This document shows positions 1 to 64,000 of a DNA stretch of 64,000 bases, in pieces. The notes beneath the pieces are model-generated. The model searched no databases, was not told the DNA's origin, and saw only the letters and a program-made list of their open reading frames with translations. The position numbers were made by a program, and so were the translations under genes. This DNA comes from Piezodorus guildinii (Eukaryota > Arthropoda > Insecta > Hemiptera > Pentatomidae), in assembly GCA_023052935.1 (NCBI GenBank), contig CM041297.1:5694280-5758279 (forward strand), given 5' to 3'. The first letter of the stretch is position 1; each line of letters opens with the position of its first letter.

Positions 1-252
1 AATTCTTCCCGTATCCAATCACTACAATCCAAGATCCTTCGTAAAATCCTCAATGCTCCTTACTTTAAAACTGATAAACTGATCCATAAAAACCTTAATA
101 TTCCGTATGTTGCTGATTTGGCCCGATCTAGATACCATTCCTTTCATGACAAACTCCATTCCTACCCTAATCCTCTAGTTTCATTCCTGTCTTCCTCTTC
201 AATTCCTGACAATCCTCCGAGGCGTCTAAAAAGGAGACCCCGAAACCTTCTA

Positions 253-956
253 CGTGGGTGAATGAAATATAAACGAGACTTATTTTTTAATTTTTACATT
301 GAACCCAAAGGAAAGTACACCTAATTTTTCTACATAATCTTCTGATTTGGAAATACATTTTTCCCAGTGCATAGGTAATTTTCCAATCCCGTGCTCATAG
401 AATGAAGTAGGTTGTGTCTTCAGCCAATTGAGCACGTAGGCTTCAACCCCATCGTCACTGACGAATCTCTGGCCTCCCAAAGCTTTCTTGAGTGGGCCAA
501 ACAGGTGAAAGTCACATGGTGGTAAGTCTGGACTGTAGGGAGGGTGTTCCAGCCTCTGCTCGGCTGATGTTGTCTGCTGTGATGCTGGAGCGAGGTCTGC
601 GGTCATGGCTTTTATTCTGAACACGATCACGACCATCCACAAACTGATTATGCCATGCAAACACTCTGGCACGAGAAAGTGTCTCTTCCCCGAACTGTAC
701 AGTCAACCTTATCAAGATTTAAGCCGGTTTTACACCTTCAGCAGCAAGAAATTTGATGATTATACGCTGCGCAATCGAGGGGGATACATCCTGCTCAGAC
801 ATCGTCACGACGGTAACTGGTGAGTTCGAGGGCATGCGCCCTCCTGCTTGCCCCACTCCTGTCATCCCTACCCAACACTTCTAAACGCGGGAACGTTCCC
901 GCACCTTCACTGGGCTTCCAGGACAAAAAGTCTCGTTTATATTTGATTCACCCATG
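253..956 (-). mobile_element. Internally deleted mariner transposon (mariner A)
   Basis: Terminal inverted repeats of about 28 bp are visible: the left end reads GTGGGTGAATGAAATATAAA and the right end is its inverse with single mismatches. Each is bordered by TA (251-252 and 957-958), the mariner/Tc1 target duplication. The 704-bp length is well below the roughly 1.3 kb of an autonomous mariner, so the middle of the transposase gene is missing. It is inserted in the 3' end of a Jockey-like LINE. Confidence 0.85.
280..715 (-). pseudogene. Mariner transposase remnant (mariner A)
   Basis: Two overlapping minus-strand frames carry parts of a DD34D mariner transposase. 715-512 holds the N-terminal helix-turn-helix end (ETLSRARVFAWHNQF, the mariner 'operator-binding' segment). 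672-280 holds the C-terminal end with HPPYSPDLPPCDFHLF, which includes the third catalytic Asp, and a terminal HWEKC box. The central region with the first two catalytic Asp residues is deleted, and the two halves are in different frames. The protein would be inactive. Confidence 0.85.
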
Positions 957-1095
957 TAGTTTAGAACATTTTTATAGTGCTTCCATTGGAAAGCTTCTCT
1001 ACATTTGTTTCATGCCTTTTTATATTTCACTAAAATTTACTTTTTGTATTCTATTATACAGTTGTAAATTCTAATAAATAAATTAAAAAATCCTT

Positions 1096-1472
1096 TAAAA
1101 TAAACGAGAATCTGTTTTCGAAGCGACAATTCTAAAATTGCACTAAGCCACACTATATCTGACTCCACTGAAGGGGGCTCGCTGTTATTTTCGGTTGTTT
1201 TCCATCTATTTTAGAATAGCTTTTTTTTTTCCTTTTTTTTTTTTTTCTTCAGTGAATGTTTGTTGAAGAGTACGCATCGAAAGAATATATAAATCCAAGG
1301 CCGGGTAAACTTAATAATAGCAGAAGTCAGGCTTTTACTTCGAAAACTATTAACGATTTTGTCGAAATATTTCCGAGACAGCTGCTGTTTATTGGTCTAT
1401 TTACGTGGTTCTTTCTTATAACTACGTTTCATATTACGCTAAGGTTATTATTATAGGTGGAAATAACCAGGA
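1096..1472. other. No recognised feature
   Basis: This is AT-rich DNA with T-runs near 1211-1248. A 66-codon open frame at 1256-1456 has no recognisable family and ends in a hydrophobic stretch. I see nothing that makes it a gene. Confidence 0.4.
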
Positions 1473-1487
1473 ATCAGTCTTTTTTAA

Positions 1488-2059
1488 TTTTTTTTTAATA
1501 CAAGAGCCGAAGCGATATCCTTAAATTGTAAACCATGGATGAGGGAAATAGTTTACACATGCTCAATTTGTAACAGTAAGGAGGACGAAAATATAATTCA
1601 TTTTTTAGGTAAATGTACGGCATTTAATCATTTTAGGAAAAAGTATTTTGGAGAAAGTATTTTGACTGAAAACAAAATAATAGACATTTTGAATGGAATT
1701 AATTGGAACTCACTGTATAAATTTATGAAATGTGCTGTTAACTACAGAAGCTTTTTAATAAAGGAATTCAATTACAATAATTAAATAAACAGAGAATATG
1801 TTGTCACAGATAAATTGTAATTATATTTTGTTTATTCTATTTGGGAAACAAAGATTATCCCTCTATCTTTTTACAATAATGTGTAATGTTTATTTATTTT
1901 TTGTTTGTTATTGTAAGCTTATACTTTTGTTTATTAATAATGTATATAAATAAACCAACTTCCTGGCAGACGGAAATCCATGCCAGTATTTTGTGTTCTA
2001 TAGACGAATGTAAAGAAAAATGTAAAATTTATTAAAAAAACACATTTATCTATCTATCT
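1488..2059 (+). mobile_element. 5'-truncated LINE with (ATCT)n tail
   Basis: A perfect 15-bp direct repeat, ATCAGTCTTTTTTAA, flanks the element at 1473-1487 and 2060-2074 and is a target-site duplication. The 3' end is a short (ATCT)n microsatellite tail rather than poly(A), and the 5' end is truncated, which is typical of target-primed reverse transcription. The body encodes the C-terminal zinc-knuckle end of a non-LTR RT (next entry). Confidence 0.85.
1539..1784 (+). pseudogene. C-terminal fragment of a non-LTR reverse transcriptase
   Basis: The 81-codon frame contains C-x2-C...H-x5-C (YTCSICNSKEDENIIHFLGKC cut short here), the Cys/His knuckle that many LINE reverse transcriptases carry after the RT domain. 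A basic and aromatic tail (FLIKEFNYNN) follows and then a stop. No RT catalytic motifs remain because the copy is 5'-truncated. The initiating Met is chance; the frame is a relic, not a gene. Confidence 0.7.
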
Positions 2060-2087
2060 ATCAGTCTTTTTTAAATATTTTAATTTT

Positions 2088-2128
2088 ACCGACGTTTCGG
2101 CTCAAGCTCGTGAGCCATCATCAGGGCT
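2088..2128 (-). other. Hammerhead-ribozyme-like motif 1
   Basis: Read on the minus strand, the segment has CTGATGA, a 5-bp hairpin stem GGCTC/GAGCC with an 8-nt loop, then GAAACGTC. This is the order of the hammerhead core (CUGAUGA - stem II - GAA - minimal ACGU stem III - cleavage base). The flanks GCC and GGT could form stem I. One extra T lies between CTGATGA and the stem, so activity is uncertain. The same layout recurs at 27954, 30581 and 59090. Confidence 0.5.
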
Positions 2129-2311
2129 ACAGACATCAGAACAAAAGATAAACATATTAATGTGATAATGAAAACATTTTTGAATGTAGTGACAACAGAA
2201 AATATACCAACATACTTAAATATTATAGATGCATTAATGATAATATGATAAACAATATGATGATGATAAGCATGAAAACAAAACTTTAAACTTTAATATA
2301 GAAGTAAAAAA

Positions 2312-3212
2312 TCTGGTGCGGGCAACACACGACTTTCACTTACCTCCATTTTTAAAATCAATGAAAGAATTTTCAAATACAGTTAAAGATAAAAATACGT
2401 GAAACTATTAAGGAATTAATTAAATTAAATTTCTATAAAAACATGTGTTTCATTAAAAAATCTATTATATTATTATCAAAAATAATCAGTTAGTTTTATG
2501 TTCATTTCATCACTCTCTATTAACTTTTAAAATCTTGTGAATGGGATGATATTTTTTCTAAAATCTTTAGCTTTCCAACGGTATGTCATACATGTAGATT
2601 ACTGCTCTTATGTTCAAAAACGAAAAATTGCATTAAAAAATATTTTTTCTGTTTTCTCCTTTAGTTGCGTATCGAATTTATTCAATTTATATATTTACCG
2701 GTTTTTCATCAGCGTTAACAAGATAATCTAGTTATTATTATTGAATCTATAAAATTAAAGGTACTTTAGGGGAAGACAATTTAAAATATCGGCATTTAAG
2801 CCCTGTCAGACCATTTTTATCCAAATAAAACCTACATGATATTTAAAGCCCATTAATTTTTACATCGATATAGCGAGTTTAATCAAAATCGTCGGAACTG
2901 TTTTCGAGAAAATTGAAAAAAGGTGCAAAATGCATGGTATAAAGTGCCACTTCTGGTAGGCTCATTTTTATGAAAAAAGTTTTGTGACGTCTCGGGCGTA
3001 TAGTTGTCTTAAATATGAAATTTCAGTTTCATAGGACTTACCGTTTCTGCCCGGGAGTTACCACACACCACACACACACACACAGACCTTTTTGCGGGAC
3101 TTGGTTATTTGGACTCAGAGGACCCTAAAAAGTGTATTTCCGTTGAAAACTGGAATTCGAAAATTTTCACGATCGCAATACTTCCCCTTACTATATATAG
3201 TAAGTGAAAGTA
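2312..3212 (+). mobile_element. Family H repeat copy 1 (Helentron-like, non-autonomous)
   Basis: A near full-length copy, about 900 bp. It starts TCTGGTGCGGGCAACACACG and ends in the palindrome CTTACTATATATAGTAAG followed by TGAAAGTAAA. The 12-mer ACTTTCACTTAC lies about 20 bp inside the left end, and its inverse lies at the extreme right end, so the terminal inverted repeats are asymmetric. An internal CA microsatellite sits near 3065-3085. There is no coding capacity. The copy is used here as the reference for orientation. Confidence 0.75.
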
Positions 3213-3370
3213 AAAAAAAAATATAAACGTACCAACCATTACTGAGCCATGTCCAATAAATAAATGTACAGTAAATAAAATATAAATTATACAATAAAGT
3301 AAGAGAGTTTTAACATAAGGAGGCGGAAGATTTTGGTATGCGAGGCAGATATTATTTCTTTGTCTGTTTT

Positions 3371-4640
3371 TCTTCTTCTTCTTGATCTTCCTCTTGGAGC
3401 CATTATTGGCGTAGAGGGGCCTCGATCCAGCGCTGCCAGTTATCCCGGTCTCCGCTGAGTCGTTTCATTTCTACAAGGATCTTGCCCCTGTTACTCCCAA
3501 TCCTCTGGACCATATCCTGATAGGAAATTCTAGGTCGGCCACGTGGTCTTCTTCCTGTAGGTCTTGCTTCCAGTGTCCTTCTGGGTTCCCTTATTTCGTC
3601 CATGCGGCAGACATGACCAAACCATTTCAATTGCCTGTTTTCCATTATCGTCTTCAATGGTGGTACCTCGAGTTGCTCTCTGATTCTATTGTTCCGGACA
3701 CAATCTCGCCTTGTCTTCCCCGCTGCTCTACGTAAAAATTTCATTTCAGCAGCAGTGATTCGGCTGATATGTTTGTCGAGCATCACCCAACTCTCGCCTC
3801 CATATGTAAGCACTGGTAGGTAAATGCCTTTATAGATGTGCATCTTAACATCTCGCCCTACTTCACGGTGTCCTATTATACTATTGTTGATCTGGTAGTA
3901 CACCTGGTTCGCTTTATTGATCCTATTTCCAATCTCTTGGTCAATTCTGCCAGACCTGTCTATAATGGTTCCCAGGTAATTGAATTCATTTACCACTTCT
4001 AGGGTCTTCCCATTGCATACCATTTCAACATTTTCTTCTTCATTCCGTGAGAGAACCAGAATTTTACTTTTGGAGTCGTTGATGGACATTCCCTTACGCA
4101 ATAGTTCTGCCTCCCATTCCACCAGAGCTTGTTGCAGCTTTTCTTTTGTGTCCGCTAATAGAACAATGTCATCGGCATATAGGAGGCATTTCACCAGAAC
4201 TGTCTGCTTCTTCCATTTTCCTATTTCAGTCCATGCCGTTCTTCGCTTGCAGACTTTATGGATCTCGTCCATCAGAATCAAGAATAGGAGAGGGCTAAGA
4301 CTGTCCCCCTGTCTGACTCCTCTATCAAGAGGAAATGATTTGGATTCTCTACCATTGATTCTGACGACTCCCTTTGCATATCTGTATGTTGATTGGATTG
4401 CCTGCATCAAATCTGATGGTACATTCTTTGCAGCAAGAGCATTCCATATTTCATATCTAGGCACAGAATCGAACGCAGCTTTGAGATCCAGGAAAGCCAC
4501 ATAGATACTTTTATTTCTGTCCCAAACCTTTTCAGAAATGTGGTCCTGGGCCTGTCTTCCCGGGCGGAAGCCCGCCTGCTCCTCTTCGAGTAGATTTTCC
4601 ACAATACTTCTCAATCTTCTCACAAGGATAGAGGTGTACA
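3371..4640 (-). mobile_element. 5'-truncated RTE-like LINE with (AAG)n tail
   Basis: A 12-bp target-site duplication, TTTGTCTGTTTT, occurs at 3359-3370 and 4641-4652. On the minus strand the 3' end is an (AAG)n-type simple repeat instead of poly(A). The truncated 5' end falls inside the RT gene, so the endonuclease and the first RT motifs are missing. The whole remaining insert is open reading frame. Confidence 0.88.
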
Positions 4641-4641
4641 T
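3403..4641 (-). CDS. Non-LTR retrotransposon reverse transcriptase, C-terminal part
   Basis: A 412-codon uninterrupted frame with RT motifs in order: GFRPGR (about residue 24), FLDLKAAFDSV (about 50), GVRQGDSLSPLLF (about 108) and the catalytic box YADDIVLLAD (about 154). The post-RT 'thumb' and a C-terminal domain follow, with RQLKWFGHV and the GRRPRGRPR basic stretch near residue 365, typical of RTE-like LINE ORFs often mis-annotated as host genes. The first base of the apparent ATG belongs to the target-site duplication, so the start is accidental. The upstream apurinic endonuclease domain is absent. The intact frame suggests a fairly recent insertion, but it cannot retrotranspose alone. 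Confidence 0.85.
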   Translation of the reverse strand: MYTSILVRRLRSIVENLLEEEQAGFRPGRQAQDHISEKVWDRNKSIYVAFLDLKAAFDSVPRYEIWNALAAKNVPSDLMQAIQSTYRYAKGVVRINGRESKSFPLDRGVRQGDSLSPLLFLILMDEIHKVCKRRTAWTEIGKWKKQTVLVKCLLYADDIVLLADTKEKLQQALVEWEAELLRKGMSINDSKSKILVLSRNEEENVEMVCNGKTLEVVNEFNYLGTIIDRSGRIDQEIGNRINKANQVYYQINNSIIGHREVGRDVKMHIYKGIYLPVLTYGGESWVMLDKHISRITAAEMKFLRRAAGKTRRDCVRNNRIREQLEVPPLKTIMENRQLKWFGHVCRMDEIREPRRTLEARPTGRRPRGRPRISYQDMVQRIGSNRGKILVEMKRLSGDRDNWQRWIEAPLRQ

Positions 4642-4652
4642 TTGTCTGTTTT

Positions 4653-5217
4653 ATGATTAGTAATTTAGCAACTGAATAATAAACTTAAATTGCATTAAGT
4701 AAATTTTATTACGACTTATAAACTTTAATTTTATTATAAATTCCAAAATTTATTTGGACTTATAAGGGAAGTGTAAGTGAAGGTAGTTTGTTGGGGGCAT
4801 CAGCTTTTTTTGAAAAATATTCCAATACATTTTCACGTCTCCTATTATCAGCTATCTTATATTTGATAATTGTTATCATCGAATCATCGTTTAATCTCTT
4901 TTAATTATCAGTGATCTGGTTTTGTTTGTTCAAATAATCTTGGTGACTAATATATTTTCTATAAATAAAGCGATTCGTAATGTTATTGAACGCTATGGGT
5001 AATTATTGAGAATTTTTCAATTGCTGAAATTAATTTAAATATACTAAATTGGACTGATTGTAATATTACTCAATAAAGAACTGTTTCTGAAAAAAAATAT
5101 ATATATATAAATTTATAATTGTAATATTATTATCAAAAGTGAATTTGTTCTTACTAATTTTAATTCAACCGATATTTTTAACATTAAACACTTTCAAAAT
5201 AAATGATTGATCAAAAA
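4653..5217. other. No recognised feature
   Basis: AT-rich spacer with a short (AT)n run near 5097-5110. No coding or repeat signature was identified. Confidence 0.4.
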
Positions 5218-5470
5218 TACCAGTCCAAATTACCAAGTTTCGCAAAAATTTCTCTGTGTGTCGACCCAGCTTGAAAAAAATTAGTTATAAAGAACTGGAT
5301 TTCATATTTTAGAAGCTTATATTCCTGAGATGTTACAGCAAAATTTCATCAAACTCGGCGAAACATGAGAGCCGTTATTATCGGGGAGCCCAAACATAAT
5401 GCCATGCCTTTTGCACTTTTTACTATAAAGTATTGCGATCCTGAAAATTTGAAAAAATCGTGAAAAATAC
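5218..5470 (-). repeat. Diverged family H fragment
   Basis: Degenerate minus-orientation match to the right half of family H: the TTACCAAGT..CGCAAAAA..CTCTGTGTGTGT segment and a GCACTTTTTACTATAAAGTATTGCGATC stretch (both shortened) are recognisable. It is directly followed by a Jockey-like LINE 3' end. Confidence 0.5.
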
Positions 5471-5479
5471 AAATCTTTC

Positions 5480-5860
5480 AACCGCAATTTTTAAGACTGG
5501 CATCGAACTCACCACCATATGTTTCAAACGATACCCTTCATACTGACTGGCGTATTCCAACTACAATAAACCACATTCGACTGACTTACAAACGATTTTA
5601 CGACAAACTTAATGGACATAGAAACAAACTTGTTCAAAACAATGGCTAGAACTGTCATACCGTACAAAACTCGGCGTAGGCTGAAAAGAAGTTGGATGAG
5701 GGACCTTCTGAACTGAAAATATAGTTATGCTTAATGTGAGGAGGATGCACCACTGGGTGCTGTCTCCCTCATGCCAGCCCATGCTATTTTTATCAATATA
5801 ACTCATTTACTGATTGTAACTTATACAACTGCAAATAAAATTATTAAGTTAAAAAAAAAA
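5480..5860 (+). mobile_element. Jockey-like LINE (family J3) 3' end
   Basis: Matches 62815-63200 closely: RT C-terminal tail (frame with RRRLKRSWMRDLL), then a 3' UTR containing GAGGAGGATGCACCACTGGG, AATAAA and an A-run at 5850-5860. It is 5'-truncated, and many frame disruptions leave no usable protein. Confidence 0.75.
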
Positions 5861-6598
5861 TCTGGTACGGGCAACACACGACTTTCACTTATCTCCGTTG
5901 TTAAAATCAATTAAAGAATTTTCAAATACAGTTAGAAAAAATGTTTAGTGAAACTATAAGGATATTAATTAAATTGAATTTATATAGAAACATGTGTTTT
6001 ATTAAAAAATCTATTATATTATTATCTAAAATAATCACTTAGTTTTATCGGCTTTTCATCACTCTCTAATAACTATTAAAAGCTTGTGTATGAGATAATA
6101 TTTCATCTAAAATCTTTAGCTCTCCAACGGGCTATCATATATCTATATTACTGTTCTTATGATCAAAATATGTTTTCTGTTTTCTCCTTTAGTTGTGTAT
6201 CGAATTCATTTAATTTATATATTTACCTGTTTTTCATCAGTGGTAACAAGATAATATAGTTATTTTTATAGAATCAACAAAATTAAAGGTACTTTTGAGG
6301 AAGAAAATTTAAAATATCGGCATTTAAGCCCTGTGAGACCATTTTAATCCAAATAAAACCTAATTTATATTAAAGCCCATTAAATTTTACATCGATTTAG
6401 GGAGTTCAATCAAAATCGTCGGAACCGTTTTGAGAAAATCATAAAGAGGTGCAATTTGCATGGTATAAAGTGGCTCTTTTGGTAAGCCGAATTTGATGAA
6501 AAAGTTTTTGTAACATCTCAGTCGTATAGTAATTTTAAATATGAAATTTCAGTTTCATAGGACTTTTTGTTTTCGCCCGAGAGTTACCACACACGTCT
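5861..6598 (+). mobile_element. Family H copy 2, right end missing
   Basis: Begins TCTGGTACGGGCAACACACG immediately after the poly(A) of the J3 LINE and follows the family up to the GAGTTACCACACACGTCTGTG region, then departs from it. A short inverted piece of the same family (about 6608-6715, CAAAGTACATTTAATTTTGT) follows directly, so the copy was rearranged. Confidence 0.7.
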
Positions 6599-6719
6599 GT
6601 GTAAATCTAAATAGTCTTCTTCCAAAGTACATTTAATTTTGTAGATTCGAAAAAAAACAAAACATATAGTCTTGTTAGCATTGATAAATAACGGCGATAT
6701 ATGCAATTTGAGCAATTTT

Positions 6720-7190
6720 TTTTTACTTAGTAAACACGTTGAGTGATCGATGCTGTTGGAGTACACCATATAAATCCAGACTATTTGGCATTCCAACATT
6801 TCTGAAGTTAAAAATAAAAGATGAACTATAAATATAGTAATCCGAAATAATCTCAAGACGTTTGCATATAATTCTCTGCCTTAATCCTCGGAAAACAATT
6901 TCTGGGCTGAGACTTCTCGAAAAGTGTCACCAACCGATATAATTAGCTTCTGGTTAGCGATTCATCTGCGTTTCGGTCTTTTTCTTCTTCTCTAAAGGCG
7001 CTATAAATTGAACTTATAAATTTTCTCTCCGAGTAAATCAGGACAAATGAGACGTGTGTGGAATCTCGAAACTCAAAATAAACAGGGTCTTCTTAAACTC
7101 TTGAAATATTACACAAACTGCTCTGACAATCTTTACTTGCTGTGAAAAAGGGACTTTTACATGGTGATATTTTAACTGTTATTAACAAAA
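6720..7190. other. No recognised feature
   Basis: Moderately AT-rich sequence without a recognisable gene or repeat. A 90-codon minus-strand frame (6856-6584) begins here, but it overlaps repeat sequence and is not supported. Confidence 0.4.
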
Positions 7191-7352
7191 TCTGGTGCGG
7201 GCAACACAAGACTTTCACTTACTTCCGTTTTTAAAATCGATTAGAGAATTTTCAAGTATAGTAAGAGATAAAATGAGTGCAACCATTAAAGAATTAATTA
7301 AATGAAATTTCTATAGAAACATGTGTTTTATTAAAAAATCTATTATATTATT

Positions 7353-7811
7353 CGAATTTTCTCAGCCATAGTTGAGTCTATCCTGACATACGCTTCAGAA
7401 ACATGGACAATGAACTCCCGTTTGTATTCGAAGGTGCAAGCGGTGGAGATGGATTTCTGGAGAAGGTGTATTCGGGTTACCAGGCTGGACAAGGTTAGAA
7501 ATGAAGTTGTTCGCCAGAGGATGGAGGTGGGTACATCGGTGAATGAAAGGATCGGGGCACGCCGCCTAAGATGGTATGGACATGTTAAAAGAATGAATGA
7601 GGAATGTTGGCCCACTAGAATCCTGGATTGGGTTCCACCAGGAAGGAGAGGGCGCGGACGACCCAGAAGCAGGTGGATTGAAGGAGTCCAAGAAGAAATG
7701 GCTGGCCGAGGCCTGCAGGAAGATGATTGGTTGGACCGAAGCGCTTGGAACTCTGCACTGACTGGTGGAGGCAACCCTTGATGGAACGCCTATAAAGTAA
7801 AGTAAAGTAAG
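7353..7811 (+). mobile_element. 5'-truncated LINE with (TAAAG)n tail inside family H
   Basis: A perfect 12-bp target-site duplication, TATTATATTATT, flanks it at 7341-7352 and 7812-7823. The 3' end carries a (TAAAG)n microsatellite at 7795-7811. The contents are the C-terminal domain of an RTE-like ORF (next entry). Confidence 0.9.
7410..7781 (+). pseudogene. RTE-like LINE ORF C-terminal domain
   Basis: The frame encodes MDFWRRCIRVTRLDKVRN, RRLRWYGHVKRMNEE and PPGRRGRGRPRSRWIEGV (from about residues 14, 51 and 76). This is the domain that follows the RT in RTE-like ORFs, the same domain type as the 3403-4641 protein but another subfamily. The RT is truncated away. The frame is open and GC-rich compared with its surroundings, consistent with a recent insertion. 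Confidence 0.85.
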
Positions 7812-8639
7812 TATTATATTATTATCTAAAATAATCAGTTAGTTAAATCGGCTTTTCATCACTCTCTATTTACTTTTAAAAGCTTGTGTATAATATAATA
7901 TTTTTTCTAAAATCTTTAGCTTTCCAACGGTATGCCATACATCTATATTACTGTTCTTATGTTCAAAAACGAAAAATTGCATTAAAAAAATATTTTTTCA
8001 GTCTTTCTCCTTTATTTGGGTATCGAATTCATTCAATTTATATATTTACTTGTTTTTCATCAGTGGTAACAAAATAATATAGTTATTTTTATAGAATCAA
8101 CAAAATTAAAGGTACTCTAGAGAAAAAAAATTTAAAATGTCGGCATTTAAGCCCTGTCAGACCACTTTAATCAGAATAAAACCGACATGATATTAAAGCC
8201 CATTAAATTTTACATCGATATAGCGAGTTTAATCAAAATCGTCGTAACCGTTTTCGAGAAAATAAAAAAAGGCGCAAAATGCATGGTATAAAGTGCCTCT
8301 TCTGGTAAGCTCATTTTGATGAAAAAAAGTTTTGTCACATCTCGGGCGTAATTTGTCTTAAATATGAAATTTCAGTTTCATAGGACTTACCGTTTCCGCC
8401 CGGGAGTTACCACACACACACAGACCTTTTTGCGGGAAAATTTTCAAGATCGCAATACTTCCCCTTACTATATATAGTAAGTGAAAGTAAAAACGATTAC
8501 TTAATATGGTTAATGCACCAGTTTCAACCAGGATACCTTATATTTTAGTAGTGTTTTGTTTGTTTAATATGGAAGAAAAAAAAATTCATTTTCGTCATTT
8601 AATGATTTTTTTATTTCCCCCCCCCCAAAAAAAATCCTC

Positions 8640-8790
8640 TGCATGAACGGTTAACAAAATTTGCGGTGTGTTTAGTGATGATGCCTTAGGAGAAAGCACC
8701 GTCCTTAAGTGGTTTACTAGGTTCAAAACTGGAAATTTCGATTTGGAAGACGCTCAGCATTCGGTTCGTCCTTCAACTATCGCCTTACTT
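8640..8790 (+). pseudogene. Mariner transposase N-terminal fragment
   Basis: A plus-strand frame reads GESTVLKWFTRFKTGNFDLE followed by DAQHSVRPS, the second helix-turn-helix and linker of mariner transposases. No terminal repeats were found near it and the rest of the gene is missing. Confidence 0.65.
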
Positions 8791-8799
8791 CTATGATTC

Positions 8800-9240
8800 A
8801 AGTACATGAATCATAACACCATGTAATAGATCAAAGCGGGTGATATATATTTTATTTAAAATATTTACAAGAATCTGAAGTCTAACTTGAAATCACTAGT
8901 AAAAAACGCTACGTAGTTATTTCACAACTCAATATTTGATGTGTTGTCAGGAAAATGATGCAGTTTTGAATAATAATTACGAGTTTTCTTTCAAATGCCC
9001 CTCCCCCCAAATAACAAAATTTGTATACGTTTCCTGGATTATTGATTTGTATCAATGTCAACACTTTCGGACGATTGGAAAGGTGAAAACTCTGCAAATT
9101 ATTACACAATGGTTTATTATTTTCAAATAACTATAATAGACTATAACTGTTTATAGCCTATATGAAAATCAATAAATAATTCAAATGAAAATGGTCTATC
9201 ATCATTGCTTATTTCATAATTGCTAATCTTCGCTATTTAT
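8800..9240. other. No recognised feature
   Basis: AT-rich sequence. Overlapping open frames on both strands (8909-9130) show no family signature and are probably chance. Confidence 0.4.
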
Positions 9241-9252
9241 GAACCAGTTATA

Positions 9253-9256
<4 letters not shown>

Positions 9257-9327
<71 letters not shown>

Positions 9328-9530
9328 TCCACCCCTACCTCGCCTTTGAAGGCTATACGGGGGCTCTCTCGGGCCAGGGGGTGAGGGCGGGGGATATATG
9401 CCGAGATAAAATCCCCCAGCACGAGAGTCGAACTCGTAATTATTTGGTTTTAACTTTTCGGTTATCTGTTGCTAGGCAACGCGTGCTCACAGCCACGCGC
9501 GCTAACACGCTCGGCCACCCCGCCCTCTAA
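9257..9530 (-). mobile_element. tRNA-derived SINE with 70-nt poly(A) tail (as poly-T)
   Basis: On the minus strand the element begins with a tRNA-like head: box A-like TGGCCGAGCG (about 9510-9520) and box B-like GAGTTCGACTCTCGT (about 9420-9435). The distance between them is compatible with a class II (Leu/Ser-type) tRNA with a long variable arm or an insertion. A GC-rich body follows, ending in a pure T70 run at 9257-9326, i.e. a very long poly(A) tail. It is the only copy of this family in the window. Confidence 0.65.
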
Positions 9531-9659
9531 TCTAATTATTTCCGTTAATCTGTTGGTTGTACGTATCTTGAAACGTATGATCTCAAATTTTAGCCTTAAA
9601 AAATAACCCTCGTGGGATAGATGCGGAATATTATAAATAAATAAAAAATAACCGAGTTA

Positions 9660-9815
9660 TAGGCGTATTTATGGATTGTACTGTATGTTTGTGGCTTTTG
9701 CGCCCTAACTCAGCCTCCACTAGCTTACACCAGTGATGCGGCTGAGAGAGAGGGGAAAGCCAAGTCCCTTTGGCAGATTGTATATAGAGAGAGATACACT
9801 TTATTAAACAAAGAA
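9660..9815 (+). mobile_element. Jockey-like LINE 3' UTR fragment
   Basis: Contains TGCGCCCTAACTCAGCCTCC and GGCAGATTGT..CTTTATTAAA, also found (inverted) at 18415-18835, where they precede the end of a LINE 3' UTR. It is non-coding and classified by similarity to that copy. Confidence 0.5.
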
Positions 9816-10091
9816 GCGATGCTGCCCAACTTGATTGGGTTCCTATTCACACATCCTACTTTTTTTTCCATATTGGACAATTTTCAGCAATAATATAATA
9901 TAAATCTTAACATACAATGAACAAAAAAACGAAATAGATTAAACAATTTTTTTTCCTTTAACTTTTTCTTTTTTTTCAACATTTTTTTTTCTTTTAACAT
10001 TTTAAAAAAAATTATTTAACTAATTATCCTTTTATTCCTTTTTTTTTTCTTTTTGGCTTTCCTCTTCTCGATTATTTCTCATAACAATTTA

Positions 10092-10092
10092 A

Positions 10093-10136
<44 letters not shown>
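10092..10136. repeat. (AT)n microsatellite
   Basis: About 40 bp of alternating AT with one TG interruption at each edge. Confidence 0.95.
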
Positions 10137-10142
<6 letters not shown>

Positions 10143-10261
10143 GTACACAAAAAAAAAAAAAAAAATCAAATATATTAATAAGATTCATCAATTATAATCA
10201 ACCATACTACACTCCGGTTTAATATCGAATCTCTAGCATATATAATTAAAATGACAAAGTA

Positions 10262-10510
10262 AAATATAGTTATGTTTGTTTGTATGATGTTTATTTATTT
10301 TACAAATTTGTATTTATCTAAAGTACAGGTTGTTTTTTTGTTTTTATTAATTATTATGTTTTTGTTGTATTTCCGATTTTATGTAATTTGACTTTATCGT
10401 TATTTTCTATATATATTGTATGAATGTGTATCACATCACTATTACTACTTTTCATTATAAAACAAATTGTAATATATCTCAATAAATAAAAATATATTTT
10501 AAGTTTATAA
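10262..10510 (+). mobile_element. Retroelement 3' end (family P)
   Basis: Matches the insertion at 58095-58367: ATGTTTATTTATTTTACAAA, TATGTAATTTGACTTTATCG, TAGTATGAATGTG-type blocks and a final ACAAATTGTAATATATCTCA. There the same sequence has a poly(A) tail and a target-site duplication, so this is most likely a LINE or SINE 3' end. No coding frame. Confidence 0.55.
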
Positions 10511-10542
10511 GTAGATATCAATTTTATTTTATTTTATTTTTT

Positions 10543-11402
10543 TTACTTTCACTTACTATAGATAGTAAGGGAAAGTATTGCGATCGTGAAAATTTTCGAA
10601 TTCCAAATAACCAAGTCCCACAAAAAGGTCTTTGTGTGTGTGGTGTCTGAGTCTGTGGTAACTCCCAGGCGGAAACGGTCCTATGAAGCTGAAATTTCAT
10701 ATTTAAGACAACTATACGCCCGAGACGTGACAAAACTTTTTTCATCAAAATGAGCTTACCAGAAGAGGCACTTTATACCATGCATTTTGCACCTTTTTTC
10801 GATTTTCTCGAAAACGGTTCCGACGATTTTGATTAAACTCGCTATATCGATGTAAAATTTAATGGGCTTTAATATCATGTAGGTTTTATTCTGATTAAAA
10901 TGGATTGACAGGGCTTAAATGCCGATATTTTAAATTTTCTTCCCCTAAAGTATCTTTAATTTTGTAGATTCAATAAAAATAACTACTTTATCTTGTTAAC
11001 GCTGATGAAAAAAAGGTAAATATATAAATTGAATAAATTCGATACCCAACTAAAGGAGAAAACATAAAAAATATTTTTTTAATGCAATTTTTCGTTTTTA
11101 AACATAACAGCAGTAATATAGATGTATGATATACCGTTGGAAAGCTAAAGATTTTAGAAAAATATTATCTCACACACAAACTTTTAAAAGTTAATAGAGA
11201 GTGATGAAAAGCCGATAAAACTAACTGATTTTTTTAGATAATAATATAATAGATTTTTTAATAAAACACATGTTTCTATATAAATGCAATTTAATTAATT
11301 ATTTAATAGTATCACTTTCTTTTATCTCTAACTGTTTTTGAAAATTCTTTCATTGATTTTAAAAATGGAGGTAAGTTAAAGTCGTGTGTTGCCCGCACCA
11401 GA
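10543..11402 (-). mobile_element. Family H copy 4
   Basis: Full-length minus-orientation copy. The right end (TTACTTTCACTTACTATAGA) lies at the left and the end GTGTTGCCCGCACCAGA at 11402. It is close in sequence to copies 1 and 5. No coding capacity. Confidence 0.8.
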
Positions 11403-11940
11403 TTTTTTAGTTATAAAACACTAGTATTTTTTCTCTATCTTCAAAAACAAGGTAGTTAATGAATTAAATAACTTTTAATCGGTCGCAATTTTAAAAATAA
11501 GCAGCTGATATCAACGTCTAGGTGTTAGGATCATCGTTGCATGGACTAGTATTTTTGTCAATCTCAATACGTTCCCGTACTATATATTCGGTAAGTAGGT
11601 AAGCGAAAGAAAAACTATCCCAACCTTTAACTACTGATTTTTCTTGAATGCGAACTATTATGCATTGTTTTTTTTTTTTATATAAAGAAACAATTTTATA
11701 TTTAGTTTGTTGCTATAGTTAGATTTTCATTAAATGTTTCATGAGAATTGTACAAGACCGGATTTGCCACCATCATTTCATGAATAATTAATAATAATTG
11801 CAATGGATTTGCTGAATGTCCTTTCTAGAAATAGAAATGACCTTTTCTCTTATTGATTTATTGAATAGCTTTTGATTTTATTGAGCTATTATTAGGTTTA
11901 TCGCGTACTTATTATTGTAGAGTTCGCTCCTTGGACATGA
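11403..11940. other. Intergenic, with a faint family H right end
   Basis: Mostly unrecognised AT-rich DNA. Around 11565-11620 a degenerate plus-oriented family H terminus (ACTATATATTCGGTAAG..GAAAG) is visible. Confidence 0.35.
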
Positions 11941-11941
11941 T

Positions 11942-11944
<3 letters not shown>

Positions 11945-12005
<61 letters not shown>
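11945..12005. repeat. (AT)n microsatellite
   Basis: About 60 bp of uninterrupted AT dinucleotides. Confidence 0.97.
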
Positions 12006-12008
<3 letters not shown>

Positions 12009-12203
12009 ATAATTAGCTGAAGGCATGCCCTGGTCCCAGATGATCCTTTGCTATTTGGCTTCAATCCAAGGGCTCTCATGTTGACTTCCTAGATGGGCGT
12101 CTCGTTGGAGGTTCGCTCTTCCACAAAGTATCATACATTTCATAATGAATAGCAAATTGAAACGTTAATATCAGCATGTTGAGATGTTCTCTCAATCCCT
12201 TTT

Positions 12204-13099
12204 TTACTTTCACTTACTCTATATAGTAAGGGAAAGTATTGCGATCGTGAAAATGTTCGAATTCTAGTTTTCAACGGAAATACGCGTTTTAGGGTCCCCT
12301 GAGTCCAAATAACCAAGTCCCGCAAAAAGGTCTGTGTGTGTGTGTGTGTAGTACTCCCGGGCGGAAACGGTAAGTCCTATGAAACTGAAATTTCATATTT
12401 AAGACATCTATACACCCGAGACGTGACAAAACATTTTTCATCAAAATGAGCTTACCAGAAGAAGCACTTTATACCTTGCATTTCGCACCTTTTTTAGATT
12501 TTCTCGAAAACGGTTCCGACAATTTTGATCAAACTCGCTATATCGATGTAAAATTTGATGGACTTTAATATCATGTAGGTTTTATTTTGATAAAAATGGT
12601 CTGACAGTGCTTAAATGCCGATATTTTAAATTTTCTTCTTCTAAAGTACCTTTAATTTTGTAGATTCAATAATAATAACTAGATTATCTTGTTAACGCTG
12701 ATGAAAAATAGGTAAATATATAAATTGAATAAATTCGATACCCAACTAAAGGAGAAAACAGAAAAAATATTTTTTTAATGCAGTTTTTTGTTTTTGAACA
12801 TAAGAGCAGTAATATACATGTATGATATACCGTTGGAAAGCTAAAGATTTAAGAAAAAAAAATCATCTCATACACAAGCTTTTAGAAGTTAATAGAAAGT
12901 GATGAAAAAAGATAAAACTAACTGATTATTTGAGATAATAATATAATAGACTTTTTAATGAAACACGTGTTTCTATATAAATTCAATTTGATTAATTCCT
13001 TAATAGTTTCACGTACTTTTCTCTCTAACTGTATTTGAAAATTCTTTCATTGATTTTAAAAATCGAGGTAAGTGAAAGTCTTGTGTTGCCCGCACCAGA
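12204..13099 (-). mobile_element. Family H copy 5
   Basis: Full-length minus-orientation copy from TTACTTTCACTTACTCTATA to TTGCCCGCACCAGA. A (GT)n stretch at 12332-12348 corresponds to the CA tract of copy 1. Non-coding. Confidence 0.8.
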
Positions 13100-13349
13100 T
13101 TTTTTCAATTAATTATTCGAATTAAGTTTTTGTCTCAATTTCTGTGATCAATATTGAGTGCATAAGTTTTTATCCTTTGATAGATGATTTTTGACATTGA
13201 TTTACTTCTGTCTTCTTTAGTTTTTGTCATTTGTTTCTCAATTTCCTGTTAATTTTGATTATTTATTTATTATGTTTGCTTTTCAGAACCTTCTCCTCAA
13301 TATAACTTCAAACCTAGGAAAATGGCATTACATAGAAGCTAAGAGTGCC

Positions 13350-15269
13350 ATAGTAGAGTGGCACTCCCTACCACAGGGTGCCCCCTCAGCTGAAATGACA
13401 GAATATATAATTGTCCTGCCACAGCTGGATATATAATCTTAATATATAATAAAACATAATCGAAATAAGTAGGTCTATTATCCTTGGGCTAGACCAGCCT
13501 ATGTATACAGAGCTAACTGGACTGTTACTATGAGAAATAGAAGCTGCTACTGGACGGAAAGTTCCAGACCTTTTTCTATATTGGTACACCTTCTCTTCTC
13601 CTCTCAGCTTAGGTTTGCTTGTAACCCATCAAATGTATCATTTTACTTTCACTAACCTATATATGAAATATAGAGTATTGGAAAGTATTGCGATCGTGAA
13701 AATTTTCGAATTACAGTTTTCAACGGAAATACACGTTTTACGGTGGGTCTCCTGAGTCCAAACAACCTAGTCCCGCTATTAGGTCTGTGTATATTTGTAT
13801 TGTGAACTGAAATTTCGTATTTAAGATAACTATATCGAAATTTTAAAGCAACTTTTTCATCTAAATAGGCTTAGCAGAAGAGCCACTTCGTACCATGTAT
13901 TTTGAACATTTTTACGATTTTCTCTAAAACGTCTCTAACGATTTTGATTAAACTCGCTATATCGATGTAAAATTTAATGGGCTTTAATATCATATCAGTT
14001 TCATTCTGATTGAAATAGTCGGTCAGGGCTTAAATGCCAATATTTTAACTGTGTGTGGTAACTCCCGAGCGTAAACGACAAGTCCTATGAAACTGAAATT
14101 TCATATTTAAGAAAAACATTCGCCCGAGGTGTTATAAAAACTTTTTCAACAAAATCAGATTACCAGAAGAGCCACTTTATACCATGCATTTTGCACCTTA
14201 TTATGATTTTCTCAAAAACGGCTCTTCCATCCCATAACGATTTTAATTAAACCCGCTATTTAGATGAAAAATTGAACGGGATTTAATGTCATGTGGGTTT
14301 CATTCTGATTAAAATAGTCTGACAGGGCTTAAATGCCAATATTTTAAAATTTCTTCCTCTAAAGTACCTTTGATTTTGTAGATTATATAAAACTGACTAT
14401 ATCATCTGATTAGCATTGCTAAAAACAGGTAAATATATTTGTAAGTTGAACGAATTCGATTTCCTACTAAATGAGAAAAATGAAAAATACTTGTTTAATG
14501 GAATTGTTTGATTTTGAACTAAAGAACTAGATTATATAAAACTGACTATATCATCTGATTGTATAATATACATCAATATTACTGTTCATATCATCATATC
14601 AATATTACATTAAATTTTACATCGATATAGCGAGTTTAATCAAAATCGTTAGAGACGTTTTAGAGAAAATCGTAAAAATGTTCAAAATACATGGTATGAA
14701 GTGGCTCTTCTGTTAAGCCTATTTAGATGAAAAAGTTCCTTTAAAATCTCGATATAGTTGTCTTAAATACGAAATTTCAGTTCACAATACAAATATACAT
14801 ACACAGACCTAATAGCGGGACTAGGTTGTTTGGACTCAGGAGACCCACCGTAAAACGTGTATTTCCGTTGAAAACTGTAATTCGAAAATTTTCACGATCG
14901 CAATACTTTCCATTACTCTATATTTCATATATAGGTTAGTGAAAGTAAAATGATACATTTGATGGGTTACAAGCAAACCTAATCTGAGAGGAGAAGAGAA
15001 GGTGTACCAATATAGAAAAAGGTCTGGAACTTTCCGTCCAGTAGCAGCTTCTATTTCTATCTTCTCTATGACCTTTTGGAGTCTCTCATAGTAACAGTCC
15101 AGTTAGCTCTGTATACATAGCCTGGTCTAGCCCAAGGATAATAGACCTACTTATTTCGATTATGTTTTATTATATACTAAGATTATATATCCGGCTGTGG
15201 CAGGACAATTATATATTCTGTCATTTCAGCTGAGGGGGCACCCTGTGGTAGGGAGTGCCACTCTACTAT
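13350..15269. repeat. Large inverted duplication (arms about 630 and 660 bp)
   Basis: The left arm 13350-13979 is repeated in inverse orientation at 14608-15269. Both arms contain the same unique flank (for example the GTGGCACTCCC..AGCTGAAATGACAG segments) joined to the right half of a family H copy. The arms look nearly identical by eye. The clearest difference is about 27 bp extra in the right arm near 15061-15090. The 628-bp spacer consists of further family H sequence. A transcript across this region could fold into a very long hairpin. Confidence 0.9.
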
Positions 15270-15440
15270 TGATGTATAATATACCATTGGATAGCTAATG
15301 ATTTCAGAAAAAATATTATCAAATACACGGAATTTTAAAAGTTAATTAGAGAATGATGTAAAGCCGATAAAACTAACTGATAAAAAATCTAGATAAAAAA
15401 AATATATTGTTATATTATTTAATCTAAAGTGTGTTTCCTA
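13642..15440 (-). mobile_element. Rearranged family H cluster
   Basis: Within the inverted duplication, 13642-14047 is a minus-oriented H right part and 14048-14600 a second partial copy in the same orientation. 14608-14949 is an H part in plus orientation (right arm). 15270-15440 continues minus-oriented H sequence that is interrupted by the right arm. This suggests the right arm was copied into an existing H element. Confidence 0.65.
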
Positions 15441-15641
15441 CGAATCATATAATGTGGATCATATAAGATCCAAAAACCTTATGAAGCTCCTGGTGGTTGA
15501 ACTCGGCTCCTTGAACAGTCGTTAGAATAAAAACAGTTATACCTGGTGCGCGCAACACACGACTTTCACTTACCTCCATTATTTATGTCAAGTCAAGAAT
15601 TTTTAAACAAATTTATAAACGAAAATAAATTGTTAAAGATT

Positions 15642-15926
15642 GGGGATCACTTGTAGCTGGGTGGCTAGCGTAACAGCCTCCCATGCTAAAGGTGACGGGT
15701 TCAAACCCGCAGGTGGCCCTAGGATTTTTTAATGGGAGTAAAAAATCCTTAGTTACGCCGTCCTTCGAAGGGGGCGTTAAAAGGTGGTTCCGAGCCTGTG
15801 CGATGTCAGGTAGTCGTTAAAGATCCCTATCCTAATAAAACCTGGATGGGCAAAATTTAGGACTCCCACTGTAGCATCGTCCAATTAGCCATAGTGGCAT
15901 AAAGTGACGTTAAATAAATAAACAAC
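15642..15926 (+). mobile_element. tRNA-derived SINE (family S1), full length
   Basis: 285 bp with a 15-bp target-site duplication, AAATTGTTAAAGATT, at 15627-15641 and 15927-15941. The head has box A-like TAGCTGGGTGGCTAGC and box B-like GGGTTCAAACCCG, the internal pol III promoter of a tRNA. The body includes CCTGTGCGATGTCAGG and the tail ends GTTAAATAAATAAACAA without a long poly(A). At least seven other whole or partial copies occur in the window. Confidence 0.92.
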
Positions 15927-16741
15927 AAATTGTTAAAGATTTATTTAAATTGGATTTTAATAAAAACATGTGTTTTATTAAAGAATCTGTTATATTACTA
16001 TCTACGACAATCAGTTTAATTTATCGGCTTTTCATCACTCTTCGTTAACTTTTACAATAGTATGTATAAGATAATATTTTTTCTAAAAGCTTTAGCTTTC
16101 CAACGGTATATTACTCATCTGTTCTTATGTTCAGAAACAAAAAAATGCATTTAAAAAATACGTTTGCAGTTTTCTGCTTTAGTTAGAAATCGAATTCACC
16201 GATATATTTACCTGTTTTTTAGCAATGCTAATCAGACAATATGGTTAATTTTTTAAAAATCTAATTAATTAAATTTATATATAATAAAGAAAATTAAAGG
16301 TTCTTTAGAGGAAGAAATATTTAAATATCGGCATTTAAGCCCTGTCAGACTATTTCAATCAGGATGAAACCAATATGATATTGAAGCCCGTTCAATTTTA
16401 CATCGACATACCGAGTTTAATTAAAATCGTTACAGCCGTTTTTTTTAAAAAATCGTAAAAAGATGCAAAATGTATGGTATAAGGTACATTCTTCCGCTCA
16501 GCTAATTTTGATGAAAAAGTTTCTGTAACATCTCGGGCGTATAGTTGTCTTATAAATGAAATTCTAGTTTCATAGAACTTTTCGTTTCCGCCCGGGAGTT
16601 ACCACACAGATCTTTTTGCGCGAATTGGTCATTTGGACTCAGAGGACCCTGAAACGTGTATTTCGGTTGAAAACTGGAATTAGAAAATTTTCACGATCGC
16701 AATACTTTCCCTTACTATATATTATATATATGTAAGTGAAA

Positions 16742-17159
16742 AACGGTTGCGATCTTGGTGATATTCATATATCAGGGCAAATTTTGAACAAGTTGAGAAA
16801 TTCAAGTACTTAGGTTCAATGATGACTACAAAAAATGAAATCCCGGTTAAAGGTGGGAAATGCGTGTTATTATTCAGTTGTTAAATTACTTAGCTCGCGG
16901 CTTCTATCTAAAAACTTAAAGGTTAGAATTTATATAATTATTATTCTTCCGACGGCTCGTTGAGGATCGCATTCCGAGAAAGTTGGTATTCGCTGATCCG
17001 ACTGGTAGGCGTCCGAAACGTCAAAGGGAGAACTGCGTTACGGCTGATCTCGGAGACTTGGGCTTGAACGGTGAACATTGGACGAGTCTGTGCAGGCGGA
17101 GTTTGGTGGTATCGGCATCGAACCTTCGGGTTAGGTAAGCCTGTTATTATTATTATTAT
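16742..17159 (+). mobile_element. RTE-like LINE 3' end with (TTA)n tail (family T), copy 1
   Basis: Inserted in the right terminus of a family H element with a perfect 15-bp duplication, TATATGTAAGTGAAA (16727-16741, 17160-17174). The tail is (TTA)n at 17144-17159. The contents are the broken C-terminal region of an RTE-like ORF (TRWxxxKVV.., GRRPKRQ-type segments) with internal deletion compared with 34290-34861. Not functional. Confidence 0.88.
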
Positions 17160-17249
17160 TATATGTAAGTGAAATAAAATATGAATATCTATGTACTTAG
17201 CCCTTAGCAGGTTATAAGTAAATTCGATTATTAAATTATCAACAATTAA

Positions 17250-18011
17250 TCTATATATATAAAAATCTTGTGTCACAATGTTTGTTCGCGATAAACTCTG
17301 AAATTACTGAACAGACTTTGATCAAACTTCGTAATTATCTGTTGTTTGGTCCAACTTAAATGATAGGATAGTTTTTATTACTGTTCTAAATGGTTGAAAA
17401 TATATTTTTCTAAAACGTAAAACAAAATTTGTTTAACTGTGTCAACACTGGTTAGACATGGTAACCTTCCCATATCTTCACATATGTGATTATTAATTCA
17501 AATATAAGTGTGTTTTGATTGTTTCTATGCGTTCTTATTTATAAAATATACATTCACATTATAGTTTCCATTTGTAATAAAATACATATTACTATAGGTT
17601 TCCAGAAAAATTATAATTACTGATTTGAATGACTTGCAAAGAGTTATGATGATATACAACGGTTATGTTTAAAAGATAAAACGATGTTATTGAATAATTT
17701 TGATGTTGCTACCTCGGACTGTATGTATTTATGTTTCTTGAAAATGTATACGTCTTATAATAATGGAGTAGTTGTTGACCGTTTTGACTAGATGGTTGAG
17801 TGGTTGGTTGAGGGCACAGCTACCAAGAAAACACACCAGTAAGGGAAAAATTAAGGAAGTGTTTTTTTTTTTGGTAGTTTCTTTGTTAACACATCACCAA
17901 ACAACAGCTCCATCATATGCGTTTTGTAGTTACCACTCATAAACGCATTTATGCAAATTTAAATTAAGACAAAATGAAATATTCGCGAACAAAGCCCCAG
18001 GTTACAGCTAG
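17250..18011 (+). mobile_element. Non-autonomous Helitron
   Basis: The 5' end is A|TCTATATATATAAAAATC, with AATGTTTGTTCGCGATAAAC shortly inside. The 3' end is GTTACAGCTAG|T with GAAATATTCGCGAACAAAGC just before it. The A|TC start, CTAG|T end, absence of target-site duplication and absence of inverted repeats are the Helitron signature, and this 5' sequence type is widespread in insects. The 762-bp element has no Rep/helicase frame. A strong 3' hairpin is not obvious, which lowers confidence slightly. Confidence 0.75.
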
Positions 18012-18356
18012 TATTATTCTGAGGCTATCTAAACTTTGACAAACCATTCAAATTTGAAGGTTGAGTACAAACAAATAAGCTATTAAAAGCATCAAAGACT
18101 TGGATAATTTGCTTGTGGAGAGGAAAATATCAACAGTTTGGCTGCACCTTCCGATCCCAGAAAATATTATTTTTTTCTTCCTCCTTCGGAAATATAGCGG
18201 TGGCGTATTTTGTGAAAAAGAAACAAACAAGTAAAAATAACGATGTAAATATAGAAGTCAGTTAGAGGATATTTGTTATCTTAAAAGAACACTTCCGTTT
18301 TTATATAAATTTAAATAAATTAGATGTTATAGGGATATTAATACGATTTTTAAAAA
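18012..18356. other. No recognised feature
   Basis: AT-rich sequence between the Helitron and a family H end. Minus-strand frame 18230-18048 shows no family signature. Confidence 0.4.
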
Positions 18357-18414
18357 ATGTGGTGCACGCAACACACGACTTCCACTTACCTCGTTAAAAT
18401 AAATTGAATAACTA

Positions 18415-18835
18415 ATAATTTCTTTTTCAATTAATAATATTGCTTTATTCAGAAATAATACAATCTGCCACTATCTCGGGCAATAAGTATTAGGGCTGAA
18501 AGAAGTCATTTATTCCATATGTATAGTGTAAAAAACAAATAATAAAATAAAATAAGTCAACCTAAATAACAAATGAAAAAAAAATATTTAAAAAGTAAAT
18601 GAAATAAAATAAAATAATTATAATCTTGGCCACATTCACACCTATATACAATATTTTACATACTGCCCCTGGGAACTCTGAATCGAACCTGCATCCAAAA
18701 AGGGATTCCGAGGCACAATGTCAGGAGATCCCAGCGCATCTCAGTCAGCCGCATCATTAGTCCAGCCAGTGGAGGCTGAGTGAGGGCGCTAGAGCCACAC
18801 ACTCTCAGGCAAGTTGGAACTAATAAATAGAGTTA
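18415..18835 (-). mobile_element. Jockey-like LINE 3' UTR
   Basis: On the minus strand it ends ..CAGATTGTATTATTTCTGAATAAAG, with the upstream block CTAATACTTATTGCCCGAGA (both cut to motif length). The equivalent region of the J2 copy at 25800-26988 (CAGATTGTAATTTTACTCAA) follows a Jockey RT, which supports the classification. No coding frame. Confidence 0.55.
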
Positions 18836-18856
18836 TAAACGGTTTAAAGAAATATA

Positions 18857-20427
18857 AACTGCTGTGCAAAAATATTGCATCACTTGGATATTTTTTAATA
18901 TCTCATAAAAAATTACTTCAATACTTTCATTTCTGGCGATTTTATTTAATAAGACTGTTGTGAAGTATGTATAAAACAAATTTATAGCATTGAAAATTAT
19001 CTGGGAAGGGATAAATAAAAACAAACAAACAAATAAATGAAAATGTCTCTTTATCGACATAAGAAAAATAAAGAAAAAAATGTAAAAACATTTAAATGTG
19101 GTTAACAATCTTCTAACAATATCTTGTCAGCCCTCCCCTAGCACGGATAATCTCTCAGGTATCGAAGAAATAACATTTGTGATGACGGTATGGTCAATAT
19201 TCTTCCATTCCTCCTGACAGCTGTCTCCACCTCATTCACGGTTGTCGGATGCTTTTGAGACCTCTGAGCCGCCTCTCTATCACATCCTAAATGTGCTTAA
19301 TGGGATTGAGATCATGGCTTCTTGTTGGGATCTCCAAAAGTGTGATTCCAACCTCTTGTAGGTATTGTCGGACAACATTCGCCGTATGGGGTCTTGCATT
19401 TTCTTGTAAAAAAAGGAAGTTATCACCCACATATGGAGCAAAAGGGATCACGTGATCATCAATCACCTCTGTCAAGTACCTGTGAGCAGTCAAAGCCCCT
19501 TCAGTTATACTGTGGAGCTCCCCGTTCGTGCCTCGATGCTGATTCCGCCCCAAACCATTATTGAGCCCCCTCCAAAACTTAATCTGTAGGACATGTTGCA
19601 AGCTGCGTACCTCTCTCCTCTCCTTCTCCACACTCTTTCCCTTCCATCAGGTGAGTGCAAAGCGAATTTGGACTCATCACTAAACAGAACTCGCCTCCAA
19701 TCATCTGTCCATTCGGCGTGTTGTCGAGCGAATGCCAGTCGAGAAACTCTGTGTGCTCTAGTAAGAAGAGGAACCCCAGTTGCAGGTCTTCTAGACGATA
19801 AGTTGTTCTCCCTAAGATGCCTTCTAACTGTAGAACTCGAAATTTCAACATTCCTGAATTGGCTGATGAGTCCTCGTAGCTGATTTCCCGTGAAAGTACG
19901 ATTTCTCAAGGCAGATAGCCGAAGAAATCTGTCTTCTTGAGCAGTAGTGATCCTTGTCCTGCCTTGCCCGGGTCTTCTACCGTGGCTTCTGAACTCCCTG
20001 TGCCTACGAAGAACTCTTGAGACTGTGGATTGGTTTACCTTAAGTCGCTGAGCAATTTCACGCTGACTCATTCCAGTTTCAGAAAACGTCACTATTCTGA
20101 CACAGTCTGTTTCAGAAAAGTGAGTCTCGCGGTTCATAATTAGCAGAAAAAAGACTCTTTGAAGAAATCACAAGAAAAAAATTGAAGAAAAAACTTGAAA
20201 AGCTATTGTGAATAGGACAAAGGAAAGTCGCATACTGGCAGATTTAGGAGTAATTATCTTCTTTTGGCTTCCAGAGTAGGGTAAAGCCTTAATTCTCTAC
20301 TTGTGACCTTTGACATAGACAGTATTATCTTAACGTATCAAGAGATCAAGTTTAGGAAAATGTGAATAAAGGAATACAATTTTTTAAATTTAATTTTATT
20401 CTGATGCAATATTTTTGTACAGCAGTT
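18857..20427 (-). mobile_element. Tc1-like transposon, complete ends
   Basis: 26-bp terminal inverted repeats (AACTGCTGTGCAAAAATATT... and its inverse with one mismatch) at 18857-18882 and 20402-20427, each bordered by the TA duplication (18855-18856, 20428-20429). The length of 1571 bp is normal for an autonomous Tc1 element. The transposase gene lies on the minus strand and is inactivated (next entry). Confidence 0.93.
19230..20137 (-). pseudogene. Tc1-like transposase, frameshifted and catalytically altered
   Basis: The start at 20137 gives the paired N-terminal helix-turn-helix domain (GMSQREIAQRLKVNQSTVSR near residue 23) and a basic GRRPGQGR linker. The first catalytic Asp sits in LFSDESKF (about residue 150) and the GGGSIMVWGG box near residue 189. 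The frame then shifts near 19520 and continues at 19631-19287. There the second catalytic site reads LQENARPHTA (Glu instead of Asp) and the third reads HDLNPIKH (Lys where Tc1 has Glu). A TAG follows at 19288-19290 where the family has Trp. At least one frameshift, one nonsense codon and two active-site changes make it dead, although the ends are intact and could be mobilised in trans. Confidence 0.9.
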
Positions 20428-20739
20428 TATTTAGTTTCGTAGGAAACACCCTTCATATTAAATAATAACAATCTACAATTTTTATTTACAACAATCAGTT
20501 TATCATATTTTTATCACTTTCCATTACATTTTACAACTTGGTGCTTATAACATAATATTAATCCTTAAAAACCCTATATTTTAAATTATCTTCCACTAAA
20601 GTACCTTTAATTTTGTAGATTCGAAAAAAGTTAACCATTTAATGTTGTTATCATTAATAAAAAAAAAGGGGGTCAATATTCAAGATGAAATATTAGATTT
20701 GTTTTATTTTTTTTTTTTTTCAGTTTTAACCTTAACCCT

Positions 20740-21239
20740 CGGTCAAACCTTCCTCTGAATTACAAAAGGCTCATCTACATGACTATTATAAGACCAATCT
20801 GGACTTACGGAGTAGAGCTTTGGGGCTCTACTAAACCATCCAACTCTTCCCGCATCCAATCCTTACAATCCAAAATCCTTCGTAAAATCCTCAACGCTCC
20901 TTACTTTGTCACGAATAAACTTATCCATAAAGACCTTAATGTTCCCTATGTTACTGATTTGGCCCAGACCAGGTATCAATCCTTTCATGACGAACTCCAT
21001 TCGCTATCTAACTCACTAGTTTCAATCCTTTCTTCCTCTTCAATTCCTAATAATCCTCCGAGGCGCCTGAAAAGGAAATGGCCCCGAGACCTTCTAGTAT
21101 AGAATATTTTTAGAGTGCTTCCTATGGGAAGCTTCTCTACATGTATATCATGTCATTGTATTATATAACACATCACATTTACTTGATGTGTTTTTTGTTA
21201 ATACAGTTGTAAATACCAATAAAATGATTTAAAAAAAAA
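20740..21239 (+). mobile_element. Jockey-like LINE (J1), 5'-truncated, with target duplication
   Basis: A 12-bp duplication, AACCTTAACCCT, at 20728-20739 and 21240-21251. Contains the RT C-terminal region (frame 20779-21102: TIIRPIWTYGVELWGSTKPS ... PPRRLKRKWPRDLL), a 3' UTR and a poly(A) at 21231-21239. It inserted at the edge of an older J1 copy (21240-21600), a same-family nested insertion. Confidence 0.88.
20779..21102 (+). pseudogene. Jockey RT C-terminal fragment
   Basis: A 107-codon frame covering the region after the catalytic FADD box: IWTYGVELWG, SLQSKILRKILNAPYFV, and the terminal PPRRLKRKWPRDLL. Open throughout but truncated at the N-terminus, so without RT activity. Confidence 0.8.
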
Positions 21240-21600
21240 AACCTTAACCCTTCGTCGTAAACCTCTTACATCCTGCCCAACATTATCCTTTAAAAGACTC
21301 CTCTAGTCCCTGTTGAACATATCCGATATCTAGACTTCATCTTGACAAACGCCTAACTGGTAACCCTCGTACATGACTGAAACGACAAGAAACCGTCCGA
21401 CGTTTTCGACTACTTCAACACTTGTTGGACAGACGCTCTTACCTTCCACTTAACTCCAAAAGACTCTTCCACACCACTATCAAAATGGATGTGTGGACCA
21501 CACCTACTAAACCATCGAATTCTTAATGTCTCAAATCTTTACAATCCAAAATCCTTCGTAAAATCCTCAACGGTTCGTACAAATTCAATCTAATCAACTT
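21240..21600 (+). mobile_element. Degenerate J1 LINE copy
   Basis: Matches the 38870-39060 part of the J1 RT region (CCCTTCGTCGTAAACC, ATCCTGCCCAACA, CTTGACAAACG) with many indels and stops, then ends abruptly near 21600. Confidence 0.65.
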
Positions 21601-22620
21601 TTTTTCGCATGACTTCACAGGCTTCAAATAGCACTGATATCATATTTCGTGATTACTTTATCAAGGTCGAGAAAGTTCTAAAATTGTGATAAATTAGACT
21701 CGATGCTTAACGATAAGAGGACGAAATGAGATTGCGAATAATTAGGCAAAGTACCTCGCCTAATCTCTATCCAGTCTCTTGCGAAAATGAAAAAGCAAAA
21801 TGAAATAATACAGTGAATAATTCCATTTCGTAGAATTGTTACATCGAATTAATTATTTATTTGCAATTAATTGGCATGAGTGGTCGATGGTACTATGTGC
21901 TTATCTTTGTATTGTTACATTAGCAACCTTAGTTTCTTAGTTAATTGCACAGATCGTGTCTTTAAGAGGTTTCAGGCGTCACTTGTTCAGTCTCGAGTTT
22001 TAAGCCGCGGTGGTTCGAGCGATCGCGATGTAATGAATCTTGACTATGGTCAAACCGGTCTGTTCCTGTAGAATTTTCCATTTTAAATCTTTTATTTGCA
22101 ATTGGTTAGGCGTTTACACAGATATTTTTTTGTTTTTGTTTAAAGTGAAAACTTCTTAAGGCGCGTTATGCTATTTATGCCAGCGGTAAAAGCTTTGATT
22201 TTGTAACTATGGTAAGGTCACCAACATGCTTAAGACTGGCGCATGCGCTCTGTGCATACCTGGCTATTAGAGATAAGATAATGATATCAATTTACGTTAA
22301 CCTTATCGAAACCGGTGTAATATCGGCACAAAAATATCGATATTTATAATATTTTATTTCAGTATATCTTAGAAGTTACTTCTTACTATATATAAAGTTA
22401 ATATAATGAATATCTTAATTCTCTTGACTCTAAAATATCGATATTTGTAAATATTATTAAAACGTTACTTTGCATGTAAACATTCAAAGATATGAAACAA
22501 ACTCATAATGATCTTACTGTAAATATTTAAATCGTAGTAAAGCGAAATCTAAAAGAACATCTTAATCATATAAGTATATAAATATGACATTTGAAAATTA
22601 AATTAATTTTAATAATATAG
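21601..22620. other. No recognised feature
   Basis: AT-rich, low-copy-looking sequence. The stretch 21950-22060 is more GC-rich (AAGCCGCGGTGGTTCGAGCG) and opens a 63-codon frame without recognised motifs. A splice-donor-like ATG|GTAAGG occurs at about 22207. Either could belong to an unrecognised exon, but support is weak. Confidence 0.3.
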
Positions 22621-22621
22621 A

Positions 22622-22766
22622 GGGGGGAGGGGGTCACCCATAGCGTAGTGGCTAGAATAACAGCTTTCTATGCCAAAAGTTCGTGGGTTCAAACCAGCAG
22701 GTGGCCCCAGGATTTTTTAATGAGAGTAAAAAATCCTTAGTCATGCTGTCCTTTGGAGGGGACGTT
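22622..22766 (+). mobile_element. SINE S1, 3'-truncated
   Basis: tRNA-like head (CATAGCGTAGTGGCTAG, GTGGGTTCAAACCAG) and the first body block up to GGAGGGGACGTTAG. The 3' half is missing. Confidence 0.8.
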
Positions 22767-23399
22767 AGCTCTACTCCGAAGTCGAGAATTTAAAAAAAAG
22801 TGTTCACTTCTATCGGCAGTCCCTATGACTGCCTGAATTGTAAGTTTTTTTATGTTTATTATTATCGGGTTTTGAGATTTTCTTTCATCTCGGACCTCAA
22901 CACATTTTCTATTCATTATCCTCTGCCCAAGAAATCCTTCCCTGTCAGACCTCTAGCTACCACTTCTATCCATTGCTTCCGAGGTTCTTCATCGTCTTTT
23001 CCTTTTCACTGATATTAAGAATATATAAGTCTTTTGAAAAAGATTCTGGAATATTCCAGACTGATGGTTTTATCAACCAAACAAACCGGATTCCATAACA
23101 ACATGTAATGATTACTTGATAAAACATGTTTACGAAGTTCAATACGTTATATCTCTCCGATTCAGATGCTGTTTTCTTTTCTATTAGAAGATTCCCTTTC
23201 GATTAAAACGAATCTTGTGAACGTTCCTATATAGGCTAATATCATCGGTGATATTCTTTCTTATGAAGTAAGTCTAATAAACTAATCGATAGTTGATTTA
23301 ACTAACTTGGATTTGAGTGCTATTGGAAATCTGTTGATGATTTTTTTTTCCGGCTTATCTTGTGCAGTGCATCCTAATAATAGGCTTATTGTACGCCGT
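22767..23399. other. No recognised feature
   Basis: A 70-codon frame at 22800-23012 has no recognisable family. The rest is AT-rich sequence without a visible repeat. Confidence 0.35.
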
Positions 23400-24190
23400 A
23401 AATTCTTCTGTTATTACATGTCTATTGCCTTGGTGAATCTGACCAAACTATAGGAGTTAATCAGTTCACACAACTTTGGTCTATAATGCGGTCGCTGCCA
23501 AATTGATAAAATTGTATGCTGGAATCTCTGGACAACTGAATACCACATGATATGCAGTTCATTTTTCTTCTTGCAGAATCTGCAGGTTGGAGAGGCACCA
23601 CCCCATATTGTGGAGGTGCTTGTTAAGCTGACAGTGTCCTGTGTACAGTCCTGTCACTCTCCTCAGAGTTATCCTCTCCATTGAGAGTAGTGCACAACTT
23701 CTCTCTTTGTCCTTCCAAGAACATCTTAGAGTGATGTTGCTTTCCTGTATCCCTCCAGTATTGCCTAGATCTATTTCCAGCAGCCGCCTTGATCAAACCC
23801 TTTAGCATAGTTGAGGATTATTCCACACACAGGTTCAGGTGTTAGGGTAACTGAGCAGAACCCTTCCTTGCGAGGCTATCAGCTCTCTCATTGGCTAAGA
23901 TGCCTGAGTGACCAGGCACCCAACGAACTTGGATTTAGCTTGAAGAGTGTGTTGAGATTTCTTTTACACTCCTCCGCTAGTTTGGACAGAGTCCTGTAGC
24001 TACCCAAAGCTCCAATAGTAGCTTGGCTACCAGTATGGATAGTTATAAGTCTGTCTCTCATCCCTTTTCCCTGAAAGACTGACGTATGTTTACCTAGAGA
24101 GATAAAGATCCCTTCCCTGGGTTTATCCATTCTCCATATTCCATCCCCTGAGCCTAACTCTTTCAGGGATCAGTCTGTCTTACAATTAAC
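23400..24190 (-). pseudogene. LINE remnant with RNase H domain
   Basis: The minus strand shows an RNase H fold as found at the C-terminus of I/R1/Jockey-group LINE ORF2 proteins. It has SQATIGALGSYRTL (the catalytic Asp region, about 24045-24000), LSKLAEECKRN, and, after a frameshift, a degraded GH..NERADSLARKGS-like segment near 23860-23900. Downstream is a C-x2-C...H knuckle-like tail (ARRKMNCISCG). Frames are broken at several points (23888-24130, 23623-23808), so this is a relic. Confidence 0.7.
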
Positions 24191-24362
24191 GCCATTGGCT
24201 CGTTCTGTGTTAGTCATTCCTATTAGTCCCTACAAAATAAAGCGTGTCCGTATCTTTCTTAACCTGAAGATTAGAATGCATGGCTAGCACCGATTTTCAT
24301 CAACCCTACTGAACAATTTACCTTTAATCTGTTGGTGATACAATAGTTAATTACAAAAAAAA

Positions 24363-25249
24363 TCTGGAGCGGGCAACACACGACTTTCACTTACCTTCGT
24401 TTTTAAAATCGATTAGAGAATTTCCTAGTATAGTAAGAAATAAAATGAGTGAAACCATTAAAGAATTAATCAAATTGAATTTATATAGAAACATGTGTTT
24501 TATTAAAAAATCTGTTATATTATTATCTAAAATAATCCGTTAGTTTTAATCGGCTTTTCATCACTCTCTATTAACTTTAAAAGCTTGAGTATAAGATAAT
24601 ATTTTTTCTAAAATCTTTAGCTTTCCAACGGTCCATCATATTGTATATTACTGTTCTTATGATCAAAACGAAAAATTGCATTAAAAAAATATTTTTTCTG
24701 TTTTCTCCTTTAGTTGGGTATCGAATTCATTCAATTTATATATTTACCTATTTTTCATCAGTGGTAACAAGATAATATAGTTATTTTTAGAGAATCAGCG
24801 AAATTAAAGGTACTTTAGAGAAAGAAAATTTAAACTATCGGCATTTAAGCTTTGTCAGACCATTTTAATCCAAATGAAACCTAAATGATATCAAAGGCCA
24901 TTAAATTTTACACCAATATAGCGAGTTTAATCAAAATTGTCGGAACCGTTTTCGAGATAATCGAAAAAAGATGCAAAACGCATGGTATAAAGTGCATCTT
25001 CTGATAAGCTCATTTTGATGAAAAAGGTTTTGTCACGTCTCGGGCGTATATTTGTCTTAAATATGAAATTTCAGTTTCATAGGACTTTTCGTTTCCACCC
25101 GAGTTACCACACACACACAGACCTTTTTGCTTCGACTTGGTTATTTGGACTCAGGGGACCCTAAAACATGTATTTCCGTTGAAAACTGGAATTCGAAAAT
25201 TTTCACGATCGCAACTCTTTCCCTTACTATGTATAGTAAGTGACAGTAA
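24363..25249 (+). mobile_element. Family H copy 9
   Basis: Full-length plus-orientation copy from TCTGGAGCGGGCAACACACG to TACTATGTATAGTAAGTGAC. Close to copy 1 and uninterrupted. Confidence 0.8.
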
Positions 25250-25640
25250 AAAAACGATTATTCGCTTTTATTTGTTGGTTTAACTTTATTTCTATAAATA
25301 TTAAACCTACAAATGTCTGATGCCAGTTAAATAGAAACTGTTTACAGCTGTTGAGTGTGCTGCAGTTTAGTTTCGGTGATATTAGTCTAAATGAAAGCTA
25401 TATCTAACTGGATAAAACTGAAAATGATCTTAGCCTGAATTGCTTTAATTGAAGACTCGATATATATATTTAAGTAGTCTGATTGGTCGACCACTCTCCA
25501 GGCTATGCGGTCATTGGCTAGCTGTCTGTCCAGTCTTTGTAACAAGAAGGTAAGATAGAAGTCTTGCTAATTATGTTACATTGGTGGCACAAAACTAATG
25601 CAGGATTTTAGATTTTTCCTTTTTGAGAAATTTGAGACAG
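25250..25640. other. No recognised feature
   Basis: Low-copy-looking sequence with mixed composition. No frame or repeat signature recognised. Confidence 0.35.
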
Positions 25641-25799
25641 TGTTTCGCTACTTGAAAAAATGTGATTACTAAGATGTCACAGCGTGATAATAGTATAATT
25701 ATGTTTCTTTATAGCTTATTATCAAATTGTTTTGATCGACTAGTATTTTTACCCATTTTTTATTCATAACAAGTGATGATCAATTTTTTTCGAATCAAT

Positions 25800-26988
25800 G
25801 TTTTTTTTTTTGTTTTTTTTTATTGAGTAAAATTACAATCTGTCCCAATTTGGACATTAATAGTAGTGCTGAAAGATATCATACATACTACATTCATACA
25901 ATATTTACACAGCATAAAATTACAATAAAATATATACACAATAATGAATCAATACAATAAAGTCAAGAATTTCATATACCTATATACACATACACACACT
26001 CATACATACATCACATTGAGTGGAGAATCTAGCCAGTGCTAGAACTCCAATATATTTACAAAAGGTCGCGGGGCCACTGCCGTTTCAACCTTCTAGGTGG
26101 GTTGTATGGATGAGTGGAGCTGGATAGGGATTGAGCTAGAGGATTAGGATGATGAATGAGGTTCTGGAGAAATTTTGAAAATTTGGATGGAAGTAGGTCT
26201 GAAATAAAAGGAACATTAAGGTCGTGGTGCAAGGTATAGTTGGAAACATAATAAGGAGCATTTACTATTGTACGGAGGACTTTGGATTGAAAGGATTGAA
26301 TGCGTTTGATGTTAGTACGTTTAGCTGTCCCCCACAGTTCAAGTCCGTAGGTCCAGATGGGCTTCAGTATTATCCTGTAGATTAATACTTTGTTGTCAAC
26401 TGTAAGTTCAGATCTTCTGTTGAGTAGTCGGTATAACTGTCCGAATCGTCGGTTGAGTTCTTGTCTTTTAAGTCTTGTATGGGGTTCCAAGTCAATCTTT
26501 TGTCTAACAGTAAGCCAAGATACCGGACTGTATCTGAAGGAGGAATTGGAATGGAATTGAAGTAAACTGGCGGAAAGGAGTTTCGTCGAAGAGTGAAAGT
26601 AACTTGTTTGCATTTGACTTCGTTCACCTTTATGCGCCAAGCATTACACCAGTCTTCGATAAGAGAAAGGTGTTTTTGCAGGTTTAAGGATGCTGTTTCA
26701 GGATTGGAACTGGATGATAAGATGGCGGTGTCGTCTGCAAAAGTTGCCAGAAAGGTATCAGGATGTGTAGGAATATCAGCAGTGTAAAGGATGTAGAGGA
26801 CGGGTCCCAAGACGCTTCCTTGAGGAACACCGGCCTCAACGGGATAAAGGTTAGAAAATTCTACACCACAGCGAACGCGGAAGGAACGGTTTGAGAGATA
26901 GGATCGGAGGATGAGGTATAGAGACTGGGGTAAGTGGGTTTTCAGCTTGAAGAGTAATCCAGTGTGCCATAGCCGGTCAAAAACTTTC
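25800..26988 (-). mobile_element. Jockey-like LINE (J2), 5'-truncated
   Basis: A 9-bp duplication, CGAATCAAT, at 25791-25799 and 26989-26997. On the minus strand it runs from within the RT to a 3' UTR and poly(A) (T-runs 25801-25830). Inserted inside an old family H copy. The RT frame has one visible disruption. Confidence 0.85.
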
Positions 26989-26996
26989 CGAATCAA
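26056..26996 (-). pseudogene. Jockey-type reverse transcriptase, frameshifted
   Basis: The first frame (26996-26382) carries FDRLWHTGLLFKLK, AGVPQGSVLGPVLYILYTAD (about residue 54) and the catalytic FADDTAIL box (about residue 85). YLGLLLDKRLTWNP then follows (about residue 160), after which the frame shifts. The second frame (26640-26056) continues LKRQELNRRFGQLYRLLNRR to PPRRLKRQWPRDLL. These are palm motifs 4-7 and the thumb of a Jockey-clade RT. The endonuclease and finger region are missing by 5' truncation. Confidence 0.85.
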
Positions 26997-27330
26997 TAAA
27001 ATTAAAGATACTGTGTTGAGTATGGCTATTTAAAATATCCACATTTACTCCCTGCTAGACTGTTTTAATCAAAATGAAACCTACGCGATATTAAAGCTCA
27101 TACAATTTTGCATCGGAATAGCGAGCTTAATCAAAATCTTATGAACTTTTTTTATGAGAAAAATCTTAAAAAGGTTCAAAATGCATAGTATAAAGTAGCA
27201 CTTACGGTCAGCTGATTTCTGTGAAGAAGATGCTGTAATATCTCAGGTGTATTTTTTTTAAATATTAAATTTCAGTTTCCTGGACTTTTCATTTTCGTAC
27301 AAGTCTTACCAAACTTATGGACGCAGAAAC

Positions 27331-27888
27331 ACGGGTTTCTTTTCCCGTGATTTGATTTTTTATAACTCCCACAGAAACTAATATTTCATAAAATGAAAAT
27401 TATTTTTAAAATGATTGATAAGGCAGAAATTTAAACACCACAGTTCGCCTCACTATTAAAGTAAATTATAACAATAAAATAAGTGAAGTAATTGTTTTTC
27501 CTTCTTATCTATAATTACTCCTCGAAAAGTAATCACTACCTAATCGTATTAATTAACAATTAAAAGTGATATCAATGAATAAATAGCCTGGATGGATGGG
27601 TTGGATCGATGAAAAAAAACGATCGTGTAAAGAGTTTCTCAGTCAGTCGTTTCAAATTGACGTCTTTTCCCTCACTACTTTCTTTCCTTCCAACCGATGG
27701 ACTTGAACGACGAAATGAGCGATCGTGTAAGTGAGGTTATTAAAATCTTATTTTAATAAATATGCGGAAACACCATAATTGACTATATTGACATTTTCGG
27801 CATGAAAATTTGTTTTTTTTTAATAAATAAATAATATTTTAACAGTATGATGATAAAAAAGAAAAAATGAATTTTTAAAATTTATTGG
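27331..27888. other. No recognised feature
   Basis: AT-rich sequence. GATCGTGTAAAGAGTTTC and GCGATCGTGTAAGTGAGG near 27622 and 27720 are short repeats of each other. No gene recognised. Confidence 0.35.
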
Positions 27889-28555
27889 AAGGAATTAGTC
27901 CGGGTGGCGGTCATTAAATGAAATAACTAAATAGTTTCAACTATTTATTGTTTGCCAACGTTTCGACCCCCTTTGTGGGTCATCATCAGGGCTAAAAAGA
28001 TACAAAAGAATACAATTTCAATGACATTACATACAATATCATATAACCTATTGAGCTAGAGAGCGTCGGTATCAAAATATAACAGAAGAACTATATATGT
28101 AAAAAAAAAAACTTAATTAAAATACAATCACTACAGTAAAATAATGAAAGTGTTATACAAAAAAAAAAAATGTTTACTAAACAAAATTTACACAGATATC
28201 AATAATTTACATGAAATATGAAACATAAAAATATGAAGTAGAGTGGAGATACGTACCACATGGTGGGAGAACGGAAACTAGGTACTGTTTGATAGATGGG
28301 GGAGGTAGGATGGAAAATACGTAGGAAAAAAACTAGAATGGAAAGTACGCACCGTATTTATGGACTAACAACAATGGCTAAAATTCTTAATACTACCATA
28401 CGAAGAATCAATGAAATTTAACTTATCATTATAATAATGATACAGGATAAAAAAATTCTAATTCACTTCTTGAAATATCACCTATACAATAGTAAGAACA
28501 ATGATGGAAGATGTATATGGAGAAAAACTAACCGCCACCCGGACTAATTCCTTCC
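27889..28555. mobile_element. Inverted-repeat element (family M2) with hammerhead-like motif
   Basis: 25-bp terminal inverted repeats: GGAAGGAATTAGTCCGGGTG.. at 27889-27913 and its exact inverse at 28531-28555. The 667-bp interior is AT-rich and non-coding, with a hammerhead-like motif about 65 bp from the left end. The left end of a second copy is at 59613. No clear target-site duplication was identified, so the class (MITE or Penelope-like derivative) is open. Confidence 0.75.
27954..27993 (-). other. Hammerhead-ribozyme-like motif 2
   Basis: The minus strand reads GCC-CTGATGA-T-GACCC(loop)GGGTC-GAAACGTT-GGC. Stem I GCC/GGC is complementary over 3 bp and stem II over 5 bp. As at 2088, there is one additional base between CTGATGA and stem II. 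The stem II sequence differs from motif 1 but still pairs, which is covariation-like support for a structured RNA. Confidence 0.5.
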
Positions 28556-28607
28556 AGTAATTCTCAACGGTCAACTAATTATATCCACAATGTTTTAAAA
28601 TTTTTTT

Positions 28608-28727
28608 TCGTCTGCTATATTTGTACTTCGTTGCTATATTTGTACTTCGTCTGCTATATTTGTACTTCGTCTGCTATATTTGTACTTCGTCTGCTATATT
28701 TGTACTTCGTCTGCTATATTTGTACTT
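28608..28727 (+). repeat. 20-bp tandem repeat, six units
   Basis: Unit CTGCTATATTTGTACTTCGT repeated six times. The second unit lacks 2 bp and the last diverges at its end. Units are otherwise identical by eye, indicating recent slippage or unequal exchange. Confidence 0.97.
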
Positions 28728-29299
28728 GGAGATATGTATAATTTATGCATCAACTCATTAAGTATCGAATGTTTATTCATTAAAAATTCCAATTATAAAT
28801 TAGGTAACAATTCACAATAGGCTATGACAGTAATGACAGAAAATAATATATTCTAAGATTACTGAAGATGATAAAAAAATCAATAAAAAAAATTATTAAA
28901 CTGTACGGTTCTGGGTTAGTTTATAGTGCTTAATTAATTTTAAATGCCTTGATGAGATTAGTGGATAGAGTGTGAGAATCCTAAGGAAAGATCGTCGGAC
29001 TGGAACGATGGACCATTACACGGGAAACTATAATTAAAAATCGTCAGTTTTTTTCTGACACGGTCAGGTGGAAGAAACGTCATTCCAACCTGTCGGTTTT
29101 GGCCCTTACACGATCGTCTTGCCATCGGTTTTTAACGAGGGTCAAATCGTTTGAGCTTTTAGAGGTCGCTATATAGTTGATTACGCTATAACCCACTCGA
29201 CCATTACTGTTTTTAATTATAGACGAATTATTACGTTTCCCTTCCTGAGGAGTACAGTATGTCCACCCTATAGCCCCTTGTTGTGGATCCGGCACACCC
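28728..29299. other. Unique-looking sequence upstream of GC-rich island
   Basis: No transposon signature recognised. Mixed composition; a 71-codon minus-strand frame (29295-29080) has no known motif. It may be upstream regulatory DNA of the adjacent island. Confidence 0.3.
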
Positions 29300-29618
29300 T
29301 CCTTCCCGCCCCTCCACTCCGGACAGCTCGTGACGGGACCGTTAGTGGAGGCGACAAGCCGGCTGAGCCCGCCGTGACGTCACCGGCCCGCCCCTCCATC
29401 AGCTGATCGCCCCCTCTCCTCCCCTCCCCTCCCTGTCCTCGCTGGCTGATAGTGTGCCTCAGTGTCCGCTGAGTGCTAGTTCAGTGAGGTTCAGAAATAA
29501 GTCTTCACCACATCCTTCTACCAACGGATCCGCCGCTCCGCTCAGCCTTGGCCGCTCTAAGGGCCGCCTTTAATGCCATCATCTCCTTCGTCAGAGCCGT
29601 CAAGGAGAGGATTAAGGT
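29300..29618 (+). promoter_or_regulatory. GC-rich island: candidate promoter / first exon 1
   Basis: A sharp rise in G+C in an AT-rich window. It contains a perfect cAMP-response-type site TGACGTCA (29375-29382), two GC-box-like CCCGCCCCTCC stretches (29307 and 29387) and two arthropod initiator-like TCAGTG motifs (29459-29464, 29481-29486). An exonic-looking GC-rich stretch ends in AAG|GTACTC (29617). A short frame without ATG across 29495-29616 would read ..SALAALRAAFNAIISFVRAV... No TATA box was seen. A host-gene first exon is an inference; the downstream exons are not in view. Confidence 0.4.
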
Positions 29619-29639
29619 ACTCCTCTAGCTTCCTTTATG

Positions 29640-30477
29640 TCAATACACGATGATAGTTCCTCAAGGAAACAGGACTAAAGTGATACAAATTCGAAGAAAT
29701 ATTAAACTTACATAACATTCCCACGATTGAATACTTAGATCTGACCATATTCCTATCTCATTACGTTAACAAATACACTCAGAACCCTTAGGGTCAATCA
29801 CTTGACAATTACATCAGAAAATACACGACATTATCAGCTCTCCCCTCTTTGTTTTCTAAACAATTATCTCGAAAAATACGAAAATCTCACGCCCGCCCGA
29901 CATTTTGGCGTTGAGAATGCCCTATCTCTGCTGATGAAACAGGTACCAGCCACAGGTTCGCTTGTTTTTTATTTTGTCTTCTTCTGAGTCATGCTTATTT
30001 TTTTTTCGTTTCGTTCTCGCAAACAAGGCGCAGGTCATGGCGGTACGTTTCGGATTTGTTTACCTTGTGACGTATCTTTTGGAAAATCATTTCGTTTTCT
30101 GCGTATGATCTTTTGTTACACCATTTAACATCATTAAATAATTTTTTTTTTAATTATTATTTTCTTAACTGTATATAAAAGAAAAGTATTGCAAAAGTTA
30201 ATAGTTTAGTACATGTAGCAACCTTAGAAAAATGAAATTACATATTTAAAGTATCACACCTCTGAAACATTTAGGGGGCTCAGTTTTTCTCCTTGTAGGA
30301 CCCCTTCAGGTATGTGGAACTTATTAGAGGAATGAATGACGTCTGCCAAGTTTATAAATGCATTGTCATAAATACATCTTATCATTCTAATGAATTTTAG
30401 GAAAATGACAATTTCATTGAGTTTCTGTCATAATTTTTTATGTGGAACTTAGTCTAACATCTAAAAATTAAAAATTA
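29640..30477. other. No recognised feature (possible intron)
   Basis: AT-rich with a T-run near 29998-30008. No transposon motif and no exon-like frame beyond a 61-codon one at 29802-29987 without known family. If island 1 is a first exon, this would be the start of its intron. Confidence 0.3.
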
Positions 30478-30507
30478 TGGAGTTTTTGTTGACCGTTGAG
30501 AAATTAG

Positions 30508-30700
30508 ATGAGGAAGATGGTTGGGGGTGCGGTCATAAAATAGAAACACACATTTAAAACAAGTGCTATTTTAATTATTTGTCGACGTTTCGGCCTACAT
30601 TTTGGGCCTTCATCATCATAATTAATTCAAATAAATTAAAATAGCACTTGTTTTAAATGTGTGTTTTATTTTATGGCCGCACCCCCATCCATCTTCCTCA
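30508..30700. mobile_element. Inverted-repeat element (family M1), copy 1
   Basis: Long imperfect inverted arms: GAGGAAGATGGTTGGGGGTG.. at the left and CACCCCCATCCATCTTCCTC-type sequence (shortened) at the right. The arms extend inwards through AAGTGCTATTTTAATTA. The centre is the hammerhead-like motif at 30581-30619. Another copy lies at 59017-59237. Both share about 30 bp of left flank (GTTGACCGTTGAGAAATTAG). Confidence 0.75.
30581..30619 (-). other. Hammerhead-ribozyme-like motif 3 (degraded)
   Basis: The minus strand reads TGATGAAGGCC(loop)GGCCGAAACGTCGAC. The conserved C at the start of CTGATGA is changed and stem I is not formed, so it is probably a decayed version of the motif at 59090. 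Confidence 0.4.
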
Positions 30701-31023
30701 AAAAATTAAAAATGATTTTGTTTAATTGAAATAGATACCAAACTTCTTATTGAAGGTTGACATGTGAAAAGCAATAAAACATTATTATTATTATTATAGT
30801 TAAAAATTTTTATTATGAATAATAATAATTGTATTATTATATTAATTTGAACTTTCTCTTCTATTTAAATAAATCTATTTATTATTATATCACTTAACGT
30901 CTCGAGGTCTATACTGCCTCATCTTTGTAAGTATTCATTAAAAAATATTTTCTCTATTAAAACAATACAGGTCATTAATCATTATAAAATTGATTTTTAT
31001 TTGTATTTTACAATTGTCATCAT

Positions 31024-31312
31024 GGGATCACTTGTAGCTGGGTGGCTAGCGTAACAGCCTCCCATGCTGAAGGTCACGGGTTCAAACCCGCAGGTGGTCC
31101 TAGGATTTTTTAATGGGAGTAAAAAATCCTTAGTTACGCCGTCCTTAGGAGGGGAACGTCAAAAGGTGGTCCCGAGCCTATGCGATGTCAGGTACTCGTT
31201 AAAGATCCCTATCCTAATAAAACCTGGATAGGCAAAATTTAGGACTCCCATAGTAGCATCGTCCGATTAGCCATAGTAGCATTAAGTGACGTTAAATAAA
31301 TAAACAAACAAA
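31024..31312 (+). mobile_element. SINE S1, full length
   Basis: 289 bp with a perfect 13-bp target duplication, CAATTGTCATCAT, at 31011-31023 and 31313-31325. Box A TAGCTGGGTGGCTAGC and box B GGGTTCAAACCCG are intact. It is nearly identical to the 15642 copy, so the family was active recently. Confidence 0.93.
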
Positions 31313-31325
31313 CAATTGTCATCAT

Positions 31326-32398
31326 TATTAATATTATCACTATATGGTTATTTTTATTTCTCTGTCTCACACTTCAATAAAATAAAATATTTTTAACTGC
31401 TTGGACCAACAAGTATGAAAAAAATAAATTAAAAAAGGAAAATAATATATCTTTTTTTGTCATACTTGTTGGCCCAAGGGCAAATGTGACAGTGAATTTT
31501 CTTTTGGGAAATAAAAATGAATGATTTTTTTTCTCTTTTATTTTGAGCTAGTAAAATACCACTTAAAGAAATGGAATCTGTCGGTCATAACTGATGGATA
31601 AAAGCACCAAATACTTTTTTTTAAATATCTAAATATTATCGACCAAGTAAATATGATCTTATAAAAAAAGAAAGGATTAAATTCAAACATTATACAACCG
31701 AATATGTCTAACTAAAAATTAAAAAATCAAAGCAAAAAACACCGAAATTCCATATTAAAGACCATTCATTAGATCACTGGTATGTTACTGCAACTTTTTA
31801 AAAAAAATCTACAACGTTCGATTTTACTATGTTATTTAAAATTAATCTAACCATTTAAACTCTTTCTTAGAGTATTTAAACTAAATTTGGTTTAATATCA
31901 GATTCGTTTTATCTGAATTAATATATTCTGAAAAGATTTAAATGCCGATTTTTTTTTATTAATTTCTTTAAATTAGCTGTAATCATGTTAATTATAATAT
32001 TTAACCATTTCCTTTCGTAAGGGATTCAAAATGCACATATATAATGTATGAAATAATTAATCGATAATATAATTGAATAAAACAGGAAAATAATTAAGAA
32101 ATATTTCCCCAGTTTACAATTACATTTCCTTGAATAAGAATCGTAAGGTAGATTTATTTTTAAAGCTTCAGAAAGCTAAAGGTTTCTATAAAAAAAAAAA
32201 ACAAAAAAAACATTATTCTCCATACGTAGTCGTAAAAGATAATGGAGAATAATGAAAAAGTAATCAAATGAAATGATTGTTATAGGTAATAATTCTTATT
32301 GTTACATTCTATTGTTCAAGCGGAAATAATATGTCCCCGTTGGAACTTACAATAATTCTTATTTTAACTTAAAGTTTATTTTAAATTTGTATCTAATT
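31326..32398. other. No recognised feature
   Basis: AT-rich DNA with A/T runs. TTGGACCAACAAGTATG at about 31401 and its near inverse CATACTTGTTGGCCCAAG at about 31461 form a short imperfect inverted repeat. No gene or transposon was recognised. Confidence 0.35.
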
Positions 32399-32408
32399 CT
32401 TTTCATAT

Positions 32409-32487
32409 GAATGAATGAATGAATGAAAATAGCCTTTATTTATGCACTAATATTACAGTTTCAAAAGGTAACAAAACAAAAATAAAA

Positions 32488-32521
<34 letters not shown>

Positions 32522-33614
32522 TTTAATTTATACAAAACTTTTCCTATATTGCATAGGCCTTCCCTTAGGAGTAATAGTCTTTAACACTTCCCTGGGTGAC
32601 TAGCCCTACTGGGAAGCGGGATTTCTGACCTCTAACCATTTTTCTTTCCACACATCTCTGTCCCTAGCTTCTCCACCTGAGAGGTCCTGCCAGAAGCCTA
32701 ATGGATCTCTCCACCTCTTTATTTGTCGGCCTCTCATCCTTTTCCGGTCATATGGAGTCCATTCGGTGACTATTTTTGACCATCTATTGTCGATGCATCG
32801 CAGAAGATGTCCAGCCCATTTCCATTTGCCTTTTCTTATTTGCGAGAGTGTGTCTTTGAGCCCTGTTTCTTCCTTTATCTTCTTGCATCTGATTTTATCT
32901 TTTTTTTTAACTTTCAAAATGCTTCTTTCGATGCCATTTTGCCACACCATGATCTTCCTCTCTTGGGCTTTTGTCAATGACCATGTTTGGGAGCCAATGG
33001 TCACCACTGGCATAATACATCTATCGAAAACTAGCCTTTTTAGGTTGATACTTATGTTTCCTTTTGTTATGTACTTCAGAGACCAGAACTTTTCTAACCA
33101 AATGCTATTCTTCTCTGGACTTCTTTTGTACCTCTGTCAGAAAAGGAAACTAACTGTCCCAAGTAAACATATTCCTCTACGTATTCCAGGGTGAAGTTGT
33201 TCATTTTTATTTCTTCCTTTGAACTATTGGTCATTAGTTTCGTCTTATTGTGGTTTGGGTATAAACCAATTTCTTCACAGACCCCTAGAAGGTGGTTTAG
33301 CATTTCTCGTAATTGTCGGGAATTGTTGGCAAAAAGTACAATGTCATCTGCAAAACGTAAGTTGCTTAAAAATCGACCATTCACCTTTATGCCTGCATTT
33401 CCCATCCAAGAGATCAAAAGCTCATCTCCAATACCAGAATAAACAGCAAAGGAGATAACGGATCACCCTGCCTAACACCCTTCTCGACACGAAAGATTTG
33501 ATCCCTTTTTTCTGCCATTACATACGCTGTCATATCATTATATAGCTCTGTGATAATTCTAACATATTTCTCTTCGATTCCTATTATTCTTAAGTAGAAC
33601 ACCCGTATGTAGAA
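32409..33614 (-). mobile_element. RTE-like LINE, 5'-truncated, (ATTC)n tail
   Basis: A 10-bp duplication, CTTTTCATAT, at 32399-32408 and 33615-33624. The 3' tail on the minus strand is (ATTC)n, preceded by a short AATAAAGGC-type 3' UTR. A T-run at 32490-32518 lies inside. It is inserted in a J1 LINE fragment. The RT is in three broken frames (next entry). Confidence 0.85.
32606..33602 (-). pseudogene. RTE-like reverse transcriptase, frameshifted
   Basis: Segments in order on the minus strand: GVRQGDPLSPLLFILVLEM (33602-33414), LRFADDIVLFANNSRQLREM with the catalytic FADD and YVYLGQLVSF (33417-33094), then SQTWSLTKAQERKI and KGKWKWAGHLLR with the closing WxDPLG domain (33013-32606). This is the palm, thumb and C-terminal domain of an RTE-type LINE. 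Frame breaks near 33415 and 33050 and the truncated N-terminus make it inactive. Confidence 0.85.
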
Positions 33615-34290
33615 CTTTTCATATACATTCCTTTAAATCCAAAATCCTTCGTACAATTCTCAATTATGTTTACATAATCACAAATAAACTCATCCATAAT
33701 GACCTTAATGGTCCATATGTTGCCGATTTAGCCTGAACCAGCTACTACAAGCTTTATTGATGATGGGGTCGCCTGTGGTGTAGTGGTTAGCAGAGCAGCC
33801 TTTCATGCCCGAGGTAGCAGGTTCGAACCCGGCAGATGATCCTAGACTTTTGTTAGGGGTTGAAAAAAAAAACCTTGGTTGTGGCGTATTTCTGATGAGA
33901 CGTAAAATGGTGGCCCCAAGCATCTTACTAGGGTATGGAGTGGTCTCCTGGGGCAGAATCTTTAAAGTGGGTACCCAAATTGGGGGAAAAACCTGGCGGC
34001 TGAGCGTGATCAAGGCTTAATCACCACCTTGCACACCACTGTTGAATTATAAACAGTACGAATCTCTTCAAGTGCTGAGCCCGAGACCCTTCATGGGACA
34101 GCATTTTTTTTTTTTTTAAATGAATAAACAATCGACCAATCCTGGCTTCCTCTATGATTCCTGATAATCCTCTGAGACCTCTGAAAAGAAGATAGCGCCG
34201 AGATTTTTTGAATATTTTTAGATTACTGCCAATGAGTAATTTCTATACATGTTTATCATGCCGTTTGTTTAATATTATACAATGATAACA
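33615..34290 (+). mobile_element. J1 LINE fragment split by an S2 SINE
   Basis: 33615-33765 and 34128-34290 together match the RT C-terminal end and 3' UTR of J1 (AAATCCAAAATCCTTCGTAC; TGATAATCCTCTGAGACCTC). The SINE at 33769-34127 separates them. Diverged and non-coding. Confidence 0.7.
33769..34127 (+). mobile_element. tRNA-derived SINE, family S2
   Basis: The head has box A-like TGGTGTAGTGGTTAGCAGAG and box B-like AGGTTCGAACCCGG, with CAT at the position of the anticodon. The body (GTGGCCCCAAGCATCTTACT.., CCTGGGGCAGAATC) is distinct from S1, but the same final AAATGAATAAACAA tail type appears. The target duplication was not resolved. Confidence 0.75.
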
Positions 34291-34294
34291 AGAA

Positions 34295-34861
34295 AAAATG
34301 AAATCCAGGAAGAAATAAAGTCCCGGTTAAAGGTGGGAAATACGTGTTATTATTCAGTTGCTAAGTTACTTAGCTCGCGGCTTCTATCTAAAAACTTAAA
34401 GGTTAGAAACTATAAAAACTATTGTTCTTCCGACAGTTCCTTACGGATTTGAAACGTGGCCGCTTATTTTAAAGGATGAACAACGGTTTAAGGTTTTCGA
34501 AAATAAGGTACTAAGTAAAATATTTGATCCGAAAAGAGATGAGGCCACTGGGGAGTTTATAAGGTTGCACAACGCGGAATTGAGGAACTTGTATCCTATA
34601 TTTATAATTGAGTTGATAGCCTCGCGGAGTTGGGTAGTTTAAGTAGTTGGGCTCGGTGAGGAACGGATTCCAAAAAAGTTGGTACTCGCTGAACCGACTG
34701 GTAGGCGTCCAAAAGGCAGGCCGAAGCGTCGATGGGAGTATTGCTTTAAGGCTGATCTCGGGGGCCTGTGCTTGAACGGTGAACATTGGACGAGTCTGTG
34801 TAGGCATATTTAGGTGGTATTGGCATCTAACCTTCGGGTTCGGTAAGCGTATTATTATTAT
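34295..34861 (+). mobile_element. RTE-like LINE (family T), copy 2
   Basis: The longest plus-oriented copy of family T: AAATGAAATCCAGGAAGAAA .. CTTAGCTCGCGGCTTCTATC .. GGTGAACATTGGACGAGTCT, ending in a short (TTA)n. It encodes the disrupted C-terminal part of an RTE-like ORF (KVRxYKT.LLPT..GxETW, FENKVL.KIF segments). Stops and indels show it is dead. Confidence 0.8.
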
Positions 34862-35309
34862 AGAAAAGTCGAGATTATTATTTACATATTATTTTAATGC
34901 TGAAGTATTATGAAATACTGTCCTCAAAATCCGATATGAACTTTAAAAATGTATTTCGAATAGATATGTGATTTAATATTTTTGTGATACACACACTAGA
35001 TTTTTTTTCAAAATTATATATTTAATTTTTTTTTTAAGGTCAGAGTGAATCATGAGCCATTGTTTCATGGGAACTGAATAAATCTTGAAGGCCTTACTCA
35101 ATCCGCTTCCATAACAGACCTTGTAAATAAAAACTTGTAATGAACCTTCTTTTTTTTTTCGAAAAGAAATTCGATTATATAATCGATTTCCTTTCCCTTA
35201 TTATCGATATCTACTGTAGTACACCCACTCACAAGAGTACAATCGCGTACATTGCAATATGGCTTTCTGTTGTATAAGTAGGTTTCTATAGCCAGTATTG
35301 CTGACCTAG
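34862..35309. other. No recognised feature
   Basis: AT-rich. No coding or repeat signature apart from T-runs near 35020 and 35150. Confidence 0.35.
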
Positions 35310-36215
35310 TTACTGCGACTGCTAAACAGTTAAATCGACACTCTCAGCAAGGTAAAAGTTACTTGGAAATATAAAATTTTAAAAAAAAAGTAACGATTTT
35401 TTAATATTTTGATTTTGAAAAATCGCATTACAAAATTCTATAAATGAAGAAAAAAAATAAAAAATAAATAAAAATAAAGTAGAACCTATTTTACCATTTC
35501 TATAATAATTTTCTGAGGTACCTCAGTTCAAAAGGTAATTAAAAAAATAAATATAATTAAACCAGCTAATAAATAATATTTATTTAAGATATCAGCAAGT
35601 CTATTTTTATTTTAAATTCATTTTGTCCCGAACTAGGTATCAATCTTTCCAATGGCAAACTCCACTCCCATTCTAATCCACTAGTTTCAATCCTTGCTTC
35701 CTCTTCAATTCCTGACAATCCTCCGAGGCGTCTGAAAGGAAGATGGCCTCTATACCTTCTAGTTTAGATTACCCAGTGGTGCCAATTTTTCAGGAATTTT
35801 CTTTTCAAGTATTTCTGTTAGCTAATTTACTTGATGTATTAACTAATACAGTTGTAAATTTCAATAAATAATAATATTAAAAATAATTATTTAAAAACAA
35901 TTTAATAATAATAATTATTTTCTGCAACTGTTAAACATTTCAATCAACACTCTTAGTCTGGCAAATGTTCCTTGTAAATTTAAAATTAAAATTAAGAATT
36001 TTTTTTTTTTTGGGAAGAGGTAATCATTTATTAAAAAAAAAAAAAAAAAATTAGTACACAATTTTTATCTTCATTTAAAATAATTTGTTTATGATTTTCT
36101 AATGTACATTAGTTCGAAAATTGATTAAAAAAAATAAATATAATTAAACCAGCTGATAAATAATATTTACATAGCATATCAGCACGTCTCTTCTTATGAT
36201 TTTAAATATATTTGA
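35310..36215 (+). repeat. Diverged direct duplication split by a J1 LINE
   Basis: 35310-35630 and 35930-36215 are two diverged copies of one sequence. Shared blocks are CTGCTAAACAGTTAAATCGA / CTGTTAAACATTTCAATCAA, AATAAATATAATTAAACCAG and AATAATATTTA..ATATCAGCA. Between them is a J1 fragment (35632-35876). A third partial repeat of the AATTTAATAAAATAATTA..TTTTCTG junction near 36225 suggests a tandem array of a roughly 600-bp unit that has decayed. Confidence 0.65.
35632..35876 (+). mobile_element. J1 LINE 3' end
   Basis: RT C-terminal tail (CCTCCGAGGCGTCTGAAAGG) and 3' UTR ending ACAGTTGTAAATTTCAATAA. 5'-truncated, non-coding. Confidence 0.75.
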
Positions 36216-37577
36216 AAACAATTTAATAAAATAATTAAGGATTATTTTCTGTCAATTTACTATTTTATTATTATATTAATCTTTTAAGATATTAACTCTT
36301 ATCAGAAATGGCTTTAGGAGTAATTTAAATACATTAATATCGATCACATTGTTATAGACGTTTTAATAATTTGTTTGATTATAATATTGGTATGAAGAGA
36401 AAAGAAACCCCAATTATAAAATGTAAATTAAAGTTATACAAATTATAAATACAACAAATCTTAAAATAAAACAAAAAAATCAAAATAATTAAATAAATCA
36501 AAATTTTTTTAGATTAAAAAAATAATATTTCACATGAAATGTGTCTAAGAATTTGAATATAAATGTGCTTTTGTCTTGTGATGGTTCTATTTCTAGATAT
36601 AACAACGATTCTTGCATATTTAAATACATATATGTACATGCTATATTCTCAAAAATATATTTTAATATTATGTATTCTATTCTTCATGTACGCACAGTAA
36701 TTAAATTTATAAAAATAGCTCAATTTAAAAGAAAAAATGGATTAATTGAATAGGAGAATTTTTTTCTAATTCATAGGATTTTTTTTTTTTTTTATTAATT
36801 ATATTGATTTTGTGCTCTCACTGTCAGAAAATTTAATGTTTCTTGATGATTCATACAAAATATACGTATATATAACTTTTTTTTTTTTTAATTTTTTGTT
36901 GAGACTATAAAGATTTATGTTTTTAAGAAAATCTGTTTGAAATAAAGTACTGAGATTGTAAAACTCTCTGATTTGTTCATTAATATTTGATTTTCGATCA
37001 GTTATTCAAGTACAGTTATAACTGATTACAGAATATTATTATTATTATTATTATTATGTAAATACAGGAATAAAAGATCTATAAATATAATTTTTAAATC
37101 AATATAATATGTTTGTTTTGCTTCTATATATAATCCCGTGAGTCAAAAACCCGCATGCTCATCTGTTGGGTTTCCCAGCTGTTATATAAGATAATAATTA
37201 GGCTTATAGGACTGGGAACCCATCCAAATATATTTCTCCTCTCTAAGGATTCACCATTATTATTTTCTCGAAATTTGTAAATATTTTGGCCTTTTCGAAA
37301 GCTCTTCAGTTTTTCAGGAGTGTTTATATTTTGCATTTCCTTAAAAGAAAAGAAAGGAAAAAAGAAAACCGGTTTGGCGACATATTGAGAAATTTCTTAA
37401 GAAAAAGGATAAAAGGAGTTTAATGATAGAAAGGAAAGATTTGACCTCGATTTATCCAAGGACACTTCTTTATTCTCGGAGATCTATCTCATCTTTGGAA
37501 AGAGAAATTTGAAATTCAAGAAATATTTAATATAACCATTTGTGATTACGATGACCAAATAAGTTGGTTTTATAATA
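36216..37577. other. No recognised feature
   Basis: Long AT-rich stretch with (ATT)n near 37036-37056 and T-runs near 36780 and 36881. Small frames 36541-36753 (+) and 37336-37124 (-) have no family match that I can see. Confidence 0.35.
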
Positions 37578-38370
37578 ACTTTTTTTTTTTTTTAAACATT
37601 TTTTATTAAGTAATATTACAATCTGTCCTAATTTGGACCTTAATAATAGTGGTGAAAGATAATATTCATACAATATTTACACAGTAATAAAATTACAATA
37701 AAATAAATATACAATAATGAATTCATAAACTGTTTATAAAGTCTATAAATCACTCATACCTATATGCACGTCATACATACAGCACATTAAGTGGAGAATC
37801 TAGCCAATGCTAGAACTCCAATATACGTATTTACAAGAGGTCGCGGGGCCACTGCCGTTTCAACCTTCTAGGGGGATGGTAAGGATGTGTGGAGCTGAAT
37901 AGGCATTGATCTAGCGTATTGGGGTGATGGATAAGGTTCTGATGAATAAGATCTAAAATAAATGGAATATTTAGATCGTGGTGTAAGGTATGGTTGGGGA
38001 CATAATAAGGAGCATTTACTAGTGTTCGGAGGACTTTGTGTGGAAAGGATTGGATATGTTTGATGTTAGAACGTTTAGCTGTCCCCCACAGTTCAAGTCC
38101 GTAGATCCAGATAGGCTTCAGTATTGTCTTGTAGATTAATAATTTGTTTTCAAACGTAAGCTCAGAATTTCTGTTGAGTAGTTTTTATAACTGTCCGAAT
38201 CGTGGGTTGAGTTCTTGTCTTTTAAGTCTTGTATGTGGGTTCCATGTCAATCTTTTGTCTAATAGTAATCCAAGATACCGGACTATCTGAAGGAGGAATT
38301 GGTATTGAGTTGAAATAAACTGGCGGAGTGGATTTTCGTCTTAGAGTAAATTTTATGTGTTTACATTTGA
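37578..38370 (-). mobile_element. J2 LINE 3' part
   Basis: Minus-oriented copy of the 25800-26988 element (TTACAATCTGTCC.., GAGGTCGCGGGGCCACTGCC, GTCCCCCACAGTTCAAGTCC), 5'-truncated near 38370 and with several frame breaks. The poly(A) tail is the T-run at 37580-37594. Confidence 0.8.
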
Positions 38371-39690
38371 GTAAATGATAAAAATTAACTAGATCATCTT
38401 ATTAGCGCTAATAAACAATGTATAAATATACAACTTGAATGAATTTATAAGCGAATTAAGGAGAAGAGATCAAAAATTTTTTTCTGTTTTGTTTTCAACA
38501 TAAGAATAGTAATATAGATGTATAATATATCGTTGGAAAGCTAAAGTTTTAAAAGAAAAAAAAATAATGTATTATTGTATATACCATGTTGTATTTGGTA
38601 ATTGAGAGTGATTGTTCTAGATAACAATTTTCTATTGCTAAACTGTATTCTAGGACCCTTACTTTACACAGTTTATACGGCTGATATCCCATCCCATCCT
38701 AACACTTTCCTTTCTACCTATGCTGATGACACTTGTGTGTTATCAGTCAACAACGATCCAACTTTTGCCTCTCAAACTCTCCAGTCCCACATCAGAGATT
38801 TTGAAGTATGGTGTTAGAACTGGAGAATAAAAATAAATTCCAACAAATCCCACCAAATAACCTTTACCCTTCTTCGTAAACCTATGACATCCTGCCCAAC
38901 AGTATCCTTCAATACACACTCTCTTGTCCCGGTTGAACAGATCCGATATCCTAGGACTGCACCTTGACAAACGTCTACTTGGAACCCTCATACAAGACTA
39001 AAAAGACAAGAAACTGCCCGAACGTTTTCGACTTACTTCACACTTACTGGACAAACCATCAACCTTTTACTTAAGTACAAAAGCTATCTACATGACTATC
39101 ATCAGACCGATATGGACTTATGGAGTAGAGTTTGGGGCTCTACTAAATCATAAATTTTCGTTATCCTGTAAAACCTCATCTTATTTTGTCACAATAATCA
39201 CATAAGACCTTAACGGTTCCTATGTTGCTGACTGGCGCAACCAGGTACCACTCCTTTCATGACAAACCCATTCCCACTCTAACCCACTAGTTTCAATTTT
39301 TTTCCTTAGCTTTCTCTACAATCCCTGATAATCCTCCGAGGCGTCTGAAAAGAAAATGGCCCGAGACGTTCTAGTTTAACTTAGTCTTTGGAGAGCTGCT
39401 AATGGGTAGTATCCCCACATGTGAATCCATGGCATTTGTATCTTTATCTCATTTATATATGTATATCATTATACAGTTGTAAATAGCAATAAATCAAAAA
39501 AAAAAAAATTTATATATAAAAAAATATATATTATATTATATTGCTAAACTATTCAGTCTAAAAGATATGTTTCCAACAAAACTATATATCATTCCATAAA
39601 CCTTTTTGAACTCTATTTATTAGTTGTTAAATGGATGATAACTCCCTAAGTAAGTGAAAGTCGTGTGTTGCCGCACCAGAGTTTTCTATC
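38371..39690 (-). mobile_element. Family H copy 11, split by a J1 LINE
   Basis: 38371-38644 and 39551-39690 are minus-oriented family H (TCGTTGGAAAGCTAAAG; end TCGTGTGTTGCCGCACCAGA at 39669-39688), separated by the J1 insertion and its 12-bp duplication. The right part of the element is missing, cut at the J2 element. Confidence 0.7.
38645..39538 (+). mobile_element. J1 LINE, 5'-truncated, with target duplication
   Basis: A 12-bp duplication, TATTGCTAAACT, at 38633-38644 and 39539-39550. It starts inside the RT palm: ILGPLLYTVYTADIP and the catalytic YADDTCVL box are readable at 38649-38745, then the frame is broken repeatedly up to the 3' UTR and A-rich tail. This is the longest J1 copy here. 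Confidence 0.87.
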
Positions 39691-40122
39691 ATACATTTTT
39701 CTAGAGGAAGATATTAATTATTGTTAAATCTAAGTACAGGAATATTTTCCTTGGGTTTTTATTGTTCTTTATTTTATCGCTATTATCTGTGTGGTGTGCA
39801 TGACTAATCGACGAAGGTAACAAGATAAGCTGATCAGGTGAATCACAGTTATCGAAGCTGATTCACCTTCGTCCAGGTATCAGCAAATATTGCTCTATTA
39901 ATTATTTTGCTGTCAAAACATAACGAGCTAATATAATTTTCAACGATCTAATTTAACTTATATATTTTGCTGTTTCACCAAAATTCAACCAGATTCAAAT
40001 AACTTTTAAAAAAAGTTATATGGAAATCAAATTCGTTTTTTCTAAACTATTTCATTATCTTTTTAAAAATTCTGAGTATTTATATAACATGTAAATTATA
40101 TCTCCTTAAGAAAGTAATGGTA
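39691..40122. other. No recognised feature
   Basis: AT-rich. GATTCACCTTCGTC / GACGAAGGTAACAAG and the repeated AGCTGATCAGGTGAATC / AAGCTGATTCACC around 39810-39880 form short inverted repeats. No gene recognised. Confidence 0.35.
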
Positions 40123-40264
40123 TTCTGTGGCGTGGTAGATAACATAACAGCCTTTTATGCCAAGGTCGTGGTTCAAACCAAGCAGATGGTTATAAGATTT
40201 TTTAAAGGAAGTACAATCTATGCGGTTATGCTGTAAAATGGTGGTCAAGAGCCTGTGCGGGATT
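40123..40264 (+). mobile_element. SINE S1, degenerate 5' part
   Basis: Recognisable head (GGTAGATAACATAACAGCC, GTGGTTCAAACC) and body start, ending at GAGCCTGTGCGGGATTCTG. A J1 LINE follows. Confidence 0.65.
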
Positions 40265-40280
40265 CTGAAAAAAAACGCTT

Positions 40281-40850
40281 CTTTTTTTTAAAAATTATTT
40301 ATTGATATTTACTACTGTATTGTACAACACACCTAGTAAACAGGATAAAAGAAAGTAGACATGAGCAAGACATGTAGAGAAGTTATCCAGCGGCAGCACT
40401 CTAAAAATATTCTTAACTAGGAGGTCTCGGGGGATCTTCGTTTCAGACGCCTCGGAGGATCATCAGGAATTGAAGTGGAAGAAATGATTGAAACTAAAGG
40501 GTTATAGTGGGATTGGAGTTTTTCATGGAAGAAAAATATCTGGTTCGGGACAAATCAGCAACATAAGGAATATTAAGCTCTTTATGGATCAGTTTATTAG
40601 TTCCAAAGTAAGGAGCGTTGAGGATTTTACGAAGGATTTTGGATTGTAGGGATTGGATGCAGGAAGAGTTTGATGGTTTAGTAGAGTCCCAAAGCTCTAC
40701 TCCGTAAGTCCATATAGGCCTTATGATAGTCATGTAGACGAGCCTTTTGTAGTTCAGTGGAAGATTAGAACGTTTGTTTAGAAAGTGCCATAATAGACGA
40801 TAACTCGAGCAGTTTCTTGTCGCTTCAGTCTTGTATGACGCTTTGAAAAT
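40281..40850 (-). mobile_element. J1 LINE 3' end
   Basis: Minus-oriented RT C-terminal tail (frame 40733-40494: TIIRPIWTYGVELWDSTKPS) plus 3' UTR. The T-run at 40281-40288 is the poly(A). A possible 6-bp duplication, ACGCTT, flanks it (40275-40280, 40838-40843). It lies between two S1 SINE fragments. Confidence 0.75.
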
Positions 40851-40859
40851 ACCTAAAAT

Positions 40860-41058
40860 TTTTTAAGGGAATATCAAATCTTAACTTAAGCTCTTATGCA
40901 GAGGGGACGTTAAAAGGTGGTCCCGAGCCTGTGCGATGTCAGGTACTCGTTAAAGATCCCTATCCTAATAAAACCTGGATAGGCAAAATTTAGGACTCCC
41001 ACTGTAGCATCGTCCGATTAGCCACAGCAGCATAAACTGACGTTAAATGAAATAAACA
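40860..41058 (+). mobile_element. SINE S1, 3' part
   Basis: From ATGCAGAGGGGACGTTAAAA through CCTGTGCGATGTCAGG to GACGTTAAATGAAATAAAC. The tRNA-like head is missing. It overlaps in content with the fragment at 40123, so the two are from different copies. Confidence 0.8.
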
Positions 41059-41704
41059 TATTTATACATCTTTATTTCATTAGCTTAAAACTTAATCCTA
41101 AAAGCATTAGAGCGTATAGGTCACACGCTTAATTTGGGGTCCGTTAAATAATTGTTTATGTAAAGGAACTTTTTAATAATAGTTAAAAGATGTATTAGTT
41201 TAAAATAATTTTGTAATTCATTTCGAACGGAGCTAATAAGTGCGCGATCCTTTTGTGAGTATTTTTTCTAGCAAATTTAAGTTTGAATCGCTATAATGCT
41301 ATAAATAACATTAAATATCTAAAAACTCCATTATAAAAAATATCTAAAAACTCTATAAAAAAGAAAAACTTACTGCTGTTTAAATATTTAAAAAATAAAT
41401 AAACCTATAGCAATTAAATAGAAGTAACAAATTATTTTAAAACTATCCCTTACAATCTTCTGAGAAGAAAATTTAGATATTGTTACCATTTACTTTTGTT
41501 TCAATGGAGAAAGATTTATAAATTTTGAATGATCTTGTAATTTTAAAGTATTTTTGTAATGTTCATTTATTTCAAAACTTTTTTTCAAATTTTTATGATT
41601 ATTTCAACTTAAGAAAGTTCTTATTTTTACATATTAGACTGAGCATGATTTTCTTCCATCATATCTTTATTCGTATAATTAAATATCTGACTCGTCATTA
41701 TTCA
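41059..41704. other. No recognised feature
   Basis: AT-rich DNA. A 190-codon plus-strand frame starting at 41525 runs into the antisense of the LINE at 41732-42200 and is not a gene. Confidence 0.4.
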
Positions 41705-41731
41705 TCGACGTTTCGGGGTTTTGTCCCCATT
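41705..41731 (-). other. Hammerhead-like half motif interrupted by a LINE
   Basis: The minus strand shows GGGGACAAAACCCC-GAAACGTC-GATG, i.e. stem II and the GAAACGTC half. The CTGATGA half is displaced by the LINE insertion, whose target duplication TTTGTCCC falls in the stem II loop (41721 and 42203). Confidence 0.4.
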
Positions 41732-42200
41732 AATAATAATAATGATAATAACAGGCCTACCGAACCCGAAGGTTCGATGCCGATACCACCAAATTCCGCC
41801 TCCACAGACTCCCCCGAAATCAGACTTAACGCAATCCTCCCAGCGAATACCAACTTTCTCGGAATCCGTCCCTCACCGAGCCCAACAACTTTACGCGCCC
41901 ATTTGAGTCTCCGCGATGCTATCAGCTCAATTATATTCACAGGACACAAGTTCCGCAATTCCGCGTTGTGCAACCTTCTAAACTCCCCAGTGGCCTCATC
42001 TCTCTTCGGACCAAATATTTTAAGCAGTACCTTATTTTCGAAAACCTTAAACCGTTGTTCATCCTTCAAATTAAGCGGCCACGTTTCACATCCGTAAAGA
42101 ACCGTCGGAAGAATAATAGTTTTATAAATTCTAACCTTTAAGTTTTTAGACAGAAGCCGCGAGCTAAGTAATTTAGCAACTAAATAATAACACACATTTC
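41732..42200 (-). mobile_element. RTE-like LINE (family T), copy 3
   Basis: Minus-oriented, with the (TTA)n tail at 41732-41750 and an imperfect duplication TTTGTCCC(C)CATT around 41721 and 42203. It encodes a longer open C-terminal RTE-like segment than the other two copies (frame 42195-41698). Confidence 0.82.
41750..42195 (-). pseudogene. RTE-like ORF C-terminal fragment
   Basis: The frame reads SRLLSKNLKVRIYKTIILPT, LYGCETWPLNLKDEQRFKVF, ENKVLLKIFGPKRDEATGEF, and SRRLKWARKVVGLGEGRIPR. This is the thumb and C-terminal domain following the RT palm in RTE-type LINEs. The RT catalytic part is missing by 5' truncation. Open over about 150 codons. Confidence 0.8.
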
Positions 42201-43680
42201 CCTTTGTCCCTCATTTTCAAAACTAAAATTGTTTAATACAGTTCGATTTTAGTTACAATTAACAAATATTTTCTATATCTTTACAAATTTTTATAAAGTC
42301 ATAAATTAGACGAAATTTCATATTATATAATTAATTATAAATTTACCATTTATGTTCTTTATTTATTAATATACATTTTTTGTAGCTTACTGCCACATGC
42401 CCTTCTAAATGTCGACTAATTTTAACTTTTTTTAAATTTATTTATTGTTGTTATATATAATTATTTTTTTCTATTGTCTATTATATAGTGATTTTTCTTT
42501 ACCCTTGTTTTCCCGTAAATATACATAAATAGAAGCATTTATTATGTATTATACTGCTGTGATTATTTTAACAAATATTAATATCTCTGAAATAATTGAC
42601 TAAAAGAAAAAAAAATGTATTCGAATGATTATATTTTCAGACTTTTTTCGACGTACCCATTTTTCTGTATTCATTTGTTCACATTGGTGAACGTTTGTTT
42701 CGAATTATTTTTTAACCACTGTCAAGCCTTTTATTATTATTTTTTATTAAATGTATACCTTAATTGAATTTTTTATATTTTTCACTTTGTGACACCCGTG
42801 CTCATCCGTTTAATGTTTAAATATTCTAAATCTAATATCCCCCCTCCCCAATGGTCCAAAAGCCAAGGCTACTAAATTGTGAAGCTGCCAAGCACGGGTT
42901 AAGATGAATTTTATTTACAACAACTTAAACTGTTAGTTCGTTTAGAGGACAAGTCGTGCTTGGCTTCTGCAAAGCTTCGGGCCCAGTCAGTCACTGTAAG
43001 GTAATATTAAGGATTGAGGATGGCCTATGTGTATTCCATTTAAACTTTATTTAAACACTTATATATCTGTGGCGGTTATGAAAAACTAAATAACTCGAGT
43101 TATTTCAAAAATGAGTTCACGTATCGCTCCCTCAGACCTCCTACGTCGTGTTAAATTGGTTAAAGAAATTTCTTGGTGGAAGAAATTTCATGTGGAAAGA
43201 AAGGTGTAATTAATAACTTTATTTTGGTATTACGTAAAACTTTAAGTCGCTCACCTGTAAAATGGAAGATTTTGACTTAACCACTTATTCACGACCTCCA
43301 CAGATATTATATTTTGCTTAATGCTATTAAATAATCACACACTTAAAAACAATTCTTTTATTTTTTTTCACAATTCGAGAGGATAGGATTTCATTAGGAA
43401 GACGTGGAAAACAGATTTCTCTTAGTTTTTGGTAAATATTCCGGAGAATTTAATAAGATTAAAACTTTCTTTTCATCTTGTGAATTTTATTAACCTTTTT
43501 AAGAAATTATTAAACCTTTGAGAGAAATTTGAAAACGTCCCTATCTTTCGAATATCAAGCCACATGATGCATTCATTGGTGTATCCGAATTTAAAGCTGC
43601 TGTTTGGCCAGCTGAATTGTCAATATTTATTTATTTTTTTTTAAACTTAATTTGAAAAATATTTTTTTGTTCATATCTTT
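42201..43680. other. No recognised feature
   Basis: 1.5 kb of AT-rich sequence with no frame or repeat I recognise. A slightly GC-richer patch at 42850-43000 (CCAAGGCTACTAAATTGTG, GCTTCGGGCCCAGTCAGTC) could be old exonic or repeat sequence, without further support. Confidence 0.3.
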
Positions 43681-44440
43681 AAATGTTTTTTGATTTATTT
43701 ATTAATTGAAATTTACAACTGTATTAGTAAATAGATCAAGTAAATTAGCTGATAATATATATAGGTAATATACTTGAAAATAATATGCCTATTGGCAGCA
43801 TCTATATAATCTAAAGTAGAAGTTCTCGAGGCCATAATCTTTTCAGACACCTCTAAGGATTGTTAGGGGGAGGAATGAATTGAAACTATTGGGTTAAAGT
43901 GAGAGTGGAGTTTTTCATGAAAGGATTGGTACCTCGTACGGGCTAAATCAGCAACATATGGGACATTGAGGTTTTTTATGGACGAGTTTGTTGGTCACAA
44001 AGTAAGGAGTACTGAGGATTTTTCGAAGGATTTTGGATTGTAAGGATTGAATACGGGAAGAATTTGATGGTTTAGTAGAGCTCCAAAGCTCAACTCGTTA
44101 AGTCCAGATAGGCCTTATGATGGTGATGTAGATCAGTCTTTTGTAGTTAAGTGGAAGGTTAGAGCGTCTGTCCAGTCAGTGTTGAAGTAGCCGAAAGCGG
44201 CGAGCAGTTTCTTGTCGTTTCAGTCTAGTGTGCGGATTCTATGAGAGACGTTTGTAAAGTAGGAGTCCTAGGTAGCGGATCTGTTCAACCGGGACAAGCA
44301 AGATATTATTAAAGGACACTGTAGGGCGGGATGTCATAGGTTTACGACGAAGGGTAAAGGTAATTTAGTGGGATTTGTTGAAATTGATTTTGATTCTCCC
44401 ATTCTGACACCGTATCTCAAGGTCAATTGAATCTTCAAAA
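43681..44440 (-). mobile_element. Degenerate J1 LINE
   Basis: Minus-oriented, matching J1 from the RT palm end (GTCATAGGTTTACGACGAAG) to the 3' UTR (TTATTAATTGAAATTTACAA). Multiple stops and indels. Confidence 0.75.
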
Positions 44441-45130
44441 TTAAACTTGCAATGTAAAAGTTCAGAAAGATTTTCTTTACTTACTTAAGCTTCCAATTCA
44501 GCTTGAACCTCCTGCAATTTGTCATTTATTTCCTTTAACCTACCATAATAGTAAGTCGTTAGCTCAATAGATAGTGGTGATTCTTGTAATAACTTCTCCA
44601 GCGTTGTAAGGTGAATTTTACAAACTGCACGTTTTGATTTAAATCTATCCTATATCTGCTAATATTATATATATTATATCTGCATACATTATATCTGATA
44701 AACGCTATTTAATAATTACACACTTAGAAACCATATATTATCACTCTTTTATATATTCGAACAGCTGTTTAATTAATATCTAATATTTTACAATTAAACA
44801 TATGTTTTATTTAATATATAATAGTATAGAGATACATATTCAAATAATTAGAAAATAACTAAATCGACTCTAACACAACTTCAAAGCCATCTAACTGATT
44901 ATATTCTATAATCAAGTTGGCAGTCACCATTCAATTTCTATAGCAATAATCTTGTACTATAATCTAGAAAAAAATAATAAGAATTATCCATACAATACAA
45001 AAATAACTAATTTATTTTATTTTTTTGTTGTAGGTAAGTTATGACTGAAGAACTCTTCCATTTCTCCATGTTCAGTATGTAAATTTTCATTATTTTATTT
45101 TTAAGTTGTTTTGATTCTCATCATTTTGAG
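44441..45130. other. No recognised feature
   Basis: AT-rich. ACGCTATTTAATAATTACAC near 44701 resembles ATGCTATTAAATAATCACAC near 43320, hinting at a dispersed short repeat. Confidence 0.3.
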
Positions 45131-45330
45131 GAAAATGCATTTCAAGACCGATTTTCATTAAATTGTGCTAAACTTACCATACACACAGACCAATTTGCGG
45201 AACTTGGTCATTTGTACTTAAAGTACCCTAAAACCAGTATTTTCGGCGAAAACCAAAAAATTGAAAATTTTCTTAATCCCTATATTTCCCATAACTATAT
45301 ATTTCATATATATCTAAGTGATAGTAAAAA
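45131..45330 (+). repeat. Family H right-end fragment (old)
   Basis: Diverged plus-oriented right end: CACACAGACCAATTTGCGGA, TTTTCGGCGAAAACC and a terminal ATATATCTAAGTGATAGTAA. Confidence 0.6.
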
Positions 45331-45374
45331 TATATAATAAATCAGTTCGCAGATTTAAAATGACTAAAATATTA

Positions 45375-46105
45375 TCGGGTTGTTTCACATGAAATGTCCG
45401 TTTTTATAGTTTCTGAAATTCATAAAGGATTTTACAGGTTTCTGTTGTTTTCTTCCGAATATTTACATATTTAAAGTAAACAGTTGCTAATCCTCTACCT
45501 TTGTATTAAAAACATTCCCAATCAATTACCCACTTTTTAGTATACCCCGAGGAAGACCTCCATCCGTAATAGACAGCGATGTCCTCAAACATACAGTAGA
45601 AGGAAACCCCTACTAAACAGTTAAAGGACTCTCAGCACAACTAAATGCAAGTGCATCTACCGTTTCCAGACATTTAAAGTGTATTGGGAAAGTAAAAAAG
45701 CTCGATACATAGGTACCTCATGATCTCACTGAGCGGCAACAAGACCCCATGTTTCAAAACATACCGTACAAAAATTGAACGAACTGGGCTACGAAGTTCT
45801 TCCACACCCAGCATAGTCTCCCGACTTGTCTCCAACAGATTACCACCTGTTCAGAAATTTAGACAACTTCGTCAAAGGAAAACTTTTTGGAAATGATGAT
45901 CAAGTGAAAAGTGCGTTTTCAGATTTTGTTTCACTTCAAAGCACAGTGTTTTTCAGTTCAGGGGAATAAAAAAGTTGGTGTCACGTTGGGAAAAATGTGT
46001 AGAAAAAAAGGTAAATACTTCGAATAAAATTATTTTGTTTTCATATCGTATTTTTAATAAAAATCCTTTACCTTGAAAACGGACATTTCATGTGACACAA
46101 CCCAA
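45375..46105 (+). mobile_element. Internally deleted mariner (mariner B), copy 1
   Basis: About 28-bp inverted repeats (left GGGTTGTTTCACATGAAATG, right its inverse with one mismatch) with TA at 45373-45374 and 46106-46107. The 731-bp length implies a large internal deletion. On the plus strand the transposase C-terminus is readable (ELGYEVLPHP, stop, SPDLSPTDYHLF near 45780-45855), with a stop codon in the catalytic region. Confidence 0.88.
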
Positions 46106-46448
46106 TATATATATATATATATACATTGCTAACCCAGAGCTATTCTGAAAGCAGATGCGAGATTCAAACCGTTGAAGCTCTTTAAACGATGATTCAGCTG
46201 TTACAACAATATTAGCGGGAATCCCAATTCTATGCAATGTGCCCAGGTCCCACGGACTGCCTCTTCGTAAGGTCATCATTGAACACACGCGTGCTGTTCC
46301 TGCCTCAGGGTCACAGTTAGTACACCGGATCTAGATACTGAGAATTGTATTCTAACACTCCGTATCCTAAATCCTTGAGTAATTCCCATTTCGTCATAAC
46401 TCAATTATTAAGGTCTCTTAGTTATTTATATTAAATTATAGAGAGGGG

Positions 46449-46645
46449 GGGGGGTCACCCATAGCGTAGTGGCTAGCATAACAGCTTTCTATGCCAAAAG
46501 GTCGTGGGTTCAAACCCGCAGGTGGTCCTAGGATTTTGTTAATGGCAGTAAAAAATCCTTAGTTATGCCGTCCTTCGGAGGGGACGTTAAAAGGTGGTCC
46601 CGAGCGATTAGCCATAGTAGCATTAAGTGACGTTAAATAACTAAA
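46449..46645 (+). mobile_element. SINE S1 with internal deletion
   Basis: Complete head (CATAGCGTAGTGGCTAGC, GTGGGTTCAAACCCG) and complete 3' end (GACGTTAAATAAC), but about 80 bp between GGTGGTCCCGAGC and GATTAGCC are missing. A G-run (10 nt) precedes the head. Confidence 0.85.
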
Positions 46646-46649
46646 CAAT

Positions 46650-46803
46650 AATTTTTATTGTCATATTATTTAATCTAAAACATATGTTTCTCAAGAACTA
46701 AATAAAATTCTCTAAAATTTGTTCAACTTTTAATTTAACAGCTCTTATATTGGTTTTAACAGTGGAGGTAAGGAAATGCCATTTGTTCCGTGCACCAGAT
46801 TTT
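46650..46803 (-). repeat. Family H left-end fragment
   Basis: Minus-oriented outer 150 bp of the left end, finishing GAGGTAAGGAAATGCCATTT .. GTGCACCAGA. Confidence 0.6.
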
Positions 46804-47994
46804 TTCTTTTACAAATCGACATCAGCTTGGGTTCAATTAATGTTGAATTTTTCTTTTAGTGTGTTGTTTATTTTTTTCTCAAGGTCTGAAGATATTGAAG
46901 GTCTAAAATTCTATATTTCAACTTTAATATATATATTTTTTTTTATGATATGTAAAGTGATCGATATGTGCTTATCATTGATAACACGTTATCACTCAAT
47001 CGATTTCCTGATATGGTAATAACTGATAAGCATTGCCTTGCAGTAATTTGAATTACGTCCTTATAGCGTCTTGTACTTTGATCCCAGTAATTTATTACTG
47101 TAAAATAAATAATATTTAAAAAAAAATAAACAGATAAATTACAATGAGTTATTGTTTTTTTTTTTTTGTTTTTTTTTGTTATACACGAAACTCTACTTTC
47201 AAAAAAACATTAATAAAAAAAAAAAAAATTAAATTTAGATTGAGACAAAAAATTCCAAAATGTACTAAACCTCATTTATATTTTAGCATATTTTTATTAT
47301 GGTCGTTCAGTTCTGTTGAAATTTGTCATCACATTTTGTCTAAAAAAAGTTTGAAAACAGCGTTTAAAGGAATTGCATTTTTTTCTATATTTACTAATTA
47401 ATTAATATCATAATAACTGAAAATCATGGCTTAAATTATGTATTCCACTGGATTTCGTAATTTATTTTTAACTGTTTTGGAATCCAAAAGAAAGTCCTTG
47501 GCTCGAAAAAAATAAAATAAAATCGACTTCTTGTCTAAAAACCTGTTCTTAGTTTGTATTTCTGTTTATTTTATTTTCTTTAGATGTGTCTTAACATTTG
47601 GTTATTTATTAGGTATTTAGACGTCCAAAACTAAAAGAATCTAAACCTGAAAATTTTGATGGAAAAACAATTTTTTTTTTCACTTCCACCTTGAAAAGAA
47701 GATATATTTGAACTGAAATCAATTAACGAAAAATGCAAAATAAGATGTTCTCGTTCATTGTTTATTTTGTCTATTTTACACTCGTTAAACTGATTTGAAC
47801 GTTTTTTATGTTTTGAAAACAATTTTTTCTTTCTTTTAAATTGTTTAAAAGACTATCTTCTTTGCATTTGTTTACTAATGAGTGTTAAATATTTGCTTGT
47901 TTTACAATAAAACTACAATACTTAACCTATAATTTACTAACACAATATTTACCTATAATTGTTATTGTATTAGTTTAATACAAAGTAGGAGAGA
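46804..47994. other. No recognised feature
   Basis: Very AT-rich. Open frames at 46750-47019, 47144-47401 (+) and 47822-47631 (-) are low-complexity (F/K/I-rich) and have no recognisable family. Confidence 0.35.
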
Positions 47995-49070
47995 TACCGC
48001 CCCCTGTCATAAGCCTGTTCCAATAAGAAATTCCATCGAGATCTCCCCCAAGAATTTAACTTTGGATTTTGTACTAGTCAGCGCCATTTTTATCATATTT
48101 CTAGTCTTCAGATCTACTCTAAATCCTTCAAAGATGTGTAGAGTTTCCCTATCGATTGAGTCATAAGCTTTTTTGAAGTCCACGAAACTTATGAATGATT
48201 TTACTTTCACTTATTGACCAACCCGCAAAAAAAGTCTCTGTGTGTGCGTGTGGTAAATTTCTTAAACGAGAAGTCCAATGGAACTAAATTTCATATTTGA
48301 TACGAGATGTTACAGAAACATTTTTTTATTAAAATCAGCTAACCAGAAGAACCACTTTATACCATCCATATGGCACCTTTTTACGATTTTCTCTAAAAAG
48401 GCTTTAAAGATTTTGATTAAACTCGCTATATCGATGTAAAATTTGATAAGCTTTAATATGATGTAGGTTTTATTCTGTTTGAAACTGTCTACCAGGGCTT
48501 AAATGCTGGTATTTTAAATTTTCTTCCTGTAAAGTACCTTTAATTTTGTAGATTCCTAAAAAATAGGTCCATCATATTATTAGCATTGATAAATAACGGC
48601 TAAAAATGCATTTGATAAACAAGTAAAGGAGAAAAGTGCAAACATATTTTTTTATAAAATTTTTTGTTTCTGAACTCAAGAATAGTAACAGGAAGGTATA
48701 ATATACCGTTGGATAGCTAAAGATTTAAAAAAAATATTATTTTATGTATAGAATTGTAAAATTAATGGAGAGTGATGAAAAATCTATAAAACTAACTGAT
48801 TCTTCTAGATAAAAATATAATAGATTATTTAATAAAACACACTTTTCTATTGAAATTTAATTTGATTAATTCTTTGACGATATATTTTTCTCTAAATGTA
48901 TTTAAAAATTCTTAAATTGATTTTAACAAGAGAGGTAAGTGAAAGTCGTGTGTTACCCGTACCAGATGTTTTTGTTTTTTAACGCTCTTAGTCTTAGGAT
49001 CAGTTTGAGGGTTAGAACCTGGTCTATGCAAGACCTTCCTTTTCTAAATCCTCCCTGATATTTTATTTTA
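47995..49070 (-). pseudogene. RTE-like LINE RT fragment split by family H
   Basis: 49070-48966 encodes the GFRKGRSCIDQ-like motif region (QGGF.KGRS..DQVLTLKLI, frame broken). 48198-47995 continues with FISFVDFKKAYDSIDRETL, the RT motif with the first catalytic Asp, and a following helix. A family H element (48199-48965) lies exactly between the two RT motifs, so it inserted in the LINE coding sequence. The remainder of the LINE is absent. Confidence 0.75.
48199..48965 (-). mobile_element. Family H copy 14 inside a LINE RT
   Basis: Minus-oriented copy from TTTACTTTCACTTATTGACC to GTGTTACCCGTACCAGA. Some of the right-end palindrome is lost. The flanking LINE coding sequence gives an estimate of the empty site. 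Confidence 0.75.
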
Positions 49071-49196
49071 TTTTACATCATCCACCAACAGGCCTAGGCC
49101 CAATTACAGGTGGTAAATCATACAAAAAAAAAAAATACATTACAATACAATGATTGAAATAATAATAATAATTGAAATTCAAACTAAATAGTAATG

Positions 49197-49500
49197 AGTC
49201 ACGCCACCATGAGGCCATAGTGCACCTGCAGATAACACCATATTCCTTGAATCTTATTCAGCAGTCCTATTAACCTTTATATACCCTGTCCCTTCTCCCA
49301 GGACACACACTCTCAGACTCTCACTCACACTCGCACTCTCTTCAAGTCCTCGCAGTAATTACGGTACGTCAGACCTAGTATAGCCATATTGTTATTATCA
49401 AGATTGTCATTATTGTCTTTTAAAGTGTTATTATCGATATTTTGTAACTTTTGAATAAATAAAATATTTTTTTTACAATAACGAGTACGAACACCAAAAT
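49197..49500 (+). repeat. 5' LTR (304 bp)
   Basis: Starts AGTCACGCCACCATGAGG and ends GTACGAACACCAAAAT. It contains a TATA box, TATATA (49278-49283), and an AATAAA polyadenylation signal (49454-49459). The same length and, by eye, the same sequence as 56403-56706. Confidence 0.97.
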
Positions 49501-49518
49501 TGGCGCCAAAACAGGGAC
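49501..49518 (+). promoter_or_regulatory. Primer binding site for tRNA-Lys
   Basis: TGGCGCCAAAACAGGGAC directly follows the 5' LTR. It matches 16 of 18 bases of the well-known tRNA-Lys(UUU)-type primer site (differences at positions 8 and 9). Its complement ends in CCA, as a tRNA 3' end must. Confidence 0.9.
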
Positions 49519-49861
49519 TGCATATTTTTATCGCAGTTTTAAGAACCGAGTTTCCGCAGATCCGAACTTTTTCCGCAAATCCAGAATTAGGACTACCGCC
49601 TAGGATTCCTCACCTGTGAAGACTCAAGATTTTGGCTTACCTACCGAGGACTACCAACTTCGAGATCTTCAGATTCTGGACGAGTTCACTCACCCCGAGC
49701 ATCTCGCAACGCAGGCAAAGTCTCTTATCTGCACTCAACCTTGGCCGGACTTCACTGTCGTCAGGTATCCAGCTCAAGGACAGATCTTCACACCCCGTCG
49801 AAGATTATTTTGACAGCGTACTCAATTTTTGTAAGTTAATTTCCTTTACTATTGTAATTTT
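49519..49861 (+). other. 5' leader of the LTR element
   Basis: Untranslated leader between primer site and gag. Two overlapping small frames (49616-49813, 49632-49880) have no recognisable product. The RNA packaging signal, and a splice donor if env is made from a spliced mRNA, would be expected here or just inside gag; none could be pinned down. Confidence 0.6.
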
Positions 49862-50992
49862 ATGTCTGATGATTATTTAAATTCTTTAATCCTGCGAGTA
49901 AATAATTTAACATTAACTACAAATATGGCAAGCTTTCAAATTAAATCGGCAGACTACGATCATATCCCTAATTTTAATGGAAATCCACACAATCTGTTAA
50001 AATTCGTGACAGTTTGTAGACAAGTTTACCAAATCGTGTGTAAACCGGACAACTCGTTTAAGGAACTAAACGAACAAAGATTATTAAGTAAACTTTTAGC
50101 AAAACTTACGGATGAAGCTGATTATATAAATACAACGTGCGAATTTAGTCGTGTTGAAGAATTACTAAATTATCTCGAAAGAACCTTCAGAGACAGCCGC
50201 TCAATTGAACAATTATCGCATGAATTATTTAATAACAAAATACATCATAAGGAACACCCTCTTGATTTCCTTCAAAGAATTGATAAGATCCGCACTTTAA
50301 TAATTTCTAAACATCGGATAGAAAACACACCAAATAGAGAAACAATTATTAGCGCATTAGAGAAAAGTATTCTTTATTTTTTTTACACTAACATGCCCCT
50401 TCACATAAGAACATATCTTATGACTAAAGCAGAAAAGTTAAGAACATTAGATGATTTGAGAAATTTAATTCAGAATGAGAACCATCTACTCTTCGATGAC
50501 CTCATAAATTCGGGAAATATGAGAAGACCCGGAGAACATGATTACAAAAGAGGCTTCGACCATAAGAAAAAGTTCGATAAAAAACATCACAAACGATTTA
50601 ATAATTGGCAAAATCCCAATAACCCGTATAACCCACATAATCAAAGACAAGAGCATCAATATCGACAACAAGAACCTCCACAAGACTACCGGCAGAATAA
50701 TAATAATAATAATTATTACCAACAATGGCCCCGTCAAGAACAACAAAGGTATTTCAACGGTTCAGGTCGATACCGGAATCAAAATTATAATAATAATAAG
50801 AAAGATGAAAATCCAACTGTATCCATGAGAACAGTTAGCGCATTCGGGAATAAACCGAAACAGCCTAATTTCCAAATTCAGCAAGAAGACCCGAAAGACC
50901 AAGAAATCAGAGAATTAAGAGAGAAATTAGAAAAATTAGATCCAAATAATTCTTTTTTAGAGAAAGGCCCGCCAGACAATCAAAACACATAA
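49862..50992 (+). CDS. gag: Gag polyprotein
   Basis: 376 codons. It begins at the ATG of 49862, with a second in-frame Met at residue 22. The first about 215 residues are a helical capsid-like region (for example LLKFVTVCRQVYQIV near residue 45 and HPLDFLQRIDKIR near 138). From about residue 220 the protein is basic and very rich in Asn, Gln, Arg and Tyr, then ends with a charged, probably coiled segment (QEIRELREKLEKL). There is no CCHC zinc knuckle, as in most errantivirus Gags, where the basic tail binds RNA instead. It lies directly after the leader and overlaps the protease frame at a probable -1 frameshift site near codons 364-366. Confidence 0.9.
   Translation: MSDDYLNSLILRVNNLTLTTNMASFQIKSADYDHIPNFNGNPHNLLKFVTVCRQVYQIVCKPDNSFKELNEQRLLSKLLAKLTDEADYINTTCEFSRVEELLNYLERTFRDSRSIEQLSHELFNNKIHHKEHPLDFLQRIDKIRTLIISKHRIENTPNRETIISALEKSILYFFYTNMPLHIRTYLMTKAEKLRTLDDLRNLIQNENHLLFDDLINSGNMRRPGEHDYKRGFDHKKKFDKKHHKRFNNWQNPNNPYNPHNQRQEHQYRQQEPPQDYRQNNNNNNYYQQWPRQEQQRYFNGSGRYRNQNYNNNKKDENPTVSMRTVSAFGNKPKQPNFQIQQEDPKDQEIRELREKLEKLDPNNSFLEKGPPDNQNT
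50953..50959 (+). promoter_or_regulatory. Probable -1 ribosomal frameshift site
   Basis: T TTT TTA lies in the gag frame (codons TCT TTT TTA) 11 codons before the gag stop, and is a canonical X XXY YYZ heptamer. The protease/pol frame is exactly -1 and becomes open just upstream (after the stop at 50947-50949). A shift here would join Gag to protease. No downstream pseudoknot was modelled. Confidence 0.75.
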
Positions 50993-51597
50993 AAGAAGAG
51001 AATAAAAGCCAACTGCCTTATGTTAAAGACCACGCGAATCGTAAATGGCTTATTGATACCGGATCTTGGAAGAATTATATAAGACCAGACATTGTACCAC
51101 CAGATGTTGAAAGAGAAAAAGAAAATTTTACAATAAAAACAGCAACCGGAGAAGAACTTGGCACGGAATCTATTTCAGTTTATTGCAGAAATAATTTTCT
51201 TAAAAACCCCGAAAAAATAAAATTTTATCTATTTAATTTCAGTCCCAATTACGAAATACTACTAGGAAATGAGACAATGAGGGAAATGAAATTTAATATC
51301 GATTTCGAAGCCAACAAAATAAAAACTCGCTATACAGAGTTTGATTTTATTATGGAAGACGAAGTTTTAAAGTTAGTTTTGAAAGAAGGCGAAAATCAGA
51401 TAAAAGTAGAACAAAATAAAAATCTATATTTTATTGACTATGAAGATGATAAGATTAAAATTAAACCTGGCATCTATGATCAAAATATAATAATCGACAG
51501 TAAAGTTAACGAAACCATATATTTACCTTTATACTATTTGCAAAAAGAAGAAGTAGAATTAACAGATTCTAATAAAAAAGGAAACCATGAAATATGA
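50959..51597 (+). CDS. pol: Pol: aspartic protease region
   Basis: The -1 frame after the slip site runs to the stop at 51595-51597. The catalytic box WLIDTGS is at 51046-51066 (catalytic Asp codon 51055-51057), and a second retropepsin landmark, YEILLGNE, is near 51250-51273. It has no own ATG at the domain start and is therefore expected as a Gag-Pol fusion. A poorly conserved connector to RT follows. The RT frame begins at 51587, overlapping by 11 bases and shifted by one base, so translation through to RT needs either a second recoding event or reinitiation, or the frame change is a lesion (an A6 run lies at 51571-51580). Confidence 0.82.
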   Translation, partial: RERPARQSKHIKEENKSQLPYVKDHANRKWLIDTGSWKNYIRPDIVPPDVEREKENFTIKTATGEELGTESISVYCRNNFLKNPEKIKFYLFNFSPNYEILLGNETMREMKFNIDFEANKIKTRYTEFDFIMEDEVLKLVLKEGENQIKVEQNKNLYFIDYEDDKIKIKPGIYDQNIIIDSKVNETIYLPLYYLQKEEVELTDSNKKGNHEI

Positions 51598-53698
51598 ACA
51601 AATCCCCCAACTAATCAGAACCGACCATATACCTCCTCAAGAAAAATCAAATTTAATTAAATTATTATCGAAATATCCATCAGTATTTAAGACTGAAAAT
51701 GATCCCCTTTCAGCCACTGATTTATTGGAGCATAAGATTAAAACAAAAACCGAAGACCCGATATATTCGAAAAATTACAGATATCCCCACCAATTCAAAG
51801 AAAATATTAAGGAAGAAATTAAAAAGATGTTAGAATCCAAAATAATAAGACCCAGCAATTCCCCTTACAATTCTCCCGTTTGGATTGTCCCGAAAAAGCC
51901 AGACGCATCAGGAAAAAGAAAAATACGAATGGTGATTGATTACAGGAAATTAAATCGAGAAACAACCCCGGATAAATTCCCCATTCCTAATATTGAAGAC
52001 CTTTTAGGCAAATTAGGAAAAGCGACGATATTTACAGCAATGGACCTTTGCTCAGGCTTCCATCAAATAAAAGTCGAAGAAAGTTCTATCCCAAAAACAG
52101 CATTTTCTACAGATCAAGGCCACTTTGAATTCCTTCGCATGCCATTTGGACTCAGTAATGCCCCAGCAAATTTTCAAAGAGCCATGAATATCATTTTTTC
52201 AGATTCTATTAACGTTTTAGTCTATATGGACGATATTATAATTTTTTCTGAAAATTACAAAGATCATTGGAAACATTTAGAAGAAACTCTTAAAAAGTTA
52301 GAAAAACATAACTTAAAGATTCAGCTCGATAAGACAGAATTTTGCAAGAAAGAATTGTTATTCCTCGGACATATTATCAGCGAACGCGGCATAGAACCTA
52401 ATCCAGAAAAGATAAAAGCAGTAAAAGATTTTAAACTCCCTAAAAATGAAAAAGAAATTAAAAGCTTTTTAGGATTAACTGGTTTCTATAGGAAAATGAT
52501 ACCAAATTACGCAAAGATAGCTTCCCCATTAACGAGATGTCTTCGAAAAGATCAAAAAGAAATCAAACCAGAGTTATATGAAAACGCTTTTGAGAAATTG
52601 AAACAACTTGTATGTAGTAGCCCCATTTTGCAAATTCCAGATTTCAATCAGGACTTTTTCTTAACAACTAACGCAAGTAATTTCGCCATTGGTGCAGTAT
52701 TAGCACAGAAGAAAGATGGAAAAGAACTCCCTGTATGTTTTGCATCCAGAACACTTAATAAAGCAGAACAAAATTACTCAACAACGGAAAAGGAATGTTT
52801 AGCCATTATTTGGGCTTGCAATCATTTTCGACCCTACTTATACGGTAGAAAATTTTTCATATATTCAGATCACAAACCTTTAGAATATTTAAGAACGTGT
52901 AAAACACAGAACGCCAGATTAATTAGATGGAAATTATTGTTAGAAGATTTCGAATATGACATAAAATACATTGAAGGAAAGGCTAATAAAGTCGCCGATC
53001 ATTTATCCCGTTACCCTATTGAAGAAAGGAAATTAAAAGAACCAGAATTTGATATTTTTCATACAGAAAATTCTCCTAATAACTATTCACAAGAAATCGT
53101 AGATTTATTACAAGAAATGGGAATAGAAGAAACCCAAGAAGAAGCTAACAATGAAAACTTAGAAGGAATTAATAATGATGAAAACATAGAAGAAAATAAT
53201 AATGGTGAACACCAAGAAATAATTCAAGATGATATATCTTCTTTAGCAACGCAGCACTCCACAGAATCCTCCGATAACAGAATCTTAATAGTTGATGATA
53301 AATCTAGACCAGTAAATGTTGAGAAAAATCAAATAATAATAAAAAAGGGACACGCGAAAATTCAACGCGAAACAATATTCAATAATAAGCAAAGAACAAC
53401 AATTGAATTTACTTGGCCTTATCATGAAAAAGATTTTGAAATAGAAGAAAAACTTTTAGAAATCTTAAGACCAAATATAACTTACGGCATATACTGCTCA
53501 CCCATATCAGATTCTATAGAAAGTGAAAATAATTGGTATAATGCATTATTTAATAAAGTTGCATCACTCATTAGAGAAAAATTTCCCACAAATAGAATTA
53601 AAAGATATTATAAACTATTGCCAGATGTAAAGAACACGGAAGACCAAAATTACTTATCCTTGATTATCATATCGCCAAGACATGCCACAGAGGTATAA
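51587..53698 (+). CDS. pol: Pol: reverse transcriptase and RNase H
   Basis: 703 codons. RT motifs run in order: SPYNSPVWIVPKKP (about residue 93), MVIDYRKLN, FTAMDLCSGFHQI with the first catalytic Asp (about 145), FLRMPFGLSNAP, and the active-site YMDD at residues 213-216. Then come FLGHIIS and SFLGLTGFYRKMI. RNase H follows: NASNFAIGAVLAQ (from residue 362), TTEKECLAIIWA and YSDHKPLEYL. The first RNase H catalytic Asp is Asn here (codon 52670-52672), while the Glu and second Asp remain. An acidic, Asn-rich linker leads to a stop at 53696-53698, where the frame leaves that of integrase by one base. Confidence 0.92.
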   Translation: MKYEQIPQLIRTDHIPPQEKSNLIKLLSKYPSVFKTENDPLSATDLLEHKIKTKTEDPIYSKNYRYPHQFKENIKEEIKKMLESKIIRPSNSPYNSPVWIVPKKPDASGKRKIRMVIDYRKLNRETTPDKFPIPNIEDLLGKLGKATIFTAMDLCSGFHQIKVEESSIPKTAFSTDQGHFEFLRMPFGLSNAPANFQRAMNIIFSDSINVLVYMDDIIIFSENYKDHWKHLEETLKKLEKHNLKIQLDKTEFCKKELLFLGHIISERGIEPNPEKIKAVKDFKLPKNEKEIKSFLGLTGFYRKMIPNYAKIASPLTRCLRKDQKEIKPELYENAFEKLKQLVCSSPILQIPDFNQDFFLTTNASNFAIGAVLAQKKDGKELPVCFASRTLNKAEQNYSTTEKECLAIIWACNHFRPYLYGRKFFIYSDHKPLEYLRTCKTQNARLIRWKLLLEDFEYDIKYIEGKANKVADHLSRYPIEERKLKEPEFDIFHTENSPNNYSQEIVDLLQEMGIEETQEEANNENLEGINNDENIEENNNGEHQEIIQDDISSLATQHSTESSDNRILIVDDKSRPVNVEKNQIIIKKGHAKIQRETIFNNKQRTTIEFTWPYHEKDFEIEEKLLEILRPNITYGIYCSPISDSIESENNWYNALFNKVASLIREKFPTNRIKRYYKLLPDVKNTEDQNYLSLIIISPRHATEV

Positions 53699-54840
53699 AT
53701 GAAACATATTTAGTTTTGAAAACCAAATTTTATTGGCCCAATATGAAAGATCATATCACAGAAATTATAAACAAATGTGACACATGTGGAAAAGGCAAAT
53801 ACGATAGAAGACCTATAAAACAAAAATTTAAAATTACTCCCACACCTGAGAAACCCTTTACAGATTTAATGATTGATACCTTACACATGAGTAATTATTA
53901 CATTTATTTAATAGTAGATACTTTTTCCAAAAGAATATTTTCTTATTACGCAACGAGTTATAATGCCATAGAAAGCATGAAAGTATTGAAAAAATATTTA
54001 GCATATTTTCCAAAACCCCAAAAAATATCATGTGACAACGGAAGAGAATTCGACAATAACTTGTTTAAAGATTTTCTAAACTACTTAAATATTGAATTAC
54101 ATTATACTACCCCCAATCACCCTAACTCTCTTGGATTGCTTAATCGAGCAAGCTCTTCGTTATTAGAAATTTTAAGACTTATAAACATAGAAAACAAAGA
54201 TGATAAAGAGGAAGATAAGTTAGAGCAAGCAACGACAGCATATAATAATTCCCTTAATCAAGATCTTAAAATGACCCCTAACGAAATAACTTTCGGTATC
54301 ACTAATGAAACTTATAATGAATCCCCGGAAGTAAAAGAATATCTTGTTCATGAGTACCATCGGAAAATGAAGCAGCTTTTCGAAATAACTAAGAAAGGTA
54401 TAGAACAAAATAAAGAGAGAAAAATAGGCAAGTTAAATAAAAAAAGAGAAGACATAGAAATCCCGGAAGATGTGTATATAAAGAGACAACAGAAAAAGAA
54501 AATAGATCCTAAATACGAAAAAGGAAAGTATGTTGATAAAAGATTTCAAAATAGAAATAAAGGTAGAAAGAAAAAACTCCACCCTGATCAAGTCAAACGA
54601 CCGAAAAAAGTCACTAAGAAAAAGAAATCAAATAATAATAATAATAAACCTAGTACAAGTCAAAAAAACCCAGAAATAACTGATGAAGATATTGAGAATG
54701 TCATAAAAGAAATAGAAACGTCTAATGTTACAGGAGTCAGCCAAAATGACTTTGAGTTCGACGACGAATTGTTTCAAGTATCTTCTGATCGCAGCGTTTA
54801 CGGTTCAGATACAGACCCTGCTAATACAAGATTTATCTGA
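53686..54840 (+). CDS. pol: Pol: integrase
   Basis: The frame is open upstream of any ATG. The RGINETYL..KFYWPNM segment and CDTC (about 53780) form the second half of the HHCC zinc finger. The core has IDTL (Asp codon 53875-53877) and SCDNGREF (Asp 54034-54036). Exactly 35 residues further, where DD35E integrases carry Glu, it has Asn (codon 54142-54144, in GLLNRASSS). The C-terminal part is Lys-rich and then acidic, an ordinary gypsy-type tail without a clear chromodomain. The zinc finger and the missing Glu, together with the one-base offset from the RT frame, suggest a defective enzyme. The 3' end overlaps env by about 116 bases. Confidence 0.88.
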   Translation, partial: HRGINETYLVLKTKFYWPNMKDHITEIINKCDTCGKGKYDRRPIKQKFKITPTPEKPFTDLMIDTLHMSNYYIYLIVDTFSKRIFSYYATSYNAIESMKVLKKYLAYFPKPQKISCDNGREFDNNLFKDFLNYLNIELHYTTPNHPNSLGLLNRASSSLLEILRLINIENKDDKEEDKLEQATTAYNNSLNQDLKMTPNEITFGITNETYNESPEVKEYLVHEYHRKMKQLFEITKKGIEQNKERKIGKLNKKREDIEIPEDVYIKRQQKKKIDPKYEKGKYVDKRFQNRNKGRKKKLHPDQVKRPKKVTKKKKSNNNNNKPSTSQKNPEITDEDIENVIKEIETSNVTGVSQNDFEFDDELFQVSSDRSVYGSDTDPANTRFI

Positions 54841-56362
54841 CGGACCAGGAGCATCCATCGTACAAATTAATCCATCTTTTATAATTGAAGATTGGTACAC
54901 ATTTTTACATTATAAGAATCTTACAAATTTAACAAGAGAAATTCAAACCCTTAAGATTAGCATTGACGTATTAACAATTAGTAATGAATATAAAACTTTG
55001 CATAATATTATTGAACAAAAATATAACAAGATATTAGAAAAAATTAATCATATTGTAAATATAAATCGGAATAACCGATCAAAAAGAGGTTTAATTAACG
55101 GACTAGGCAATGCTATTAGTTGGCTCACCGGCAATATGGACGCCGATGACAAAGAAAAGTATGATAATATTTTAAATAAAATCGAGAGAAATATGTATCA
55201 CATAGAGCATAATGAAAATGTTAGATTAGGATTAAATAAAGAATTAACATCTAAACTTAATAAAGAAATAATTGTTTTAAATAAATATAAGGATAGTATA
55301 GAAAAAATAAATAATTTTACAGATTTAGCTCTTACTAAGTTAATGTATCATGATTTATTAGCCGTATTAGATTTAGTAGAAAATCAATTAAATGATATAG
55401 AATTTTCCTTAGAACAATGTAAATTAGGAATTACCCATCCAAGCATATTAACGACTAGAGAACTAGAACAATTAAACATACCGTTCGGAGAACCAATCAC
55501 AGAAAATGTAGAATTAAACTGGTTACTTAGCTCCACATTTTGTTCCCTATCAGATACAGGATTAATTTATTATTTTATTAAAATCCCTTTGAAATCATTG
55601 CCAAAAACAACTTATTATGCTATGTCATATCCAGTTACAAGGAATAATAAAGTCATTACTCTAAAGATTAAAGAACAACTAATCATTAGATTTAAAAATT
55701 CGTTTTACAATGGAAATTGTATTAAATTCAATAATCATCATTACTGTAAGGACATGATAGAGATTAAGGACAAATGTATTTTAGAATTATGTAAGAATAT
55801 AGAATTAAATGATTGTAAAGCTGTAGAAATAAGAACAAACCCTATAATCAAACTTATACCCACATTACACCAATATTTAACCTTTAATATTAGCAATGTA
55901 ACAACTAGTGTAACAAACACACAAATGTATCATCTACCATCTACTAGCCTCCTTAATCTTAATGAAAATGAGAAATTTGTAAATATAAATGTACCACTTT
56001 CTTATGTTGACAATGTAAATATTCCTTTTATTTCCTATCATTCTGTTAATAATAAAACTATTGTATCAACAAATTTTACTTTTGAGGAATTACAACAAAT
56101 AGACTTAAGTAATATAGAAATAGAAGAATTAGAACCTTATGATATAACTGTATCCCAATTTATTTCTTATATATTTTATGCAATATGTTTATATCTTTTA
56201 TGTTATAATCTTTATCGTCAGTATTGTAAACTGAAATTACTGTGTTCTAATCCTTCAAATGATAATCCAAGTACCCATCCTCAACCACCTGAATGTTTTG
56301 ATGGCAGAGCCAGAGCTTGGTTTCAATATTTACAGAATAGACAAACCGTCCCAAATCCTTAA
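54725..56362 (+). CDS. env: Env glycoprotein, baculovirus F-like
   Basis: 545 codons. Hydrophobic N-terminal segment (about residues 18-32, signal peptide), furin-type cleavage site RSKR at residues 118-121 followed by a glycine-spaced hydrophobic fusion-peptide-like segment. A long helical, coiled-coil-like region follows (about 140-235), then Cys pairs near 340-375, several N-x-S/T sites, and one membrane anchor (about 479-499) before a short cytoplasmic tail. This is the layout of errantivirus Env proteins related to the baculovirus F fusion protein. The ATG lies inside the integrase frame, so expression from a spliced mRNA, as in gypsy, is likely; splice sites were not identified. The frame is intact. 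Confidence 0.88.
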   Translation: MLQESAKMTLSSTTNCFKYLLIAAFTVQIQTLLIQDLSDGPGASIVQINPSFIIEDWYTFLHYKNLTNLTREIQTLKISIDVLTISNEYKTLHNIIEQKYNKILEKINHIVNINRNNRSKRGLINGLGNAISWLTGNMDADDKEKYDNILNKIERNMYHIEHNENVRLGLNKELTSKLNKEIIVLNKYKDSIEKINNFTDLALTKLMYHDLLAVLDLVENQLNDIEFSLEQCKLGITHPSILTTRELEQLNIPFGEPITENVELNWLLSSTFCSLSDTGLIYYFIKIPLKSLPKTTYYAMSYPVTRNNKVITLKIKEQLIIRFKNSFYNGNCIKFNNHHYCKDMIEIKDKCILELCKNIELNDCKAVEIRTNPIIKLIPTLHQYLTFNISNVTTSVTNTQMYHLPSTSLLNLNENEKFVNINVPLSYVDNVNIPFISYHSVNNKTIVSTNFTFEELQQIDLSNIEIEELEPYDITVSQFISYIFYAICLYLLCYNLYRQYCKLKLLCSNPSNDNPSTHPQPPECFDGRARAWFQYLQNRQTVPNP

Positions 56363-56389
56363 ATTTAGAGTTCAGTGGGCTTCACTCTC

Positions 56390-56402
56390 ATAAGGACGGA
56401 GG
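56390..56402 (+). promoter_or_regulatory. Polypurine tract
   Basis: TAAGGACGGAGG, purine-rich and ending exactly where the 3' LTR starts with AGTC. It is the plus-strand primer site, with one pyrimidine interruption. Confidence 0.8.
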
Positions 56403-56706
56403 AGTCACGCCACCATGAGGCCATAGTGCACCTGCAGATAACACCATATTCCTTGAATCTTATTCAGCAGTCCTATTAACCTTTATATACCCTGTCCCTT
56501 CTCCCAGGACACACACTCTCAGACTCTCACTCACACTCGCACTCTCTTCAAGTCCTCGCAGTAATTACGGTACGTCAGACCTAGTATAGCCATATTGTTA
56601 TTATCAAGATTGTCATTATTGTCTTTTAAAGTGTTATTATCGATATTTTGTAACTTTTGAATAAATAAAATATTTTTTTTACAATAACGAGTACGAACAC
56701 CAAAAT
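56403..56706 (+). repeat. 3' LTR (304 bp)
   Basis: Copy of 49197-49500 with no difference that I could see. TATATA at 56484-56489 and AATAAA at 56660-56665 are conserved. Confidence 0.97.
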
Positions 56707-57227
56707 TATGTACTACATACCAGCTTAATTTATATAATGAAACAAAAAAATAAATAATTAAAAAAAAGAAAAGATATATAACTTACAAATATCATAATCT
56801 AACTAAAAAAGAAATAAAACTTTAAACAATTCATCATATATATACTCCTAAAAAATTACTTATATTAAGATAAAAAAACAAAACAATAAAAGATAGAAAC
56901 AAAAAGAAGCAGAGAAATAGAGAAGTAAATAAAAAAATAAAAAAAACGAGAAAAAGAAAATTAAAAAATGAATAAAAATCAGCTCCAGCTCTGATTCATT
57001 TCAATTTAAAGATAACACGAAAAAAAAACTTTTAAAAAAATGTACACAATTTCGCAATAATATTTTTATATACATATATATACATATCTACATAGATGTC
57101 ACTCATACTAGATAAAATAAAATCAGATAATAATATTTCCCTAGATTTGGTTCAAGTCTGTTAAAAAGTGCTTTAGATAAAATTTTGTAGGTTACTTGTA
57201 ATAATGAAATTCCTGTATATTTGTTGT
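56707..57227. other. No recognised feature
   Basis: Extremely A-rich, low-complexity sequence (AAAAAAATAAA-type runs). No gene or repeat family recognised. Confidence 0.4.
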
Positions 57228-57460
57228 TGTTCGTTTGTTTATTTATTTAATGTCCTTTTATGCTGCTGTGGCTAATCGGAAGCTGCTACCGTGGGAGTCC
57301 TAAATTATGCCTTTAACGAGTACCTGATGTCGCACAGGCTCGGCACCACCTTTTTACGTCTTCCTTATAAAGATCATCTGCCGTGTTTGATCCCGCGACC
57401 TTGGACAAAGAAGGCTTCTATACTAGCCCCTATGCTACAGTTAACTTTCTCCATAATTGT
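57228..57460 (-). mobile_element. SINE S1-related copy
   Basis: Minus-oriented. The left edge is the S1 3' end (GTTTGTTTATTTATTTAATG), then CGATTAGCC- and CCTGTGCGACATCAGG-type blocks inverted. A tRNA-like head follows with an inverted box B (TTTGATCCCGCGACC, about 57387). The head is diverged from other S1 copies. Confidence 0.75.
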
Positions 57461-57519
57461 TATAAACCTCTTTAACTTTCTATTTTTTTTAAACATTTAC
57501 ACGTTTACAACCGCATGAG

Positions 57520-57823
57520 GATCCATGTGATACCCCAGCCGAGCACAAGCCACCGCTAGCCGGCCACGCGCACCCCAGATGATGGCGATACATCATCCAA
57601 TTGAGTCCCGACGAGCGGCCGTCGACAAGCGATTCGCTAGCCAGGAGGATGTGTCGCCGACGTCACGCGAATTTGTGAAGGATTATCCAATTGTTGGTCT
57701 CGAGGCCTTTGATCGTGTCCAGTGTCGGCTAGTACAGTCTCGATTCTTCTCTCTTCAGTTTGGATTCAGATCAGCGTGTCTCTTATGTCTTTAGTAGTTC
57801 ACCGAGCTTGGATTATGATTGAG
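57520..57823 (+). promoter_or_regulatory. GC-rich island: candidate first exon 2
   Basis: GC-rich block in AT-rich surroundings (CCAGCCGAGCACAAGCCACC, GACGAGCGGCCGTCGACAAG) followed by a strong splice-donor consensus, GAG|GTATGT, at 57824. A 71-codon frame (57579-57794) ends before the donor, so the block would be 5' UTR or the frame is chance. CGACGTCACGCG near 57659 includes a CRE-like GACGTCA. A host-gene first exon is only an inference; an unrecognised repeat is the alternative. Confidence 0.35.
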
Positions 57824-57949
57824 GTATGTCTTGGTTTTGTCTTTGGCTAAATATATTTTTTGAATTTGGAAGCCCTTGATATTTAAATATTTAGATTTTT
57901 GTTGGGAAACACTGCTTTAAAATACTCCATTATACTTCCCCCAACTAAG

Positions 57950-58329
57950 ACAATGGGAAAATATTTTTTTCTAAAATCTTTAGCTTTCCGATAGTTTTCC
58001 TAAACCAAAATTTTTGCTTTTTCCTCCTTTAGTTGGTTATCAAATTCGTTCTACTTGTATATATAGCAGTTTTTAATCTTTAGATTAGAATAAATTGTGT
58101 GTAAGATGTTTATTTATTTGCCAACTTTTTATTTATCTCAATAATAGGTTTTTGTTTCGATTTGCTTTGTTTTTTACTTATTATTATTATTTTATTGTAT
58201 ATATATGAATTTATTTATGTTCTATTTTATGTAATTTGACCATTATTATTATTTTCTGTATATATAGTATGAATGTGGTCTCTTATCAATATTATTATTG
58301 TTCATTTTGTAACAAATTGTAATATATAA

Positions 58330-58370
<41 letters not shown>

Positions 58371-58590
58371 TTAGAATAAAGCCTACTTGACATTACTATG
58401 TACTTTACATTAAATCTTTGATCGATTTTGCGAGTTCAAAATCATTAGAACAGTTTCCAATAAATCGTAAAAATGGTATCTGGCTCGCTAATTTTTTTGA
58501 AAATGTTGCTGTTACACCTCAGGCATATAAGCTTATAAAATATGAAATTTCAGTTTTACTCGCATAAACAATATCGTTAAGTGAAAGTAA
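57950..58590 (+). mobile_element. Old family H copy 15 with nested retro-insert
   Basis: 57960-58094 matches the TTTTCTAAAATCTTTAGCTT .. TTTCTCCTTTAGTTG part, and 58381-58590 matches the following GACATTA..ATCGATTTTGCGAG and TATGAAATTTCAGTTTTA parts. A poly(A)-tailed insertion with target duplication lies between. Confidence 0.65.
58095..58367 (+). mobile_element. Poly(A)-tailed retro-insertion (family P)
   Basis: A perfect 13-bp target duplication, AGATTAGAATAAA, at 58082-58094 and 58368-58380. The tail is an A-run of about 38 nt (58330-58367). The same family as 10262-10510. No frame; probably a LINE 3' end truncated to 273 bp. Confidence 0.87.
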
Positions 58591-59016
58591 TAATTTCACG
58601 TTTAATTATATCAAATATGTTTATGTTTATTTATTTTTAAATTATATATTTATTTTGGACCAACAAAATTTAAAACATTTCAAGAAAAGGTTTACAAATT
58701 CAATTTTTAACTATGGTTCATTAAATACAAAATTACTGGTCCCTCTAGCAAGCCCGAAAGCCTACCTCTGGCTGAGCTACCAACCTGCACTAACTGGCAA
58801 TCCCGACTTACTATCATCCACTGTCGCGGCGGTAATATTTCTTTGAGATCGTAAATTTCTGTTTCCGACGGCACTGTTGGATGGATTTCGAATCTGAATA
58901 GTGCATTAAAATCAAGATTTTGCGCTTCTTAACACTTTTTTTTTTTGTTGAAAAAGTGCATAGTAACGATTTTAGATTTCATAATGATGGAGTTTTGTTG
59001 ACCGTTGAGAAATTAG

Positions 59017-59237
59017 ATGAGGAAGATGGTTGGGGGTGCGGTCATAAATTAGATACACACATTTAAAATAAGTTCTATTTTAATTATGTGCCGACGTTTT
59101 GGCCTACAATGTGGGCCTTCATCAGGGTTGACTCTGAGACGCTTGACTCCTTTAGGCAGTCGGCACATAATTAAAATAGCACTTATTTTAAATGTGTGTA
59201 TCTAATTTATGACCGCACCCCCAACCATCTTCCTCAT
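59017..59237. mobile_element. Inverted-repeat element (family M1), copy 2
   Basis: Arms of about 80 bp: the left starts ATGAGGAAGATGGTTGGGGG and the right ends CCCCCAACCATCTTCCTCAT, extending inwards to GTGCCGAC / GTCGGCAC. The arms are nearly perfect. The 60-bp centre contains the hammerhead-like motif. The arm-loop structure would let the whole RNA fold into one hairpin. Confidence 0.82.
59090..59129 (-). other. Hammerhead-ribozyme-like motif 4
   Basis: The minus strand reads ACC-CTGATGA-A-GGCC(loop)GGCC-AAAACGTC-GG. Same order and the same one-base insertion before stem II. GAAAC is changed to AAAAC, which would abolish canonical catalysis. Confidence 0.45.
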
Positions 59238-59604
59238 TTAAGATTTCAAATTTTCAAGAAAGAAGTTTGAAAACTGCTTTCCCGGAGTCCGCTCTTTACA
59301 ACGAAAAAAAATGAATATTTTGAAATAAAAATCGGAAAATTATTTAGATGAGATCTGGCTAAAACAAAATCGAATGACGTTGCTGCGATCTGTTGTTTCA
59401 GAAACAAATTAAACTGTCGTCCCCTTTAGCCTTAAGCTGCCAGTGCCACTGTACTAAACACTCGAATACTGTCATTTGCGTGTAACCTGAAGCAGATTGC
59501 GTGAGAGTGTCATGTCATGTCTTCTCATCGTAGTTTTTCATCGTAATTGGATTAGTTTAATGTCATATTTTATCTAGTTTACTCGTGCAAAGTTTCATGA
59601 TATC
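59238..59604. other. No recognised feature
   Basis: Mixed composition with no recognised frame or repeat. Confidence 0.3.
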
Positions 59605-60117
59605 AGAAAGGAATTAGTCCGAGTGGCGGTCAGTAATTGAAACAAGTAGTTTCTAGGTCCACATTGTGGGTCATCATCGGGGCTAAAAATTTAAAAAAGG
59701 GATACAATAAGTATATAGCACTTCAAGGGAAATAAAAATAACATAGTATATATGAATTATTTAGAATTAGAACAACATTAAATAAAATATTCTATATACT
59801 TTTCAATAGAGGATGTCAATATGTAAAACGTAAAAAAAGGGATAAATAGGTAAAGAAATCGATTTATTAAATTTCGATGAGTTAAGTATAATAATGAAAG
59901 GGCTATTCAGAGCAATTATTTTGATACTCAAGGCAGTGTAATTAATCGATCTCTAGTAAAATTAATCGATTTCTTTACCCATTTTTTTCTGTTTTTGTTT
60001 TAAATATAGACATTATCCAACTCAGCAGTATATAAAATATTTTATTTAATGTTATTTTGAAGTGAATTGTCGATATTCAATTATATTTGTATAAAACGTA
60101 AAACTTCAACAAGTAAA
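59605..60117. mobile_element. Inverted-repeat element (family M2), left part
   Basis: Begins AAAGGAATTAGTCCGAGTGG, as at 27889, followed by a degraded hammerhead-like segment (59648-59684, CATCATCGGGGCT). The right terminal repeat was not found before the mariner at 60120. Internal segments AAAGAAATCGATTTATT / TAATCGATTTCTTTACC form an inverted repeat. Confidence 0.55.
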
Positions 60118-60119
60118 TA

Positions 60120-61042
60120 TTGGGTTGTGTCACATGAAATGTCCGTTTTCAAGGTAAAGGATTTTTATTAAAAATACGATATGAAAACAAGATAATTTTA
60201 TTCGAAGTATTTATCTTCTTTTTCTACACACTTTTCCCAACGTGACACAAACTTTTTTATCCCCAAACTCAAAAACTCTGAGCTTTGAAGTGAAACAAAA
60301 TCTGAAAACGCACTTTTCCCTTGATCATCATTTTCAAAAAGTTTTCCTTTGACGAAGTTGTCTAAATTCCTGAACAGGTGGTAATCTGTTGGAGACAAGT
60401 CGGGAGAATACGGTGGGTGCGGAAGAACTTCGTAGCCCAGTTCTTTCAATTTCTGCACGGTTTGTTTTGAAACATGGGGTCTTGCTGCCGCTCAGTGAGA
60501 TCATGCGGTACCCATGTATCGAGCTTTTTTACTTTCCCAATACACTTTAAATGTCTTGAAAGTCTACCGTACTTGCATTTAGTTGTGCCGAGAGTCCTTT
60601 AACTGTTTGGTAGGGGTTTCCTTCTACTGTATGTTTGAGGACATCGTTGTCTATTACGGACGGAGGTCTTCCTTGGGGCAAGTTTTCCATGTCGGTATCC
60701 CCAGCTGAAAACTTGACAAACCAACGGCGAATGGTCCGTTCATTAACACTCCCTTCCCCAAACGCCTTGCAAATATTTCTAGCGACCTCAACTGCTGAAT
60801 GGCCGAGTTTAAACTAGTGCAAAAATATTACTTAAAAATCGCGTGTTTCCATGTTCATATTTGGAGGTTTACTAAAAAGTGGGTAATTGATTGGGAAGCT
60901 AATGTTTATAATACAAAGGTAGATGATGAGTAACTGTTAACTTTTAATATGTAAACATTCCGAAGAAAACAACAGAGACCTGCAAAATCCTTTATGTATT
61001 TCAGAAACTATAAAAACGGACATTTCATGTGAAACAACCCAA
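60120..61042 (-). mobile_element. Mariner B, copy 2
   Basis: About 28-bp inverted repeats (TTGGGTTGTGTCACATGAAA.. and its inverse with one mismatch), TA at 60118-60119 and 61043-61044. At 923 bp it is shorter than a full mariner, so part of the transposase gene is deleted. Confidence 0.9.
60198..60840 (-). pseudogene. Mariner B transposase remnant
   Basis: The C-terminal frame (60458-60198) has ELGYEVLPHPPYSPDLSPTD followed by YHLF, with the third catalytic Asp intact, and the closing SRWEKCVEKEDKYF. Upstream (60500-60840) N-terminal helix-turn-helix sequence is recognisable, but in other frames and joined by a deletion that removes the central DD region. Inactive. Confidence 0.82.
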
Positions 61043-61211
61043 TATGAATCAACTCAATCCGATGTTATCCACGGAGGATTATAGCGAGTTCTCATGCCCC
61101 CTAAAGTTTTGTTGGACAAATAAAAAAGAAAGTATTTTTAAACGTGCATAATTTTAAATTGAATATACCTACATAGATCGTTTTAAAAATAATATTTTTT
61201 TGCAATATAAA

Positions 61212-61340
61212 TGTTCCGAGCCTGTGCGATGTCAGGTACCCGTTAAAGATCCCTATCCTAATAAAACCTGGATAGGCAAAATTTAGGTCTCCCACTGTAG
61301 CATCGTCCGATTAGCCATAGTAGCATAAAGTGACGTTAAT
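61212..61340 (+). mobile_element. SINE S1, 5'-truncated
   Basis: From CCGAGCCTGTGCGATGTCAGG (start) to GTGACGTTAATTGAAC. The head is missing. Confidence 0.8.
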
Positions 61341-61640
61341 TGAACAAACAAATGATGAAACATTTTAATATATGTTTATATAATATCGAAGTGTTTGCCA
61401 ACAAGAGCCTCATTAGATTAAAATAATATGGTAATGTATGATGTCTGTCATTAGTTACTTACCTTGACGATTTCAATTATCATTTCCCTGTTACGTGTGT
61501 ATATAATAATAATGTCATGTTTATTCTCATATAAATAGTTTCGATGTATTATTTCTTTATGTTTTAGTAGTGAAGGTGTTCGAAACCTAAAAAGTCGTTA
61601 AGTAAACAGCAAATAAAGAGTCAGTATCATAACAACCTAC
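61341..61640. other. No recognised feature
   Basis: AT-rich spacer between two SINE fragments. Confidence 0.35.
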
Positions 61641-61644
61641 TTTG

Positions 61645-61926
61645 CCCAAGTTCGCGGGTTCAAATCCGACAGGTGCCTACTGGTTTTAGGAATGAAGGAT
61701 AAATCCTGGTCTCCGCAGGTGGTCCTAGGATTTTTTAATGGGAGTAAAAAATCCTTAGTTACGCCGTCCTTCGGAGGGGACGTTAAAAGGTGGTCCCGAG
61801 CCTGTGCGATGTCAGGTACTCGTTAAATATCCCTATCTTAGTAAAACCTGGATATGCAAAATTTAGGACTCCCACTGTAGCATCGTCCGATTAGCCACAG
61901 CAGCAAAAAGTGACGTTAAATAAAAA
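61645..61926 (+). mobile_element. Chimeric SINE S1
   Basis: The first 70 bp resemble a different tRNA-like head (TTCGCGGGTTCAAATCCGAC, GTTTTAGGAATGAAGG). At 61719 (CAGGTGGTCCTAGG) the S1 body starts and continues to GACGTTAAATAA. The join looks like a template switch between two SINE families or a SINE inserted into another. Confidence 0.7.
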
Positions 61927-61927
61927 A

Positions 61928-62026
61928 ATCAATTTAACGTATTTTTATCTCTAACTGTATTTGAAAATTCTTTCATTGATTTTAAAAATGGAGGTAAGTG
62001 AAAGTTGCCCGCACCAGATTTTTTAT
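61928..62026 (-). repeat. Family H left-end fragment
   Basis: Minus-oriented end: TTTCATTGATTTTAAAAATG, GAGGTAAGTGAAAG, TTGCCCGCACCAGA. Seven bases of the usual CGTGTG stretch are missing. Confidence 0.7.
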
Positions 62027-62442
62027 ATAAATTTGAATCATAATTTTCTAAAGTGATTGTTAAAACCATTTTTGAAATAGCCTGTTCTAAAAAAGCGATT
62101 CCTTTCAGACTTGCGAAAATAGAAACATCTGCTGTTGCGTTGTTTATCGAAGCGGAATCTCTAGGCCGCTCAACTCGAAGGGGCCGCACTCTGGTAGGGT
62201 GTCGCTGTAGTAATTAATTATTTTAGAAAATTAAAGAGGGCAAAGATATGAGACTTAGAGACGGGAGCGCTATCTGTCGGCGGAGGGAACTAGGTCGCAC
62301 GCTTTGTTGTCCAACAGAAATAGAGATTGTAGGTCAGCCCTATTAGTTCTTTTATAGTCTAGTAATAGCAGTCTTATCTCGTGCTATTTGCCTTTTGTAA
62401 CGCATCCGAAGCGGCAAAACACATGTTACGCATTTAATTAAA
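62027..62442. other. Unassigned sequence, locally GC-rich
   Basis: An 86-codon minus-strand frame (62189-61929) has no recognised family and runs into a family H end. Plus-strand GC-rich patches (GGCCGCACTCTGGTAGGG; GACGGGAGCGCTATCTGTCG) may be part of an unrecognised repeat. Confidence 0.3.
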
Positions 62443-63222
62443 ATGAATTTAAAGGTGCTCTTGAATGTACAAAACTGGTGTAAGAAATGGAAATTAAAAA
62501 TTAACCATGAGAAGTCACAACATGTTACATTTACTCTAAGACACGGAACCTTCCCTCCAGTTTATATAGACAACCACCAGATACCACAAACAAATACAGT
62601 AACGTACTTGGGACTAATCTTTGACAAAAGATTGACATGGGACCCACACGTCAAAACAAAACGCGAAACTTTAAACTTTCGACTCAGATTATTATATTCG
62701 ATACTACATAAACACTCTAAATTACGCATGAGACAGAAGATTAACGTATATACTTATGCATGCCAAATTTACGGACCTGCTAAAAAGACACATTCAAAAA
62801 ATACAAACCTTTCAATCCAAATTTTTAAGACTGACAACGAACCATGTTTCATGTTTATGTTTCAAACCATACTCTTCATACCGACTTACGCTTTCCGACT
62901 ACAACAAACCACATTCGAATGTCGTACAAACGATTTTACGACCAACTACATGGACACACTAACCAATTTGTTCAAAATATGGCTACAACTGGCATCCCTG
63001 ACATAACTCGGCGTAGACAGAAAAGGAGTTGGATGAGGGACCTCCTAGCCTGAAATAATAGATCCTGTTTGAATGTCAGGAGGATGCACCACTGGGTGCT
63101 TTCTCCCTCATGCCTAACCATGCCACGTCTCCTTGTTTATAAAATCCCATTTGCTTATTATAAACATTTTACAGGTGCAAATAAAATCATTAATAACAAA
63201 AAAAAAAAAAAAAAAAAAAAAA
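62443..63222 (+). mobile_element. Jockey-like LINE (J3) 3' part
   Basis: Starts in the RT after the catalytic box: NWCKKWKLKINHEKSQHVTF and YLGLIFDKRLTWDPHVK (frame 62443-63006). The frame then breaks around 62760 and continues in others to RRRQKRSWMRDLLA (63053). The 3' UTR has GAGGATGCACCACTGGGTGC, AATAAA and an A22 tail at 63201-63222. The 5'-truncated RT is inactive; the target duplication was not resolved. Confidence 0.85.
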
Positions 63223-63740
63223 GGTAGTCTCACTTTGACTTGACTCTATATGAGAAGTACAGACAATGAGAACAAGTCCATTTTTTCAGGTTTTGAGTTA
63301 GTGCTGCTATCTGTTAGTCCTTAGGAAGGTACTTTAAGGTGACAATTGGCTAATATCTACGTTTTTCTGCGTGGGACGGTACTGTGTTTGCTGCTTGCCT
63401 TCGTGACACTGTTCCAAGTTCCAACTTGTTCAATGCCAGATAACAACAGTTTCAGGCTTCCAAAGCGCTAAATGCGAGATAGTAACATTTTGGCATACAC
63501 ATATAACTTGTATATTGTGGAAGGAGTAGTTACGGGAATAAAATATGAGAAGAAATCACGCACAGCTATAAATTCTTAAAGAAGAGTAATCAAACGAAAT
63601 TAACCGATAAGGGTTCTTTGAGGGGGGGATGTTGAAAGTTATAAAATATTTAATAAATAAACCCTTATGCTTGTTAATTCCTACAACATATAATGTTGAG
63701 AAAAAAAAACTTATTTTCTACAATCAAGTGTGATGCACGT
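63223..63740. other. No recognised feature
   Basis: Mixed composition without a recognised gene or repeat. A G7 run is at 63622-63628. Confidence 0.35.
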
Positions 63741-63950
63741 CGCCCAACGGGATAGACATGTTTGACCCACCATTGGCTCACCCTGGTGTGTACGTGGGTC
63801 ACCTGCCGGGTGGAAGGTATGGAAAATTCTTGGTCATGCCAAGTTTTGTTGCAAAATTCTTGGTCAGGTACTCGTTCAAAATCCGTATCCTAATTAAACC
63901 TGGATTGGCGAAATTCATGGCTCGCAAAATAAATCGACGTTTTATGAATA
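63741..63950 (+). repeat. Diverged SINE S1 3' region
   Basis: TCAGGTACTCGTTCAAAATC .. CCTGGATTGGCGAAATTC .. CGACGTTTTATGAA resembles the S1 body and tail with many changes. The segment upstream is not clearly a tRNA-like head. Confidence 0.55.
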
Positions 63951-64000
63951 TACATACAGATTTGAAAAACATAGTAGGTTCACAGAATAAACAGTTTTAT

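What the first reader, a model, noticed from the sequence alone, without database searches (positions are those of the whole stretch)
2088..59129. Hammerhead-ribozyme-like motif shared by otherwise different repeats
At 2088-2128, 27954-27993, 30581-30619 and 59090-59129 (with remnants at 41705 and 59648), the minus strand carries CTGATGA, a short hairpin whose stem sequence differs between copies but still pairs (GGCTC/GAGCC, GACCC/GGGTC, GGCC/GGCC), then GAAACGTC/T. GCC and GGY flanks could make a minimal stem I. The palindromic ACGT in place of stem III is what is described for the dimer-acting hammerheads of Penelope-like elements and retrozymes. All copies have one extra base between CTGATGA and stem II, which is unusual for an active hammerhead. 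The repeats that carry it (a linear repeat, M1, M2) are otherwise unrelated, so they may be parts of one undescribed Penelope-like or retrozyme lineage.
Basis: partly seen in the sequence, partly recalled or inferred. Interest (0 to 1): 0.85.

Follow-up and report, generated by a model that had tools for sequence, protein, structure and literature searches.

The report
Penelope retroelement hammerheads copied as arrays
The shared motif is the hammerhead-ribozyme-like part of Penelope-type retroelements that are very abundant in this (apparently insect) genome, and some of their insertions look like repeated copies of one small circular RNA, which would link these elements to circular-RNA retroelements.

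Summary
Observation confirmed. The four minus-strand copies are real; the motif occurs 24,476 times in the 1.2 Gb host genome, against 3 for the reversed pattern. A tandem Penelope-like element (RT plus GIY-YIG) carries it (L034). M1, M2 and the linear repeat fall to Penelope families A, B and C. M1 and M2 are foldback insertions with 11-13 bp target duplications and a tail on one arm. Stem II covaries. The extra base is not disqualifying: complete three-stem hammerheads with one extra base there recur in viral contigs.

New: in families A and C a GT-AG intron ends 2 nt before the hammerhead, and spliced copies are frequent. In family A a 296-nt exon starting at the hammerhead is found joined end to start exactly at splice sites (106 joins, control 0), in arms of up to 18. 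Of 11 such loci examined, 8 sit in foldbacks with a tail and target duplication, some share variants across both arms, and none shows an exon-1 join. Best reading: rolling-circle reverse transcription of a circular spliced RNA by the Penelope machinery. RNA circles and self-cleavage are inferred, not shown.

The parts
2088..2128 (-). hammerhead-like motif, Penelope family C (GGCTC/GAGCC)
2030..2298 (-). family C repeat fragment with intron 3' end (..CTGTAG|CC) before the motif; (GATA)n after it
   Evidence: limits approximate
3237..3254 (-). family C exon-1 remnant followed by GTTGGTACGT; the intron to 2128 seems interrupted by another repeat (2299 to about 3240; inferred)
27886..28590 (-). 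M1: asymmetric foldback insertion of Penelope family A, tailless left arm
27954..27993 (-). hammerhead-like motif, family A (GACCC/GGGTC), unspliced (TTTTTAG|CC upstream)
28557..28590 (+). tail of M1 (right arm; tail plus end 98% identical to L034 over 62 nt)
27873..27883 (.). target duplication TTTTAAAATTT, left
28593..28603 (.). target duplication TTTTAAAATTT, right
30476..30700 (-). M2 copy a: foldback insertion, family B; tail 30476-30508; flanked by AAAAATTAAAAAT (30463-30475, 30701-30713)
30581..30619 (-). hammerhead-like motif, family B, first C lost
58982..59236 (-). M2 copy b: foldback insertion, family B; tail 58982-59017; flanked by TTTTAGATTTCA (58970-58981) / TTTAAGATTTCA (59237-59248)
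59090..59129 (-). hammerhead-like motif, family B; preceded by GTCTCAGAGTCAA|CC (59128-59140), which looks like a spliced exon 1 (donor not found)
59604..60056 (-). degenerate family A copy (remnant motif at 59648)

Best explanation
The motif is the minimal hammerhead of Penelope-like retroelements. It lies just inside exon 2 of the element's leader RNA, 2 nt after a 3' splice site, and before the end sequence and tail where reverse transcription starts. The Penelope enzyme primes cDNA from both sides of a staggered AT-rich cut. Each cDNA starts at the tail (one arm) or ~33 nt inside it (other arm), runs toward the RNA 5' end, and the two meet head to head: hence foldback insertions with outward-pointing hammerheads, one tail and a target duplication. 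A capped spliced RNA gives short foldbacks meeting at exon 1. A circular RNA made of the 296-nt exon is copied round and round into arrays. Shown from sequence: Penelope membership, architecture, splice-site joins, arrays. Inferred: two-sided priming, the cap, the RNA circle, rolling copying and any ribozyme cleavage.
For: L034 is a tandem RT + GIY-YIG element with the motif in each repeat. M1 aligns to it and has its tail. Families B and C: L028, L304. Orientation: among the first 100 places listed, leaving out one array, 20 '-+' against 5 other neighbour pairs within 2 kb. 24 of 26 dissected rows have exactly one tailed arm by script (in L308 and L314 the tail found lies inside the array); 21 of 26 have a repeat of 8 bp or more, median 13, against 30 of 650 mismatched pairings. 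Introns and spliced copies. Exact genome counts for family A: 2,844 intron joins, 1,265 exon1-exon2 joins, 106 exon2-exon2 joins; reversed controls 0. Arms of spliced foldbacks meet at exon 1: 21 of 27 pairs are 53-69 nt apart. Arrays: one variant in 14 of 14 complete units on both arms of L305; no exon-1 or intron join in 11 loci.
Against: No RNA data. Rfam hammerhead models do not hit the window at E 10. Stem I is only ~3 bp and stem III cannot form within one copy. Loci with other, non-splice tandem joins exist (L315, L316), so repeats also arise otherwise. Tandem Penelope units are themselves near identical (two L034 units: 0 substitutions, 10 gap positions in 3,986 columns), so a spliced linear multi-unit RNA could also give like units. 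Only 4 of the 11 loci have three or more joins in an arm on a two-armed structure, and 3 of 11 show no target duplication. Four of 21 array arms end at unit position 27-30, near the hammerhead, not at random. No arrays among 56 CAG|CCC places of family B; C was not searched. The family-B 5' splice site was not found.
Confidence: 0.72

Rival explanations
1. Same Penelope origin, but the 296-bp arrays come from linear transcripts of tandem Penelope loci in which each unit's exon-2 donor is spliced to the next unit's acceptor; no circle is needed.
For: Tandem Penelope loci exist (L034; three units at C3:115063220-115072549) and the two L034 units compared are near identical, so shared variants within an array would follow.
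Against: 18 joins in one arm (L306) needs a locus of ~70 kb; I see no run of more than three units among the 88 scored of 3,248 candidates, a partial list. A linear RNA would start with exon 1, yet none of 11 loci holds an exon-1 join, whereas short spliced foldbacks do reach it.
Confidence: 0.2
2. Arrays grew after insertion by unequal crossing-over or slippage from a dimer.
For: Non-splice tandems exist (L315, L316), and four of 17 complete units of L306 carry changes of their own.
Against: 10 of 11 loci have the join on both arms, and variants are shared across arms in L305, L307, L309, L310; growth in one arm would not do that.
Confidence: 0.15
3. The motif is conserved as a splice-acceptor-adjacent exon start, promoter or protein-binding element and is not a ribozyme.
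For: It abuts a splice-acceptor-like sequence in three families; in the anole Penelope element, hammerhead mutants do not affect insertion in vitro and cleavage is not seen without the protein (PMC11167929).
Against: Stem II varies with compensation while the core stays fixed; the same core with one extra base forms complete three-stem hammerheads in viral contigs.
Confidence: 0.15
4. M1 and M2 are MITEs moved by a DNA transposase.
For: Terminal inverted repeats and small size.
Against: Target duplications vary in length, one arm has a tail, arm lengths differ from copy to copy, and the ends of M1 equal those of a Penelope element.
Confidence: 0.03

Closest known systems
Penelope/Poseidon-type Penelope-like elements (PMC3846280 passages; PMC11167929 main-text section)
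   Same: RT + GIY-YIG, partial tandems, inverted pLTRs, head-to-head copies, optional ~30-40 bp tail on one end, TSDs of 8-10 bp in the passages, hammerhead near the ORF start (anole); one rotifer copy has an intron in its ORF
   Different: here a leader intron ends 2 nt before the hammerhead, spliced foldbacks and 296-nt arrays; the text I saw describes none of these
Small Penelope-associated hammerheads acting as dimers (Lunse, Weinberg, Breaker 2017; Cervera and de la Pena 2014)
   Same: minimal type lacking or reducing stem III (titles in reference lists and review passages; the papers are not held)
   Different: whether the extra base is in their models could not be checked
Metazoan non-LTR retrozymes (PMC7229834 passages)
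   Same: tandem ~300-bp units, each with a type I hammerhead; circRNA templates and a Penelope helper are proposed there
   Different: units here are a spliced exon of the Penelope element itself, including part of its ORF, with minimal hammerheads; no expression data

Membership tests
Penelope-like element | reverse transcriptase | tested here: met
   L034 ORF piece: RVT_1 E 5.6e-9; 1,060 homologues, the 120 listed mostly with RT and related Pfam domains, the named ones insect. The window copies themselves carry no ORF
Penelope-like element | GIY-YIG endonuclease, C-terminal | tested here: met
   L034 ORF piece: PF01541 E 1.3e-4, 22.6 bits, exactly at the cut-off
Penelope-like element | tandem/pLTR structure, inverted copies | tested here: met
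   L034, L039
Penelope-like element | tail on one end and variable target duplication | tested here: met
   24 of 26 and 21 of 26 rows (11 of 37 rows not dissected by the script); in the window M1, M2a, M2b
Penelope-like element | place in an RT tree with named Penelope elements | not tested
   no tree built
Hammerhead ribozyme | CUGANGA ... GAAA core | tested here: met
   two window copies have core changes
Hammerhead ribozyme | stem II with compensatory change | tested here: met
   3 of 5 pairs; 0 of 500 shuffles reach cells paired, doubly changed cells or covariation score, but 92 of 500 reach the number of doubly changed pairs; rows pre-selected for pairing
Hammerhead ribozyme | stem I | tested here: inconclusive
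   3 pairs, 89% of cells, little variation
Hammerhead ribozyme | stem III within one molecule | tested here: not met
   only palindromic ACGT; needs a dimer
Hammerhead ribozyme | Rfam covariance-model match | tested here: not met
   none; the three-stem viral forms in L002-L007 are missed too
Hammerhead ribozyme | self-cleavage | not testable with these tools
   -
Retrozyme | short tandem units each with a hammerhead | tested here: met
   296-bp arrays; not the window copies
Retrozyme | non-coding unit separate from an autonomous element | tested here: not met
   unit is 99% Penelope sequence with 5' ORF part
Retrozyme | circular RNA in cells | not testable with these tools
   -
Back-spliced exon circle | exon between AG and GT, joined end to start | tested here: met
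   TTTTTAG|CCC and CTCCAG|GTGACT in L034; join CTCCAG|CCCTG
MITE / DNA transposon | fixed-length target duplication, symmetric ends | tested here: not met

The most novel reading that the evidence does not exclude
A Penelope-like element makes a small exon circle by splicing, and its enzyme copies that circle by rolling-circle reverse transcription from both sides of the target cut. The element thereby generates hammerhead tandem arrays of the retrozyme kind: a route from an autonomous Penelope element to a circular-RNA retroelement. Dimer-acting hammerheads in such arrays could then cut their transcripts back into monomers and close the cycle.
Probability: 0.5. Interest if true: 0.88.

Novelty: new variant of a known kind. 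Interest (0 to 1): 0.76.

Why it matters
It was proposed that retrozyme circles are copied into multimers by an autonomous element, with Penelope elements as a candidate (PMC7229834), but no conserved motif told which one (PMC7761336, section read). Here arrays made of a Penelope exon, mostly in insertions with Penelope ends, tail and target duplication, make that testable with one RT-PCR junction. The intron placed against the ribozyme, and foldbacks that meet at exon 1, give a concrete model for the long-noted inverted Penelope copies.

Tried and rejected
Rfam microRNA hits around 59046-59206: all fit the long foldback hairpin, some on both strands, below the curated cut-off; rejected. DNA-transposon reading of M1/M2: rejected. 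Self-priming on an antisense template (PMC3846280 passages) as the cause of inverted copies: not excluded, but the two different starts of the arms and spliced 5' ends fit two-sided priming. Family B arrays: 56 scattered CAG|CCCTGATGAAGG places, no array. A join between exon 1 and the predicted ribozyme cut was sought to detect cleavage from genomic scars: one case among the loci held (L317, landing 1 nt past the predicted site); the genome-wide count did not complete. The genome count of motifs without the extra base did not complete, nor its with-base twin (76), nor the GIY-YIG family search (38). Papers not held. A sequence-string search in papers found one irrelevant paper.
Full report
Observation. 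The window is C6:5694280-5758279 of a 1.203 Gb assembly, in which CTGATGAN{8,30}GAAACGTYGG occurs 12,269 + 12,207 times, the reversed pattern 3 times. Within the window alone the short half of the motif is only weakly enriched. Rfam gives no hammerhead hit at curated thresholds or at E 10 for the window and two of its stretches.

Identity. Three motif copies 3.98 kb apart (L034) belong to a tandem element whose ORF pieces match RVT_1 and, exactly at the cut-off, GIY-YIG. Window M1 aligns to the repeat of this element (70% over 703 nt) and its right end is 98% identical over 62 nt, in opposite orientation. GGCC-type motifs flank a related ORF in L028 (59% aa over 301 residues, the part that holds GIY-YIG in L034). 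A GGCTC-type motif whose upstream sequence resembles that of window 2088 lies head to head with a related RT ORF in L304 (36-69% aa in pieces; the stretch ends before GIY-YIG); L025 has a 35-residue match to the endonuclease end (51%). None of the other nine C-type stretches fetched held a match. So the linear repeat, M1 and M2 come from Penelope families C, A and B. A search with the family-A RT scored 88 of 3,248 candidates, mostly 98-100% identical.

Architecture. Of the first 100 listed places, leaving out one array, 20 of 25 neighbour pairs within 2 kb have hammerheads pointing outward; outward pairs within 5 kb are 65 to 4,258 nt apart. Of 37 rows given to a script, both ends were recognised in 26 (L031 and L040 are one element). 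24 of the 26 have a tail on exactly one arm, though in L308 and L314 that tail lies inside the array; in the other two (L024, L311) I see by eye a mutated tail on one arm. 21 of 26 have a flanking repeat of 8 bp or more (8-15, median 13), 5 have none, against 30 of 650 mismatched pairings. In print: inverted pLTRs, head-to-head order, a tail on one end and TSDs (PMC3846280, passages); two RT start sites that bound the tail, and cutting and extension of both strands (PMC11167929, main-text section).

Ribozyme. From 177 motif places in the held genome loci and window, filtered for at least three stem II pairs in the reading with an extra base, 35 distinct rows came out and 34 were aligned; the filter favours pairing. 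On these, 88.2% of cells pair (slid controls at most 47.4%), three of five stem II pairs change on both sides, no shuffle of 500 reaches the paired cells, doubly changed cells or covariation score, 15 reach the number of pair types and 92 the number of doubly changed pairs (relatedness inflates this test). The extra base was tested elsewhere: of 9 viral-contig hits, 5 are complete three-stem hammerheads with exactly one extra base. In 119 loci of a second scan, 68 complete ones were found, 52 with one extra base and 16 with none; in 118 loci of a third, 75 with none. Reversed controls: 0 and 1. The patterns impose the insert and its letter, so these are not frequencies. PMC10085705 (passages) states that known alignments have no more than one or two inserted nucleotides there.

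Intron. In L034 and L039 exon 1 (..CAGACG) is followed by GTACGT.. and 270-285 nt later ..TTTTTAG|CC CTGATGA; L032 and family C (L029, L304; L038 with a short intron) show the same plan. Other copies join exon 1 straight to CCCTGATGA. Exact counts for family A: 2,844 unspliced, 1,265 spliced, controls 0. By a rough backward walk, 11 family-A copies begin 20-28 nt and 11 family-C copies 27-37 nt upstream of the join, around AGTTTCC and AGTTTATGC; that this is the cap site is inference. In 21 of 27 spliced inverted pairs the two joins lie 53-69 nt apart, as expected if both arms run to the RNA 5' end (only the paired places among the first 100 listed were entered). For family B an acceptor-like sequence and three joined copies are seen, but the donor was not found. 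An intron inside a rotifer Penelope ORF is in print (PMC3846280, passage).

Arrays. The 296-nt unit runs from AG|CCCTG to CTCCAG|GTGACT, both splice-site-like in L034; the join CTCCAG|CCCTG occurs 106 times, control 0, in 34 places among the 100 listed by my count. I examined 11 of the 15 places with two or more joins. Joins per arm, minus/plus: L018 7/4, L305 14/2, L306 1/18, L307 4/2, L308 2/1, L309 2/1, L310 1/2, L311 1/1, L312 2/1, L313 1/2, L314 3/0. In L305 one variant is in 14 of 14 complete units, both arms; in L307 one in 6 of 6 segments; in L309 and L310 variants are in 3 of 3 segments covering them, both arms. In L018 all 9 complete units are identical; in L306 13 of 17 complete units match the L018 unit and four carry one or two changes. 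L308 and L313 have no shared variant. Target duplication and terminal tail: 8 of 11; not L308, L311, L314. No locus holds an exon-1 or intron join; inner arm ends lie at unit positions 12 to 286. Units match different Penelope subfamilies (position 64: A, C or T, as in L034, L039, L032), which argues for repeated formation. Four of 21 inner arm ends lie at unit position 27-30, next to stem II, as if copying stalled at a folded hairpin; this is my inference. L315 and L316 show that other, non-splice tandems exist.

Literature. Searches on Penelope with circular RNA, rolling circle, back-splicing and TPRT (15 listed of 72, 45 and 113) showed no title or abstract start that describes such arrays. 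PMC7229834 (passages) and PMC7761336 (passages and one section) propose circRNA templates for retrozymes, PMC7229834 naming Penelope elements as candidate helpers.

Verdict. Known kind (Penelope hammerhead), with new and testable features: intron against the ribozyme, spliced foldbacks, and exon-circle-like arrays.

Noticed in passing
viral contigs L002, L003, L005, L006, L007, L058-L176: Complete three-stem hammerheads with one extra base between CUGANGA and stem II recur in viral contigs; Rfam models did not hit the five in L002-L007. Several contigs carry two or three (L079, L101, L106, L107, L120, L162, L174).
   Followed up: partly
L057:395-720: A fourth motif type (GGGG/CCCC stem) in an inverted pair, likely another Penelope family.
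   Followed up: no
L055 (near G000:C1:2360440): The hammerhead exon is joined to sequence of another repeat, as if its splice acceptor had trapped a foreign exon.
   Followed up: partly
L317, minus strand about 445-506: Exon 1 follows GAAACGTTG within 3 nt, i.e. a jump landing 1 nt past the predicted ribozyme cut; single case.
   Followed up: partly
L315, L316: Tandem Penelope fragments with 759-760 and 323-338 bp periods whose joins are not splice sites.
   Followed up: partly
window 41705-41730: GGGGACAAAACCCCGAAACGTCGATG hairpin (minus strand) abutting a LINE 3' end; unassigned.
   Followed up: no
window 49835-56362: Gypsy-like LTR element with open gag-like, pol and downstream reading frames; the last has no Pfam match.
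   Followed up: no
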